Below, piece by piece: positions 1-64,000 of a DNA stretch of 64,000 bases (position 1 is its first letter; each line of letters starts with the position of its first letter). The position numbers were made by a program, and so were the translations under genes. The notes beneath the pieces are model-generated. The model was not told where the DNA came from and made no database searches. It saw only the letters and a list, made by a program, of their open reading frames with translations. The stretch spans positions 62,001-126,000 of the forward strand of contig JAFKAC010000020.1 in NCBI GenBank assembly GCA_025766275.1. Reading direction: 5' to 3'. The DNA is from Lactarius indigo (taxonomy: Eukaryota > Basidiomycota > Agaricomycetes > Russulales > Russulaceae).

Positions 1-1130
1 GGTCTCAAATGGGCCCAGTGATTTCCTGAGTGACATTCCCGATTTCCTTGAATGGGCCCAGCGTTGCTCTTAATAAATGCTGCCGATGGCCTCAAATGGG
101 CCCAGAATTGATCCTTGGTGAAATTGACGATTGTATTGAATGGGCCCAGTGTCAATCATAAGATATGGTACCGATGGTCTCAAATGGGCCCAGTGTTTTC
201 CTAAGTGACACTACCGATTGCTTTGAATGGGCCCAGCGTTGCTCTTAATAAATGCTGCTGATGGCCTCAAATGGGCCCAGCATTGATACTTGGCGAAATT
301 GCCGATTGCATTGAATGGGCCCAGTATCAATCAAGGTATGGTACCAACGGTCTCAAATGGCCCCGATGTTTTCCCAAGTGATACTACTGAAATCTTTGAA
401 TGGGCCTGGCACTGCTCTTAATAAATGCTGCCAATGGTCTCAAATGGGCCCAGTGTTGTTCGTCAGTGATACTACCAATTGCCTTGAATGGGCCCAGTGT
501 TGCAAATGATTCATGCTGCCGATGGTACCCCATGGACCCAGTGTTATTCCTGAGTGTTACTACCGATTGCCTTGAATGGGCTCAAAATTACTAGCGAGAT
601 ACACTGCCAACAGGCTTAAATGGGCCCAGCATTGCTTGTGAGACATGCTGCCGGTGGGCTCAAATGGGCCCAGCATTGCCCCTTGATGACATCCCTAATC
701 AACTCAATGTTGCTTATGAAAAGTTATGAGGGAAAGCACCGATGGTCTTGAATGGACCCCATGTTGTTTATGAGGGGTGCTACCGCCGGGCTTAGCATCA
801 CTGACAAACCACATTGGGCCCATTTAAGACCATCGGCAGCATTTCTTAAGAGCAATTCTGGGCCAATTCAATCTAATCGGTAGTATATCACTTCGGAACA
901 AGACTGCCGACTATGTTGGCTGGGCCCAGGCATGTTCCTGTGATGCGCAGCCAACCTTCAATAGGCCCAGCCACCCATGGTCAGTCCTGAAATGTGTTGC
1001 TGATAGCTTTGAATGGGCTAAGAATCCTTTTAAGGGCCACCATAGATTGCCTTTAATGGCCTGAGCCCTTCCCTCCAGAGTGCTGCCGATGGTCCTGAAT
1101 GGGCCCAGAATTCTATGGGAAGCACTGGCA
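1..1130. repeat. Left subterminal array, 43-44 bp period, CTGCCGAT-N10-GGGCCC core
   Basis: GGGCCC recurs at 11, 54, 98, 142, 186, 229, 273 and 317, a strict 43-44 bp spacing that then becomes more irregular to about 1130. Alternate units carry CTGCCGAT, CTACCGAT or decayed forms exactly 10 nt before GGGCCC. The orientation is almost uniform, with one reversed copy near 831. Short open frames across it (for example at 315-594) come from repetition and are not genes. These look like transposase-binding subterminal repeats; the function is inferred. Confidence 0.85.
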
Positions 1131-1293
1131 TATTTGTCTTGACATGTACTGCCTGAATGATCCCAGTGATACTCATTGTTGTCCATTGGCAGACTGTCAT
1201 TCCCTGCGTTCTTGGCCGGCAAGCTCTTTTGAGCACACTCATATGTTTTCCAATCCGAAGCTTTAACATTTGGACTATATAACACTCGATATA

Positions 1294-2645
1294 CTACACA
1301 AGGTTCTGCACATCAGTATTGTCCAACTCCTCGATTATATCATCTATCACCTCACTCATTTCCTTCTCCTGCTGATAGATATTCCATACCTGGGCATGGA
1401 TTCGACGATTCCTTGATCCTTCAGCACGTAAGATGGCGACCCTGGTGCTGAGATCAAACTCTTCTTGCTGTTGTAAAGCAGAATAGATGGTCAATGTTGC
1501 AAAAATTGGTAGTGGAATATACAGCGTACCAGTACCTGCTCGGGAGGATGCTGTACTTGCACGTGAAGCACCTCCACACTTTCATCACCATGGCCTACCA
1601 GCACCTGTGAGTTGGAGGGAGATAGGTCATTCCCACCGAAAGTTCTGACTGTATACGGTGAGCAAGGTATGATTCGTAATCAGTCAAACTGGTACTCACT
1701 GTGTGCTACCGAATGGATTCCAACGCGCTCTCCAGCCTCGGTAGGTAGGGCCAAGTCCTCCCTAACATCTTCATTTGGCATCCCATCCTGTCGTGATGGT
1801 GCGCAGGTTATCCCCTGAGCATGGGCCCCAGGCGAGACTGGCGAGTCCATCCCAAAGTTGTCCTGAGCCATTGGCGAGGGTGGCCCATCCATACCAAAAC
1901 TCTCCAGATCTTCGACCTCATGGTCTGTATATGCAGAGTAAGACATATTTTATAATCAGTCAAAATGGTACTCACTGTGTGCTGCCGACGAGATTCCTAC
2001 ACTCTCTCCAACCTCGGCAGGTAAGGCCAAGTCCATCTGGTACTCACCACACGCTGCCGAAGGGTTTCCTACACACTCTCTAACCTCGGCAGGTAGGGCC
2101 AAGTCCATCCCAAAGTCATCTTGAGCCGTTGGTGAGGGTGGCCCATCCATACCAAAACTGCCCCCATCTCGCACCTCCTGAGGAGCCTCTGAGTTGGTGA
2201 TGCCATGGCCTTTTGGCACCTCAGAGGCACTGGAAGGTGGGGCATGCTTGCCCCATTCCCAAACTGTACATGCAGAGTTAGGGGTGAATGGAAATCAGTG
2301 AAAACAACACTTACCACGTGCTGCCTTGAGGCTGCCGATGGACCGAGTTGGCAGAGTAGGTGGAGGCGAATCCATCCCAAAGTCAGCTGGAACTGTAGGG
2401 GATGGAGATCCACCCATTCCAAAGTCGTCCTGAGCTACTGGGGATGGAGACCCGCCCATTCCAAAGTCATCCTGAGCTACCGGAGACGGCGATCCATCCA
2501 TCCCAAAGCTGTGTTTACTTTCTGGGGATGACTCCCCACCCATGCCATAATCGTCTTGACCTTCGGCAGATAGAAGTGGATCTTCACTGATCCTGAGCTG
2601 TTGAGTGCTGACCAATATCGAAAGGGGAGAGCGAGATTGAGACAT
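1294..2645 (-). CDS. Low-complexity protein with FGM(D/G)-SP repeats and C-terminal helical tail
   Basis: I do not recognise this family. The start ATG at 2645 opens an exon (to about 2315) rich in Ser and Pro with repeats of the type DDFGMGGSPSP and FGMDGPPSP. A clear intron follows (GTAAGT near 2314, acceptor ACAG near 2264). The next exons (to about 1960 and from about 1930) repeat the FGMD-SP theme, and each ends near GTGAGTACC, so exon and intron seem to have been duplicated together. A further exon around 1655-1535 leads to a charged last exon ending at 1294, with residues such as NRRIHAQVWNIYQQEKE, likely a coiled coil. The SP dipeptides could be phosphorylation sites, but nothing shows that. 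It lies just inside the left terminal array and carries the CTGCCGA motifs, so it is probably transposon cargo. Exon edges after the first intron are approximate. Confidence 0.5.
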
Positions 2646-2886
2646 GAAAGTAGAATTTTCTGAGTGGAAATGGTCTGCGTGGAGTGGTCTGATGATGTAG
2701 CGATAAGTCGAATGAGTCGGCAGTATCTCGATTACTTATTATGCAAAGAAGAATCCATGTTCTGCTGAGTCAGGTTGTGAATGGATATTTCGGCAGCTCG
2801 GCAGCGGCACCACCCATCGCTAGCACAACCTCAACCGATGTGGCAATTGACACCGCTGAACACATTGTTCTTTTTACTTCAACACC

Positions 2887-4741
2887 ATGACATCCCTTCT
2901 TTCCATCGCATCAGTGATCGAAGCCGCCCTTGCTGCTTATGTCTCAGTCCGAGACGTAACTGACAGGGCAGAATGGAAACGCCACCTTGAGAAGGAGAAG
3001 GTAAGTCCTTGTTTAGGTTTCCATTTGATCTCATCCCCATTTGAGTTAGGCCAAGGCAACAAAAGTCTTTCGGCAGGTCAAGAAGGACAATTCGGGGGAG
3101 GCGCCAGCACTGCATCCCACACTAGCGGCGCTCTACATCGTATTAGACGCTGATGGTGATCTTTCAGAGATCACCAGGACAAACCCTGGCCTTAAGAGGC
3201 ATAAGTATTACCAACCTGGGGCCAAGTTCCCCCAGGACATCTCGGACTTGTTGCCGAGCGAGGGTCGCTGGTGGGAAACCCTTGGTGAGTCATTAAAAAC
3301 TGTCTCATTTGCTTTCTCAACGTCTCCCCACAGTTGCCGAGTCTCGAAATGTGGGACCACCACCAAAGACGGTCCCACATCACCTGCCGAGGGTGAAGCT
3401 CATCCTGCCGGATCCACCTGCCGACTATGCGGCAATGCAGGTGGATGGGTCGCAGAAGGTGAGTAATTATATCTCTATTCCTCTGATCATTCTGACTTCC
3501 TCCAACAGTTGCTAAGGGCCACCCGCAACCGAAGGCAGTGTGAAGGGGCTGCCGAAGCTGCTGCCGTGGTCGATTCGAGGAAGCGTAAGCGGCCTTTGCC
3601 TTCAGGCGACAAGACCAAGAAGCGCCATGCGGGGCCCTCACGGCAGCAATGTAGGCCTGCAATCAATGACGAGGACGAGTTTGAGAGTGAGGACGATGAC
3701 GACAACAGCAACAGCAACGACAACAGCTCCAGTGACGATGGCTATGAAGAAGAGGACGAGATCGAGGAGGAGGAGGAGGAGGACGATGAGGTGGACGAGA
3801 TCAACGATGACAACGACGACAATGACGACAATGACGACGACAATGACGACGGCAAGGGAGGTGAAGAGGGTGAGGGAGAAAACGAGTATGAGAGGTATAA
3901 GTTCAAGGTGCGTATTTGTTATCTTTTCATTATTCGCAGCTGAAGGAAATGTAAATAGTGCTCTCGATGCACCCGTGCAGGGGTCGACTGCCAGACAAGG
4001 CCGACAGGGCCTTGCATTCGCTGCAAGGAGAAGAAGCAGCAATGCAGTCTGATGCCCATAAACACGAAGACAGGCAAGGCAGATCGGCGGATACTGACGG
4101 CCAAGCAGGTCTTCAAGTTCCGCCTTGAGCAGCTCAAGGGGAAGCAGCCGAGGCGTGGGGTCAGGGTGGGTTCAGACTCGGTAGCGTTTGCCTCAAGGAT
4201 GGTTGGGAGGATGAAGCTGGACAGCGGGTCATCTCATGGCCATTCTCGCTCGGCAGCTTCGGTTTCACCGTCTGCAGCTGAGTCGCCCGTCCCACCCTCT
4301 GCGGAGCTGTTCCCTGCTGTAGACGCAGCTGCTGAGCCCTCTGTCCCTACTCCCACTTCAATTCCCATCATCTCTGCCACCGCCGCCCCTTCCCCTGCTG
4401 CTGCAGTTCCTCCTACCACTGCTACCACCATTCCCCCTGCCGCCGCCACTCCCATTCCCCCTACCCCTGCTGCCGACTTTCCTGTTCCCATTGACGACCA
4501 CTCCCCCTCCATAGCCCCCACTCTCCGTCGGCACGTGTCATCGAAGAGGAAGAAACTCGTGCCGTATGTCTTGGTGCCAAACCCACCACCCTCGGTCTCC
4601 TCACGACAGCAAAGCTCTGCCGCCCAGGAGTCGCAAGTGCCGTCTCCCAGCAGCAGCAGCATGGTGGCCTTGGAGAGAAGGGTAGCTGCGATTGAAGAAT
4701 GGATACGCGCGCAAGATGAGAACTGGAAGGGCGGATTGTAA
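2887..4741 (+). CDS. Acidic protein with Cys-rich putative zinc motif (five exons)
   Basis: The exon chain 2887-3000, 3077-3284, 3334-3458, 3509-3869 and 3981-4741 keeps one open frame of about 522 codons, with GT-AG borders (GTAAGT, GTGAGT, GTGAGT, GTGAGG donors). Exon 4 encodes a basic stretch followed by a long Asp/Glu/Asn tract. Exon 5 starts with VDCQTRPTGPCIRC and KEKKQQCSLMP, a Cys spacing resembling the fungal-specific zinc-cluster variants common in Agaricomycetes. The C-terminal half is Ala/Pro/Ser rich and ends in a short helical segment (VALERRVAAIEEWIRAQ). Binding of DNA or chromatin is plausible but inferred. The first intron ends in TCGGCAG, the transposon-wide heptamer. The last donor was chosen because it alone keeps phase with the Cys motif. 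Confidence 0.6.
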
Positions 4742-5363
4742 GACCTTTTTCTTACTTTACGCATTTTTTGGCATTGTTTTTGTTTTGTTTACTATTTCCC
4801 TCTGCCTCGGTATCTCTTTACATACTTGTCTCACATCTAGCTAGTTCACTGCCCTACTGTACCATGTCTGTATCAAATACAATCTCCACTTGCTGTCTTG
4901 TTTTGCCCTGCGTGATTGTGAGTTGGTTGTGATGTTTCGGCAGCTGTTCAGAACTGGTCAAATAACTCACAAACGGTCTGATTTTATCGCTTAGAGTTGG
5001 CGGAGGATTCCTCAGCATTTGAGAATATCTACCTCCCCAAATATTTTCAGATCTCCGACATCTTATTTCCCAAGGCAGCAAAAATGTTGGCTTGAGCTGC
5101 CGCAACACTATATCATTGTCAAGGCATTTAATGGTGCTGAAAATTTGCACAACACGTGTATAGATAGATATTTACGTTACACTCTGAGTGACGCTTGGTA
5201 CGAGTGAGAACCCAGAAAAGGGATGTGAGGGAGATACTAATCATCTGCAGCGGTGTATGCCCCTTGCCCCTCCTCCTTCTAGCGACCCACTCTGGTCCTG
5301 GCAGACATGCCGCTGCTCCTATTGGACACATTCACCTTCTAGAGTCAATGAGGAAGCTATCAC
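4742..5363. other. Intergenic stretch between convergent cargo genes
   Basis: T-rich sequence follows the stop at 4741. The short open frames on both strands have no composition or splice signals that support a gene. One TCGGCAG lies near 4935 and one GCTGCCGCAA variant near 5095. Nothing else is seen. Confidence 0.5.
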
Positions 5364-7514
5364 TTACTGAATTTGCTTAGCCCGCTCTGTAGGCTGCGTT
5401 ACGCGCACTGAGCGCCGAGTGTCATTCTGTGTATTTGTCAAACGGCGATCAACTTTCTGGCGCTTGGAGGGGGGGGTATCAGAAGTTACCTGGGTGAGAG
5501 GCCCTGAGTTTCAAGGTGCTAGATTGAATTTAGGTCACTTACTTGGTCGTCAGGGGAGCGTTCCTGGGCAGGACCTGCCCTTGAGCTGCCGATGGGAGCT
5601 GGGTGCTGCGTGATGATGCGAGGGCGAGGACGAGTGCGAGTGTGAGGAGGTGGAGGCGGAGGTGGGGGGTTGGGAGGGTGTGGGGGCAGCATTCCCCCAT
5701 CTTCTTGCATCGGCAGCTCCTCATGAGGCTGCTGACCATTGGCGCTCTGGTGAGGGTGAGGCCTAAGTTACAGAAACATAAGGGAGCTCAGTTACTTACA
5801 CTGCTTGGACTCCCAGCACCATCTTCTTGGCTTTGTCCATTAGACCCACCCCCGGTTGAATGCTCACCATCATAATGCCTGTTAGCCTTATCCACTTTCT
5901 TGAAGCGGAATGGGATCTCGCTGGCAGCTCGCCTCTGTATCCAGTGCTTGAGTAGGGAGTTGGCGTCATGGAGACGAATGTGATGGTATTGTGTCAGAGT
6001 GACCCCTTCCGGCAGGTACTCGGCAGCAATAAAGTCGCCTTGGGCCTCATGTATTCTGGCCCATGGGACCCTTCCCTTGCTCCCACCGGCAGCAATCTCT
6101 GAGAATCAGATAACTGGCTAGGTCAGCAACAGGGAACTGTAGTTCACTCACGGTACATCTCACTCATGAACTTGCCAATGACCACCTTCTTGTACATGAG
6201 GCCCTCGCGATCAATGTCTTCCCATTTTGGCAGCACAGGGTACCCATTTTCGTCCATCGGCAGCTTCACCTTAGGGGTTTTATCCTTCCTTTTTCTGTCC
6301 TCTTCACTGCTATCGGCAGGGTATTCCCCTACGAAGGTGTCATATTAGCACATTTCTCTTGAAGTGAAATAGACGCTAACCAAAAGACTCGGCAGTCCAT
6401 CTTGAGAACTCCTCAACCAGTGGGTCCTTTGACCAGCCTTTGTACCGGGCTTTGAAAGAAGTTCCGCCCAGCTCGTCATTGTTGTCATAGCTATTTGATA
6501 GGTTGTTAGATTGTAAGTATATAGCTTTGTATACGCACAACATGATCAAGGGTCCGTCATCATCACAATACCCCCCCAAAATAGCAACGTGCACTCCATA
6601 TTGGCGGTACATGGTCTCAGAAAAGTCCCGGATTGTATGAATACCGTGCTTCTCAAACATCCTTGGTGAGATTTAGTCAACTTCCATCTGGTAAAATGAT
6701 TGGCATGTACATACCGCTGCTGCTGCCGAGGAGGTACACCTTGCTCTGCCCATTTCTTCGCCTCTGCTCGGTACTTCACCTGTGTGTCTTCATCCAACCT
6801 TTCACCAATTAACTTCACAGCCTTCCTGTAACAGCCGAGGTAGCTTCGTGATCCTGGCGTTGACCCAGACATTTCAACAGCCATCTTGTCCAGTTCCTGC
6901 CGGTGATGGTCAATCAAAATGTCGTGATATGTCCATCGTTTGCGACGAAAGCTGAATCTTTTGCGCTCCTGTTGGCACTTGTTGTAAAGGTACCGGCGGA
7001 CAAGCTGCAAAATATCAGGGCTGGACAATGTAGCCAAGAGTGCACATACTGTTTCTACGACCTTTCTATCAAATTTGGCGCCTTGTCGCCAGTGTCTCTC
7101 AATGCGGTCCACCGAATCTTGGATGATTTTTAACCGACCATCTGCATCGGCAGCCCGGAACTCGGCAGTGTGCTTCTGCAACATGCTCGCTTGTTCATCT
7201 GTGATTTCAATGTCCTGCTTTGAGGGGCTGTGAAGTGACATCAACAGAGGGCGTTTGCGTAAATACAATGGTTATACACACCTTTCTTCACTCGTGGCAC
7301 CTCCCACCTCGTCCTCAAGATCGGCAGCGAGCCAACGTAACTCGCCAGATGCAACTGACCCGAAGTCAGAAGATGGATACGAGCCCTCAGACTCTAGACC
7401 TGAGTCGTAGTCTTCATCTGAGGTTTCATCATCTGACAGAGCTACGTCCTTCTCCCCCTTACTGCGATGCACAGAATTGGGCTTGGCACCTTTCTTGGTT
7501 GTTTTTTCGGGCAT
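5364..7514 (-). CDS. Conserved Agaricomycete-type protein of unknown function
   Basis: The ATG at 7514 starts an acidic, Ser-rich N-terminus (LSDDETSDEDYDSGLESE). The next exon (about 7230-6715) encodes a helical basic region, including NKCQQERKRFSFRRKRW, and ends with KKWAEQGVPPRQQQR. Exons around 6660-6540 (HGIHTIRDFSETMYRQYGVH), 6475-6380, 6332-6152 (from EYPADSSEEDRKRKDK) and 6100-5790 follow. A Pro-rich stretch (5740-5550) and a basic tail end at the stop at 5364-5366. Introns are about 50 bp with good GT-AG borders. The pattern 'tree of W and G in a KW-EG-PP-QR context' reminds me of a large family of unknown proteins in Agaricomycete genomes, recalled and not searched. It is divergently arranged with the TET/JBP gene, with 170 bp between starts, so they may share a promoter region. 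Confidence 0.6.
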
Positions 7515-8704
7515 GGGGAAGATTCACGGGAGGGACAGACTGAAGGTCTGACAATCTGCGGCAGTTTAAGTGACGATATCACATGCTTGGCAGCATGGGT
7601 TTGTTTATCAGCAGCTAGAAAAACTATGGAATTCGGGTGGATCAGCAGCTAGTCTTCTGCACCAAGTTCCTTAACGGTTAGAATATGCAGTCTTTCCAGC
7701 CTGTTAACTCCCGCAGACTCACTCCCCTGAGTCTCTCGCATCTCTGTGCCCAATATCTCCGAGCTCAGTTCCGATTCAAGTTAGATGAGCGCTCCTCTGA
7801 GCTGATTGACGCTGCCATGGCGCCACAAGTCCCCCTGATGCTGCCGGTGCATCTAATTTTGGAGCTGGACCGAATGGCACTCACTCTGGTGGAGGCCTTC
7901 ATGAACCGCGGTCAGTTATGTAGACCAGCCACTCAGGCATCAATTTCTGAAATAATCTGAGCAGTGAAGATAGAGTGGGATGCTACACGTTATGCGGAGA
8001 AGCTCCCAAAGAAGTTCCCAAGGCCGGGAACTGCTGCCGCAGACGCTGGCGAGGCCATTATGAGAAGGCAATATCCTCCACGGAATGATTCAGCTGCCGA
8101 CATTCCCATTTCAAGACCCTGCATTATTGTTGATATGCAGGGAGTTATATTGGCATGGCACCTTCCTGGAATCTTGAATGATTCTAGGCAAGTGAGTTTA
8201 TTCACCTTGTCCAATCACCACATCAAATTGAATATGTATTTTAGAGTGAAATGATGGCCGCGACGGCGAAGTTACATCCATTGCTGGAAAAGCGCCGAAC
8301 AGGCACCTCTTGGTGCCTTGATCCAGGATACTTTCCTTCGGGATTAGATGGCCATCAAGGGTTAATTGACCTTTCACCTGCATGGTTCCAACAAGGGCAT
8401 GAGGTGAGCTGTTTAATCATGTAATATTTTCTTGTTCGGTAGCTGATTTCAATTGAGACAGTACAAAATTTCCCTCAGGTCTCCGTGTCTTTGAAAAATC
8501 CAGCTGCCTTAGACTGGCTAGATCGCGCCACTGAAACGAATTCAATAATGGGTGCGATACTGGCTGTCATTCATCCGGAACTTTATGATGCCGGTCGGGA
8601 TACCTTCAAAGTGCTAAGAAGCTGCTCTGAGATCATGCCCCAGGAGATCCTCCACAAATGGACATCCGTTTACAGCGGCATCTCTGTCATATGCAACCGC
8701 CTCA

Positions 8705-9210
8705 TGTCACGTTTCTATTTGCATGGACTGTACGAGTTCGAAACCCTTACTGTACCGGTTGCAGCTACGGCGGTAAGGTAGATTAGTTGCGGACTTACGA
8801 TAGGTGATACGAGCACGATAGGAGATATGGTACGATTGCTGACTGATGACCGACGCCACTAGTACAGGTACTAGTAGTCTTAGGGTTTACGCTGTTTCTG
8901 CGATACGTTGGACGCTACTTACTGTGACTCATGGCAGCGCTTCAAAGCCTGCTAGAATGTGTATTTAAACTGTCTTGTGAAGACCAAGATACGCCATCTT
9001 GGTCTTCTTGAATCGTCACTTGTTTCTTTCTTCTCTTCGCCCGCCTTCGCCATATTTACAGGAACGACAGACTTGCCGGTGTACCTCCGCGTATTCACTA
9101 AGGCAAAGGCTTGGACCTTCGAGTCTTCAAGTCAGCAGAAGTCGCTACATCGCTAAGTGTTACCCGCCACATTCGAGCTCAAGTCGAGCTAACGTCGTGA
9201 CGACGTTACA
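8705..9210 (+). repeat. 5' LTR of element A
   Basis: The 506 bp LTR starts with TG and ends with CA. It has TATTTAAA at 8962-8969. A perfect 12 bp inverted repeat with a 5 nt loop (8979-8990 and 8996-9007) straddles the predicted transcription start. Confidence 0.97.
8962..9006 (+). promoter_or_regulatory. TATA box and predicted start of element A RNA
   Basis: TATTTAAA at 8962-8969 is 34 nt before ATCTTGGTCTT (8996-9006). That 11-mer is the exact reverse complement of the primer site at 9213-9223, so it is predicted to be the first 11 nt of the RNA. Confidence 0.65.
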
Positions 9211-9212
9211 TT

Positions 9213-9223
9213 AAGACCAAGAT
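9213..9223 (+). other. Predicted self-primer binding site of element A
   Basis: AAGACCAAGAT starts 2 nt after the LTR and pairs over 11 nt with the predicted RNA 5' end (8996-9006), with mismatches immediately outside on both sides. This is the Tf1-type self-priming geometry; no tRNA match was recognised. Confidence 0.65.
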
Positions 9224-9229
9224 CCCATC

Positions 9230-11290
9230 GTGGCCGTAACAACCAGAGATCAGTGGACGAGCTTTCGTCCGTATTCAATTCCCCGGAGAGGAGAGCGGAA
9301 CGTCCCTACGCGCTTTTTACAAGCTGCTAGTTGGAGAGAACGACAGGAAGAAACAGGATACTTCGTAGAATTTAACGGACCGACAAGGTTCCGCCCAGTT
9401 GAGTTTAACTTCGATCACCTGTGCTGGGTGGAGGTTACGTGGAACCCCATAGAATCCCAGTGGGACATAATACGACCAGCCGGACCCAGATACCGCTGCG
9501 ACATCGACGCCCGAGAACTTAACGACAGATCAGATTGGGGCCCGATCGACGGACAAGTACGAGAACACTCAACTGGAGAAGTAGTGTCAGAAGAAGAAAG
9601 CGAGCAGAGTCAAGGAGAAAGTGAAGGACGAGAGCCAAACCAGACAGAAACTAGCGGAGGAGCTATACAAGACCTCCTCGTAGAGCGAGCTGAGTCCGCA
9701 CATATTACAGAACCAGAACCAATTCACATTCGATCCCCAGCTATCATGGCCACAATAACGCGTGCCATGGAAGAAGTCGCCATGGAAGAAGCGAGAGTAA
9801 TACAGCACGAAGCAAGGAACATCATCCTGCCCATTGACCCAGAAACAGGCATACGTATGACAGCGGATGACGCCGCAATCTTCAGGGCAATAGGGTCAGA
9901 TAGAGGAGACCCCCCATCAGAACGACGACCAGCAATGGAGCTACCCCCGGGAATAGGGGGGCCGGGAAGTGACCCACCACCGCCACCGGGAGGAGGAGTC
10001 CCGTTTGACCTACGACGAACTGAACCACCAAGAGGACCGCCTCATGCCCCACCCGGTGGTGGAGGAGGCGGAGGTGGCGGAGGTGATGGAGGGGGAGGCG
10101 CGGAGGGTCGAGGACACCCCAGCGAGAAATTAACCGGCGAGCCACCCTCTATCTTTGACGGGGATCGACTTAAAGTCGACCAATTCCTCACACAGTGGCA
10201 TGTTTATTGGGGTATGAACTTGGACGCCCCCATCATGCGCAACGATTACAGGAGATGCCTCCTGTTCCTCTCATACATCAAAGGCGGAGCAGTCAGCGAA
10301 TGGGTCCTATCCTTCCTGAACTGGCTCAATCGACAAATACAACGAGGGATCAGTCCCTACACTCGAGGCTTGTGGGACGCCGTAGCCGACGGCTTCAGCC
10401 AGAGGTTTGAAAATACGCTGGAAAGAGAGCAGGCACAAGCCGTATTACGAAAAGGCTTCAAAATGGTGGGGGAAGACATTGACAAGTACGTCAATGATTT
10501 CGAGCAATTAGCACGGAAGGCTCATTATCACCTCAATGAACCGCAAACGATCGACCTATTCACGTCGGGTTTGCCCAAGGAACTGTTCAAGAACGCATTC
10601 CAATTCGACGAGCCGACAACGTTCGACGAGTGGAAGAGGGCCGTCCTCAAACGGCAGAAGAATTATATTCACCTCAAAGCCAGGCTCAACGAATACAAAA
10701 GCACGACAGCCCCGAAGAAACAAACCGGCAATGCAGGGTGGGCGCTCCCACAAAACCTCCCGCAAACGAACCCATGGGCCATGGATACGTCGGCCGACCG
10801 CGCCAAGGTGTGACTGGCCGGGTCAGAAGAGATCGACTTCAACAAACTACCCCACCACGATTGGCCAACACCGCCATTTCCACCACGAGGAGGGCCGGGA
10901 TCCAGAGGATGAGGAAGAGGCGGGTCTAGAAGGGACCTAAGGAACGTCCTCTGCTATAATTGTCACGCTCCCGGACACCTCTCACGAAACTGCCCGCACC
11001 CCCGACAACAGAGACAGTGGCAAAATGCCCCATCCAGTAGCAGAATGACTGAAACCTCCTGGCCGCCGCAAGGGCTGGGATCTCCGGGCCCGATATCTCA
11101 ATACGAACCATCGCTGCAGGGGTACGCCACACCAATGTCCAGCGCGACGCCCGCACCACAGATCAAAGCGGCAAAAACGGCAGGAGAACAGGCGAAGGAA
11201 TGGCTGACACAGGTGGCCAACAGTACGGACGAGGTAAAAGACCTCATACTACAAGATTTGTGGGGAAAGGAGGGTTTTCAGAACGCCTGA
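9230..11290 (+). CDS. gag: Gag of element A, non-AUG N-terminal extension, two in-frame TGA codons
   Basis: The frame opens after the TAA at 9212. The first plausible start is GTG at 9230 (A at -3, G at +4); the first AUG in any frame is the in-frame ATG at 9746. The 172-residue extension resembles those of B and D in a Gly-Tyr-x-Val ... Pro-x-Glu pattern. A Pro/Gly-rich stretch (around 9930-10120) precedes the capsid-like region (from about 10130, FDGDRLKVDQFLTQWHVYWG). A CCHC knuckle follows (CYNCHAPGHLSRNC, near 10960). TGA codons at 10811-10813 and 10910-10912 interrupt the same frame before the knuckle; both fit CGA to TGA changes. The frame ends at 11288-11290 after the frameshift site. 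A full-length Gag would need readthrough or an intact helper copy. Confidence 0.85.
11272..11278 (+). promoter_or_regulatory. Predicted -1 frameshift site, element A gag/pol
   Basis: GGGTTTT is set as G-GGT-TTT in the gag frame, a canonical X-XXY-YYZ heptamer. It lies 9 nt before the gag stop, in the short overlap where the pol frame is -1. Confidence 0.6.
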
Positions 11291-14200
11291 ACCCGTCAGT
11301 CTGGGTGAGGGCTTTACAATGTAATTCTGTAATTGTGACAACGCGCTATCGATCTCTACGAATTCCAGTGACGGTCCATACGAATTACCAAACGACTGAA
11401 ACCAACGCCTTGGTGGACTCCGGAGCCACCGACAACTTTATCAAACCAGGAATGGCAGCGCGGGCAGGAATCCCAATAAAGTCATTGGAAACACCTCGCA
11501 AAATATGGAACATAGATAACACGGAAAACAAAGCTGGGTTGATCACTCATTATGTCAACTTAGAAGTGAAAACACGCGGACAGGTTAAGAAAATGACCTT
11601 CTTGGTCACCGACCTCGGAAGTGAAAACATGGTACTGGGTTACCCATGGCTGAGTGCCTTCGAACCTACAATCAGTTGGGCGACGGCAACCATGCATCCG
11701 GATATGCAACCAGTGGTTCTGGCCACCACCGAAGAATTACTCATCACAACTACAATACGAGCCCTAATTACAGCAGAGAAAGAAGCGATCGAACAAGAGT
11801 TAGAGGAAGAATCGACCTTCTTACGAGCCACCACCTCAACGGAGTTGGCCATATCCGCCAAGCAACAGCAAACGGCAGCCGTGCTGCCGCCGGTATATGC
11901 AGAATACAGCATGCTGTTTAACGAGCAGGCCTCGCACCGTTTCCCTCCGTCGCGACCCTGGGATCACGCGATCGACTTCAAACCAACGGCACCCGCAGCT
12001 ATCGACTGCAAAATATACCCCATGACGCAAAAAGAGGAAGGGGAGCTAAAGGAATTCCTAGATGAGAAGCTGAAGCAGGGGTATTTACGCCCCTCTATCT
12101 CCCCGTACGCCTCGTCCTTTTTCTTCATTAAAAAGAAGGACGGAAAACTACGCCCGGTACAGGACTATCGGGTGATCAACTCGCATACCATTCGCAACCA
12201 ATACCCCCTACCGCTCATTCAAGACCTCATCCTCGACCTTAGTAACGCCCACATCTACACGAAACTGGACATTCGCTGGGGCTATAACAACATTCGCATT
12301 CGCGACGGTGATCAAGAGAAGGCAGCCTTCAAGACAAAATTCGGACTCTTTGAACCCACGGTCATGTTTTTCGGCCTTACCAACTCCCCTGCCACCTTCC
12401 AAGCGATGATGAATCACATCTATCGCGACACGATCGCGAAACACGAACGGCTTGGCACCACGATACGCGTCTACATGGATGACATCGGTATCGCTACTCA
12501 CTTTGATCACGACTTACCGGCTCACATAGCGGCTGTTCGCGACGTCTTGCACGTCGCCGCCGAGCATGACCTCTACTTCAAACTTGAGAAATGCCTCTTC
12601 CACCAACCGCGGATGGATTACCTGGGGGTAATCCTTGAAAAGGGGGTAACTCGCATGGATCCCGTAAAAGTCCAAGGCATCAAGGATTGGCCGACGCCAA
12701 CGAAGGTCAAAGATGTCCGATCATTCCTCGGATTTTGCAACTTTTACCGACTTTTCATCCGCGGTTTCGCAACTCACGCCAAGCCACTTACCAAACTCAC
12801 GCGGAAAGATGAAGAATGGCGATGGACGGAAGACGAAGATAGGGCCTTCAAGACCCTTAAACGCTTGGTGACAGAAGAACCGGTGTTGGCACACCCAGTG
12901 CTCCAAGATCCGTTCGAGCTAGAGGTCGATGCCTCCGGATACGCGGTGGGCGCCGTATTGCTACAGCGAAAATTTGACGGAAAGCGACACCCCATAGGCT
13001 ACTATTCGGCCACGCTCTCAGAGGCCGAGCGGAATTATGACATCTACGACCTAGAACTGCTCGCAATAGTCAAAGCACTACGAAACTGGAGGCCGCTGCT
13101 TGCGGGAGCCCCACACAAAATCAAGATCTATTCGGATCACCTCAACCTACAATATTGGAGGTCACCACAAAAGATCAGCAGGCGGGTTGCGAGGGAAGTA
13201 CTCGAACTTTCAGAGTACGACTTCGAGATTCACCATATCAAAGGAAAGAGCAACGGAAGAGCGGATGCACTATCAAGACGCCCGGATTACGACCAAGGAA
13301 CGGAAGACAACAGTCAAGTTGTCGTACTACCCCCCGAAGTCTTCGTAAGAACGCTCAACACCGCGCGAACTTTCACGGCGAACCCAAACCTGCTACAACC
13401 ACGACATCAGCAAGACAACGAAGTGATCAAAATGTGGGTGGACCCCCATCGTCTGAAGAAGATCGAGGGAGAATGGTACAAAGATGGCAGGTTCGTGATA
13501 ACTGGGCCGGCATCTACGTATCGAGTACTGATACACGACCACCACGACCTACCGATACATGGACATCCCGGAATCGCGAGAACGCAACGAATCCTGGAAC
13601 GACATTATTGGTGGCCGCGAATGCGAAGAGATGTATACGAGTACGTACAAGGCTGCGCGGAATGCCAGAGAAACAAGGTCAACACCAGGCCCATACGGGC
13701 CGCATTATACCCTATTACACCGGAACTAGAAGCGACGCCCTTCCAGACTGTCGCCATAGACTTCATTACCAAGCTTCCGCCGTCAAAAGGACATGACAGC
13801 ATACTCACGGTTACAGACCACGACTGCAGCAAGGCCTCTGTCTTCATCCCCTGCCGAGAAGAAATCACCGCAGAAGAGACGGCAGCCCTGTACGTCACTC
13901 ATGTATTCAAACGTTTCGGACTACCGCGCAAGTGTATCAGTGATCGAGACCCCCGGTTTGCGTCAAAATTCACTAGAGAAGTATGCCGCATCCTGGGCAT
14001 CCAGCAAAACATATCCACAGCGTACCATCCGCGTACCGACGGGCAATCGGAGCGCACCAATCAATGGCTGGAGCAGTATTTGCGCTTCTGGGTCAACGAG
14101 CGGCAGGACAACTGGGTCGCTTACCTACCAATCGCCGAATTCGCGCATAACAACTGGCCACATGAGCACACGAAACAATCACCGTTTCAGCTCTTGATGG

Positions 14201-15999
14201 GGTACAACCCGCAAGCGGATTGGACTGATAAGCCATCCCCCCTTCCTCAGGTGACAAAACGGCTGACGCAGCTAAAGGAGGCTAGGGAGAACGCCCAGCA
14301 ACTCATAAAGAAGGCGCAAGAAGCATGGGTCCGCAACAAAGATACGCCCAGATTCAAAGCGGGAGACCTCGTATGGCTAGAAGGCAAGCATCTTCGCACC
14401 AATCAACCAACGGCGAAATTAGCGGCGCGACGCCACGGACCGTTTCGAGTGACACAGGTGATGTCCCCCTACAACTATCGATTAGAACTTCCCACGCAGT
14501 GGAGCATCCACCCAGTGTTTCACATCGATCTTCTCACACCATACAAACAAACTCCTCTTCACGGCGAAAGCTTCGCACGCCCGCCGCCCGAATTGGTTGA
14601 TGGAGAAGAAGAGTACGAAGTCGAGGCCATTCTAGACTCTCGGCGTTTCGGCAGGGGAAGACGCCTCCAATATCTGATCAAATGGAAGGGGTACCCAGAC
14701 TCGGAGAACCAGTGGGTCAACAAAGAAGACGTCTTCGCACCGGAAGCACTCCGTCTCTATCAGGAAATACAAGCGCGCGGGAGAATGGTTAAAACGAGTG
14801 CGAACTGTGCTCAGGAAAGTCATTCCCTCTTCGTTCGATCCATCACTTCGATGCCCACTTCTCCTCTCCGACATGTCACACAAGCAGCACTCCTCGACTC
14901 CCTCGCCGAAGACGCCCGCGCCCTTCTGGCTGAGGACGACGACACCGAAGTCCCGAACACTCAGCTCACCCCATGGACACCTCCTGCGCCAGCAGAGGGG
15001 CCTATCACCGCGCAAGAGTGGGCCCACGTCATCACAAGATTCCCAGACCCAACCACCGCTCTGGACGACGAGCAAACCGTCGTCCACGTCTTCCGAGATG
15101 ATCATGGTGAGAGAGAGCCCATCGCCGCTATCCCCCCAAGCGACGACCTCATCGGCGTTCGCGGAGTTTTCCTGAGCAACAACCAGCGTTCAAGCGCTGA
15201 TGGAGTACGAGTTGGAGGGTTGGAGGAAAGTAGCAGCGGCGTGGCAGAAGGAGCAGCTCGACTCAGCAGCGGCCCGACTGAGAGAGATGCGAGAGCGACG
15301 GCAGCGATGGCGGCAGCTGAGGCTGGCCATGACGACGAAGATTACTACCCGTCAGCACATTCCTTCTTACGAACGAAGCGCGACGCTGATCATCCCGGCG
15401 TCACGCCATGGCTCGTCTACACCGACGGCTCCCCCATGTATCGAGGACGTGTGCGCGTGCCAGGTGCCGCCGACCACCGTCCTTTCACCGCAGCCGACGA
15501 CCCCGCGCACGTCATTGCGCCTGAGGGGTTCCGGGCGAACCGACGACCCCATTACATTCGATACCCCATCACCGGCCCCGACGGAGTAGAGAGGGACGCG
15601 TCGCATGTCCAAATTATCGGAGGGGCGGATCCCATGATACTGGGAGTCATACCGGGCTCGCCACACGTGTACGGTAAGCCCTTCTATGCCGAACCACACG
15701 TATCCGCCGCACTACGCCCCACGTACCCGCACGAGGACTTGGTCGTCTTTGAGGCGGACAAGATCACCGACCGGGCGCTCAATCGCATCAACGACGAGTC
15801 CCTCACCGCCGAAGTCACGCGTTTCCACGCGGCCAGCTACGAGTTGGACCGACTTCGCGCTCGGCTCAGCCAAATCCGCGCCATGATCGAGTGCGCACAA
15901 GACGACCGGCGCGACTCCATCTATCGGCTGGAGCGTGCCACGGCGTTGGAGCGCATTGCCGAAGAACAGCAGGGCTGGCCGGCACGGGACTTTCGATGA
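11278..15999 (+). CDS. pol: Pol of element A: protease, RT, RNase H, integrase, chromodomain, tail
   Basis: This is an uninterrupted frame in -1 relation to gag; it is open from at least 11200. Visible in order are protease LVDSGATDNFI (about 11410), RT with YMDDI (about 12470), RNase H (from about 12910, LEVDASGYAVGAVLLQ), the integrase zinc region HDLPIHGHPG ... CAECQ (13540-13670), the DDE core (TVTDHD about 13810, SDRDPRF about 13940, QSERTNQWLEQYL about 14045) and the chromodomain (about 14608-14770, YLIKWKGYPDSENQW). About 400 residues follow, with a GVIPGSPHVYGKPFY motif and a helical end. This is the counterpart of the tail in B-D but without their zinc knuckles. Pol looks intact, while gag carries two stops. 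Confidence 0.95.
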   Translation, partial: SERLNPSVWVRALQCNSVIVTTRYRSLRIPVTVHTNYQTTETNALVDSGATDNFIKPGMAARAGIPIKSLETPRKIWNIDNTENKAGLITHYVNLEVKTRGQVKKMTFLVTDLGSENMVLGYPWLSAFEPTISWATATMHPDMQPVVLATTEELLITTTIRALITAEKEAIEQELEEESTFLRATTSTELAISAKQQQTAAVLPPVYAEYSMLFNEQASHRFPPSRPWDHAIDFKPTAPAAIDCKIYPMTQKEEGELKEFLDEKLKQGYLRPSISPYASSFFFIKKKDGKLRPVQDYRVINSHTIRNQYPLPLIQDLILDLSNAHIYTKLDIRWGYNNIRIRDGDQEKAAFKTKFGLFEPTVMFFGLTNSPATFQAMMNHIYRDTIAKHERLGTTIRVYMDDIGIATHFDHDLPAHIAAVRDVLHVAAEHDLYFKLEKCLFHQPRMDYLGVILEKGVTRMDPVKVQGIKDWPTPTKVKDVRSFLGFCNFYRLFIRGFATHAKPLTKLTRKDEEWRWTEDEDRAFKTLKRLVTEEPVLAHPVLQDPFELEVDASGYAVGAVLLQRKFDGKRHPIGYYSATLSEAERNYDIYDLELLAIVKALRNWRPLLAGAPHKIKIYSDHLNLQYWRSPQKISRRVAREVLELSEYDFEIHHIKGKSNGRADALSRRPDYDQGTEDNSQVVVLPPEVFVRTLNTARTFTANPNLLQPRHQQDNEVIKMWVDPHRLKKIEGEWYKDGRFVITGPASTYRVLIHDHHDLPIHGHPGIARTQRILERHYWWPRMRRDVYEYVQGCAECQRNKVNTRPIRAALYPITPELEATPFQTVAIDFITKLPPSKGHDSILTVTDHDCSKASVFIPCREEITAEETAALYVTHVFKRFGLPRKCISDRDPRFASKFTREVCRILGIQQNISTAYHPRTDGQSERTNQWLEQYLRFWVNERQDNWVAYLPIAEFAHNNWPHEHTKQSPFQLLMGYNPQADWTDKPSPLPQVTKRLTQLKEARENAQQLIKKAQEAWVRNKDTPRFKAGDLVWLEGKHLRTNQPTAKLAARRHGPFRVTQVMSPYNYRLELPTQWSIHPVFHIDLLTPYKQTPLHGESFARPPPELVDGEEEYEVEAILDSRRFGRGRRLQYLIKWKGYPDSENQWVNKEDVFAPEALRLYQEIQARGRMVKTSANCAQESHSLFVRSITSMPTSPLRHVTQAALLDSLAEDARALLAEDDDTEVPNTQLTPWTPPAPAEGPITAQEWAHVITRFPDPTTALDDEQTVVHVFRDDHGEREPIAAIPPSDDLIGVRGVFLSNNQRSSADGVRVGGLEESSSGVAEGAARLSSGPTERDARATAAMAAAEAGHDDEDYYPSAHSFLRTKRDADHPGVTPWLVYTDGSPMYRGRVRVPGAADHRPFTAADDPAHVIAPEGFRANRRPHYIRYPITGPDGVERDASHVQIIGGADPMILGVIPGSPHVYGKPFYAEPHVSAALRPTYPHEDLVVFEADKITDRALNRINDESLTAEVTRFHAASYELDRLRARLSQIRAMIECAQDDRRDSIYRLERATALERIAEEQQGWPARDFR

Positions 16000-16016
16000 G
16001 CCGGGGTCTCATGCTG

Positions 16017-16028
16017 AAAAGGGGGTGA
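16017..16028 (+). other. Polypurine tract of element A
   Basis: AAAAGGGGGTGA directly precedes the 3' LTR and would prime plus-strand DNA. Confidence 0.7.
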
Positions 16029-16534
16029 TGTCACGTTTCTATTTGCATGGACTGTACGAGTTCGAAACCCTTACTGTACCGGTTGCAGCTACGGCGGTAA
16101 GGTAGATTAGTTGCGGACTTACGATAGGTGATACGAGCACGATAGGAGATATGGTACGATTGCTGACTGATGACCGACGCCACTAGTACAGGTACTAGTA
16201 GTCTTAGGGTTTACGCTGTTTCTGCGATACGTTGGACGCTACTTACTGTGACTCATGGCAGCGCTTCAAAGCCTGCTAGAATGTGTATTTAAACTGTCTT
16301 GTGAAGACCAAGATACGCCATCTTGGTCTTCTTGAATCGTCACTTGTTTCTTTCTTCTCTTCGCCCGCCTTCGCCATATTTACAGGAACGACAGACTTGC
16401 CGGTGTACCTCCGCGTATTCACTAAGGCAAAGGCTTGGACCTTCGAGTCTTCAAGTCAGCAGAAGTCGCTACATCGCTAAGTGTTACCCGCCACATTCGA
16501 GCTCAAGTCGAGCTAACGTCGTGACGACGTTACA
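16029..16534 (+). repeat. 3' LTR of element A
   Basis: This 506 bp copy shows no difference from 8705-9210 by eye and is followed by the second CCTCA target duplication. Confidence 0.97.
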
Positions 16535-17088
16535 CCTCACGCCACCACATCGGGATGTCAGTTCCAGAAAACAATGGTATGACCTACTGGCGTCTGTAGG
16601 AAGCTACCGAAATTGCAATTTGAAGCTGCCGGGTCTTGGACTTTCACTTGAGTATGGTCCTGGTTCAGTAGTTGGAGTGTTAGCAGCAATGTTGGAGCAT
16701 GAAGTGGAGCACTTTGAAGGAGAAAGAGTGTGCTATGTATATTTTATGAGGGATAGAGTGCACGAGTGGGCTAAGGTGCCAGGGAAATCTTGGATGTCAG
16801 TAGACTGCTATCCGGTAGCGTAGAGAATTCCAGTGCTTTCTCCTATATATATTTCCTTCCCTCAGTGAAGTCAGACTTCTATGTCCCTAGCAATGAGCAT
16901 AGGTGAAATGGGGCATAGCCATTGGAGCAGATCTATGGGGTTGGCAGCTCATCTGTTGGCTCAATGTTTTGCAGATGCGAAGAAATGTTGTTTTTTGCAG
17001 CAGCTCACCAAATGTCTCAAGCGTGTACATCTTCCCAAGAAAAGTGAAATGGTGGTCTGTAGTGGCCAAGAACCTGAGTTTGCCTATT

Positions 17089-17402
17089 CCCCCTCTTCTG
17101 AGCTGCCGAACAATTCAAAATCCTTTCCATGTTAATGGGGCGTGCTCATACTGCTTTCATAGAGACTATACTATCAAGCTTTATGTATCAATCTAGCTGT
17201 GCGAGACAAATCTGTTGTTTTTTGTCTACAGTGACTGAGGATCTAGATTTGTGAATGCAGAGTGCTCCCTCCTCTGAGCTGCCGAACAATCAAAATCCTC
17301 ATGATGTTAATGGGGTGTGCTCATACTGCATCCTCAGAGTCTATACTATCGAGCTTTATTTCTCAACCTGGCTGCACAAGATAAATGCTTTGTTTTTTTG
17401 TC
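17089..17402 (+). repeat. Diverged direct duplication (two ~135 bp copies) in a gene-free stretch
   Basis: 17089-17222 and 17264-17402 share the order CCCTCTTCTGAGCTGCCGAA, ATGTTAATGGGG, GTGCTCATACTGC, CTATACTATC and GCTTTAT, each ending in a T run. The whole stretch 16824-17662 between the TET/JBP stop and the next start has no supported gene. Each copy holds one CTGCCGA heptamer. Confidence 0.75.
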
Positions 17403-17662
17403 AAGACAGACCCATCTTAGCGGTTATCTATCTTGGCACTGTTGATATCGTAAATAGGGTCTGGTTGTAACATTGGCCAAACCAGGCCATCTAAGGACCC
17501 TAGATCGTGCTTCGGCAGCTACCGACTGATGCGCCCAGATGACAGACTCCAAAATGATGGCTGGCTGCACTTTCAGGTGCCTTAATAACTGCCTTTTACA
17601 GGACCCATTTGTGGATGTATAACAGGCTGTTGTCCCACAATCCTTTTCCCTTACAGCAAACG

Positions 17663-18693
17663 ATGAAGAGAACAGCATACTATCAAAGGTGAGTAATATT
17701 ATGGCACTGTTTCCCTGCTCTTCAATACGAGTGGCCAGATATCTTATGTGCTAAATTCCTAGGAACAAAAAACCCCTCCAGACTTACCAGCAGGAATATG
17801 CTCGGCGGAAGCGAGCACCTGGGTACCGAAAGGTCAGCAAAGCAGAGCGTGCACTATTGGAGGAAAGGTGTGCGCAGAGGTGCATGCTAATGGCAGTGGA
17901 GGACCTGCCGAAGTGCTCAAAGGCTGCTCTTTCCTGGTGCGTCTGCTACCCCCTCCAGTGACTTTGTTCTCACATGGATATCAAGGGGCTACGAATGTTC
18001 TCTCATCTTACAATCCAAATCGGCAGATTCCCGAAGAACCCCAGACATGATAGAGGAGGAAGAAAGGGCTCGCAACTGCTTCGATGAGTTGAAATTCATA
18101 CTTCAAACATTCTGCCTTTTCCCGTGGATAGAGCCATTCCAGAAGCATGTTGAAGACTTTATTCAAGAGCGGCTTTCAGAAGCAGCAAGTATTATAGCAG
18201 TACCAGGAATAGAAGAAGAAGACTCAATCCGCCTTCATGGATTACGACGCTTGGTAGCTGGTGCCATTCAAGAAGTGGAGCTGGTACAGCAACCTGGGTA
18301 TGCCACTACATGTGCTAGGGAGGATGGCGCTATTATATGGGATGGTCGAGGGTATGTGATTAAAAACTTATCTGCTGTGTCCTTGCCTCACACACCTTCT
18401 CAGAGTTAATTCGAAGAAGTTTCGGCAGCGTTATGGCTGGTGATACCAATTTCCCAGCACTTGTTCAAGCTACATGTGTATTTAGCTACATATGGTCTAT
18501 CGTCCCATATCCATATAAAGTAAATAAAAAATGTGTTACATTCATGAAGTGGCCATTGGCTATCGGTGAGGACATCAGGTGCATTGGAAGGAAGATGTCC
18601 AGAGAATGTCTCCAACAGACATTGGACTCGTTGAACATCCCAGAGTGGTTTGCAAGGCTGCCGATGCCGGTCCCTCAAATCCACCAACAGTAG
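17663..18693 (+). CDS. Unrecognised cargo gene upstream of the KDZ transposase
   Basis: A short first exon (ATG at 17663, MKRTAYYQR) ends at a GTGAGT donor near 17689. The next exon begins near 17763 and encodes a basic stretch (KKPLQTYQQEYARRKRAPG, then LLEERCAQRC), ending near 17936. A longer exon to about 18350 has DMIEEEERARNCFDELKF and LRRLVAGAIQEVELVQQPG. The last exon ends with KWPLAIGEDIRCIGRKMSR and the stop at 18691-18693. The acceptor before DMIEEEE is uncertain: TCGGCAG at 18020-18026 is the best-looking site but 17985 fits phase better. No family is recognised. The basic N-terminus followed by acidic helices is compatible with a nucleic-acid or transposase partner, which is only a guess. 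It is 220 bp upstream of the transposase on the same strand. Confidence 0.5.
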
Positions 18694-18915
18694 AGTGGGC
18701 GGCTATAGGTCCAGATCTATCCGATCTGCAAATACAATGCCTGGCCTGCCAAAGCTGTAAATGAAATATCTAGACTGCCAAAGCTGCCGAAGCTACCGAA
18801 GCCACTGAAGTTGCCAGAACAATACTCGGACCGCCAACTTTTCCGGTAGGCTGATAAGAGGCACTCCTCCAAGCATATACGCCACAATGCAAAACCCCAC
18901 CTATCTTGGCTCCCC

Positions 18916-21900
18916 ATGGCACCCAAAGGTATAAAGGCATCCAAAGTCTTCCAGAGAAAGTCTAAGGCCAAGATAATCGACTGGGTGACTCGGGAGAGCT
19001 CTCGAGGAACTAGAAGCATCCCAGTTGAAGTGATCACCTCAACAGATTTGCCAGTACCGAGGAGAGGTGCTGGTGGAAGAGAGATAGACAATCATGAGGC
19101 AACTTTGCATGAAACTGATCCTCCACCTATGGATATCGATGACACATTCTGGATAGAGGAGCCAGAACAGAAAAGAGTGAGTTCACTCACACGTCTGTCC
19201 TTGACAGTAATTGACATGTCTCAGTCCCAACATACCTATGTGGAGGAGTTTATTCCTAGGATTGGCCCTTACCTGCGCTGCCTCCTCGATTCTGAGGGCA
19301 TCCCTGCTATGACAACGTGTCAGAGCTGCATGTCTGCTCCATTTGAGTGGAGGTGCACTGAATGCTTTCCTACTCTGGTGCTCTGCAAGGAGTGTTGCCG
19401 GAAGTCCCACCAGCGGCTCCCTTTCCACAGGGTCCAGAGATGGACAGGAAAATACTTTATTTCATCTTGGATGCGGGAGGTTGGGGTAAGCTTGCGTCTT
19501 GGACACTCTGGAGATTTATGCCCCAATCAATTGAATCAAAGCGTGCGTTGCGAACCCTTTTATATTTTAAATCACATCCCAATCGATACAGTCACAGATG
19601 GACTGTGACGATGAAGACCGCCAGGTCGGCAGCCAAAATGAATATGACACAGCTGCCGACTTTGGCTTCGGCACAGCTGCCAACCTTGGTTACAACAACT
19701 CAAAACCTGGTCGTCGTGACAAAGACAGAAACCCAATCATTACTGTTATTGATAGGTCTGGTGTTCATGATATTGGTGTCAGCTGGTGCTGCTGCCCTGA
19801 AGCTCCCGAGTGCGACATGCAGTTGATGACGGCAGGGCTCTTTCCAGCTACATTTCGCAACCCAAAGACAGCATTTACCTTCTGGGTGCTAGAAGACTTC
19901 CATTTGGATAATCTTGAATGCAAGACAACCCCGAGCCAGTTTTTCAGTCGCCTAAGGAGACTCACAAATGATGAGTTTCCAAATACAGTGCCAGTAGGAG
20001 GATTTACAAGCCTATCTGCCGACGGTAAACTAAGTGGAATACTTAGGACCGATATCGGGAGCTTCTTAGGGCCTGCCGACAGTGGAGAGTGCTCATTTCC
20101 CGAAAGCAATTTGGTTTTGGGTATGGAGGGGATGAAGAACAGAAGTCAGGATCGATGGCTATATTTTGTGCTTTGTGTGCACAACCTGGGATCAACCTCC
20201 CTGAAGATTGGAGAGAGTATGAAAATAGGTGTGTTAATAGACATCGGTACCTGGCAGCTGCTGACATATATCACTTTAGTGATGTCCTTTTTATGTGAGG
20301 TTTCATGATGGATGGCAACTTCCAGGCAGAGCACATGAAGATGAGAAATCCAGAGAATGATATTCCACTTTCCGAAGGCACAGGGTTCATGGTCAGCCGA
20401 GAACCATACGAATCGCATCTGAAATCGGCAGTTGAGAGGTGGCAGGTCGGTACTACATCTTGTATTTTGGCAGAGGAAAGCTCACACTCAAGCAGAGGTC
20501 GACATGCCATGATCACCATGCAGTAAATAATGTAAACAAGCATAGCTCACACCTTGAATCAACTGGAATCGGCGCCACAGCCTGTATTCATGGGGCCTTT
20601 GTCCCTGATTCTGTTGTTGACTTTCAAAAGGGAGAAGCGTGAGTTTTCATATTTATCAACATATGCTAGGTGAAAACCAACCTCCAAAAGCCAGAAGAAC
20701 ATGGACTACTCCATTTTCAAGGCCCTGAACTTTAATATGGAGGGAATAGAGGCCGCCCTCATCTGCTACGATGTCATGTGTCAATGGAGTGTTCATATGG
20801 CGGAGAGGGTTGTCGGCAGCAACTATCTTGAAGTTCCTGATAACCTGGAGCTTAGGTTGGGCATCGGCCTTCTTCACATACATGGACACCAAGATACCTG
20901 CCTAGCTAGGTACTCACCCAGCTTTATCAAAGGTGGACGACAAATCGATGGCGAGACCATTGAAACACTTTGGGCTCCACTCAATGAGATCACCAGAAGC
21001 ACAAGGGGGATGTCAACATCACACTGTAGGGAGGTCATAGACGACCACATGAACAACTCCAATTGGAAGAAACTTATCGACCTAGGCAAGTTCTTTCCTA
21101 TGGATGCCGCACTGGTGCTCACTCTGGTTGTGTAGTCAATGCCGTGTCTAGATGCTACCGAAAGGCACTTTCGGCAGCTATGCTGAGCACGGCAGCATTT
21201 GAGTCCATAAGTGCATCGGCAAGTCCAGAACGTATTAAGGCTTGGGGTGCCGAAGAGGAGCACGCACAAAGGGAGCAAGGTCGTGATGTAAAAGTGATGG
21301 ACATCTATGACATCAAGATGAAACGATGTGGGTCTGGTTACTCCGTGATTGTTTTTGCCTAACATGAGGATTCAGTCCCATCGCGTGCAGAAATACTTCT
21401 TGATTTGACAGAGAAGGAGATAGAGGGCTCTGGCCATAAGGGGCATGCTACGTGGCTCAGTAGCGGGTTGAAGATTCAGGAGATGCAGTATGATTTTCGG
21501 CAGCTTTCTGAGGGAGACTTCTGATCATGGTTTCACAAAAAATGTAGGTTATCCCTTCAAGCACTGGAAAGGAAGATTGGGTCCCATCCAACACCAGATC
21601 AACAAAGGGATATTGCCTTGAAGCGTGCTTGGCTTCAAGAAAGAGTTGACACGTTCCAAAAGCAGGCAGCTAACATTCTCCGGGCTTCCCCTGACAGTGG
21701 AGGTGACTCCTGGGATAACACCCCTTTAAGAGAAAGATATATCGGCATCAAATTTGATGGCATCGGTGAAGGAGAAGACGATGACGAGTGTGCATCATCT
21801 GCCGAAGAACATGATCAATTGCAAGTATCAGGAAATAACTCCACTGACGGCAGTATTGATGTGGAGTATATCCCATTGCATCTCCCCTCACATCTCAGAT

Positions 21901-22685
21901 ATGACTGGTGTGACAAAAATGGTGCCGAAGACCTGGCGAAGGCGGAACTTCACCTAAGGGAGGGCCAACTCAATGACACTCTGCATCATATTCGCATTGC
22001 CCTGGGACACAAATCCTATCTGTTCAGACATGACGTTCATCCAGCACGTACACAGAGACTCAAAACTCGTGCTTGGACAGAGGTGCATGCTGCCGAGTCA
22101 ACTGTTCAACATCATGCTCGGGTGTATACTTGTGCACGGCAGGCAATAGTAGACCTTGGCGCCGGCAGCTCTCTCCTTGACAGGTACAAAGTCTTGAGGC
22201 GCCAGGACTTGAGTGTCAAGACAAGCGTAATTGCGCCCCATGTGTGTGGACAATGGAACAAATCATTGCCTTGGTTTTGGACAATGGATGTTCGGAGAGA
22301 TGCCGACGTTGGGGAATGGATGGAAGATTGTACGGGCTACTCTGTTCATACATGCTTAAGAAATCTAACACTCCACACAGTCTACCGGGTCCATTGGCTT
22401 CGAGCAAAAGCTCAAAAAATGCGGTGGATTGAAGAGCTTCAGTGTCTCCAAGTCGAGATGGACTCTGCCATTAGGTTCTTCAGACATCAAGAGAAATTTT
22501 GGCAAACAAAGCAGGAGCTCATTGAGCCCCAGTCACAGCCGGGGCATGCTGTGTGGGCAGCAAGACAAAGCGCTATGTGGAGTTCAATGGCTGTCCAGGC
22601 AGGGTCCAAGTTTACTGCTTTGCTTAAGAGTGACCCACCTCCTGAGTTTGCCAAGGTCCTACTACAGCCAAAAATGAGTAGATAA
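18916..22685 (+). CDS. KDZ-family transposase with CxC2-like cysteine cluster, probably decayed
   Basis: The first exon (ATG 18916) leads to a cysteine cluster (19315-19520) with TTCQSCMSAPFEWRCTEC, CKECC, a His/Pro-rich PFHR and LGHSGDLCP, the CxC2-like domain found in front of KDZ transposases. A typical link follows (FPATFRNPKTAFTFWVLEDF, about 19850). The catalytic region includes MDGNF (20311), TGIGATACIHGAF (20575), MDYSIF and YDVMCQW (20701-20790), HIHGHQDTC (20880) and DGETIETLW (20950), presumed to hold the acidic triad. The C-terminal part, open from 21618 to 22685, has LNDTLHHIRIALGHKSYLFR and VYRVHWLRAKAQKMRW. I cannot make all exons join in frame: TGA at 20296-20298 and near 20640, and a frame change near 20430-20460, suggest decay. 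It would move the element that contains it. Confidence 0.88.
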
Positions 22686-23172
22686 AATTATTCAAATACA
22701 TACAGTAATCTCAACTAGTTGTTGGTAGTCATTGGGGGTTAAAATATTGGCAGCATCTAATGGCAAGTTGGGCTTGTTTCTATCTACTAAAAGGGAAGCC
22801 ATGTAGACAGTGGAATCGCTGCTGATGACGTTGTATTGGCCAATAGCTGGCAGGGAACTGGCAAACAACATCCTCACATGGGCCCACAGAACCCATCGTG
22901 TTGACCCAAAGTTGTTAGGAGAGCTGCCGAGTGTAGGCCGATGGGTTGAGCTGCCGAGCCAACACCTCATATGGGCCTATAGTCTCTGTCTATGGTCACC
23001 CATTGGCCCATAGAACCCATTGCGCTGGTCCAAAGTTGTCAGGAGAGCTGCCGAGCATGGTCCCAGGATCACGTGTATGATTTGGCAGCGTAACCCTACC
23101 TTAGATTATTAGGACTCATAGGCAGCTTCCAAAGGCAATATCACACTCCATTCACGTTACACACTACATACT
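22686..23172. repeat. Intergenic stretch with a duplicated GGCCCA/CTGCCGA block
   Basis: Two similar ~55 bp blocks, about 22878-22932 and 23003-23057, share CCCATAGAACCCAT- or CCCACAGAACCCAT-like sequence, a (A/T)CCAAAGTTGT segment and AGGAGAGCTGCCGAG. CTGCCGAG also occurs at about 22950. They look like internal, diverged copies of the terminal repeat core. No gene is seen here. Confidence 0.6.
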
Positions 23173-23864
23173 ATGTCAGCTGAAACAGGCACCTCTATAT
23201 TAGATGCTGTGCTCACCTGCATCGGCGAGAGAATATCCTCTATCTTGCTCAACTCTGCCGATAAAGATGAAAAGTATATCGCCAGCTTACACAATGAAGT
23301 GGCAAGCATTAATTTTCCATCTAAAACAAGTGGAACACATTCTGATCAGAATTTGGATTTAGCTTGCTGCCGTATGGGTCACTGGCCTTTTATCGTCTAG
23401 CGGCAGCCCCCCTCATGTGCCAGAGGCAGTCAGGATTGCCTTTCACCATTTTTCGGACATCAGGAACCCGGCATCCTATGCAGCACATGATGCGGACCAG
23501 AGGCTGAAATGCAAGATTGAGGCATTAGCCATTCCACGATTTAAACTTACAGAGTGGTGGAAAATTGGAGAAGGGGTGACTATGAAAGAACCATTTGATG
23601 TCCGCGATGAGTTAGTAGCAGAGTTGTTGCGTTCTCTAGAGATGGTATGCACCCTGCTTCATTTACAAGTCCTCAAAGTAACTGGAACTGCAGCAGGAAG
23701 CTAGCTCAAGTCTTCGCACTAGGGTAACAGAGGGGTTCAAACAAGCTCGGCAGCTGTCCAAGAATATCGAGAGCTGCCGCGATTCCATTTATCACATGTT
23801 CGATGATACTTATCGCAGTTTTGAGGCAGAGGCTATTCGTTTGGAGAATGAAAACTCTGGTTGA
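23173..23864 (+). CDS. Small unrecognised cargo gene, mostly helical
   Basis: ATG at 23173 starts MSAETGTSILDAVLTCIGER. A second coding block (from about 23407) encodes PEAVRIAFHHFSDIRNPASY and KLTEWWKIGEGVTMKEPFD. After an intron with donor GTATGC (about 23646) and acceptor GCAGCAG (about 23697), the last exon encodes SKNIESCRDSIYHMFDDTYR and stops at 23862-23864. The first intron border is unresolved: the obvious acceptor AGCGGCAG at 23406 gives a very short intron or the wrong phase. No function is proposed. Confidence 0.45.
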
Positions 23865-23898
23865 TGATTACTGTAGTTCTACACATCACAGAATATGA

Positions 23899-24411
23899 TT
23901 ACAGCTGCCGATCCTCCCCAATGAAGGCGTCTGCCATAACCATCTCATTGTCCAAATCACGCAGAAGTTCCTCCAATAGTTCGATCTTCTCTGATTGCTT
24001 ATCTTTCAGGAGGTTAGCTCAATCTCTGGCAATTGAAAGCCATCGCGGAGAGACACCCTTTGGAGGATCCTGGATTGTTTTAGCTGATGTCAATCAGATG
24101 ACACTTGAGTTACCTTGTCAATGAGCTTTCCAATCACAGGTTGTAAGAGTGTCACACTTTTCAGGACCTCGCTGAAACCTTCGGCATCTGCTGTTGGGCC
24201 GGAGGGTCCCACCATTCCTTGCTGGTGTTGACCCACATCAGACTCCATTCCATTGAGGAGTTTGACCCCATTCCAGAATGCAGATTGCATCTATAGGCAT
24301 CGGCTCAGTGTTCTAGTAAAGCATTGGTTTTGATACACACACCGCCTCCTTGAAGCTGTTCTCCTCTGACTCATAGACACCTTGTTTCATCTCTGAGGAC
24401 TTCCCCTGCAT
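23899..24411 (-). CDS. Small coiled-coil cargo gene, convergent with the preceding gene
   Basis: ATG at 24411 begins MQGKSSEMKQGVYESEENSF. A GTGTGT donor and a CTATAG acceptor join it to MQSAFWNGVKLLNGMESDVG. After KLIDK a GTAACT donor and an ATCCAG acceptor lead to the last exon, which ends with KIELLEELLRDLDNEMVMAD and the stop at 23899-23901. One TGA lies between RD and ANLLKDKQ; it could be a decayed Arg codon or mark a short unrecognised intron. Nothing identifies a function. Confidence 0.45.
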
Positions 24412-24571
24412 GGTTGATAGATTGTTGATCGGATATCAGCAGATGTCCCTCACAGTATGACGTCATAAGCGCTTATGTACACATGCGGATCTATGAATCT
24501 GAAACAAGTTGCATGGGGTGGCAACAATCTATATCCCCTTCTAATTAGTTGGAACAGGCCAAAAGCAAGAG

Positions 24572-24652
24572 AACTGCCGGGTTAGACATGAGAGCTGCCG
24601 GGATAGACACATGAGCTGCCAAGCTGGATACAAGAGCTGCCGGGTTAGACAT
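24572..24652. repeat. Short tandem GAGCTGCCGGGTTAGACA-type repeats in a gene-free stretch
   Basis: Four imperfect ~20-22 bp copies with cores AACTGCCGGGTTAGACATG, AGCTGCCGGGATAGACACATG, AGCTGCCAAGCTGGATACA and AGCTGCCGGGTTAGACATG. The rest of 24412-25053 shows no supported gene; open frames on the minus strand here are produced by the repeats. Confidence 0.6.
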
Positions 24653-25053
24653 GGGCATAGGCCAGCCATATGTTTGTGTTTTGACTGCTGGCTGAACAAA
24701 TTAAGCCCACGCAAGCAGCACGCATAACACCCAATAATCTTTCCTGAAACATCTTCTGAAACATGCCTGTGTGGGTCAATGGAATCCATGTGTGAGCTCC
24801 CAACAAACTTGTGGCAGCCCCAACAATATGCCGGCAAGTGAAGCGCTTGCCTGGCCCATATAGTACACCCACACACACTGCCGATGAAACTACAATCCCC
24901 TAATAGGATGTTTCACAATATATCTATCTGCATAGTTGATAATTATAGATGGACATACCCAGGCCACGCTCCTACTGTTTCCTCCTATATCTACTCCCGA
25001 CACCTCTTGCCTTTGATCCATAAGACCATTGACACCACCCTTCCTCTGTGACC

Positions 25054-26721
25054 ATGTCAACTTCCAATCTCAGTCTAACCCAGGACGAACAAACTCTTCA
25101 CCACTATGCAGCTATGCTCGAGAAGGAACTAGAAGCCTATCATGCATGCATACCCAGAGATGAAAAGGTGTGGAGGAAGAAATTCAGAATGCACTTGGTA
25201 TTCTAGTCTTCCTACAATCCACTTCTATAAGCTGAGCTGAGGTCTATGCAGAAGACTTCAGTGGACTATTATTTCGGTGCCAATAGAAGAGGCTCTGTAC
25301 CTCCCCGCATTCACCCACTGTTGTTAAGCCTCATGGAAGTGATCAGAGAGGGTGGAACCTCCGTGAAAATAAGTTCAGTCTCAGTGAAGGATCCAAGGAT
25401 TTTGATGAGCAACTATTATACTTCACCAACGGATCTCCCACCACTGAATATACATTTACCAGGCCAAAATTGTGTGGATCCTCTCTCTGACATTCATGTC
25501 TGTCGACTGACATCGGCAGCTTCTTGTCAAGAATGCATGGACAGTTTGGCGTCAGTAGGCGGCATGATGATAAATATGCCATCGGCAGCTTCCAGTCCAG
25601 CTCCTATAGCACCTGAGCATCAAGAAAACTCAGCAGGTGGAAACATAATGACTACCTCAGCGGCAGCTTCTGGTCTAGAACCTATGGCATCTGAACCTCA
25701 AGAGCCCTCGGCAGAGATAGGCAATCCAAGAGCCCCTATTCCCAGGAGGAAGAAGGATTCGTATGTGTCTGGTAGTGGTGTTTGCAGTGAGTCCTGAATT
25801 TTGTCATGCAGATGTGTTGAGGAATAAAATTGCCAAAGAAATTGTTACCAGATCGGCAGCAAAAAGGAGTGCTGCCAATGATATTGGTGAAGCAGCTATC
25901 AGCACTACATACAAGACTAGGAGGCGTGCAGGAGTTAATAATCCGAGTGCAGCTAGGCCAAATATCAAAGGTAAGGGTGAATGGGATAAGAGGACAAGCT
26001 CAAGAAAGGGCAAGCCTCTACACCCAGAAGAGGACCCTGACAACAACTGGGAGGATGAAGCTCAACCTCTCAATAAACCAATGGAGGGAACCAATGAGGA
26101 GGCGTCGCCAGGTGCATTAGGTCTAGCTTCCATTGGTTCTATGCTCATCACATTTACCGGCAGCTAAAGAAATTGTTACCAGATCGGCAGCGAAAAGGAG
26201 TGTTGCCGATGATATTGGTGAAGCAGCTATCAGCACTACATACAAGACTAGGAGGCATGCAGGAAATAATAATCCAAATGCAGCTAGGCCAAATATCAAA
26301 GGTAAGGGGAAACAGGATATGAAGACAAGCTCAAGGAAGGGCAAGCCTCTACACCCAGAAGAGGACCTTGACAACAACCGGGAGGTTGAAGCTCAACCTC
26401 TCAATAAACCAATGGAGGGAACCAATGAGGAGGCATCGCCAGGTGCATTGGGTCTAGTTTCCATTGGTTCTATGCTCACCACATTGATCAGCAGCTGAGG
26501 GCGAAGATAACAATAATATAGTTAAACAGCTCAAACGGGAGGTCCAGAGTCTAAAGGTCAGATGTGACTGGCAAGAGAAAACAATTAAGGATCTGAAATC
26601 CAGATGCGATAGCCATGAGAAGGTCCTTGAGTCACTTCGGCAGCAAATTGTGGGTCTCCATGAGAGAGGGAAGAGCCTGAATACTACATATTTTGGGGAG
26701 AACTATGATCTCATGCCATAG
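25054..26721 (+). CDS. Cargo gene with a tandemly duplicated basic exon and coiled-coil C-terminus
   Basis: ATG at 25054 gives MSTSNLSLTQDEQTLHHYAA, a helical start. A second exon (from about 25252) has KTSVDYYFGANRRGSVPPRI, then Ser/Ala/Pro-rich sequence to RRKKDS near 25762. Two near-identical exons follow (about 25837-26120 and 26168-26450), each encoding KEIVTRSAAKRS, a basic KTRRRAG patch, SSRKGKPLHPEED and KPMEGTNEEASPGALG. Both end at a GTCTAG donor and continue after a GGCAG or AGCAG acceptor in the same phase. The final exon is a clear coiled coil (VKQLKREVQSLKVRCDWQEK) ending NYDLMP at 26721. No family is recognised. It is the last gene before the right array. Confidence 0.6.
25837..26502 (+). 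repeat. Tandem duplication (~330 bp) of one exon plus its intron
   Basis: 25837-26166 and 26167-26502 are near-identical, including the intron beginning GTCTAG(C/T)TTCCATTGG and ending in (G/A)GCAG. The duplication keeps reading phase, so the protein simply gains a second copy of the basic module. Confidence 0.85.
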
Positions 26722-26739
26722 CTACACTCCTCATACCAA

Positions 26740-29250
26740 TACAGGCTCATCGGCAGGATGTATGCATGGGCATTGCAGGTCAATACATGCTTGTTGGAAG
26801 AGTACAGATATGAACACTGTGAGCCAACTTCATTGGAAGAAGAAACTGCAGGCCAATACAAGCACATCGGCAGGACGCACACATTGGCAGAATGGGCCAG
26901 TACAAGCTCATCGGCAGGATACATACCTTGACGCCATGGGCCAATACAAGCTATTCGGCAGAATACACACGCTTCTACCATGGGTTATTACAAGCTCATC
27001 GGCAGCAAGTACACTTCGGCGCCATGGGCCAATATAAGCCATAAACACACAAACGCCATGGGCCAATACAAGCTCATCAGCAGAATATGTATATGAGTAC
27101 AGTGGGCCAATACAAGCTCATCGACAGAATACACACATCGGTGCCATGGGCCAATACAAGCTGTTCGGCAGAATTCACCTATGGGAAGAATAGGCCAATA
27201 CGAGCTTGTCAGCAGAATACACACATGAGCACTGTGGGCCAATACAAACCCATCGGCAGCATGTACATGTCGGCAGCGTGGGCCAATACAAGCTGTTCGG
27301 CAGAATTCACCCATGGGAAGAATGGGCCAATACAAGCTGTTCGGCAGAATACACACATGAGCACAGTGGGCCAATACAAGCCCATCGGCAGCATGTACAC
27401 ATTGGCAGTGTGGGCCAATACAAGCTGTTCGGCAGAATTCACCTATGTGCAGAATGGGCCAATACAAGCTCATCGGCAGAATACATACATGAGTACAGTG
27501 GGCCAATACAAGCTCATCGACAGAATACACACATCGGTGCCATGGGCCAATACAAGCTGTTCGGCAGAATTCACCTATGGGGAGAATAGGCCAATACGAG
27601 CTTGTCAGCAGAATACATACATGAGCACCATGGGCCAATACAAACCCATCGGCAGCATGTACACATTGGCAGCGTGGGCCAATACAAACCCATCGGTAGC
27701 ATGTACACATTGGCAGTGTGGGCCAATACAAACTGTTTGGCAGAATTCACCCATGGGCAGAATGGGCCAATACAAGCCCATCGGCAGCATGTACACATTG
27801 GCAGCGTGGGCCAATACAAACTGTTCGGCAGAATTCACCCATGGGCAGAATGGGCCAATACAAGCCCATCAGCAGCATGTACACATTGGCAGCGTGGGCC
27901 AATACAAGCTGTTCGGCAGAATTCACCCATGGGGAGAATGGGCCAATACAAGCTCATCGGCAGAATATGTACATGATTACAACGGGCCAATATAAGTTCA
28001 TCGACAGAATACACACATCAGCGCCATGGGTCAATACAAGCTATTCGGCAGAATTCACCTATGGGAAGAATAGGCCAATACAAGCTTGTTAGCAGAATAC
28101 ATACATGAGCACCATGGGCCAATACAAACCCATCGGCAGCATGTACACATTGGCAGCATGGGCCAATACAAGCTGTTCGGCAGAATCCACCTATGTGCAG
28201 AATGGGCCAATATGAGCTTGTCAGCAGAATACATACATGAGCACCATGGGCCAATACAAACCCATCGGCAGCATGTACACATCGGCAGCGTGGACCAATA
28301 CAAGCTGTTCGGCAGAATTCACCCATGGGAAGAATGGGCCAATACAAGCTTGTCAGCAGAATACATACATGAGTACAGCGGGCCAATACAAGCTCATCAA
28401 CAGAATACACACATCGGCGCCATGGGCCAATACAAGCTATTCAGCAGAATTCACCTATGGGGAGAATAGGCCAATACGAGCTTGTCAGCAGAATACATAC
28501 ATGAGCACCATGGGCCAATACAAACCCATCGGCAGCATGTACACATTGGCAGTGTGGGCCAATACAAGCTGTTCGGCAGAATTCACCTATGGGAAGAATG
28601 GGCCAATACAAGCTTGTCGGCAGAATACGTACATGAGTACGGCGGGCCAATACAAGCTCATCGACAGAATACACACATCGGTGCCAGGGGCCAATACAAG
28701 CTATTTGGCAGAATTCACCCATGGGGAGAATGGGCCAATACGAGCTTATCAGCAGAAAATACATGAGCACCATGGGCCACTACAAACCCATCGGCAGCAT
28801 GTACACATCGGCAGCGTGTGCCAATACAAACCCATCGGTAGCATGTACACATTGGCAGTGTGGGCCAATACAAACTGTTCGGCAGAATTCACCCATGGGC
28901 AGAATGGGCCAATACAAGCTGTTCGGCAGAATTCACTTATGCAAAGAATGGGCCAATGCAAGCTCATCGGCAGCATGCGCACCTTGGCAGCATGGGCCAA
29001 TTACAATCTCATCGGGACAAATGTCATAGGTGCATTGTGGGCCCATGCAAGCGATTCGTTCAGCAGCTATCCTACCAGCGGTACAGATAATGTGGGCCCA
29101 CACGAGACTGTTTGCAGACAAGCCTGATGGGCCCATACAAATATATGCACATTATATTAACAATGGGCCCACATGGGCTTTGCCGACTGACATGGCACAA
29201 TTGCACATGGGCTTTACCAAGTCTATCGCAAGGATTTGCGTCATGGGCTC
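26740..29250. repeat. Right subterminal array, 44 bp monomers, inverted relative to the left array
   Basis: Monomers such as those starting TGGGCCAATACAAGC and carrying ATCGGCAG or TTCGGCAG are 44 nt long (counted over several consecutive copies near 27680-27900). Read on the minus strand the core is CTGCCGAT-N10-TGGCCC, the same spacing as in the left array. Towards 29030-29230 units become GGGCCC-type and sparser. Because 44 is not a multiple of three, long repetitive frames exist on both strands (for example 27087-27995); they are not genes. Confidence 0.9.
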
Positions 29251-29517
29251 ATAAAAGGCAAGTGAGACATGTCTCAGTTTTAACAAAAGTGAGACACCTG
29301 CCATAAAAGGGTGCATTTAGCCCAAGTATAGTAGTAATAAAGACTTATAAGGACAATGAGTGTCTCATTGTCTCACTTTGCACTAGGAGAGAATCTTAAG
29401 GCTCCTAGTGCACAGCAAGTCCAAGAAAGGGAAAGCCAAGAAAGGAAAGACTTTCCTGCGAACGCAAGTGTAAGTAAGAAACTAATAGTAAAGTCAAAAC
29501 AAGTCCAGTCCGTAACA
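29251..29517 (-). repeat. Truncated 3' LTR of element D
   Basis: It matches 36452-36718. The differences I see are GTGCACAGC against GTGTGCAGC and CCGTAAC against CCATAAC, all explained by CpG decay of GTGCGCAGC and CCGTAAC. It stops at 29251, where the KDZ array begins. Confidence 0.93.
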
Positions 29518-29531
29518 TTACCCTCCCTTCA
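29518..29531 (-). other. Polypurine tract of element D
   Basis: On the minus strand GAAGGGAGGGTAA directly precedes the 3' LTR. Confidence 0.65.
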
Positions 29532-29554
29532 GAGTCCTTGTCGTCTCAACATCC

Positions 29555-32500
29555 CTAGAAACGGTCTGTGCCGGGCTCAGGATTGTCAGTCTGTACCAGG
29601 TCATTGTCAACCCAGTCAGAGTTGTAGTTCTCTGCAATAATCTCCTGGCAGCGATGGGTGCGAAGGAACTGGAAGTGTCCGCGAACTCTGCACTTCCAGC
29701 ACTGCTCATAGACAGGGCAGCGGATCTCGGCATGTCCAGGGTCGTTCCTAAAACACTTGCCACACCACTTGTTGGCAGCGTCTTCTTCTCCCGGTTGTTC
29801 TTCAAGCCGGTGCCATAGGCACTTGTTGGGCCAGTGACCTGCACTCTGGCAATGGTAGCAGTACCGCTTGGTTCGAGGGCAGTTGAAGCTGCGATGGAAG
29901 CGACTGTCACAGCGCCAGCACAGGTCTCCATTGCGATTTTCCCGGAGGTGAGGCATCTCTACAGGTCCTCCAGGGCGAGGGGGAAAGGGAAGGTCTTGGT
30001 GGCGGAAGAGGCGAGGTTGCTGCCATGTGTCAGCATAGTGTTCTGCAATCCGGGTATAGGCATGTGCGGCTTCCAGCCGGCTGCGCACTCCATCAAGTTC
30101 TGAGGTGGTGTTGAACAGTAGTCCATGGACTCGATTGCATTGAGCCTGCAGATCAGTGAACTGCCTCTGGAGCATAGCCCGCTGTTCCAAACAGTGGCAG
30201 AGGTGAGAGATCTCTGCATCTAGCTGTGGGGAGTTGAGATCCCTCAGTGCCTCATCTACAGTGTATGCCCGAGGGTCATCACGTGAGAGCTGCTGCATCT
30301 GATCATCTGACATGACTTGTGGCATAGCCCCTGGGAGACTGTCCAGGTACACAGGCTCTCCATAGACAGGCTGACCTCTACCCATACAGCCCTTCACATC
30401 TTGACGGTTACCAGTGTAGGCGATGTACTTGGCCAGGACTTTAGTACCATCAGGTTGGTTGATATAGAGAGGGTGGAAGCGAGCTGAGGTTTCTATGTTT
30501 GGGAAGAAGGGGAGGCCTGGGTGGTCGTCATCTTCGTCTGGTTCATCGTTGGCAGTGGCAGCTACCCGCTCATAGTCGATAGGGGCATCCTCCAGTGGAG
30601 GCATTGATGAGTGGGAAATCACAGAGACCAGGGGAGAGTCAGGAGGAGGGGTGGAAGGGGGGAGTGGAGGAGGAGTGGCGGTTGGTTCAGGAGGGGGAGA
30701 CAAGGAGGACCTTGGGACTAAGTTGGGATGTCCATTGAAGGTTTCCAACAGCGCAACCAGTGCTGGGTTGACATCCATGGTGGTCTGTTGTTCTGGGGTT
30801 GGGGGTCGAGAGAAGAACCCTCGTTCTATGGAGCATTCAACGAGGGCTTCAACAGAGGAGGAGCGAGAAGGCATTGTGTGCGAAGATGTAAGAGTAGAGG
30901 AGTGGGGGTCTTTTCCTTCCAACCTTGTACTTCTTATATGTGAGGAGGGCGCTCCTTTGGCATTTGGGTGTAGCTGGAAGAAGTCTTGAATTGCTTCAGG
31001 GGCCAATACATTTTCCTCCGGTTCCCATGAGTTGTCACTGTCAGGGAAGCCCTTCCATTTGATGAGGTAATGGAGTTTACGTCGTTGTCCCTTCTTGGCA
31101 GAGTCTAGAACTTTCTCTACTTCCCATTCTTCTTCTCTGTTTATTATGTCAGGTGGGGGTCGTGGGAAGTTTTCTCCATGGAGCGGTGTTTCCCTATATG
31201 GTGTAAGTAGGTTGGCATGGAACACAGGGTGGATCTTCCATTGCAGGGGTAGGGCGAGTTCATAGTTGACCGGTGACAGGACTTTGGTAATCCTGAAGGG
31301 TCCATGTCGTTTTGGAGCTAGTTTGGCAGTTGGATGGCTAGTCCTTATGTTTGTTCCTTCTAGCCACACCATTTCTCCTTCTTTGTATGGTTCAAACTTG
31401 GAGGGTTGCCGTGCTAGGGAATCTTGTGCTTTCTTTAGGTTGTCCTGAGCTTCCTTCCTCTTGTTCTTCAGTTCTTCAAGACATTGTCCTACACTTGGAA
31501 CTGGGGAGGGTTTTGGCGTCCATGTGGTGCGTGGGAGTTTTCCCATGATTAGTTCAAATGGGGGAATTCAGGTTGTAGCGTTGGGCCAGGAGTTATGAGC
31601 AAATTCTGCCATTGGTAACCAGGTTACCCAATCATCCTGTCTTGCATTACACCAAAACCTTAGGTATTGTTCTAACCATTGGTTTGTTCGTTCTGACTGT
31701 CCATCTGTTTGTGGGTGGTATGCTGTTGAGATGTTCTGTTTGATGTCTAAGGCTTTGCAGAGGGCTCTTGCAAACATTGATGTGAATCGTGGGTCTCGAT
31801 CGGAAATGACCTTCTTGGGAAGGCCATAGTGGCGGTAGATGTGTTGTAAATAGAGTTGTGCGACTCCGGCTGCATCTATCATTTCGTTGCAAGGGATGAA
31901 TAATGCTGCTTTTGAACAATCATGATCTGTGACTGTGAGGATTGTGTCATAGCCTTTTGACTTGGGCAATTTGACAATGAAATCCATGCTGACAGTTTCA
32001 AATGGTTCTGTCATCTGTCCAAAAATGGGTGAGAGGCTTGGCTTCTTTGGGTGGGTGTTGACTTTATTGGCTTGGCATGCTGCACATCCTTTGACATATT
32101 CTTCCACATCTTTCTTCATGCCAGGCCACCAGTAGTCTCGTGTTATCAGAGCCATTGTGTTTGAAATTCCAGGGTGTCCAGTGCTTGGAAGGTCATGAAA
32201 AGCGTGAATTACCCCCCTCTTAAGGTCGTTGTTCCCTGCAACAACCAAGCGCTCATCTTTCCAGTGGAGCCCTGAGTGTTCTTTTAGGTTGTGGGTATCT
32301 ATCCAGGTTTTGATACGTTCCTGGTCTAGGTTCTGTGTGACATAAGCCCATAGTTCTTGTTCCTGTGGCAGTTCCCTTGTAGCTTTGACAAATAGTTCTT
32401 CCGGAAGGACTGTTACATCCGAGTTGTCATGGGAACCATCATCATAGTCTGGTCTTCTTGACAGGGCATCTGCCGCATTCTTGGAGCCGGCAATGTGGTG

Positions 32501-34477
32501 GAGCTCTATATCAAATTCGGAGAGTTCCAGGACTTCTTGTGCTACCCATCGGCTGATCTTGTGTGGTTCTTTCCAATATTGGAGGTTTGCATGGTCTGTG
32601 TACACCACTACCTTGTGAGAGGAGCCTGCTAGATATGCCCGCCAGTGTCATAGAGCCCGCACAATGGCTAGCAATTCTTGATCATAGATGTCATAATTTC
32701 GTTCTGCTGGTCCAAATGTCTGGGAGTAGTAGGCCACTGGGTGGCGAATTCCTTGGTTATCCTTTTGGTAAAGCACCCCTCCATTGGCAAATCGGGATGC
32801 ATCCACTTCCAATTCAAATTGTTTTTCCAAATCTGGTTGAATGAGCACAGGTTCCTTTCCAAGCAGGGTCTTGAGTGTGTCAAATGCCTTTTGACAGTCT
32901 TCTGTCCATTCCCATTTGGTGTCCTTTTTGAGTAGGTTGTTAAGGGGACGGGCAATCATGGAGAATCCTCGGATGAAACGGCGATAGAAATTTGCAAATC
33001 CTTGAAAGGCACGGACTTCTTTGGTTGTTGTTGGAGTGGGCCAGTCACGTACACCCTGAACCTTAATCGGGTCCATTCGGACCCTCCCTTTTTCCAATAT
33101 GACACCCAGGTACTCTATAGACCTAACCTCAAAGGCGCATTTCTCCGGTTTTAGGTAGAGATCATGTTCCTCTAGGCGTTCTAGAACTTGATGGACCACC
33201 TTGCGGTGTCTTTCCAGGTCATCAATAGTGGCAATAAGGATGTCATCCATGTAGATTATGACTTCTCCAGTTAGGAGCATGTCACGGAATATTACGTTCA
33301 TCATGGTCTGAAATGTGCTTGGCGAGTTGGTGAGTCCAAAGAACATGACACGTGGTTCAAACAGCCCCTGATTGGTTTTGAAGGCCGCCTTCCATTCATC
33401 TCCTTCTTTGATCCGGATGTTGTTATAACCCCATCGGATATCAAATTTGGTAAACAACGCTGCATCCCGGACCTTGTCAATCAATTCTGGGATTAAGGGG
33501 AGTGGGTATCGATTCTTGACAGTGTACTGGTTGATCCGTCGGTAGTCTTGGACAGGGCGAAGCTTTCCATCTTTCTTTTTGATGAAGAAGAAGGGAGACG
33601 AGTATGGGGATTTCGAGGGCTGGATATATCCCTTTTCAAGGTGTTCATTGAGGAATTTGGTAAGGGCTTCATTTTCATCACGTGTTAGAGGGTATATTTT
33701 GCAATCAATAGTGGCTGGGGCATTTGGAGTGAGGTCAATGGCGTGATCCCATGACCTGGTTGGTGGGAATCGGTGGGAGTTCTCTTCACTGAAGACCTTC
33801 TGATGTTGTAGGTACTCCTTGGGGACCATTTCTTCTAGCGTTCTTTCAGTTTGATCTCGTGCCTTTTGCGCCAATTCTGAGGCCACCGTGGTTTTGCCAA
33901 TGACCTCATCTTGGGTAAATCTGAGATAGAGTTCATCTCCTTCCTCATACCCGCACTCTTCCAGGAACGTGCTCCACATTTTCCGGATGTGGATCTTTGG
34001 TTTGGGGGTGTCTTGTTTTTGGAGTCCTTGGGTAGTGATGATGACAGGGAGGTGACTGGTGTCGATGGTGGAGTCCTTCCAGTTGCATTGGGGTTCAAAG
34101 GCAGCGAGCCAGGGGTATCCCAGGATCATTCGTTCTTCCCCTAGATTTGTCACCAGGAACCTCATGGGTAGTTTCTTGGATCCTGATTGGACATCTAGCA
34201 TGGAGTATGCCGTTAGTTCTCCTGCCTTATTAAGGGTTCCGTCGATATTCCAGATCTTTTTTGGGTTTGACAGGGGTATCGTCCCTATCCCCATTTGCTT
34301 TAGGAGTCTGGGGTCTATGAAATTGTCCGTAGCTCCAGAGTCTACTAGGACGTCTTGATCAGCCGTTTTGTGTGCAGTTTCCAGGTGTACAGGGACTTTC
34401 AAGGATCTATATTGGCTATATTGTACACTGGAAATGTTTAAAGCTCTAGCCCAGGCTGCCAGGTTCGAGCCTACGAA
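29555..34477 (-). pseudogene. pol: Pol of element D with two in-frame TGA codons
   Basis: One frame in -1 relation to gag, beginning near GFFVGSNLAAWARALN. Protease VLVDSGATDNFI, RT with IYMDDILIA (about 33250), RNase H, integrase zinc region (CAACQANKVN about 32080), core (TVTDHD, SDRDPRF, QSERTNQWLEQYL) and chromodomain (about 31120-31010, YLIKWKGFPDSDNSW) are visible. TGA at 32650-32648 (AL-stop-HW) and 31570-31568 (TT-stop-IPPF) replace residues that fit Arg (CGA). The tail after the chromodomain has PFFPN, GCMGRGQPVYGEPVY, a helical segment and four zinc knuckles: CWRCDSRFHRSFNC, CYHCQSAGHWPNKC, CGKCFRNDPGHAEIRC and CWKC...HRC. It ends at 29555. Confidence 0.93.
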
Positions 34478-36045
34478 AAATCCTTCTCAGCAAAGGCTTT
34501 CTCTATGAGCAGTGCTCGCACTTCCTCACTCTGTGCCATCAGAGTCCCCCACATCTCATTTGCTAGTTCCTCTTTGATCTTTGTGGTGGATGGTGCAGAG
34601 GGTGTAGTTGATGCTTCTGCGAGTTTGGCTGGTTTGTCAGGGCAGTTTCACGATATATGCCCCTGTTTCTTGCAACGGAAACAGCGCCCTTCTGCTTGGA
34701 GCTTCTGTTTTTCGGTTTCAGTGAGGGCTGCTCTTCCTGCAGCTCCTCTTTGAGTTCTTCCTATGTCCATCACATTTGGGTCACGTGGTTTGACTTTAAA
34801 GGCATTGTTCCATTGCCCTTTTGTGAATCCGGCTTTAGTTTCCTTTTTGATTCTGAAGCGATTTTGGAGATTGATGAAGTCTTGATGGTGCTTTCTGGCT
34901 GATTGGGTCCATTCTTTCCAGTCATCTGGGTGGTCGAACTGTATGATGTTCCTGACCAATTTTTCAGGTAGACCCCGTGAGAAAATATCCAGGGTTCCTT
35001 CTTCATCTGCACCATATCCTGCCTTCTTTGCAAGGGCGGCGAACTGAGCAATATAGGTATCAAGGTCTCCATTCTCCATTTTGACTGCTTGGAGTGCCTT
35101 CTGTGCCTTCTGCTTCTCCACAACGTCGGTGTAAGCAGCCTGGAAGCGATCTAGGATGGTGATCCACAGGTCTTCTTCTGTTGTAGCCCATCCTCCAGCA
35201 AGTTCATCGGTAAGCCAGTCACTTTGTTCCATAACCCAGTCATCAACCAAGTCTCCTCGTATTAGGGAGAGGAAGACAATGCATCTGAGATAGGGGTTTC
35301 TCATTTGCTCGATTGATCCATTGAGGGCCCGGTAGAAGGTGAACTCTTTTAGGAATTTCTTGCTGTGGGCTCGGTCTCCAGTGAATTCTTTTGGTGGTAG
35401 GCCTGTTAATTTGTCTCCGGCAGGGGGGGGGGCTAAAGGTGGGGTTCTTCCAGCAGGGATTCCACCGCCTCCGTCTCCACCTCCGCCTCCTCCACCTCCA
35501 CCTCCACCTCCACCTCCTCCTTTGCTACTGCCACCTCCACTAGGGGTGTGGGTGATTGAGGTGTTGATTTGTGTGGCTGTGCTTGTCATTCTAATGCTTG
35601 AGTTTGTTGGTGTGCGAGCACCTGAATCTATGGGTTCTTGTGGGGCTAAAGAGGGGACACCTGACGTAGCTTCCACTGATGCAACAGGGGATTGATGTTG
35701 ATCCGAATCCTGAGCAGGTTCTTCTGTATCTGAGTCGACAACTATGCCAACTGGGTTATTTCTATATGGACCAAGTCCAAATTCTAGTGGTACTGGTTTG
35801 ACAGAGAACCACTTGTGGTCTTTGGATGATTGTGCGATGACTACCCAAAGTCGTTTGTCTTCTATGTATTCAATAGGAATATATCCGTTGTCTTCTTTGC
35901 TCCAAACGTAATATCCTTCAGTTTCGTCGTAAGTTTTCCAGATGGCTACTCCCTTGATGTTGTCAGAGAGATCGTCTTCTGTTCTTCTGGTGATGAATTC
36001 TGGTTTGAACTGGGAATGGCTCCTGCTTCCTAGTTTTGAAGCCAG
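34471..36045 (-). pseudogene. gag: Gag of element D, CTG-initiated extension, one TGA
   Basis: CTG at 36045-36043 (A at -3, G at +4) begins a frame homologous to the extension in B (SRSHSQF, EGYYVWSKEDN, PIEYIEDKRLW, KPVPLEFGLGP). No AUG occurs in any frame from the predicted RNA start (36305) until the in-frame ATG at 35589. A poly-Gly segment (about 35530-35450) precedes the capsid-like region (FTGDRAHSKKFLKEFTFYRA). The zinc knuckle CFRCKKQGHIS-stop-NC is broken by TGA at 34650-34648, where relatives have Arg. The frame stops at TAG 34473-34471, just after the GGATTTT frameshift site. Confidence 0.88.
34477..34483 (-). promoter_or_regulatory. Predicted -1 frameshift site, element D gag/pol
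   Basis: On the minus strand GGATTTT is set as G-GAT-TTT in the gag frame, 3 nt before the TAG stop; pol continues in -1. Confidence 0.55.
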
Positions 36046-36052
36046 GGTGAAG

Positions 36053-36063
36053 AGACTCGACGT
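36053..36063 (-). other. Predicted self-primer binding site of element D (one mismatch)
   Basis: On the minus strand ACGTCGAGTCT begins 2 nt after the LTR. It pairs with AGACTCGACTT (36305-36295) at 10 of 11 positions. Confidence 0.5.
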
Positions 36064-36065
36064 AA

Positions 36066-36718
36066 TGTAACGTTACAGTAGGAACGTTCAGCTCGGCGTG
36101 AGCAAGTCTGGTCTTTCTATGTCAATGAGCGAGGATTCAGCCGATAATGGCAAGGTTTAAGTGGTTAACAAGGATCTCAGAGTATGACACAATACTCAAG
36201 ATGTGAGAGGAGTTCAGGGGTTCAAGAGGTTCGACGGTTCAGCAGAGAGTTACCCCAAGGGAATGGGAAAACAATGTATACTGTGATGGTAAAGAAGTCG
36301 AGTCTAAGGATACAAGCTACCTAGGGCCACGACTTATATAGAAAAGGGTTTGTTTGTGTGGAACAAACAAATGGCACAATCCGCAGCAAGCACGGGAAAA
36401 AGAAGAAAGTGTGCACAGCTATCCACAGTAAGTGTGAGAAGAAACAAGGATATAAAAGGCAAGTGAGACATGTCTCAGTTTTAACAAAAGTGAGACACCT
36501 GCCATAAAAGGGTGCATTTAGCCCAAGTATAGTAGTAATAAAGACTTATAAGGACAATGAGTGTCTCATTGTCTCACTTTGCACTAGGAGAGAATCTTAA
36601 GGCTCCTAGTGTGCAGCAAGTCCAAGAAAGGGAAAGCCAAGAAAGGAAAGACTTTCCTGCGAACGCAAGTGTAAGTAAGAAACTAATAGTAAAGTCAAAA
36701 CAAGTCCAGTCCATAACA
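36066..36718 (-). repeat. 5' LTR of element D
   Basis: This 653 bp LTR begins TGTTATGG and ends GTTACA on the minus strand. Its upstream flank is CACAA of the Plavaka-like gene. Confidence 0.92.
36295..36340 (-). promoter_or_regulatory. TATA box and predicted RNA start of element D
   Basis: TATATAAG (36340-36333, minus) lies 35 nt before AGACTCGACTT, the predicted RNA 5' end. Confidence 0.6.
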
Positions 36719-37337
36719 TTGTGCCTGTATCATCACGTTGGATGTGTAAGTCTCGGTGTACAGTCGCTCGTGCTTGTCTGGATGTAAGGGGTCGGGGCAC
36801 CAGTGCATCGTATAAGGTGTAAAATGGAATGATTCGGCTGCCTTTGATGCACACATGGATCAGATGATATCGGTAATCCGTCGATGGAAGAGCCGGTGTA
36901 TCGATAGCGTCGGGGTGTCATCCTTGGAATTGAATTGTTTGCCTTCTACTGGGAGGCAAATGTGGACGGTGGATTCTTGCCAGCCACTCCCTACCTGGAA
37001 AGGGTGCTCTCCATCCATAAGGTACTTGTCCAGGCGCACATTTTCTACATGTGTGCTGAAACCGGCTAAGTGCTTGGCATCGAACCTATCGTCTTGCATC
37101 GTCTTGGCCAGTAAGCTTGCATGTTCCTCGGATTTTGTATCCATCCCAGAGAAGTACGCGCCCATGTATATGGCAACGCTGAAGTTGGGAAATGGTGCAA
37201 ATGGGTCGTGGGATATCTCATGTATCACGCCTGTGGTGTCAGGGGGGCGCAGAGCGTCCAATGATGGTGAGTCACATATGAGGTCGAATCTCTCATCATG
37301 TTTTGGGACCCAGGTTGGGGCGTGCGTGTATCGTCTG
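36719..37337 (-). pseudogene. Plavaka-like transposase, middle fragment
   Basis: The minus-strand frame continues from the fragment at 60096 once element B and one GTCTG copy are removed, giving LGIFRRYTHAPTWVPKHDER and then CDSPSLDALRPPDTTG. Further segments are HDPFAPFPNFSVAIYMGAYF, LAGFSTHVENVRLDKYLMDG and GWQESTVHICLPVEGK. After a TGA at 36862-36860 (II-stop-S, fits CGA) come AESFHFTPYTMHWCPDPLHP and YTETYTSNVMIQAQ, where element D interrupts. This reads like proteins of Plavaka (CACTA-like) transposons of basidiomycetes, from memory of the family. The catalytic remainder is not in the window; it would be expected beyond the KDZ element, to the left. Confidence 0.65.
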
Positions 37338-37928
37338 TGTTACGAACTTTTGGCTTTTGTCTCTGATTTGCTATTTTCTTTGGACTCATTCTTTCTTTTC
37401 TCCATTCGATCCTCACCTTCACATTACGAGACCTGTATGACTACGCGGACACAACGTTTACCCGGCTCCTATCACGCGCTTTGCTTATCGTCGTTATCTT
37501 TCGATAAAGCTCGACATGTGTTAGTTTCCGTTCACTTCTTAATCACGCGCAAACCCGCGTGATTCTCCTTTACTCTTGATACAGACGTCCTTTGTTCTCC
37601 TTATGTCTCACCTTTTGTTCTCTGATAGGGAGTGGCAACTACACCCTTATTCGTATGGTATGACTCCACGCGTATTTTAGACCAGTACTACCTAGCTTGT
37701 ACAGTAGACTAGACTTCTTGTGTAATACTACACTCGTCTACGCGCAGTCTCCCGATTTCTGCTTTCGCTAGACCTTCGCGTCTTAGCCTCCCTCTATAGT
37801 CCAAGTGACATACGTCCTTGTGACTCTTGTGCATCATTCTTACTGAAGTCAAGCCTTTGAGCTTGGACTACCGATCGAACGACTGACTTAGTACAGGTTG
37901 TACTTAACGCCCCTGTAGTGGCGTTACA
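37338..37928 (+). repeat. 5' LTR of element B
   Basis: 591 bp, begins TGTTACGAAC and ends GCGTTACA. Short frames across it are not genes. Confidence 0.95.
37673..37716 (+). promoter_or_regulatory. TATA-like box and predicted RNA start of element B
   Basis: TATTTTAG at 37673 (TATTTAAG in the 3' LTR) lies 33 nt before AGACTAGACTT (37706-37716), the exact reverse complement of the primer site. Confidence 0.6.
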
Positions 37929-37930
37929 TT

Positions 37931-37941
37931 AAGTCTAGTCT
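37931..37941 (+). other. Predicted self-primer binding site of element B
   Basis: AAGTCTAGTCT, 2 nt after the LTR, is complementary over 11 nt to 37706-37716. Confidence 0.65.
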
Positions 37942-37946
37942 CCACA

Positions 37947-39611
37947 GTGGCTCTCACCAGCCGAAGCCGAACGCAGTTCGTCAAAGAGTACCTGGAGCGA
38001 CGCCCCCACGACGATCTAAGACCCTCCATCAAAGGGACCGCTCTTTGGAGAAACACTCCACACGACGAAGGGTACTACGTCTACGACCCCGACAAGCTCA
38101 CGTACGAACCAATCGAGTATATTGAAGACCAACACATTTGGGCCTACGTCGCCTACTCAGATTCAAAGCACTCCTGGTACTCATACAAACCTGTGCCAGC
38201 CCATTTAGGCCTAGGACCAGGAAAAGGACAGATCAGCGCCATCGAAGCCGATTCTGATATCGAAGAACCATCTTCCGAACCCGACCTAGACAACCCCACG
38301 CTCACGCCAACTATTCAACGCCCTGTGGACTTCGCATCATATGCCAACATGTCCACCACCCAACTCTCCACCACCCTCACCACCTTGCAACCAGCCACAG
38401 GCTCCTCGACAACGAATCCTGCAGGTAGTGGAGGACATCCTGTGGGAGGAAGTATGCCGACAAGCAGAGGAAGCGCTGTGGGAGGCGCAGGAGGCCATCA
38501 TGGAGGCGGTGTGCCTGGAAGTGGAGGCGGTGCGCCTGGAGGTGGAGGCGGTGTGCCTGGAGGCGGAGGCGGCACACCTGGAGGTGGAGGCAGCAGAGCA
38601 GCAGCAGGTCCTGCCGCTGGAGGACCTCCTCAACCAAATGAAAGACTTGGAGGAAATCCCCCACCTGAATTCACCAGAGACCGAGAGGCCAGTAGAGCCT
38701 TCCTTAATGCCTTCGCCCTTTATCGCGGAATGAACCCGAACGTTCAACAACTCACCCTCCCCTATTCCCACGCAATGACACTACTCTCTTACATCCGAGG
38801 ACCTCTAGTGGACGACTGGGTTGAAGAACAAATATGATGGTTGGCCGACCAACTAGCAGGAGGAGTGGCCATGAACGCCGAAAATCTATGGAACACCACA
38901 GAAACGCGCTTTATCCAGGCGTATACAGACACCACTCAACAACAGAAAGCCCGACACGCCATTCAGAATTTACGAATGGACAAAGAAGACATCGACACGT
39001 ACATAGCCAAATTTTCGAACTTGGCAAACAAAGCAGGGTACAACAAAGATGAAGCAACGACCCTCGAAATCTTCCAGAAAGGTCTCCCAAATGCGTTGGT
39101 CATAAACGCAATCAAGTTCCATCATCCCATGGATTGGGATGACTGGAAAACGGCAGTCACGCTCCAGCAAGCGGAATACTTGCTACTCAAGGACAGACTC
39201 ACGAAGGGAAGGACGGACAAGAAAGGAGGGGCCTCTCGCGACCAGTGGTTGAGCGCCCTCAGTAAAACCAGAGATCCGAATGCAATGGACGTTAGTCGCA
39301 CCTGCGCCAGGGCGGCAATGACGGACGACGAGAAGAAGCAACTCCAAAAAGAAGGAAGATGCTTCAGATGCAGAGGGCAGGGACACATCTCTAGATTCTG
39401 CCCTCAGAAACCAACAGCCACCGCCAAAGTCACAAACACCAGCGACCCCACCCCGACCACTGCCACTATTTCCATGACCGCCTCATGCCCCCTTTCAAAT
39501 GAGGAACAAGCCGATGCTCAGGTGGCAGCCCTATTTGCTCAAACCCCCGAAGTACGAGAACTAATGGTGGACAAACTTTTCGGGCAAAAGAAGGATTTTC
39601 TGAACACTTGA
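37947..39611 (+). pseudogene. gag: Gag of element B, GTG-initiated extension, one TGA
   Basis: GTG at 37947 (A at -3, G at +4) opens a 134-residue extension (LTSRSRTQF, EGYYVYDPDKL, PIEYIEDQHIW, KPVPAHLGLGP) that matches element D. The first in-frame ATG is 38349; the only earlier AUG from the predicted RNA start is out of frame at 38341. A Gly/Val/Pro-rich repeat (38500-38600) precedes the capsid-like region (FTRDREASRAFLNAFALYRG). TGA at 38835-38837 (EEQI-stop-WLAD) interrupts the frame. A CCHC knuckle (CFRCRGQGHISRFC, about 39362) follows, and the frame ends FLNT at 39611. Confidence 0.9.
39593..39599 (+). promoter_or_regulatory. Predicted -1 frameshift site, element B gag/pol
   Basis: GGATTTT is set as G-GAT-TTT in the gag frame, 9 nt before the gag stop; pol reads GFSEHLNLAAWARALK in -1. 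Confidence 0.55.
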
Positions 39612-39730
39612 ACCTGGCGGCCTGGGCTAGAGCATTAAAACTTAGCATGTACAATAGCAGATTCAGATCTATGTGAATTCCAGTACTTTTCAAATCTGCC
39701 CACACGACGGTCGAACGAAACGTCCTAATA

Positions 39731-40309
39731 TGTTATGATCCGACGCTTCGGACCTAAGTCACAGTATGTCTCCACCCTGCCTTCCCCCTTTTGTACTATA
39801 CCTTGTTACCAAAGGAGCTACTGTTACTAGTGGCGCTGTTTCTTTGATCCGAACTTCTGTTTACTCCGTTTAGTCTCTTTGATATTGTGTGGACTTGTGT
39901 TCATGTTGTTTGGAACCCTGTCCTATATAAACCTGTACCATAGACCGTAGGAAGCCAGACTTGGCTTCGTTTGCAATCTAGCAATCTTGCCTCCGTACTT
40001 TGGTGTGACCTCGCCTTATTCCTCTCTTCTTGTGCATCCCCTACCTCAGTCCCTAACCAGGACACTTCGAAGTCTTTGCAGTTGAACTATATCAACGCGT
40101 TACACCGGTTATACTCTGTGCACTAGCAAGATCAAGTGTAGAGAAGTGTTAGACACTTCGGACGAGGAGTCCTACATTACAGAGTAGTGCTGCACCTTGT
40201 GCCACACTTATATCACTCGTATTTCATAGCAATAAGACAACAGAGGTCTTCGCTTGATACTTGTGTGATTCAGAACCTTTAGAACCCACGCCCCTGCTAG
40301 GGCGTAACA
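39731..40309 (+). repeat. 5' LTR of element C
   Basis: 579 bp, TGTTATGATCC to GCGTAACA. The predicted RNA start lies in a small inverted repeat (GAAGCC at 39951 and GGCTTC at 39963). Confidence 0.96.
39924..39967 (+). promoter_or_regulatory. TATA box and predicted RNA start of element C
   Basis: TATATAA at 39924-39930 is 33 nt before AGACTTGGCTT (39957-39967), the exact reverse complement of the primer site. Confidence 0.65.
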
Positions 40310-40310
40310 T

Positions 40311-40321
40311 AAGCCAAGTCT
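40311..40321 (+). other. Predicted self-primer binding site of element C
   Basis: AAGCCAAGTCT, 1 nt after the LTR, pairs over 11 nt with 39957-39967. Confidence 0.65.
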
Positions 40322-40517
40322 ACAACTCCCAACACACCCAAGACACTACTGCCACACAGCAGAGTGGGCGACGATCCAAGAGGACGCATCAGCCAACAAC
40401 CAGACACTCCACAGAACCCAGAAACGACGGCATAGCCGGGCGACGGATCCTCCTTGACACAAGAGGCCGCTTCAGCCACCCCCTTACACAAATCAGCACC
40501 CAAGACAGACCACAATC

Positions 40518-42206
40518 GTGGCTAGCATCAGTGTCACCTTTGAATCAGACAACGATTGGACCCCAGTCACAACCAGAACACAAGACAACCTCCCACACCA
40601 CGTTAAAAGCAGTCAACTAGGAAAAGGAGCTCGCTGGGCCACAACATCAGGCAGACCACCTTGTTACAAGTGCCTCATCAAAGGCGAACTCAGACCAGTA
40701 GAATTCATCAACAACAACTGGTACATCCTCCGATACTTTCAGAATACATACCACACCAGAGCCATAAACATCACACCGCACAGATTTGCTGAAGGACTAG
40801 GCTGGTGGAACGAAGAAGACGAACAGAACCCAGAAACGCCCACACAACAATCATCAGCACCAAGAAACACTAGGGGAACATACGGACTACAACAAGACTC
40901 ATCAGGAGAAGAACCCAGCTCAGACGAAGCGGAATCACACTCAGAACTATCCCACTCCCCAGAACACCGTCTAGACATCACAGTACCCACACAAGCTTCG
41001 TCACAAGCCAGCCCCACTATCCCTATCTGGATAGAACCATCCCCAGCGGAAGAAGGATTCCCAGCCCCACTACCACCAATCAGATTGCCCTCCCCAGTCG
41101 AACCACCCCAGATCCCCATCACACCACAGCCAACACTTATCATGTCAGCCATAAACGCCACAGGTACTGGCACAGGTACCGGCTCAAGCACCGGAACAGG
41201 AGGAACACCAACAACGAGCTCAGGAGGACTCAAAGGAGCACCCCCTACTCCGTTCACCGGAGATAGAACAGAGAGTGGTCAGTTCAAAAGAGAACTACTA
41301 CGATACATCAAGTTAAATAGCGAGAATGAACTCATCAAAGAACCTTATGCACGGGTACTATTCGCCCTTACAATGTTCAAAGGACCCGGTGTACAGCTGT
41401 GGGTCAACCAAACCGAAGATGACATGGAAGCGGCACTAGCAGACCCCACCAAAGCCCTCACCAAAAATAGCAAAGATCTTTGGGACGGTTTTCTCGACAC
41501 CTTCGACAGAGACTGGACCGACACCCTAAACAAAGAAAGAGCCTATCAGAAGCTCATCAATTTGACGATGCAGGGTGGAGCGTTGGACAGTTACATCCTT
41601 GACTTCGAACACCTTGCAGGAATAGCAGGATGGGCAAGAGATGCCCCTGGGACGGTGGAATTCTTCAAAAGAGGACTACCCACAGGACTGTATCGTGCTT
41701 GCCTTATGCGAACCACCATCCCAAACACCATGGACGAGTGGCAAACCGCTGCCAGAGCAGAACACCAACGCTGGAAGCTACTAAAAGCCAGACCAGGGAA
41801 TAGAAACCCAGGACCAACCCAGAATGTCCACCAAGGACGACCAAAGCGAGACCCAAATGCGATGGATGTAGATGCCACCACCTCCACCCCCTTTAAGAAG
41901 CTTACTGAAGAAGAAAAGAAAGCCCTCATGAAAGAAGGACGCTGCTTCAAATGCAGACAGCAAGGACACATGGCTAGGAACTGTCAACGACAAAACACCA
42001 CCAACCAAACCAAAGCCAGAGCCACAGACACCCAAGAAGCGGACACTGCACCCCCATACACCCCAGAAGCAAGCACCTCATCAGTGGCTGCTACCACAAC
42101 CGAAGATAAAGTCTGACAAGCCCATGCACTCGTCCAAGGCATGACTGAGGATGAAAAGAGACGCTACTATGCCTTAGATCAGGATTTTTGCGATGCCGAC
42201 CTGTGA
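40518..42206 (+). CDS. gag: Gag of element C, GTG-initiated extension, one TGA
   Basis: The frame is open from 40458 without an AUG. GTG at 40518 (A at -3, G at +4) is the likely start. No AUG occurs in any frame between the predicted RNA start (39957) and the in-frame ATG at 41142, about 1.18 kb. The 208-residue extension holds RPVEFINNNWYILRYF and acidic Ser-rich sequence. A Gly/Thr-rich linker leads to the capsid-like region (FTGDRTESGQFKRELLRYIK) and a CCHC knuckle (CFKCRQQGHMARNC, about 41945). TGA at 42114-42116 (KV-stop-QAH) fits a CGA change. The frame then continues to the frameshift site and stops at 42204-42206. Confidence 0.9.
42182..42188 (+). promoter_or_regulatory. Predicted -1 frameshift site, element C gag/pol
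   Basis: GGATTTT is set as G-GAT-TTT in gag, 15 nt before the gag stop. The pol frame continues from the last T with LRCRPVRADREANSMYSV. Confidence 0.6.
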
Positions 42207-45200
42207 GAGCTGACAGGGAGGCCAATTCAATGTATAGTGTTCGAGATAGTGCTATGACAATCAAAGTCCTCGTTCGCCTCTACTACAAAGAAGCTCGCGT
42301 AAATGTGCTGCTGGACAGTGGTGCAACAGACAACCTAATCGACCGAAACCTAATCCAAAAACTTGGACTAGGAACCACTCCTCTAAAGCCACCCAGATTG
42401 GTCCGGAATGTAGATGGATCACTAAACAAAGATGGCACCATGACAGAAACATGCCAACTATGGATAAAAAGAGGAGAAGAAGAAACTCCTTTCCAGTTTT
42501 TCGTAACCAGCCTAGGGGAAGACAGAATGATCTTTGGATACCCCTGGTTCGAACACGAAAACCCAGACATAGACTGGAAGAAACAAGAGCTGAAAGGAGA
42601 AGCCGTCACCGTCCTGACAGGAGGGTACCGCTTCCGAAGAAAGCGACACCAAGAAGCGAAAGCGGCAGCAACCAAAACAACCTTTGACCCAGTAAAAGAA
42701 ACTACAATCCCAGAAGAATACCAGCGCCACAACAAAGTATTCTCAGACGAAGAAGCACAGCGCTTTCCCCCAGAAAGAGAAGAAGACCACCCCATCACAT
42801 TGCGACCAGATGCACCCAACAAGATCAACTGCAAAATCTATCCCTTGACTCCAGAAGAAGACAAGGAGTTGAAGGCATATCTCGACGAAAACATAGCAAA
42901 AGGATACATCTATGAAGGAAGCTCCCCCTACGCTTCCTCCTTCTTCTTCAGAAAGAAAACAGACGGAGGGTTGCGTCCTATCCTGGACTACAGACCCCTA
43001 AACACCTGGACAATAAAAGACACTTACCCACTACCTCTCATCTCCGACATCCTGACCAACTTAAATGGGAAAACACTGTTCTCAAAGTTCGATATCAGAT
43101 GGGGGTACCATAACATCCGCATAAAAGAGGAAGACCAGTGGAAGGCAGCCTTCAAGACACCAAGGGGGCTGTTCATCCCTCGAGTCATGACCTTCGGCCT
43201 CACAAATGCACCAGCCACCTTTGCAAGAACCATGAGCAGAATACTTCGACCACTTATGGACAAATACCCAAGAGAGCTATTTGTGTACATGGACGATGTC
43301 CTGATAGCCACAGAAGAAGATACAGAACGCCACAGACAAATTGTACACGAGTTCTTGGAAATCTGTGAAAAGGAATCTTATTTCCTCAAAGCGTCGAAAT
43401 GCGTGTTCGAACAAAGAAAGATCCACTACCTAGGCATTGTCATCGATGGGTCTCAAATCAAAATCGACCCAAAGAAGGTAGAAGGACTAAAAGACTGGCC
43501 AAGAGACATCAAGTCAGTCAAACAAGCAAGAAGCGTGTTGGGAACACTAAGTTATCAGCGACCCTTCATCCCCAACTTCGCTCACTTAGCAAGACCCATC
43601 ACGGACACAATAAAGATGTCAGAAGGACCCTTCAGATGGACAAAGGAAGCAGCAGAAGCCTTAGAAGCTCTCATCACGCTTGTGTGCAAAGACCCCATCT
43701 TATGTCAACCAGATATGGACAAACCTTTCGAACTAGAAGTAGATGCCTCCGCTTTCGCCACAGGGGCAATCTTAACACAAAGAGATAGCCGAAACAAACC
43801 ACAAGCTGTGGGATACTTCTCCAAATCATTTTCAGAAGCGGAGCGCAACTATGACATCCATGACAGGGAACTCCTGGCAGTAATCAGAGGACTGGAACAC
43901 TGGAGACACCTTCTTTTAGGGTCCCCCCACGAAATTACAGTGTTTACAGACCACAAAAACCTGGAATATTATCGCCACCCTCGACAAATCAATAGGAGAG
44001 TGGCGCGCTACATCCCCAGACTTGCAGACTATCACATCAAACTTCACCACAAACCCGGACCCCAAAACCATGCTGATGCCCTGTCAAGACGCCCTGACCA
44101 CGACACCGGAGCAGGGGATAACACTAATGTAGTGGTCCTGACCCCAACCATCTTCGCAAACTCCGCTCTCTCCATAAGGATAGATGACCGGGTCATGGCA
44201 CACCAATTAGACCACCAAGACACTCTGAACGAGTGGGCCGCCCCCTTCCACCTAGTAAAACAAGGCAAACACTGGTGGAGAGGTGACAAACTGGTGGTTG
44301 TGGACAACACACCGCTAAAGAGGGGGGTAATTTCCCTGTTTCACGATACAAAAACAGCTGGACACCCCAGAATAACAAAGACCTTGTGGTTAGTGTCACA
44401 AGACTTTTGGTGGCCAAACATGAAAGACGACATATCCGCATATGTAAAGGGCTGTGCCACATGCCAATCAAACAAGAACTTCCCTGGGAACCCGAAACCA
44501 CCGATATTCCCCATCAAGACTAACCCAGAAGCACTCCCTTTTGAAACCATCGCTCTAGACTTTATCACAAAGCTACCCCAATCAGAAGACAATGACACAA
44601 TTCTCACCATCACGGATCATGACTGTTCCAAAGCAGCCTTCTTTATCCCATGCAGCGAAACAATAGACGCAGAAGGAGTGGCAAAACTCTATGCCAAAAC
44701 TGTCCTGCCACACTATGGACTACCAAGAAGGGTCATCTCCGACAGAGACCCCAGATTCACAGCGAAGTTCATCAAAGAACTGTGCAGAGTGCTTGACATA
44801 GAACAAAACATCAGCACAGCATACCACCCACAAACAGATGGACAATCAGAGCGAACAAACCAGTGGTTAGAACAGTACCTCCGAATGTTCATAAACCATC
44901 AACAAGACAATTGGACGGAGCTACTACCACTGGCACAGTACACCCACAACTCCTGGCCAAGCGCAACCACTAAAAAGGCACCCTACGAATTAATCCTTGG
45001 GTACATCCCAAGAGTACACCAACCAGAAAGAACGACCACAGTACCAGGAACACAAGAGAGATTGGAGCGAATCCAGGAAGCCAGAAGGACCGCCCAAGCA
45101 GCAATTACCCATGCACAGTCACTCTACAAAGGATCCTCTCGCTTCGAACAACACACAGAAGGAGATAGTGTGTGGCTGGATGCCAGGAACTTGAAAACAA

Positions 45201-47071
45201 CGCACCCCAGTTTCAAGTTAGCCCCAAAAAGATATGGACCCTTCAGGGTCACAAAGAAGATCTCCACCACCACATATGCCCTGAAACTTCCCCATCAGTG
45301 GCGGATCCACCCAGTATTCCATGCGTCACTCCTGATGCCATACAAAGAAACCTCCATACATGGAAAGAACTTTACGGAACCACCCCCAGATCTAGTAGAT
45401 GGAGAACAGGAGTGGGAAGTCGAGAAAATACTAGAAACAAGACGCCACAGGAACCAGTTACAGTTCCTAATCAAGTGGCAGGGATACTCCGATGCACACA
45501 ACAGTTGGGAACCAGAAAAGAACCTCAACGCCCCAGAACTTATTCAGGAACACTTTGAAAGCAACCCCAGAAGCGAAGGAGCAAAGCAATGGTTAAAACG
45601 AAAGGAAGTAATAGTACGAACAGCAACCACCTTCCCCACTAGCTTCCCCACCATGCCCTCTCGCTCCTCCTCTGTAGAACGTCTTGTTGCTCGTGCCATG
45701 GAAAGAGGCTCCTTTGACGAAACACCCTCGGTCACACCCTCCTCTGGCTATTCTCCCTTCCCAGCACGACCCCCTTCCTTGCCTTCACTCATCCAGGAAC
45801 CACAACCCATCGATCCCACCATGCCCAGCGTCATAGAAACAGAAGGAGGAGGAATAGCCCTTCGCGTTCCCCCTCCTGGACACACAGCTCCCCCTACTCC
45901 CGAGATACACCGACCTACCACCTCCCCCCCTGATCCTAGAGTGGCCATGGCTCGTCTCAGCGAAATAGCCAACGACCCAATCATGGACGCGCTCCCCATT
46001 AACTATGAAAGGATGCACATCACTGCTGAAGAAGACGATGACCCTGGCTACCCCTTCTTCTTGAACGACCCCTGGAGCAACCACTATGTCCACTTCCTCA
46101 TCCCTGACGACGCTGATCCAACCTCGTACATCCGAAAGGATGCCAAATGGATCAAGATCAGCGAAAACAAAGAAGATGTCATCGGCACCATGGGCAAGAA
46201 CCTCCCTCACTATGGCCTCCCCCTCTTCCTCCTTCCCAGAAATGACGACCCCCACAATCCAGCTCCCCCCATCACCCCAGCTCAGATGCAGAACTTGGAT
46301 GAAGCTTCCCCCACAGCCAGACAAGTCGATGAAGTCCTAGAAGACCTGAAAGATGACCGCCTCATAGCAGAAGTCTCTAGGACTCGCCGACTTTTGCGAA
46401 ACCAGAAGGCCCTCCGAAAGGAGATTGAAGGCCTGTACAAGACGATGGAGCCCCTCAAAAGGCACCTCCTCAACATGGACATGCAACTAACCAGCACCCG
46501 AAGAAGGTTGCAAGAACACAAAGCCTATGTCCGGATTGCAGACCGATGGCTCACACTACACCCCCCTCCTCCGGAAGAAGAAACTCACCCCTTTGGAGTC
46601 CACCACATTCCTGCCCCTGCTCCACCTCGCTACCACTCCATGCCAAGACTCCACGACGAACCAGAGGGACCTAGCCCCTCTGCAGAAAGGAAGAAGAGAC
46701 GCAAGCGCAGAGCCAACAAGAAGGAGACCGGTACCATCCGACTTTGTTACAGGTGTCAGTCTGAAGACCACCTCTCCTTCGCCTGCCCTCAAAAACAGAA
46801 GTTTTGCTGGAGGTGTTCTAGCACTGACCACTTCCCCTATCAGTGCCTCTGGCCAGCCCCAGAAGAACGCACTCAGTGGTGTGGCAAGTGCTTTACCAGC
46901 AACAGCCATGAAGAAATCAAGTGCCCCAAGTATGAAAATTGTCGCAAGTGTGGGGCCCATGGTCCCTTCAATTTCCTTCGCCAACATCGCTGCCCCCTCC
47001 CTCACGAAAGCACCCCCTCCAACGATGTAGACAACGATGTCTATGACCTGATGGACTTCGAAGCACTCTAG
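42188..47071 (+). CDS. pol: Pol of element C, intact, with post-chromodomain zinc-knuckle tail
   Basis: About 1627 codons without a stop. Order: protease LLDSGATDNLI (about 42310), RT with YMDDVLIA (about 43288), RNase H (LEVDASAFATGAILTQ), integrase zinc region (CATCQSNKN about 44455), core (TITDHD, SDRDPRF, QSERTNQWLEQYL) and chromodomain (about 45410-45560, FLIKWQGYSDAHNSW). The tail then has MPSRSSSVERLV, PFFLN, GTMGKNLPHYGLPLF, a helical segment (about 46370-46540), a basic patch and four knuckles: CYRCQSEDHLSFAC, CWRCSSTDHFPYQC, CGKCFTSNSHEEIKC and CRKCG...HRC, ending with an acidic DNDVYDLMDFEAL. It is the best reference copy for the tail module. Confidence 0.97.
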   Translation: MRCRPVRADREANSMYSVRDSAMTIKVLVRLYYKEARVNVLLDSGATDNLIDRNLIQKLGLGTTPLKPPRLVRNVDGSLNKDGTMTETCQLWIKRGEEETPFQFFVTSLGEDRMIFGYPWFEHENPDIDWKKQELKGEAVTVLTGGYRFRRKRHQEAKAAATKTTFDPVKETTIPEEYQRHNKVFSDEEAQRFPPEREEDHPITLRPDAPNKINCKIYPLTPEEDKELKAYLDENIAKGYIYEGSSPYASSFFFRKKTDGGLRPILDYRPLNTWTIKDTYPLPLISDILTNLNGKTLFSKFDIRWGYHNIRIKEEDQWKAAFKTPRGLFIPRVMTFGLTNAPATFARTMSRILRPLMDKYPRELFVYMDDVLIATEEDTERHRQIVHEFLEICEKESYFLKASKCVFEQRKIHYLGIVIDGSQIKIDPKKVEGLKDWPRDIKSVKQARSVLGTLSYQRPFIPNFAHLARPITDTIKMSEGPFRWTKEAAEALEALITLVCKDPILCQPDMDKPFELEVDASAFATGAILTQRDSRNKPQAVGYFSKSFSEAERNYDIHDRELLAVIRGLEHWRHLLLGSPHEITVFTDHKNLEYYRHPRQINRRVARYIPRLADYHIKLHHKPGPQNHADALSRRPDHDTGAGDNTNVVVLTPTIFANSALSIRIDDRVMAHQLDHQDTLNEWAAPFHLVKQGKHWWRGDKLVVVDNTPLKRGVISLFHDTKTAGHPRITKTLWLVSQDFWWPNMKDDISAYVKGCATCQSNKNFPGNPKPPIFPIKTNPEALPFETIALDFITKLPQSEDNDTILTITDHDCSKAAFFIPCSETIDAEGVAKLYAKTVLPHYGLPRRVISDRDPRFTAKFIKELCRVLDIEQNISTAYHPQTDGQSERTNQWLEQYLRMFINHQQDNWTELLPLAQYTHNSWPSATTKKAPYELILGYIPRVHQPERTTTVPGTQERLERIQEARRTAQAAITHAQSLYKGSSRFEQHTEGDSVWLDARNLKTTHPSFKLAPKRYGPFRVTKKISTTTYALKLPHQWRIHPVFHASLLMPYKETSIHGKNFTEPPPDLVDGEQEWEVEKILETRRHRNQLQFLIKWQGYSDAHNSWEPEKNLNAPELIQEHFESNPRSEGAKQWLKRKEVIVRTATTFPTSFPTMPSRSSSVERLVARAMERGSFDETPSVTPSSGYSPFPARPPSLPSLIQEPQPIDPTMPSVIETEGGGIALRVPPPGHTAPPTPEIHRPTTSPPDPRVAMARLSEIANDPIMDALPINYERMHITAEEDDDPGYPFFLNDPWSNHYVHFLIPDDADPTSYIRKDAKWIKISENKEDVIGTMGKNLPHYGLPLFLLPRNDDPHNPAPPITPAQMQNLDEASPTARQVDEVLEDLKDDRLIAEVSRTRRLLRNQKALRKEIEGLYKTMEPLKRHLLNMDMQLTSTRRRLQEHKAYVRIADRWLTLHPPPPEEETHPFGVHHIPAPAPPRYHSMPRLHDEPEGPSPSAERKKRRKRRANKKETGTIRLCYRCQSEDHLSFACPQKQKFCWRCSSTDHFPYQCLWPAPEERTQWCGKCFTSNSHEEIKCPKYENCRKCGAHGPFNFLRQHRCPLPHESTPSNDVDNDVYDLMDFEAL

Positions 47072-47085
47072 GGAGAGTTGACTTA

Positions 47086-47097
47086 GAGAGGGGCTCA
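47086..47097 (+). other. Polypurine tract of element C
   Basis: GAGAGGGGCTCA precedes the 3' LTR; it is less pure than those of A, B and D. Confidence 0.5.
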
Positions 47098-47676
47098 TGT
47101 TATGATCCGACGCTTCGGACCTAAGTCACAGTATGTCTCCACCCTGCCTTCCCCCTTTTGTACTATACCTTGTTACCAAAGGAGCTACTGTTACTAGTGG
47201 CGCTGTTTCTTTGATCCGAACTTCTGTTTACTCCGTTTAGTCTCTTTGATATTGTGTGGACTTGTGTTCATGTTGTTTGGAACCCTGTCCTATATAAACC
47301 TGTACCATAGACCATAGGAAGCCAGACTTGGCTTCGTTTGCAATCTAGCAATCTTGCCTCCGTACTTTGGTGTGACCTCGCCTTATTCCTCTCTTCTTGT
47401 GCATCCCCTACCTCAGTCCCTAACCAGGACACTTCGAAGTCTTTGCAGTTGAACTATATCAACGCATTACACCGGTTATACTCTGTGCACTAGCAAGATC
47501 AAGTGTAGAGAAGTGTTAGACACTTCGGACGAGGAGTCCTACATTACAGAGTAGTGCTGCACCTTGTGCCACACTTATATCACTCGTATTTCATAGCAAT
47601 AAGACAACAGAGGTCTTCGCTTGATACTTGTGTGATTCAGAACCTTTAGAACCCACGCCCCTGCTAGGGCGTAACA
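47098..47676 (+). repeat. 3' LTR of element C
   Basis: 579 bp, followed by TAATA and then the interrupted protease codon run of element B. Confidence 0.96.
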
Positions 47677-50547
47677 TAATAGACTTGGGTGCAACCGACA
47701 ATTTCATTAGCACAAACCTCCTGAAGCGACTTAAAATCGCTTGGCTGGCAACCAAACAACCCATCAAGATATGGAATGTTGATGGAACCCACAATCAAGG
47801 AGGGGAAATCACATCCTTCACCAATCTCACCGTCAAGACAGGAGGAAAAACCCAAAATCTTCGATTCCTTATCACCGACTTAGGAAATGACGAAGTTATA
47901 CTTGGGTACCCCTGGTTTATGGCCTTCAAACCCAAATTCCACTGGCAGGATGCCACACTCGACGAAGAATTCCAACCAGTAGTTATCACAAGCCTCAACT
48001 TGTCCGACGAAGCCATGCCATTAGAAGCAACCATTAAGGCATTGGAGACGTATCAACTGGACGAGTTAGCATGGGAACAACTAGAAAATAAAGACGACCC
48101 CCATATCAGGCTGCGTAAGACAACCACAGCCTCCGAGTTGGCACAGCAGGAAGCAGCCAAGAAACCCCAAAAAACCTTCGAAGAAATGGTCCCAGAAGAA
48201 TACTGCCGACATCAGAAGGTCTTTAGTGAAGAAGCGTCTCAGCGTTTTCCCCCATCACGACCGTGGGACCACGCCATCGACTTAGTTCTGAACGCCCCAG
48301 AAACAATGGATTGCAAAATATACCCACTTACAATCCCAGAAACGGAAAAATTGACGGAGTTCGTGACTGAACACCTGGACAAGAAGTATATCCAACCGTC
48401 AAAATCCCCCTACGCCTCCCCCTTCTTCTTTATCAAGAAGAAGGACGGAAAATTGCGCCCCATACAAGACTATCGCCACCTTAACGAGCTCACTATAAAG
48501 AATCACTACCTGCTTCCCCTAATTCCAGAACTAATTGATAAGATTCGGGAAGCGCGACTCTACTCAAAGCTCGATATCCATTGGGGGTACAATAATGTCT
48601 GAATCAAACAAGGGGATGAGTGGAAAGCAGCGTTCAAAACAAATCAGGGACTGTTCGAACCCCGGGTCATGTTTTTCGGCCTTACCAACTCTCCTAGCAC
48701 CTTCCAAACGATGATGGACACCATTTTCCGGGAGTTAGTATTGACGGGAGAAGTTATTGTCTATATGGATGACATCTTAATCGCAACTGCAGACGACCAC
48801 ACCCACCATAGACAAGTACTACACCAAGTCCTCGACCTCTGCGACGAACACAACCTATACATTAAACCCGAAAAATGCGTGTTTGAGGTCTATGAGGTGG
48901 AGTACCTAGGATTAATCACTGGGCATGGACGACTGCAAATGGACCCGGTCAAGGTTCAAGGAGTACGGGACTGGAAGGCACCAACATTGCTAAAAGAAGT
49001 ACGGGCCTTCCTGGGATTCTGCAATTTTTATCGACGCTTCATAAGGGGATTTTCAACTATTGCAAGACCGCTCCATGACCTTACAAAAAAGAATACCCCA
49101 TGGGAATGGACAGAAGCTAGGCAGAAGGCATTCGATACCATCAAGGAACAAATCAGTTCCGAACCCGTGCTGTTATTCCCAAAACTAGATCAACCCTTCG
49201 AAATCGAAGTTGATGCTTCAAGTTACACCTTAGGAGCAGTCCTAAACCAGAAAGGAGAAGATAACAAGATACACCCAGTCGCATTCTACTCCGAATCCCT
49301 ATCGGAGGCAGAACGCAATTACAACATTTATGACAGGGAACTACTAGCGATCGTCAAAGCACTATGTACCTGGCGTACCTACCTTGTGGGATCCCCCCAT
49401 CTAATAACAATCCACACCGACCACGCCAATCTACAATACTGGAAAGAACCTAGGAAGATTAGTCGACGAGTAGCACGAGAATTCCAGGAACTGTTGGAAT
49501 ACAACTTCATACTCAAACACATCCCCGGCACAAAAAATACACAAGCAGACTCCCTATCACGGAGACCCGACTATGATGACGGTACCAGAGATAACGATCA
49601 TGTCACAGTACTCCCAGAAGACATATTCCTCAAAGTAACTCAAACGTCTATGCACGATATGGACATTTGGACTCAGATTGCACAAAACATGGACGAAGCG
49701 ATGCTCCTCCCTTGGATAGAACCACACAACCTGAAGAAACACAACAGGCTGTGGTGGAAGGGCGACGCCCTCGTTGTTGTGGGAAACAACGACCTTAAAC
49801 GGGGGGTAATCACCTTTTTCCACGATACTCCAAGCGCGGGACATCCGGGAATCGCAAACACCTTAGAACTGTTACGACGCGATTTCTGGTGGCCCAACAT
49901 GTGTAAGGATGTGGAAGCTTACGTCAAAGGATGCGCGATATGCCAAAGCAACAAAATCAATCCCCACTGACAGAAACCCCACCTATTTCCCATAACCACC
50001 AAACCATCAGTGGAACCATTCGAAGTAATAGCTATGGATTTCATCGTCAAACTCCCAACATCAAAAGGATTCGATTCGATCCTCACGATCACAGATCATG
50101 ATTGCTCAAAAGCGGCAATATTCATACCATGCAACGAAACCATAACATCAGAAGGTGTAGCAAAACTCTACCTCCGACACGTCTATCCCCATTACAGTCT
50201 ACCCCGAAGAATCATCTCGGATCGAGATCCGAGATTCGCATCCACCTTTATGAGACAACTATGCAAGACACTAGGAATACAGCAAAATGTATCATCAGCA
50301 TATCACCCTCAAACAGACGGCCAATCGGAACGCACCAACCAATGGTTGGAGCAATACCTGCAACATTGGTGTAACGTACAACAAGATAACTGGGCGGAGT
50401 TACTACCCATGGCACAATTCGCTCACAACTCCTGGAAAAACGCCACCACTAAACACTCCCCTTTCTCGCTTATCATGGGATGGGAACCACGGACAACATG
50501 GACCCCCAAACCATCGAGCAACCCCGTGGTGGATCAGAGATTAGAAG

Positions 50548-51076
50548 TGTCACATTTTCACTTTGACTTGCAGCTCGGATTCCTACCCTTACTGTACCGG
50601 TTGCAACTACGGCGGTAAGGTAAATTAGTTGCAGACTTACCTACGGTGATACGGTAGTGCGATAGGTGATTGCATACGATAGCTGACTGAGCGGTGCCTA
50701 AGTGACTCGATACTAGTACAGGTACTAGTCGTATTAGTGTTTGAGATGTTTCTGCGATACGTTGGACGCTACTATACGGTGACTCATAGCAGCGCTTGAA
50801 AGCCTGCTCGACTTGTATTTAATCTGTCTTGCGAAGACCAAGATACACCATCTTGGTCTTCTTGAATCATCACCTGTTTCCCTTCTCTTCTCTTCGAAGT
50901 TCGCCTCTCTTCACCGTAGAGTTCCTAGCAAGTAGCAAGTCTTGTCGGTGTGCCCTCGAGCATTCATTAAGACAAGAGCATGGACCTTCGAGTCGTCGTG
51001 TCAAGGAGGGACTATCCGCTAAGTTGTTATCACCATCTTGAAGCTCAAGTCAAGCTAACATCATGACGACATTACA
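50548..51076 (+). repeat. Solo LTR of the A family inside element B integrase
   Basis: 529 bp from TGTCACATTT to GACATTACA, related along its length to the 506 bp LTR of A. Target duplication AGAAG at 50543-50547 and 51077-51081. Removing it joins DQRLEELLVLQQHAQDS in frame. It keeps ATCTTGGTCTT at 50850-50860 and the same 12 bp inverted repeat. It probably results from LTR-LTR recombination of an older A-family copy. Confidence 0.93.
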
Positions 51077-51687
51077 AGAAGAGTTGCTTGTACTTCAACA
51101 ACACGCGCAGGACAGTATCAAACACGCACAACGCCTTATGGCCCAACGAGGAAAAACGGGGTTCACACCTTATCAACAAGGAGACCAAGTATGGCTAGAA
51201 GGAACCAATCTCCGTACCTTCTATCCCACGAGCAAACTAGCCCTGAAATGATACGGACCTTTCAAAGTCACCAGGGTTCTATCAGAAGTTTCGTATGAAC
51301 TGGAACTTCCGACGTCATGGAAGATACATCCAGTGTTCCATGTGAACCTTCTGACACCCTATAAGGAGATGAAGATGCACGGCACAAATTACGCCTGACC
51401 TCCACTGGACCTTATCGATGGAGAAGAGGAGTATGAAGTGGAGCAAATCGAAGACGCCCAGGAACGAGGGAGAGGGTGCAAACTCCACTACCTAGTGAAG
51501 TGGAAAGGATTCCCATCGAGCGATAACACGTGGGAACCCGCAACAAATATGACCCACGCCGCAGACACCATCAAAGACTATTACCAACGATATCCGACCG
51601 CCGAAGGGGCTGGACGAAAGATATAAAACGACGAACAATCACGACCCACATCTCTCATCCCCCACAATGACCAGCACACCAGTTTTC

Positions 51688-52302
51688 TGTTGATAAGTGA
51701 CCTGTGCGCACTTAGCGGCTCTAATGAACTTGTAGATAACGAACTACAGTAGATTAGATATAAAAGGACTTGTAGATTAGATACTGTTTTGATCTGTACA
51801 ATCTATTACTTATCATTGTGTCACCTATGACATCATGTACTATGACATCATGCGGACTCTTCTGAAGTTGTCATTGTACTACGTCTTTGTTCTTTCTTTA
51901 GATATATCTTTATTGTGATGTCATTATGATATCATCTTAGTCTGGACCCTCCTTGTTCTATATGCCTTGTTCTCCATATGCACACTCCTTTGTCCTGTTG
52001 TAGAACAATGCGCTCCTTGTATTCTGTGACCTGTAGTTACTTCCCTTGTACTAGTGTCACACCTCTGTACAGTATAAGTAGACTGCTTGTACGCCCTGGT
52101 CCACATCAGTTCTCTCACTGCTGTGTGCCAGGTATGTCTTCTCCTCTGTAATACCATCATCAGTTCTTTCACTGCTGTGTGCCAGACACTCTTGCTTTAC
52201 CTTGTCAAGACTTCCCTGTTGCTGTTTCCAGCCACCCAGCCTATCTCACCACAGAACACTTTGTCACTCTGTGAGTATGCTATCTATGTGTGCTGTTCAT
52301 CA
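51688..52302 (+). repeat. 5' LTR of the copia element
   Basis: 615 bp, TGTTGATAAG to GTTCATCA. It contains an internal repeat of CATCAGTTCT-CTCACTGCTGTGTGCCAG near the end. Confidence 0.95.
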
Positions 52303-53084
52303 GGTTATGGGCCCTGGTGCCCTAGCCACTCCACTTGGCTGGTCACTGTCTTCCTAGGAGGACACACCAGGCTAAGGTCTGTCTGGGGCCTTACCAGCCT
52401 TGCCCAAGGCAGAGGACAGTGGGGCGCCACTTGTCTCTGCTAAGGAACCTCCTGTATCATGTACTGCCCAGTAGTCCTACTTTCACCCCTACTGTTTTCC
52501 TAGCCCCTGCGCTATGCGCAAGGAGACTGGGTCTGGTAGCCCCTTAACTTCAAAATATCCAGGCGTGCATGGCCCACTGGGCTGTGTATTGTGGAGCTTA
52601 GCGCCAGCTGTCTCTGGTGCTCCACACTGGGCGCAGGATCTCCTCACCATGGGAGTGTAAAACCTGGTTCAGGCTCTGGGGGGTGTTCACCATTATGGTG
52701 TTCTGCAACCAGATACCTGCCTTGTAGCGGCAATGGGAAAGGATTCAGTAAAGCCACTTGTGGCGATGAGGCAACCAACAGGCCGAGGAGGCTGAGGTAG
52801 ACAGCCTTGGGCTCTGAAAGCATTCCCTTCACCTTCCCCCTGACGCAAACCATTTGAGCTGTGTCCTAGACACATCCTGGCTGGCAGCTAGCTCATGGTA
52901 TGGCAAAGGGATTCCTTCAACCTGGGCCTAGCCCTTGTATCACTGGCATACTATCAGGAGGCAGGATGCGTTAGCGTTCTGGCCTTACAGAATCACAGAC
53001 AGGAGTGGTACCCCCTCTATCTTTGTCTTGCAAACTATGAAGCACTGTCGCTGACTGCTCCTCGGCGATAGATAAAACATCCCA
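52303..53084 (+). other. Leader of the copia element
   Basis: About 780 nt between LTR and ORF, starting GGTTATGGGCCCTGG, which may be the primer site (tRNA not identified). No supported gene. Confidence 0.5.
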
Positions 53085-56000
53085 ATGTCTTCTCGCGCAC
53101 CATCTCCCACTGGCGCTGCTGCCAGTGCTACTGCTGGGGGCTCCACACTACCCCCCACTGGATCCACTGCCTCTGCACGTCTTGCAAATGCGCACACCAC
53201 AACCTTCGGCATGCCGTCTGGCATCCACCTGACACAGTTTGACGGCACCGGTTGGAACGAATGGTCTGGTACCATTGAAGCCATCCTCACGCTGCACGAA
53301 GCTGAGGATGTGTTTCTCCTGGACACACCCCCATCTGGTATCACTACTGATGAGTGGGACTCCATCCAGCGTTGTTCTAAGGCGTACCTCCGCCTTTACC
53401 TCAAACCAGACGTCTACTCGCTTGTGGCAGATAACACTGCATACCCCATGTTCAAACATAAATGGGCCAAGCTTCAGGATGTGTATGGCGGTGCTTCGGG
53501 CAGCACCACCATCTTTAATTTGTGGATTCAGATAACACAAGCCCACCTCGACGACTCCGCACCCATGGCCTCTCAATTGGCCAAGCTCAATGAGCTATGG
53601 GTTGCCCTTTCCAACGCACAGATGGGTGTCACTGACACTCAATTCTGTCTCATTCTCCTCCACGCACTGCCGCCCTCTTACGAGGTGTTGGCTTCTACTA
53701 TCCTCGCCAGTGGGGCCCCGTCCGCACTCAAGCACGCTGAAATCATAGCGCGCATAGTGTCGGAAGAAGCTCGCCGTGCTGGGCCCTCTGGCTCCTCCCT
53801 CAACAAGGTGGCCCCCGTCAAGTCGACGGGCAAGAAGGGCAAGAAAGACCACTCCGGTCTAACTTGCCACTACTGCAACAAAAAGGGCCATATCAAGCCT
53901 GATTGCAGGAAGAGGAAGAAGGATGAGGCTGACGCAAAGGAGAAGGAGAAAACAGGGAACAAGGCTGCCAATAGTCACATTCTTGTACCTACCACCGCCT
54001 CCATTAAGGAGGTCGAAGAGCCCGCCATAGACTGGGCTTCTGAATCAATTGGTGTTGCCTTGTATGCTGCCTCACGTGTGCGTTGGATGATGGACAGTGG
54101 TGCCACACACCACATAACCCCACATCGGTCTGACTTCAAGGACTACACCCCAACTAAAGGCACTGTACGCCTGGGTGACAAGTCCACTATAGACAAAGTG
54201 GGTGTTGGGTCTGTCGTCTTTACTACGAGCCAGGGTATTTCCATCACCCTCAGCAATGTGCTACACCTACCACAGGTGAAGACGCGCTTCTTGTCGACGC
54301 ACGCCCTAGCACAAAAGGGTGCTGAGATTGCCTTTGACAGTGGCTCATTTAAAATATCTGTCAACCAAAAGTGTGTGGCCAAAGGCTACCTTGAGGACAA
54401 CCTTTACTGGTTGGACGCAGCCAGCGTCGGCCTCAACGCCCACACAAAATCAAGTGCTGCCACACTTGATATCTGGCATCAACGCATGGGACACATCTCC
54501 TCTGCGGCGCTGAAGGCGCATGGTCCCTCTGCCACTACTGGCATGGACATAGATAGCTCCACCACGGCCCACACAGTCTGCCGTGGGTGCGAGATGGGTA
54601 AATCCACTCGCCAACCCTTTTCTGTGTCCTCCAACAAAAGGGCAACTCGTCAATTTGAGATTGTGCACAGTGACCTCGCCGGTCCTATGCAAACTCAGTC
54701 TCTGCAAGGCTCGACGTACACAGCCACCTTCATAGACGACCACACTAAGTTCACTGTGGTCCACTTCCTCAAGTCGAAGGATAAGTTTGCTAAGTCGCTG
54801 CAAATGTATTTGGCCTGGGGTGAAACCCAGTCTGGCCATAAACTGCGCGCTCTGCACTCTGACCACGGTGGCGAGTACATGTCGAGTGTCACACAGGACA
54901 TTCTTAAGCAGAAAGGGATAGAGCATCACCTCACGATGCCGGGTTCACCACAGTCCAACAGAAAAGCCGAGCGGTTTAACTGCACCATTATGGATAAGGC
55001 GATGTCCATGCTTCACACAGCTGGGATGCCTAAAGGCTTCTGGGAGCATGCAGTGTGTGCAGCTGTGCACATCTATAACCGCTCTCCAGTCCGTGGGCTT
55101 AAGTGGCGCACTCCTTATGAACTCTGGCACTCTGGCAAAGTGCCTGATGTCTCACATCTTCGCATCTTCGGATGCAAGGGGTACATGCACGTACCCGCTG
55201 ATAAGCGTCGCAAATTGGATGCGAAGGCCATTGAGGTCACGCTTATCGGGTTTGAGCCCGAATCTAAGGGCTATAAGCTCTGGGACCGCTCAACCCGCTC
55301 CATTCGAGTGTCCAGGGATGTGACATTCGATGAGAGTAGCTTCCCGTCCCTTCAGGGTGTTGAGTCACACCCCACACCTTCACCACCAGTCGTGCCTAGC
55401 ACAACAGTGACTGCTGTGCCTCACCCGCCGGTGTTACCACCAATGCGAGCCCCCTCCCCTGCACACTCCAGTAGTAGTGAGGAGGAGGATGTTGAAAAGC
55501 TCCTAGACCCCCCACAAGTCCAACCACGCCCCACCACTCCACCACCTGCTCTGCCAGTCCTGCCCACCACACCCAAACGTGAGCAGACCACCCCCACTTC
55601 ACCCCCGCCGCGTCCTAGTGCAACATGCATTATGCGCCATGTCCCTCCTCCCTCACCAGAAATGCCTGGGGGATTTGAGGATCGTGCACAACGTAGTCAG
55701 CTGTTGCGCGAGATGGACAATGCACCAAGGCGCAGTGTTCGTGCCCCTGTCCCTAATCCACGTTACTTCAATGCGGACAATGCGGCATGGCGCAGCAGGC
55801 GTCTGGGGTATGCGGAATTACTGGCTGCTGCTTTTATTGGCCGAGACCCTGCAACTTATGCAGAGGCCATGCGGTCTGCAGCTGCAGATGAGTGGACTAA
55901 GGCGTGTCAGTATGAAATGGACGCCCTAGCTAAGAATGGGACTTGGGAGTTAGTGGATCTCCCGCCTAATCGTAAGGCAGTAAAATCCAAATGGGTCTTT

Positions 56001-57389
56001 AAGCTCAAAGCGGATGGCCGCTACAGAGCTCGCTTGGTGGCTAAGGGATTCACGCAGATCCCTGGCGTAGATTTTGATGAAACCTTCTCTCCCATCGCAC
56101 GATTTGAGTCGCTACGTTTACTTCTGGCGTTGGCCGCGCTGGAGGACTGGCACATCCATCAGATGGATGTCAAGTCTGCTTTTCTCAATGGCGTGCTTGA
56201 CAAGGAGATATATATGGAGCAGCCACAAGGTTTCACTGTCACTGGCTCTGAGACGAAGGTGTGTCGCCTGGTTAAGGCGATCTATGGTCTCAAACAGGCC
56301 TCCCGCGCATGGAACTTGCAATTCCATGGAGTGCTCACTGCACTTGGCTTTAAGCGGACATTTGCTGATGCTGGCATATATGTGATGTCTCAACGGGAGG
56401 GGTATGATCCACTCTTTGTTATTGTCTATGTTGACGACATCACTATACTGGGTCCCTCGCTGAGTGGTATCAAGTGTTTAAAGTCGGACTTGTCTGAACG
56501 CTATGAGATGACAGATCTTGGGGAGATAGAGTCTTATCTTGGTATGCGCATTGTGCGCGACCGCTCCCTCAGACGCATCGAAATAGATCAGTCTGGCTAC
56601 ATCAAGGATGTCCTTGAACGCTTTGGCATGTCTGATGCCACACCACACAACACACCCTTGCCCGCTGGTGCTGACGAGCACCTAGTTAAATATACGTCAC
56701 AGGCAACTGCCTCAGATATTTCCCACTACCAGTCTTTGATTGGGAGTCTGCTTTATGTGCAGATTGGCACTAGGCCAGATATCTCCTTCGCTGTGTCACG
56801 TTTGGCGCAGTACGCAGCGAATCCCTCACCACAACATCTGCGACTTGCGCAATATGTCCTATCCTACCTAGTGGGAACTATGGATATGTGTATTGTCTAT
56901 GATGGCGCCAATGGCGACGGCCTTCATGGCTACACTGACTCCAGTCTGGCAGATCAGACTGATGACCGCCACTCCACCTCTGGTTATGTGTTCCTACTAG
57001 CTAACGGTGCAATAAGCTGGTCTTCGCGCAAGCAAAAGACTGTTGCCCAAAACACAACGGAAGCAGAATACATGGCCATGACCGACATGGCTAACCAGGC
57101 TGCGTGGTATCAGAGCTTCCTCACGGAACTCGGGTACGAGGTCGACGACCCCATCCCACTTCATGGTGACAATAAGGGTGCCATTGACTTGGCCTTGAAC
57201 CCTGTCACTGGGAGACGGTCTAAGCACATTGCCATACGGCATCATGTTATCAGGGAGTACATCGAAAAGGGGACCATCACCCTCATTAGAACCCCTACTG
57301 TGGATATGGTTGCGGACGGCTTCACAAAGTCACTACCGCGTGTCCTGCTGCAGAAGCACAACGATGACATGGGACTTATGTGTCCTTAG
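53085..57389 (+). CDS. Copia Gag-Pol polyprotein, intact, 1434 residues
   Basis: ATG at 53085 (AATGTC context). Gag region of the UBN2 type (FDGTGWNEWSGTIEAIL near residue 50). CCHC knuckle CHYCNKKGHIKPDC near residue 265. Protease WMMDSGATHHITP near 335. Integrase with the HQRMGHIS ... CRGCEMGK zinc region, then HSDLAGP, TFIDDHTKF and the acidic core ending around residue 650. A Pro/Ser linker contains PPSPEMPGG. RT starts around residue 930 (NGTWELVDLPPNRKAVKSKW) with FVIVYVDDITILG near 1110. RNase H follows (TEAEYMAMTDMANQAAWYQ near 1330). The order protease, integrase, RT, RNase H is diagnostic of Ty1/copia. No frameshift or stop separates Gag from Pol. Confidence 0.97.
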   Translation: MSSRAPSPTGAAASATAGGSTLPPTGSTASARLANAHTTTFGMPSGIHLTQFDGTGWNEWSGTIEAILTLHEAEDVFLLDTPPSGITTDEWDSIQRCSKAYLRLYLKPDVYSLVADNTAYPMFKHKWAKLQDVYGGASGSTTIFNLWIQITQAHLDDSAPMASQLAKLNELWVALSNAQMGVTDTQFCLILLHALPPSYEVLASTILASGAPSALKHAEIIARIVSEEARRAGPSGSSLNKVAPVKSTGKKGKKDHSGLTCHYCNKKGHIKPDCRKRKKDEADAKEKEKTGNKAANSHILVPTTASIKEVEEPAIDWASESIGVALYAASRVRWMMDSGATHHITPHRSDFKDYTPTKGTVRLGDKSTIDKVGVGSVVFTTSQGISITLSNVLHLPQVKTRFLSTHALAQKGAEIAFDSGSFKISVNQKCVAKGYLEDNLYWLDAASVGLNAHTKSSAATLDIWHQRMGHISSAALKAHGPSATTGMDIDSSTTAHTVCRGCEMGKSTRQPFSVSSNKRATRQFEIVHSDLAGPMQTQSLQGSTYTATFIDDHTKFTVVHFLKSKDKFAKSLQMYLAWGETQSGHKLRALHSDHGGEYMSSVTQDILKQKGIEHHLTMPGSPQSNRKAERFNCTIMDKAMSMLHTAGMPKGFWEHAVCAAVHIYNRSPVRGLKWRTPYELWHSGKVPDVSHLRIFGCKGYMHVPADKRRKLDAKAIEVTLIGFEPESKGYKLWDRSTRSIRVSRDVTFDESSFPSLQGVESHPTPSPPVVPSTTVTAVPHPPVLPPMRAPSPAHSSSSEEEDVEKLLDPPQVQPRPTTPPPALPVLPTTPKREQTTPTSPPPRPSATCIMRHVPPPSPEMPGGFEDRAQRSQLLREMDNAPRRSVRAPVPNPRYFNADNAAWRSRRLGYAELLAAAFIGRDPATYAEAMRSAAADEWTKACQYEMDALAKNGTWELVDLPPNRKAVKSKWVFKLKADGRYRARLVAKGFTQIPGVDFDETFSPIARFESLRLLLALAALEDWHIHQMDVKSAFLNGVLDKEIYMEQPQGFTVTGSETKVCRLVKAIYGLKQASRAWNLQFHGVLTALGFKRTFADAGIYVMSQREGYDPLFVIVYVDDITILGPSLSGIKCLKSDLSERYEMTDLGEIESYLGMRIVRDRSLRRIEIDQSGYIKDVLERFGMSDATPHNTPLPAGADEHLVKYTSQATASDISHYQSLIGSLLYVQIGTRPDISFAVSRLAQYAANPSPQHLRLAQYVLSYLVGTMDMCIVYDGANGDGLHGYTDSSLADQTDDRHSTSGYVFLLANGAISWSSRKQKTVAQNTTEAEYMAMTDMANQAAWYQSFLTELGYEVDDPIPLHGDNKGAIDLALNPVTGRRSKHIAIRHHVIREYIEKGTITLIRTPTVDMVADGFTKSLPRVLLQKHNDDMGLMCP

Positions 57390-57398
57390 ATTGTAGAT

Positions 57399-57408
57399 CA
57401 CGGGGAGA
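57399..57408 (+). other. Polypurine tract of the copia element
   Basis: CACGGGGAGA directly precedes the 3' LTR. Confidence 0.55.
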
Positions 57409-58023
57409 TGTTGATAAGTGACCTGTGCGCACTTAGCGGCTCTAATGAACTTGTAGATAACGAACTACAGTAGATTAGATATAAAAGGACTTGTAGATTA
57501 GATACTGTTTTGATCTGTACAATCTATTACTTATCATTGTGTCACCTATGACATCATGTACTATGACATCATGTGGACTCTTCTGAAGTTGTCATTGTAC
57601 TACATCTTTGTTCTTTCTTTAGATATATCTTTATTGTGATGTCATTATGATATCATCTTAGTCTGGACCCTCCTTGTTCTATATGCCTTGTTCTCCATAT
57701 GCACACTCCTTTGTCCTGTTGTAGAACAATGCGCTCCTTGTATTCTGTGACCTGTAGTTACTTCCCTTGTACTAGTGTCACACCTCTGTACAGTATAAGT
57801 AGACTGCTTGTACGCCCTGGTCCACATCAGTTCTCTCACTGCTGTGTGCCAGGTATGTCTTCTCCTCTGTAATACCATCATCAGTTCTCTCACTGCTGTG
57901 TGCCAGACACTCTTGCTTTACCTTGTCAAGACTTCCCTGTTGCTGTTTCCAGCCACCCAGCCTATCTCACCACAGAACACTTTGTCACTCTGTGAGTATG
58001 CTATCTATGTGTGCTGTTCATCA
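57409..58023 (+). repeat. 3' LTR of the copia element
   Basis: 615 bp, near-identical to 51688-52302; followed by TTTTC and the tail of element B pol. Confidence 0.95.
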
Positions 58024-59486
58024 TTTTCAACACCACCCTCATCCACGTCCTCAATAACCTGCAACTTGAAGCTGCCCTTGAACAAGGGATCGTCACCATC
58101 GATCTCTCTGACATCCCCCACCTGTCACCACCACCTTCCCCCCAGCACGTCATTGTTCCTATCCCCATCTGATCCCAAATCCCAGAACGAGAACCCGGGG
58201 AGATCACCCCATCAACGCCGGAAGAAGGGCAATACTCCCCAACACCCCCTCCTCAGCAACCTCCGACGCCTCCATCGGGAACGCAGCCTTTATCCCCACC
58301 ATCCTCCACACCTTCCACACCACCCCCGCCATTAGAACCTTTTACCCCTGTCCATGTCCATACCCCCATTGACTACAACCGGCCTGACTCCCCTCCTACC
58401 GACACAGATGACCCAGGAGCTCCATTTTTCCCAAACACCCTAGGAACTCCCAAGTACTACCCATTGCAGATCCCGCTACCTGACGGTGGATCCAACCCTG
58501 TGAAGTACATCTACTATTGCAAGGGGTTCACCGAGGTAGTGGGAACCATGGGCGCTGGACAACCCCACTACGGAGAGGAAGTATATCTCTTGTCGCTTAG
58601 GCCGAACGTCTCAGCACCACCCTTTACGGCTGAGCAGTTACAGTTCTTTGACCCCCACAATATCTGCGCCTGTGCCCTGGATGAAACGCTCATTGAACTT
58701 AACTCGCCACATCTTACGGCTGAGATCACTAGGTTGCGGACGGGACTCTTAGCACTCAAAGAACTCAACGAGAAGTGCGAGAAGCTGGAGGACGACGCGC
58801 GCAAGATACGATCAGAACGACTTACAGTCGATCTGATGTTGGCTAGCACTAAGAGGCGACTTCAGTACGCAGGGGCATTGACTACCATCGGCAACGAGTA
58901 TGCGTGGATGACAGCGCTGCCCGCTCCTCTTCGCCATTCCCACTATGCCATCCCATTCTCCCCACGACGTGGAGGACCACTGGAGTTCCCCCGCCTTGCT
59001 GATAAACCCCATCGCCAACATTGCTATCATTGCAACAGTTCCCACCACCTCGTACGCGACTGCCCCACTAGGCCGCGACCAGCTTGCCAACACTGCCAAA
59101 GTCAAGAGCATCAGTCCCATCGATGCATCTTTCGGCGAGCGGGTATGGTCGAAGAAGTGATCATGACCCACCAAGCCAATAAACGCATACGGCAGGCAAT
59201 AACCACGGAGGCCACTACCTCTTTTACGGTCCCTGAACCGCCAACAATCATGGCCCAAACCCAAGGGAGGTGGTGTGGACGCTGTTTTCGCACCAACGCC
59301 AACCACGATGAAATTCGGTGCCCACAGTACGAAATGTGCCGCAAGTGTGGCAAGCGCAGGCCCTTCCTTTTCCTCAAAACGCATTATTGTTGGCTCGACG
59401 TATCTCCCTGGCCGGAGAATGACTTGGACGCCGACATCTACGATCTCGTTGATCCGGAGTGTTGAAGTCGAGGCGTCTTCAAGCCT

Positions 59487-59499
59487 GGACGGGGGGTAA
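59487..59499 (+). other. Polypurine tract of element B
   Basis: GGACGGGGGGTAA precedes the 3' LTR. Confidence 0.65.
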
Positions 59500-60090
59500 T
59501 GTTACGAACTTTTGGCTTTTGTCTCTGATTTGCTATTTTCTTTGGACTCGTTCTTTCTTTTCTCCATTCTATCCTCACCTTCACATTACGAGACCTGTAT
59601 GACTATGCGGACACAACGTTTACCCAGCTCCTATCACGCGCTTTGCTTATCGTCGTTATCTTTCGATAAAGCTCAACATGTGTTAGTTTCCATTCACTTC
59701 TTAATCACGTGTGAACCTGCGTGATTCTCCTTTACTCTTGATACGGACGTCCTTTGTTCTCCTTATGTCTCACCTTTTGTTCTCTGATAGGGAGTGGCAA
59801 CTATGCCCTTATTCATATGGTACGACTCCACGCGTATTTAAGACCAGTACTACCTAGCTTGTACGGTAGACTAGACTTCTTGTGTAATACTACACTCGTC
59901 TACGCGCAGTCTCCCGATTTCTGCTTTCGCTAGACCTTCGCATCTTAGCCTCCCTCTATAGTCCAAGTGACATATGTCCTTGTGACTCTTGTGCATCATT
60001 CTTACTGAAGTCAAGCCTTTGAGCTTGGACTACCGATCGAACGACTGACTTAGTACAGGTTGTACTTAACACCCCTGTAGTGGCGTTACA
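59500..60090 (+). repeat. 3' LTR of element B
   Basis: 591 bp; followed by GTCTG, the second copy of the target duplication, and then the Plavaka-like gene. Confidence 0.95.
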
Positions 60091-60306
60091 GTCTGAATAT
60101 CCCAAGCTTGTTGGCATGAGTCTGGAACGGATGTGGTCATGGATCCAAGGGAGGTTCCCGGATGGTCTCTGGAGTGACTGAGCGGTCATTGGACTCAGGG
60201 GGAGTAGGTGCACATGGTGGTACATGATCTAAGGACATGTCGCCATGAGGGAAATAATCCACGAACCGCCGCAGCATGCAGACAGTGTGACCTGAGCGTG
60301 CTGAAC

Positions 60307-61611
60307 ATAAGGCAGAAGAAATCAGGAACCCACACCCCTTATGTAATCAAGAATTAGGGTTAGGGTTTGACAATTTCCAGTTGAGGGTCTTAAGAGGATG
60401 CCAAAAAACATAGGTACAGCTAATATTGCAAGTACCCTCACATTTGGGCCAAAATAAAACCACAATCTACATGAAAGAGAGGGAATAAAAGTTGTGCTGC
60501 AAGTAGATGGGAAGGCAGGGAACACAAGGCAACGTGTTGAACAAGCCCTTCTGAGTCACTGTGGTGTCGTGTTGCAGTGAAGTGCCGGGATTACGTCATA
60601 TATTCAGTCACATGTCTGATCACGTGACTTGACAAATTCAACGGCCGGAATATTGAACTTTGTTTCTTTCAACTCAGAAATGCAAAAAAATGCTTTTTCG
60701 GACTCCTTGAACCGCAACCACCACCAGGGCGGTTTTTCCCACACCCGGGCAAGGTTGGTCCAGAAGTCTAGTCACCGCACACAAACAGCCCAATGCAGGC
60801 AATAAAACACAACGCTATGCCATGAGAGAACTGAATCAAAATCTGCACCATATCCTGAAGAGAAAGTGCCTAATGAACGTTAAACGAACAGCCCTGAACC
60901 AGACATAGCTGTGAAGGCCTAATGGTGAACAGCCACAAATGCCTAATATCACCTAACATTGGACAAGAACTTATAGCAGTTGTAAGAACACACCGGGTTT
61001 CACCAATATTAATGTATATCAACATTGAACTCACTGCACACTCGCCCCTCACCGGCCTCACCCCCCATGCCAGCCACGTCCAACTCACACACCAAACAGA
61101 AGCACAACTTGGCCAAACAGTTGCCAAATAGACACATCAGTCAATTCGACGCAACAGCACAGCGACCACCACCAAACATGAATATACAATATCCAAACAA
61201 GGACAAAATGGACACGTCAGCTCACCACTCACCAACACAAACACCCTGGGAATTAAAGCCTAGGACGAAGAAAACAAAATTGTTAAAGCCACCCTTGAAG
61301 CCACCTGGAAACCCCTACTCCACCCAGAGCCCCCCCACAACTGGCTCAATATCCGTGAGGTTTTAGTGGGTAGGAGACCACACCGCACCTAACCACGGTC
61401 GCCCTGTGTCTGAGTCCCACACTATCCCCCCCACCAGGGGATGTGCATAAGTGCATTTTCCCTCACAAACCGGTTCCCCTCCAGGCCCGGCAACACAGCG
61501 CGCTAGGCAGAGCTGATGGTAAATCTCCTACTCCCTAGCACTTTATTTCTCTAGGGTATTTAGTAGTCTACGCGTAGGCAACTAGATATCGAGAAATAAA
61601 AAGCGCCCGTC

Positions 61612-61644
<33 letters not shown>

Positions 61645-61857
61645 CTTTTTCTAAATAAAAGTTCTAGACCCTACTGTACCCCCAATTTTGAGAAATTGAA
61701 AAAATCCTCTGACCAGATGAGAGCTAGAAGGGTCCCCTAAATTCCCATCAGAATAGAATCCATGAATTTGGTGTTGTGTAGGAGGAGTAGGCCGTGTGGT
61801 GGAAGGGGTCTGATTGCTTATATAAGGGGTGTGGGTTCCTGATTTCTTCTGCCTTAT
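60307..61857. repeat. Segment bounded by a 36 bp perfect inverted repeat
   Basis: 60307-60342 and 61822-61857 are exact reverse complements over 36 bp; each copy starts ATAAGG and ends CCTTAT. The ~1.5 kb inside has no convincing gene. It includes TTAGGGTTAGGG near 60353 and a poly-A run. I see no flanking target duplication. It could be a small DNA transposon or a local inverted duplication. Confidence 0.55.
61330..61643 (+). mobile_element. Possible SINE-like retroposon ending in a poly-A tract
   Basis: A run of about 29 A at 61614-61642 follows a compact sequence with a tRNA-like B-box candidate (TGTCTGAGTCC near 61409) and an A-box-like TGGCTCA near 61342. Weak evidence: no target duplication identified and no second copy in the window. 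Confidence 0.3.
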
Positions 61858-62372
61858 AGGTGGGGGGGTGGGCGACCTTGCTGGATTTTCTTCCTACAGT
61901 TTGTATATATAGCTTAATGGCGCAGGAAAGCCCAGACCTGACGTACCTCATATGCATTACCAGTACCCAAGGGACCTGGCTCGCTCTGGTCGTCTTGCTC
62001 GGGTGATCCAACACGGGTACATTTTTGCCTGTGTTCGGCATTGGATTTCGATCGCCGGGCAGTTGACGGCATCACTCCTGACGATCCCACTCCTGACCAG
62101 TTTTTTCTGCACTGGAACGCATGCTTGTCGAGTGAGATGTTGCTACGGAACGCTTTGCTGCAGCGTACACAACTATGTCTCATTGAGGTCTGTGGGTTAC
62201 GGTTGCGGGTTGTAGGACGGCTGAAGAATGATAAAAACACCTCGTTTGCCTGGTCACTTCAAGTTGTAATGGGTGGCACCAGTGATTCGCAATGCTCAAC
62301 ACTTCTGTCAAAGTTGATCAGCGGCGAATATTTACCTATAAGAACCCCCCCCCCAAGCTCTTGATTCCGACG

Positions 62373-62986
62373 ATGGCATCTACCAATCCTTCCCTCGACC
62401 TGAACCTGTACATGTGCGCAGCCTCCCTTGGGTCGCCCATGGTCGCTTTGGTGCTAGTTCCCCCAGATATCAGTCGAGTGGTGAGTACCCATTCACGCGC
62501 CATAGACCAATAGTACTTACCCCTGGGGTTTCGTAGAATATCTTCATATGTCCCCCCACCCAGCAAGTTGTTGATGTTGACGCAACGCCTTGCCGAGCAT
62601 TGACTGAACCTACGCCACCCCAAGCTGCAATTCAAACTTCGGGCAATACCCCAAAGCACCCACGCAATCCGATGGGCGAACAGACTGAGCATCCGCCTGC
62701 GAAACAGGCAAAGGTCGAAGGGGGACCCTCTCACCTCCAGGTTACCGGACACCCACAACAGGTCGCTGGTGGGGACGACTTGTTAGTACTTCCCCCAATT
62801 CTGAAGGATATTTATGATGAACTCATCTCGTCATACGAATTCATTGTGTCGTCATACAACGACCTCATCAGTTTGGCTATGGAGCCTGAAACGAGTGAGG
62901 ACGAGCAGGAGAAGCATTGCGTGAGTTTAAAACAAAGGGAGGCGGCAATGCGAGAAGTGGTCCATGGAGCAAGGAAGACCAACTAG
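62373..62986 (+). CDS. Unrecognised two-exon gene
   Basis: Exon 1 62373-62480 (36 codons, MASTNPSLDLNLYMCAASLG) ends at a GTGAGT donor in phase 0. The acceptor CACCCAG at 62563 continues in frame with QVVDVDATPCRALTEPTPP. The middle is Pro/Gln rich (NPMGEQTEHPPAKQAKVEGG, a possible nuclear signal), and the C-terminal third is helical and acidic (LPPILKDIYDELISSYEF, ETSEDEQEKH). About 177 residues. It lacks the CTGCCGA heptamer and lies outside all transposons described here. No family is recognised; a host gene or another transposon's gene are both possible. Confidence 0.45.
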
Positions 62987-63578
62987 ATAAGTTAGGTAGC
63001 ACGTAGTAAGATGGAAACTGTAAAGTTGTCAAAAGTGAGCATGAATGAAGCATCGAAATCTGTCCAGGTGCCTGAGATTTAGACATAGAACAAGCGAAGA
63101 TGAGACGATAGGAAGAGAGGAGTGGAGACACGAGGAAGATGGAAGGGATCGACAAGACACGAGTTGGTTGGAGATCATCCGAGATAGGCAGTCAAATCAC
63201 GTGCCGGGCCGACAACTCCAAAATGACCGAAATTGGTTGGAATCATGTGCCTCAAGGGCGTTGGTCTGTATCTTTGGCACTATCGCAGTAATGAATATGG
63301 ATGAAAAAAAAAAAAAAAAAAAAGGAAGAAAAAAAAAGAAGCTTGGCAATCTCGTGATGTTGCCCAATGCGAATGGCGCGATTGAGCCACCCGTACCACA
63401 ATTAAATTCTTAAAAAGGTAATATGTTTGCTTATTAAGTACATATGTTCAAACGAGCGGATCGCGTCCACATGGCTCCAACCTTGGCCCCCAACCCCAAC
63501 ATGAACGCGCCCAAGGCTGGTTAAAAGGACTCACACCTCAAGACAAATATATGCGTCTCCCCCTTCATCTGTTCACCC
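62987..63578. other. Intergenic stretch with an A-rich tract
   Basis: A run of A residues interrupted by GGAAG at 63304-63338 may be the tail of a retroposed sequence. No supported gene. Confidence 0.4.
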
Positions 63579-64000
63579 ATGTCTTCTACTGATCGCTCCT
63601 CCAGCCCATATACATGCAGGGATCGCGGGCAAGACTGTGAGATGAGCCAAACCCCGTTGAGTAGGCCATCTGAAGAACGATTTAAGGAGAAAACAACCCG
63701 CCAAAAATTGTAAGTCGTCGCCTGAGTCCTCCATTATTCACTGAAACCCTATACTGATTTATCCTAACAGAGATGACGACAAAAACCCATTCGCGGATTG
63801 CGGCCGATTCCTCATGCGATGTGTCTACCCCTTCATAGTGGTGGACACACTTGTCGTCGTTGCACAAGAGCTGACATCCCTGGGGTGCACTGACAAATAC
63901 GAGTACCTGTGAGTCGACTCCGTGCACACAAATGGCAATATCTAACACAGGAACATAGGACCGAGGAAATAAAGGAACGCTATGAAGATTATGCTGCGGC
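63579..64000 (+). CDS. Unrecognised gene, 5' part only (runs off the window)
   Basis: Exon 1 63579-63709 (MSSTDRSSSPYTCRDRGQD), donor GTAAGT. Exon 2 63771-63908 (DDDKNPFADCGRFLMRCVYP, then FIVVDTLVVVAQELTSLG), donor GTGAGT. An acceptor ATAG near 63959 continues in frame with TEEIKERYEDYAA to the end of the window. Clean donors and in-phase joins support a real gene. The hydrophobic FIVVDTLVVVA segment could be a buried helix. No family is recognised. Confidence 0.5.

Follow-up and report, generated by a model that had tools for sequence, protein, structure and literature searches.

AUG-free leaders and a conserved GUG or CUG codon upstream of Gag in four gypsy retrotransposon families of Lactarius indigo

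Results

Four gypsy elements in the window and the copies sampled

The window, which is the whole stretch of DNA analysed, comprises 64,000 nt from Lactarius indigo (GCA_025766275.1, contig JAFKAC010000020.1, positions 62,001-126,000 of the forward strand), and all coordinates are window positions. Four LTR retrotransposons, A to D, were considered. The 5′ LTR of A (8704-9210, plus strand) is 100% identical over 507 nt to its 3′ LTR (16028-16534). The LTRs of B (37338-37928, plus strand, and 59500-60090) are 96.6% identical, and those of C (39730-40312, plus strand, and 47097-47679), which is nested inside B, are 99.7% identical. D lies on the minus strand: its 5′ LTR is at 36066-36720 (the inner end is approximate) and its 3′ LTR is partly kept (29251-29519).

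The Pol sequences of A and C, three pieces of D and one piece of B were scanned with Pfam. The domain order was protease, reverse transcriptase, RNase H and integrase, as in Ty3/gypsy chromoviruses, with the protease of D and the integrase core (rve) of C falling under the Pfam cut-off. The B piece contained reverse transcriptase, RNase H and the integrase zinc domain only. In the scanned Pol of A, C and D, a chromodomain (PF00385) was found at the C-terminus of the integrase (1.1e-12, 5.1e-15 and 5.3e-16, respectively). In the Gag part, Retrotrans_gag was above the cut-off in A only and below it in C and D; the Gag part of B, where the frame is broken in the window copy, gave no Pfam match.

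Together with the four window copies, 106 copies from the same genome gave a sample of 110 sequences (A, 41; B, 41; C, 21; D, 7). The fetched copies were picked by similarity to the Gag extension described below, and the sample is therefore biased toward intact extensions and kept frames. The D sample contains six fetched copies out of at least 47 matches.

Putative RNA 5′ ends and self-priming

In each element, a short sequence within the 5′ LTR is complementary to a site just after the LTR. In A, the putative RNA 5′ end, an 11-nt self-primer at 8996-9006, is complementary to the primer binding site at 9213-9223. The corresponding pairs are 37706-37716 and 37931-37941 in B, 39957-39967 and 40311-40321 in C (all plus strand), and 36295-36305 and 36053-36063 on the minus strand in D, where the complementary run in the window copy is 9 nt. 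In A, the pairing spans 11 nt or more in 40/41 sequences (10 nt in L028); it is 11 nt in 40/41 B sequences (the exception is L060) and in 18/21 C sequences (the exceptions are L088, L090 and L100). In the fetched D copies, it is 11 nt in L101 and L102 and 4-5 nt in L103-L106. Matching changes on both pairing sides were observed in two B copies, L050 and L063. Because the self-primer can pair with the bases that follow the LTR, as it does in elements of the Tf1 type (the primer of Tf1 itself is 11 nt long), we place the RNA 5′ end at the self-primer within the LTR; this position is derived from pairing and covariation. In L060, L090 and L100, the RNA start was positioned by alignment only.

Leaders are depleted of ATG

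From the self-primer to the first ATG, the leaders are 750 nt (A), 635 nt (B), 1185 nt (C) and 716 nt (D; 717 nt in an earlier note on this DNA, the only length that changed). On re-reading the sequence, the observation in that note was otherwise confirmed as a whole, including coordinates, start codons and their contexts. The first AUG of the RNA is in frame with Gag in A (9746-9748, plus strand; ATG in 41/41), C (41142-41144, plus strand; 21/21) and D (35587-35589, minus strand; 7/7). In B, an out-of-frame ATG with C at -3 (38341-38343, plus strand; 41/41) lies 8 nt before the first in-frame Gag ATG (38349-38351, plus strand; 41/41). Thus, the Gag AUG is kept in 110/110 sequences; this conservation says little, because most other methionines within Gag are equally conserved.

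The scarcity of ATG in the leaders exceeds chance. The earlier expectation of 10-18 AUGs per leader was too high, since single-base composition gives about 8-12. Dinucleotide shuffles give 5.2 (A), 5.0 (B), 10.0 (C) and 9.0 (D), against 0, 1, 0 and 0 seen in the window copies. ATG frequencies per kb in U3, from the RNA start to the start codon, in the extension and in Gag were 7.2, 0.6, 0.2 and 20.0 in A; 14.6, 0.3, 3.9 and 14.2 in B; 13.7, 1.0, 0.5 and 19.6 in C; and 14.5, 1.7, 2.5 and 19.2 in D. The U3 value of D is from the window copy alone, and the six other D copies, fetched without U3, were excluded from this count.

The absence of AUGs that the earlier note saw in the window copies holds only in part across the family copies: 32/41 leaders of A have none, and at least one ATG besides the start codon is present in 17/40 (B), 8/19 (C) and 4/7 (D) leaders, while an ATG at the start codon itself is found in 7/110. 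L060 (B), L090 and L100 (C) do not align at the self-primer upstream and were excluded from the leader ATG counts; they carry two (one being the fixed ATG at -8), three and six leader ATGs, respectively, and were retained when start codons, frames and dN/dS were tallied.

A GTG or CTG codon in an invariant context

The putative start codon of the extended frame is GTG in A, B and C and CTG in D; in each element, position -3 is A and positions +4/+5 are GC, and the second residue is alanine in all four families. Among the 110 sequences, GTG was found in 96, CTG in 7 and ATG in 7 (A, GTG 38/41 and ATG 3/41; B, GTG 40/41 and ATG 1/41; C, GTG 18/21 and ATG 3/21; D, CTG 7/7). The A at -3 and the GC at +4/+5 are present in 110/110, while several other bases of the spacer vary. 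All within-family changes of this codon are to ATG at the same place, with C at -1 in 7/7. Among the B-prime copies, the start codon is ATG in 2/6, and one copy has G at -3. These ATG copies mean that AUG is at least tolerated at this place. Internal valine codons are nearly all invariant in C and D and partly so in A and B. Therefore, the constancy of GTG or CTG alone is uninformative in C and D.

The extension is a coding sequence under selection

Upstream of the Gag ATG, the frame is open for 172 codons in A (9230-9745, plus strand, from GTG 9230), 134 in B (37947-38348, plus strand, from GTG 37947), 208 in C (40518-41141, plus strand, from GTG 40518) and 152 in D (35590-36045, minus strand, from CTG 36045), in agreement with the range of 134-208 codons reported before. 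The substitution pattern, which the earlier note had proposed as a check, is not neutral: dN/dS, taken as a ratio of sums over pairs with dS above 0.02 only, was 0.048 in A and 0.042 in B (820 pairs each), 0.21 in C (199 pairs) and 0.30 in D (18 pairs). The extension is thus under strong coding selection in A and B, where dN/dS is as low as in Gag; selection is weaker in C, where dN/dS is higher than in Gag (0.077), and in D, and fewer pairs were available for C and D. Ratios in shifted frames were 2.0-3.1 in A and B and 0.5-1.1 in C and D. In A, heterozygosity at the three codon positions was 0.28/0.28/0.26 before the start codon and 0.04/0.02/0.26 after it. Stops inside the extension occur in 2/110 sequences, and the extension length is a multiple of three in 110/110. 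The spacer between primer binding site and start codon occurs in three phases in B and two in A and C, and is constant in D.

The leader carries an in-frame stop in 110/110 sequences, and no in-frame ATG follows it before the start codon (in A, the stop is 18 nt before the start codon in 36/41). Therefore, an upstream AUG, the other source of the frame that the earlier note had considered, cannot feed it without splicing.

Between the start codon and the Gag ATG, the window copies contain 0 (A), 1 (B), 0 (C) and 0 (D) ATGs. Out-of-frame ATGs in the extension are fewer than in synonymous shuffles in A (p =.012), C (.005) and D (.002); in the window copy of B, the depletion was not significant (p =.16). 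Against the same kind of shuffles, Gag showed no out-of-frame ATG depletion. The depletion in the extension points to ribosomes scanning through it.

A shared extension domain

The homology of the B and D extensions noted earlier was borne out (42% identity, E 3e-38). The A extension is also related to B and D (E 2e-8 and 4e-10), whereas that of C shows only weak similarity (to D, E 0.002; to A, E 0.034). As judged from sequence similarity, the extension domain is common to A, B and D, with C a weak relative. Through it, the long Gag would gain a domain of about 85 residues with many beta strands, together with a probably disordered linker. No hydrophobic segment was found in the extensions of the four window copies (maximum 19-residue hydropathy 0.14-0.49). 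No Pfam or NCBIfam family was found for the extension (a single Pfam row for C, E 0.077, is at chance level), a protein collection search with residues 1-130 of the D long Gag gave 41 candidates, none at E ≤ 1e-3, and none of 48 pattern matches was confirmed when viral contigs were searched with the extension alignment.

Discussion

We propose that A to D are very probably self-priming Ty3/gypsy chromoviruses in which the genomic RNA acts as a dual-start Gag mRNA. The RNA would start at the LTR self-primer, and scanning ribosomes would encounter no AUG in the leader. Some ribosomes would initiate within ANN-NUG-GC, at GUG in A, B and C and at CUG in D, and synthesize a long Gag; the others would leak past this codon, traverse the AUG-free extension and start the short Gag at the first good AUG. 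In B, leaking ribosomes would have to pass the AUG in weak context 8 nt before the Gag AUG. The interpretation of the earlier note, that two Gag isoforms are made, is supported by these sequence features. We infer initiation at the near-cognate codon, production of both isoforms and selection protecting their ratio; the two-isoform reading is based on the extension lacking out-of-frame ATGs.

If GTG or CTG were the sole start, only the long Gag would be made and the AUG would be a mere internal methionine. The Gag AUG is indeed conserved no better than most other Gag methionines, and in A and B constraint on the extension equals that on Gag. However, there would be no purpose in keeping the stretch from one start to the other clear of out-of-frame AUGs (an effect not significant in B) unless ribosomes scan it. 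Moreover, the near-cognate start of rice tungro bacilliform virus (RTBV) is leaky, with about 10% initiation at AUU and 90% of ribosomes scanning on (PMC5902531). We regard a long-only Gag as unlikely. It is still less likely, and in our judgement very improbable, that GTG is a decayed ATG and that active elements start at ATG. This idea would account for the ATG start codons in 7/110 sequences and 2/6 B-prime copies. However, GTG is near-universal in A although the copies, which are under strong purifying selection, differ by about 15-20% in the leader, and 6/7 ATG copies have a GTG copy as nearest relative in the sample (the nearest relative of L023 is another ATG copy, L001, at 91%). Furthermore, ATG is found only after C (7/75 versus 0/28, a small sample), the pattern that CpG decay of GTG would produce.

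An AUG further upstream could also supply the extension frame, if the RNA is spliced or its transcription starts upstream, and ATGs do occur in U3. Apart from the in-frame leader stop described above, the leaders in the window offer no AUG for splicing before the Gag region, and the invariant ANN-NUG-GC would be left unexplained; we give this explanation only a slight chance. Conservation of the region as RNA, as a packaging or priming structure with an incidental open frame, is hardly credible. The region adjoining the primer binding site is, by analogy with retroviruses, a plausible place for packaging signals. However, three-base periodicity sets in at the start codon, stops are found in just two sequences, and in A and B (not in C and D) the shifted-frame ratios are well above one.

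The dual-start reading may extend beyond these four families. Two other abundant gypsy families, at C113:518400-523760 and L114, have conserved methionine-free frames of 346 and 239 codons, respectively, before Gag. Such frames would be whole accessory proteins translated from near-cognate codons, with ribosomes leaking on to Gag. In the gypsy families L115 and L116, no long methionine-free frame was found: the Gag frame is open for 49 and 6 codons, respectively, before the first ATG, preceded by ATG-free stretches of about 390 and 375 nt. Hence, not every gypsy family has the feature. The start codon follows the priming duplex of reverse transcription at a distance of 5-14 nt in A, B and D, and pairing of the RNA end could therefore also switch the isoform ratio as the RNA passes from messenger to genome. 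It is possible, though somewhat short of an even chance, that coding without AUG is no peculiarity of a single clade but a strategy that gypsy elements of this genome employ generally and repeatedly, including accessory proteins started at near-cognate codons and an isoform ratio switched by pairing.

The Gags extended from a non-AUG start that are known to us belong to some gammaretroviruses and to PEG10, which is a retrotransposon-derived Gag of the Ty3/gypsy sushi type. In the fungus studied here, this arrangement is close to fixation in several LTR retrotransposon families of high copy number, with strong purifying selection in the two best-sampled families (A and B). If the extension is translated, annotation from the first ATG removes a conserved Gag domain. 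With their many copies, the families also offer naturally replicated data on the context of near-cognate starts, and they pose the question of why GUG is kept although one base change gives AUG.

Among the matches listed from the open-licence literature (title and start of abstract), no non-AUG extended Gag of a fungal LTR retrotransposon was found. The available parts of a Ty1 paper (PMC5408680) and a Tj1 paper (PMC5911963) report no such Gag; the latter describes a Tj1 pol frame without a start codon. The self-priming elements Tf1 and Tj1 resemble A to D in that the RNA 5′ end is complementary to the primer binding site (Tj1, PMC4600332), and an SH3_Tf2-1 domain is found in the Pol of the present elements. 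In the pararetrovirus RTBV, the AUU-started ORF I is followed by leakage to later starts over about 900 nt without AUG (PMC5902531); however, separate proteins rather than one frame are made, and initiation there follows a ribosome shunt. Neurospora cpc-1 has a conserved N-terminal extension initiated at near-cognate codons (PMC5487733), but it is a host gene with several alternative near-cognate codons and with AUG uORFs in its leader. In Cryptococcus, ACG, AUU and CUG starts are reported (PMC7049704), again in host genes, unlike the present elements. In PEG10, CUG and AUG starts are both used on one mRNA, as tested by mutation (PMC2800197), although this is a single mammalian host gene with a 34-residue extension. 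The parallel with glyco-Gag of murine leukaemia virus, drawn in the earlier note, holds for the mechanism: an in-frame non-AUG codon in good context (there a CUG 264 bases 5′ of the AUG) precedes the AUG of Gag on the genomic RNA and, in the virus, gives an N-terminally extended Gag (PMC3265304). It does not hold for the signal or anchor. Glyco-Gag has a signal sequence in its extension, which enters the secretory pathway, whereas the extensions described here are without a membrane anchor and thus do not make a glyco-Gag; they are also longer (134-208 codons), and their usual start codon is GUG.

Four self-priming chromoviruses

The four gypsy families A, B, C and D were mapped in the window (contig C113, 62001-126000; assembly, 90.3 Mb) by self-comparison of their LTRs, and their leaders were read directly from the sequence. 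A lies at 8704-16534 (+) and D at 29251-36720 (-). B (37338-60090, +) is split by a copia element and by C, which lies inside it at 39730-47679 (+). In Pfam searches, the Pol of A and C possesses protease, RT, RNase H, integrase, SH3_Tf2-1 domain and chromodomain. The interrupted Pol of D possesses the same set spread over three pieces, and the single piece of B scanned contains RT, RNase H and the integrase zinc domain. It should be mentioned that the D protease and the C integrase core scored under the Pfam cut-offs.

A stretch within each LTR is complementary to the bases directly after the LTR, over 11 nt in A, B and C and as a 9-nt run in the D window copy. The pairing spans are 8996-9223 (A), 37706-37941 (B), 39957-40321 (C) and 36053-36305 (D). 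A and B each retain at least 11 nt of complementarity in 40 of 41 sequences, and C does so in 18 of 21; among six D copies, two have 11 nt and four have 4-5 nt. Two B copies (L050 and L063) carry matching changes on both pairing sides. In self-primed elements, a 5′ segment of the RNA acts as a primer (Tj1 paper, PMC4600332), and the complementarity of RNA 5′ end and PBS in A-D follows this arrangement. A-D are Ty3/gypsy chromoviruses with Tf1-type self-priming. Because the RNA start is placed by this complementarity, we set it at 8996 (A), 37706 (B), 39957 (C) and 36305 (D).

Several other features of the window copies were observed. The A Gag frame (9215-10813) ends early, at 532 codons; it has approximately 690 in many of the A copies listed. 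By eye, the Pol tails of B (58173-59465), C and D are long beyond the chromodomain; common to these three are a region surrounding a "Y.R...PFF" motif and knuckle-like motifs rich in Cys, whereas the A tail is different. A tandem array of more than 40 units of approximately 44 bp (26850-29130) adjoins the cut end of the D 3′ LTR. Within B, 50585-51076 is 79% like the A LTR and may represent a related family's solo LTR.

A Gag extension with GTG or CTG as probable start

The earlier note had described ATG-free leaders and an open Gag extension, which starts at GTG or CTG, in all four families. We searched the host genome with the four extension proteins. First-look candidates numbered 1708 (A), 1540 (B), 234 (C) and 1554 (D), and 150 scored matches were listed for each; in the D list, the first 47 were D, followed by B-like copies at approximately 45% identity. 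Spread down these lists, 40 A, 40 B, 20 C and 6 D copies were fetched, together with six copies of a B-like family (B-prime), which were counted apart. The lists rank copies by how similar their extensions are, so the sample, which was judged on leader, extension and Gag, contains a surplus of intact extensions. The re-read leaders and the resulting 110 sequences (106 copies and four window copies) confirmed the description.

The start codon is GTG in 96 sequences, CTG in seven (all D) and ATG in seven (three A, one B and three C); in B-prime, it is GTG in four and ATG in two. All 110 sequences have A at -3 and GC at +4/+5, and in B-prime the -3 base is G in L110 and A in the other five. The remaining spacer bases are variable; heterozygosity reaches 0.54 at -6 in A and 0.56 at -1 in B. 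For internal Val codons of A and B, the share of rows with synonym variation reaches 0.90; some are invariant in these families, and nearly all in C and D. With D not counted, ATG starts occur in 7 of 75 sequences with C at -1 versus 0 of 28 without it, a pattern that CpG decay would produce, in a small sample. Each ATG-start copy has a GTG copy as its nearest relative, except for L023 (nearest, L001).

The distance from PBS to start codon is constant in D but falls in all three phases in B and in two phases in A and in C. All 110 sequences have an extension divisible by three in length, and only L009 and L100 contain a stop codon (one each). Every leader has an in-frame stop upstream of the start codon and no in-frame ATG between the two, the RNA start of L060, L090 and L100 being placed by alignment only. 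Therefore, translation of this frame must begin at or near the start codon. Other near-cognate triplets in this gap are, in A, a single ATC immediately before GTG (middle base T or C across copies) and, in the window copies, AAG, AGG and ATC in C and ATT and ACG in D.

For pairs with dS >0.02, the ratio-of-sums dN/dS of the extension was 0.048 in A (820 pairs), 0.042 in B (820), 0.21 in C (199) and 0.30 in D (18). The values for adjoining Gag were 0.064, 0.099, 0.077 and 0.246, respectively. The same columns in shifted frames gave 2.0-3.1 (A and B), 0.8-1.0 (C) and 0.5-1.1 (D). The case for selection is weaker in C and D, because Gag is under tighter constraint than the extension in C, and because both sets hold much-changed copies.

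Exclusion of ATG and probable leaky scanning

From RNA start to first ATG, the leaders measure 750 nt (A), 635 nt (B), 1185 nt (C) and 716 nt (D). They contain 0, 1, 0 and 0 ATGs versus 5.2, 5.0, 10.0 and 9.0 expected from dinucleotide shuffles. Across copies, ATGs per kb in U3, RNA start to start codon, extension and Gag were 7.2, 0.6, 0.2 and 20.0 in A (n=41); 14.6, 0.3, 3.9 and 14.2 in B (n=40); 13.7, 1.0, 0.5 and 19.6 in C (n=19); and 14.5 (window copy only), 1.7, 2.5 and 19.2 in D (n=7). The extension ATGs of B total 62, of which 40 represent one fixed ATG 8 nt before Gag. Leaders that lack ATG apart from start-codon and fixed positions number 32 of 41 in A, 23 of 40 in B, 11 of 19 in C and 3 of 7 in D. 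A fall in density where the RNA is inferred to start, with a return at the Gag AUG, is what selection on scanning predicts.

Within the extensions of the window copies, out-of-frame ATGs numbered 0 (A), 1 (B), 0 (C) and 0 (D) versus 3.1, 2.8, 3.4 and 3.8 in synonymous shuffles (p =.012,.16,.005 and.002). Gag of these copies showed no comparable depletion. Mainly because of this exclusion, we infer that ribosomes would reach the Gag AUG by leaky scanning and produce two Gag isoforms, which supports the interpretation in the earlier note.

The fixed B ATG, in weak context, opens a frame overlapping Gag (38341-38733; 130 codons in the window copy). Of 40 sequences tested, 34 keep this frame open for 104-141 codons beyond the Gag ATG. 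Gag third-position variation is 0.157 over the overlap versus 0.402 later, so an overprinted protein is possible, though per-copy synonymous shuffles gave p of only 0.03-0.42.

Other gypsy families

One further family (L117 and L113; C113:518400-523760) has a single ATG within the 2780 nt preceding the Gag ATG, and approximately 2115 nt without ATG between those at 663 and 2781 of the stretch. Within the ATG-free part lies an open frame of 346 codons that lacks methionine and recurs as protein in the genome (117 matches from 122 candidates, with identity from 100% to approximately 55% across most of the query; numerous frames measure 327-346 codons). Two GAGT-loop hairpins were seen by eye directly before this frame. 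In another family (L114), approximately 1255 nt ahead of Gag, between ATGs at 293 and 1551 (C241:109892-111150), lack ATG and contain a methionine-free frame of 239 codons; of the best 150 of 186 candidates scored, 85 cover most of the query. The L114 Gag frame is open for 88 codons ahead of its first ATG. Recurrence of both frames was judged from protein matches. Two more families (L115 and L116) looked ordinary before Gag.

The extension domain and comparison with known systems

The extensions of A, B and D are related in pairwise searches (E-values: A-B, 2e-8; A-D, 4e-10; B-D, 3e-38), and that of C weakly so (0.002 to D). W34, Y43, P55 and W65 (B numbering) are invariant in a joint alignment of 24 sequences. 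Structure models predict a small, beta-strand-rich domain and, after it, a low-confidence acidic tail, which is probably disordered. The extension matched none of the known families or folds searched. As a guess, a minor Gag isoform carrying this domain might modulate assembly, targeting or the choice of RNA. A search for a membrane segment found none, so the secretory-pathway route of glyco-Gag is not to be expected here.

Dual-start logic itself is already known from glyco-Gag, PEG10 and RTBV. What appears to be new is that, as read from the sequences, it would be near-fixed in several high-copy families of self-priming chromoviruses within a single fungal genome, together with a predicted extension domain matching no family searched.
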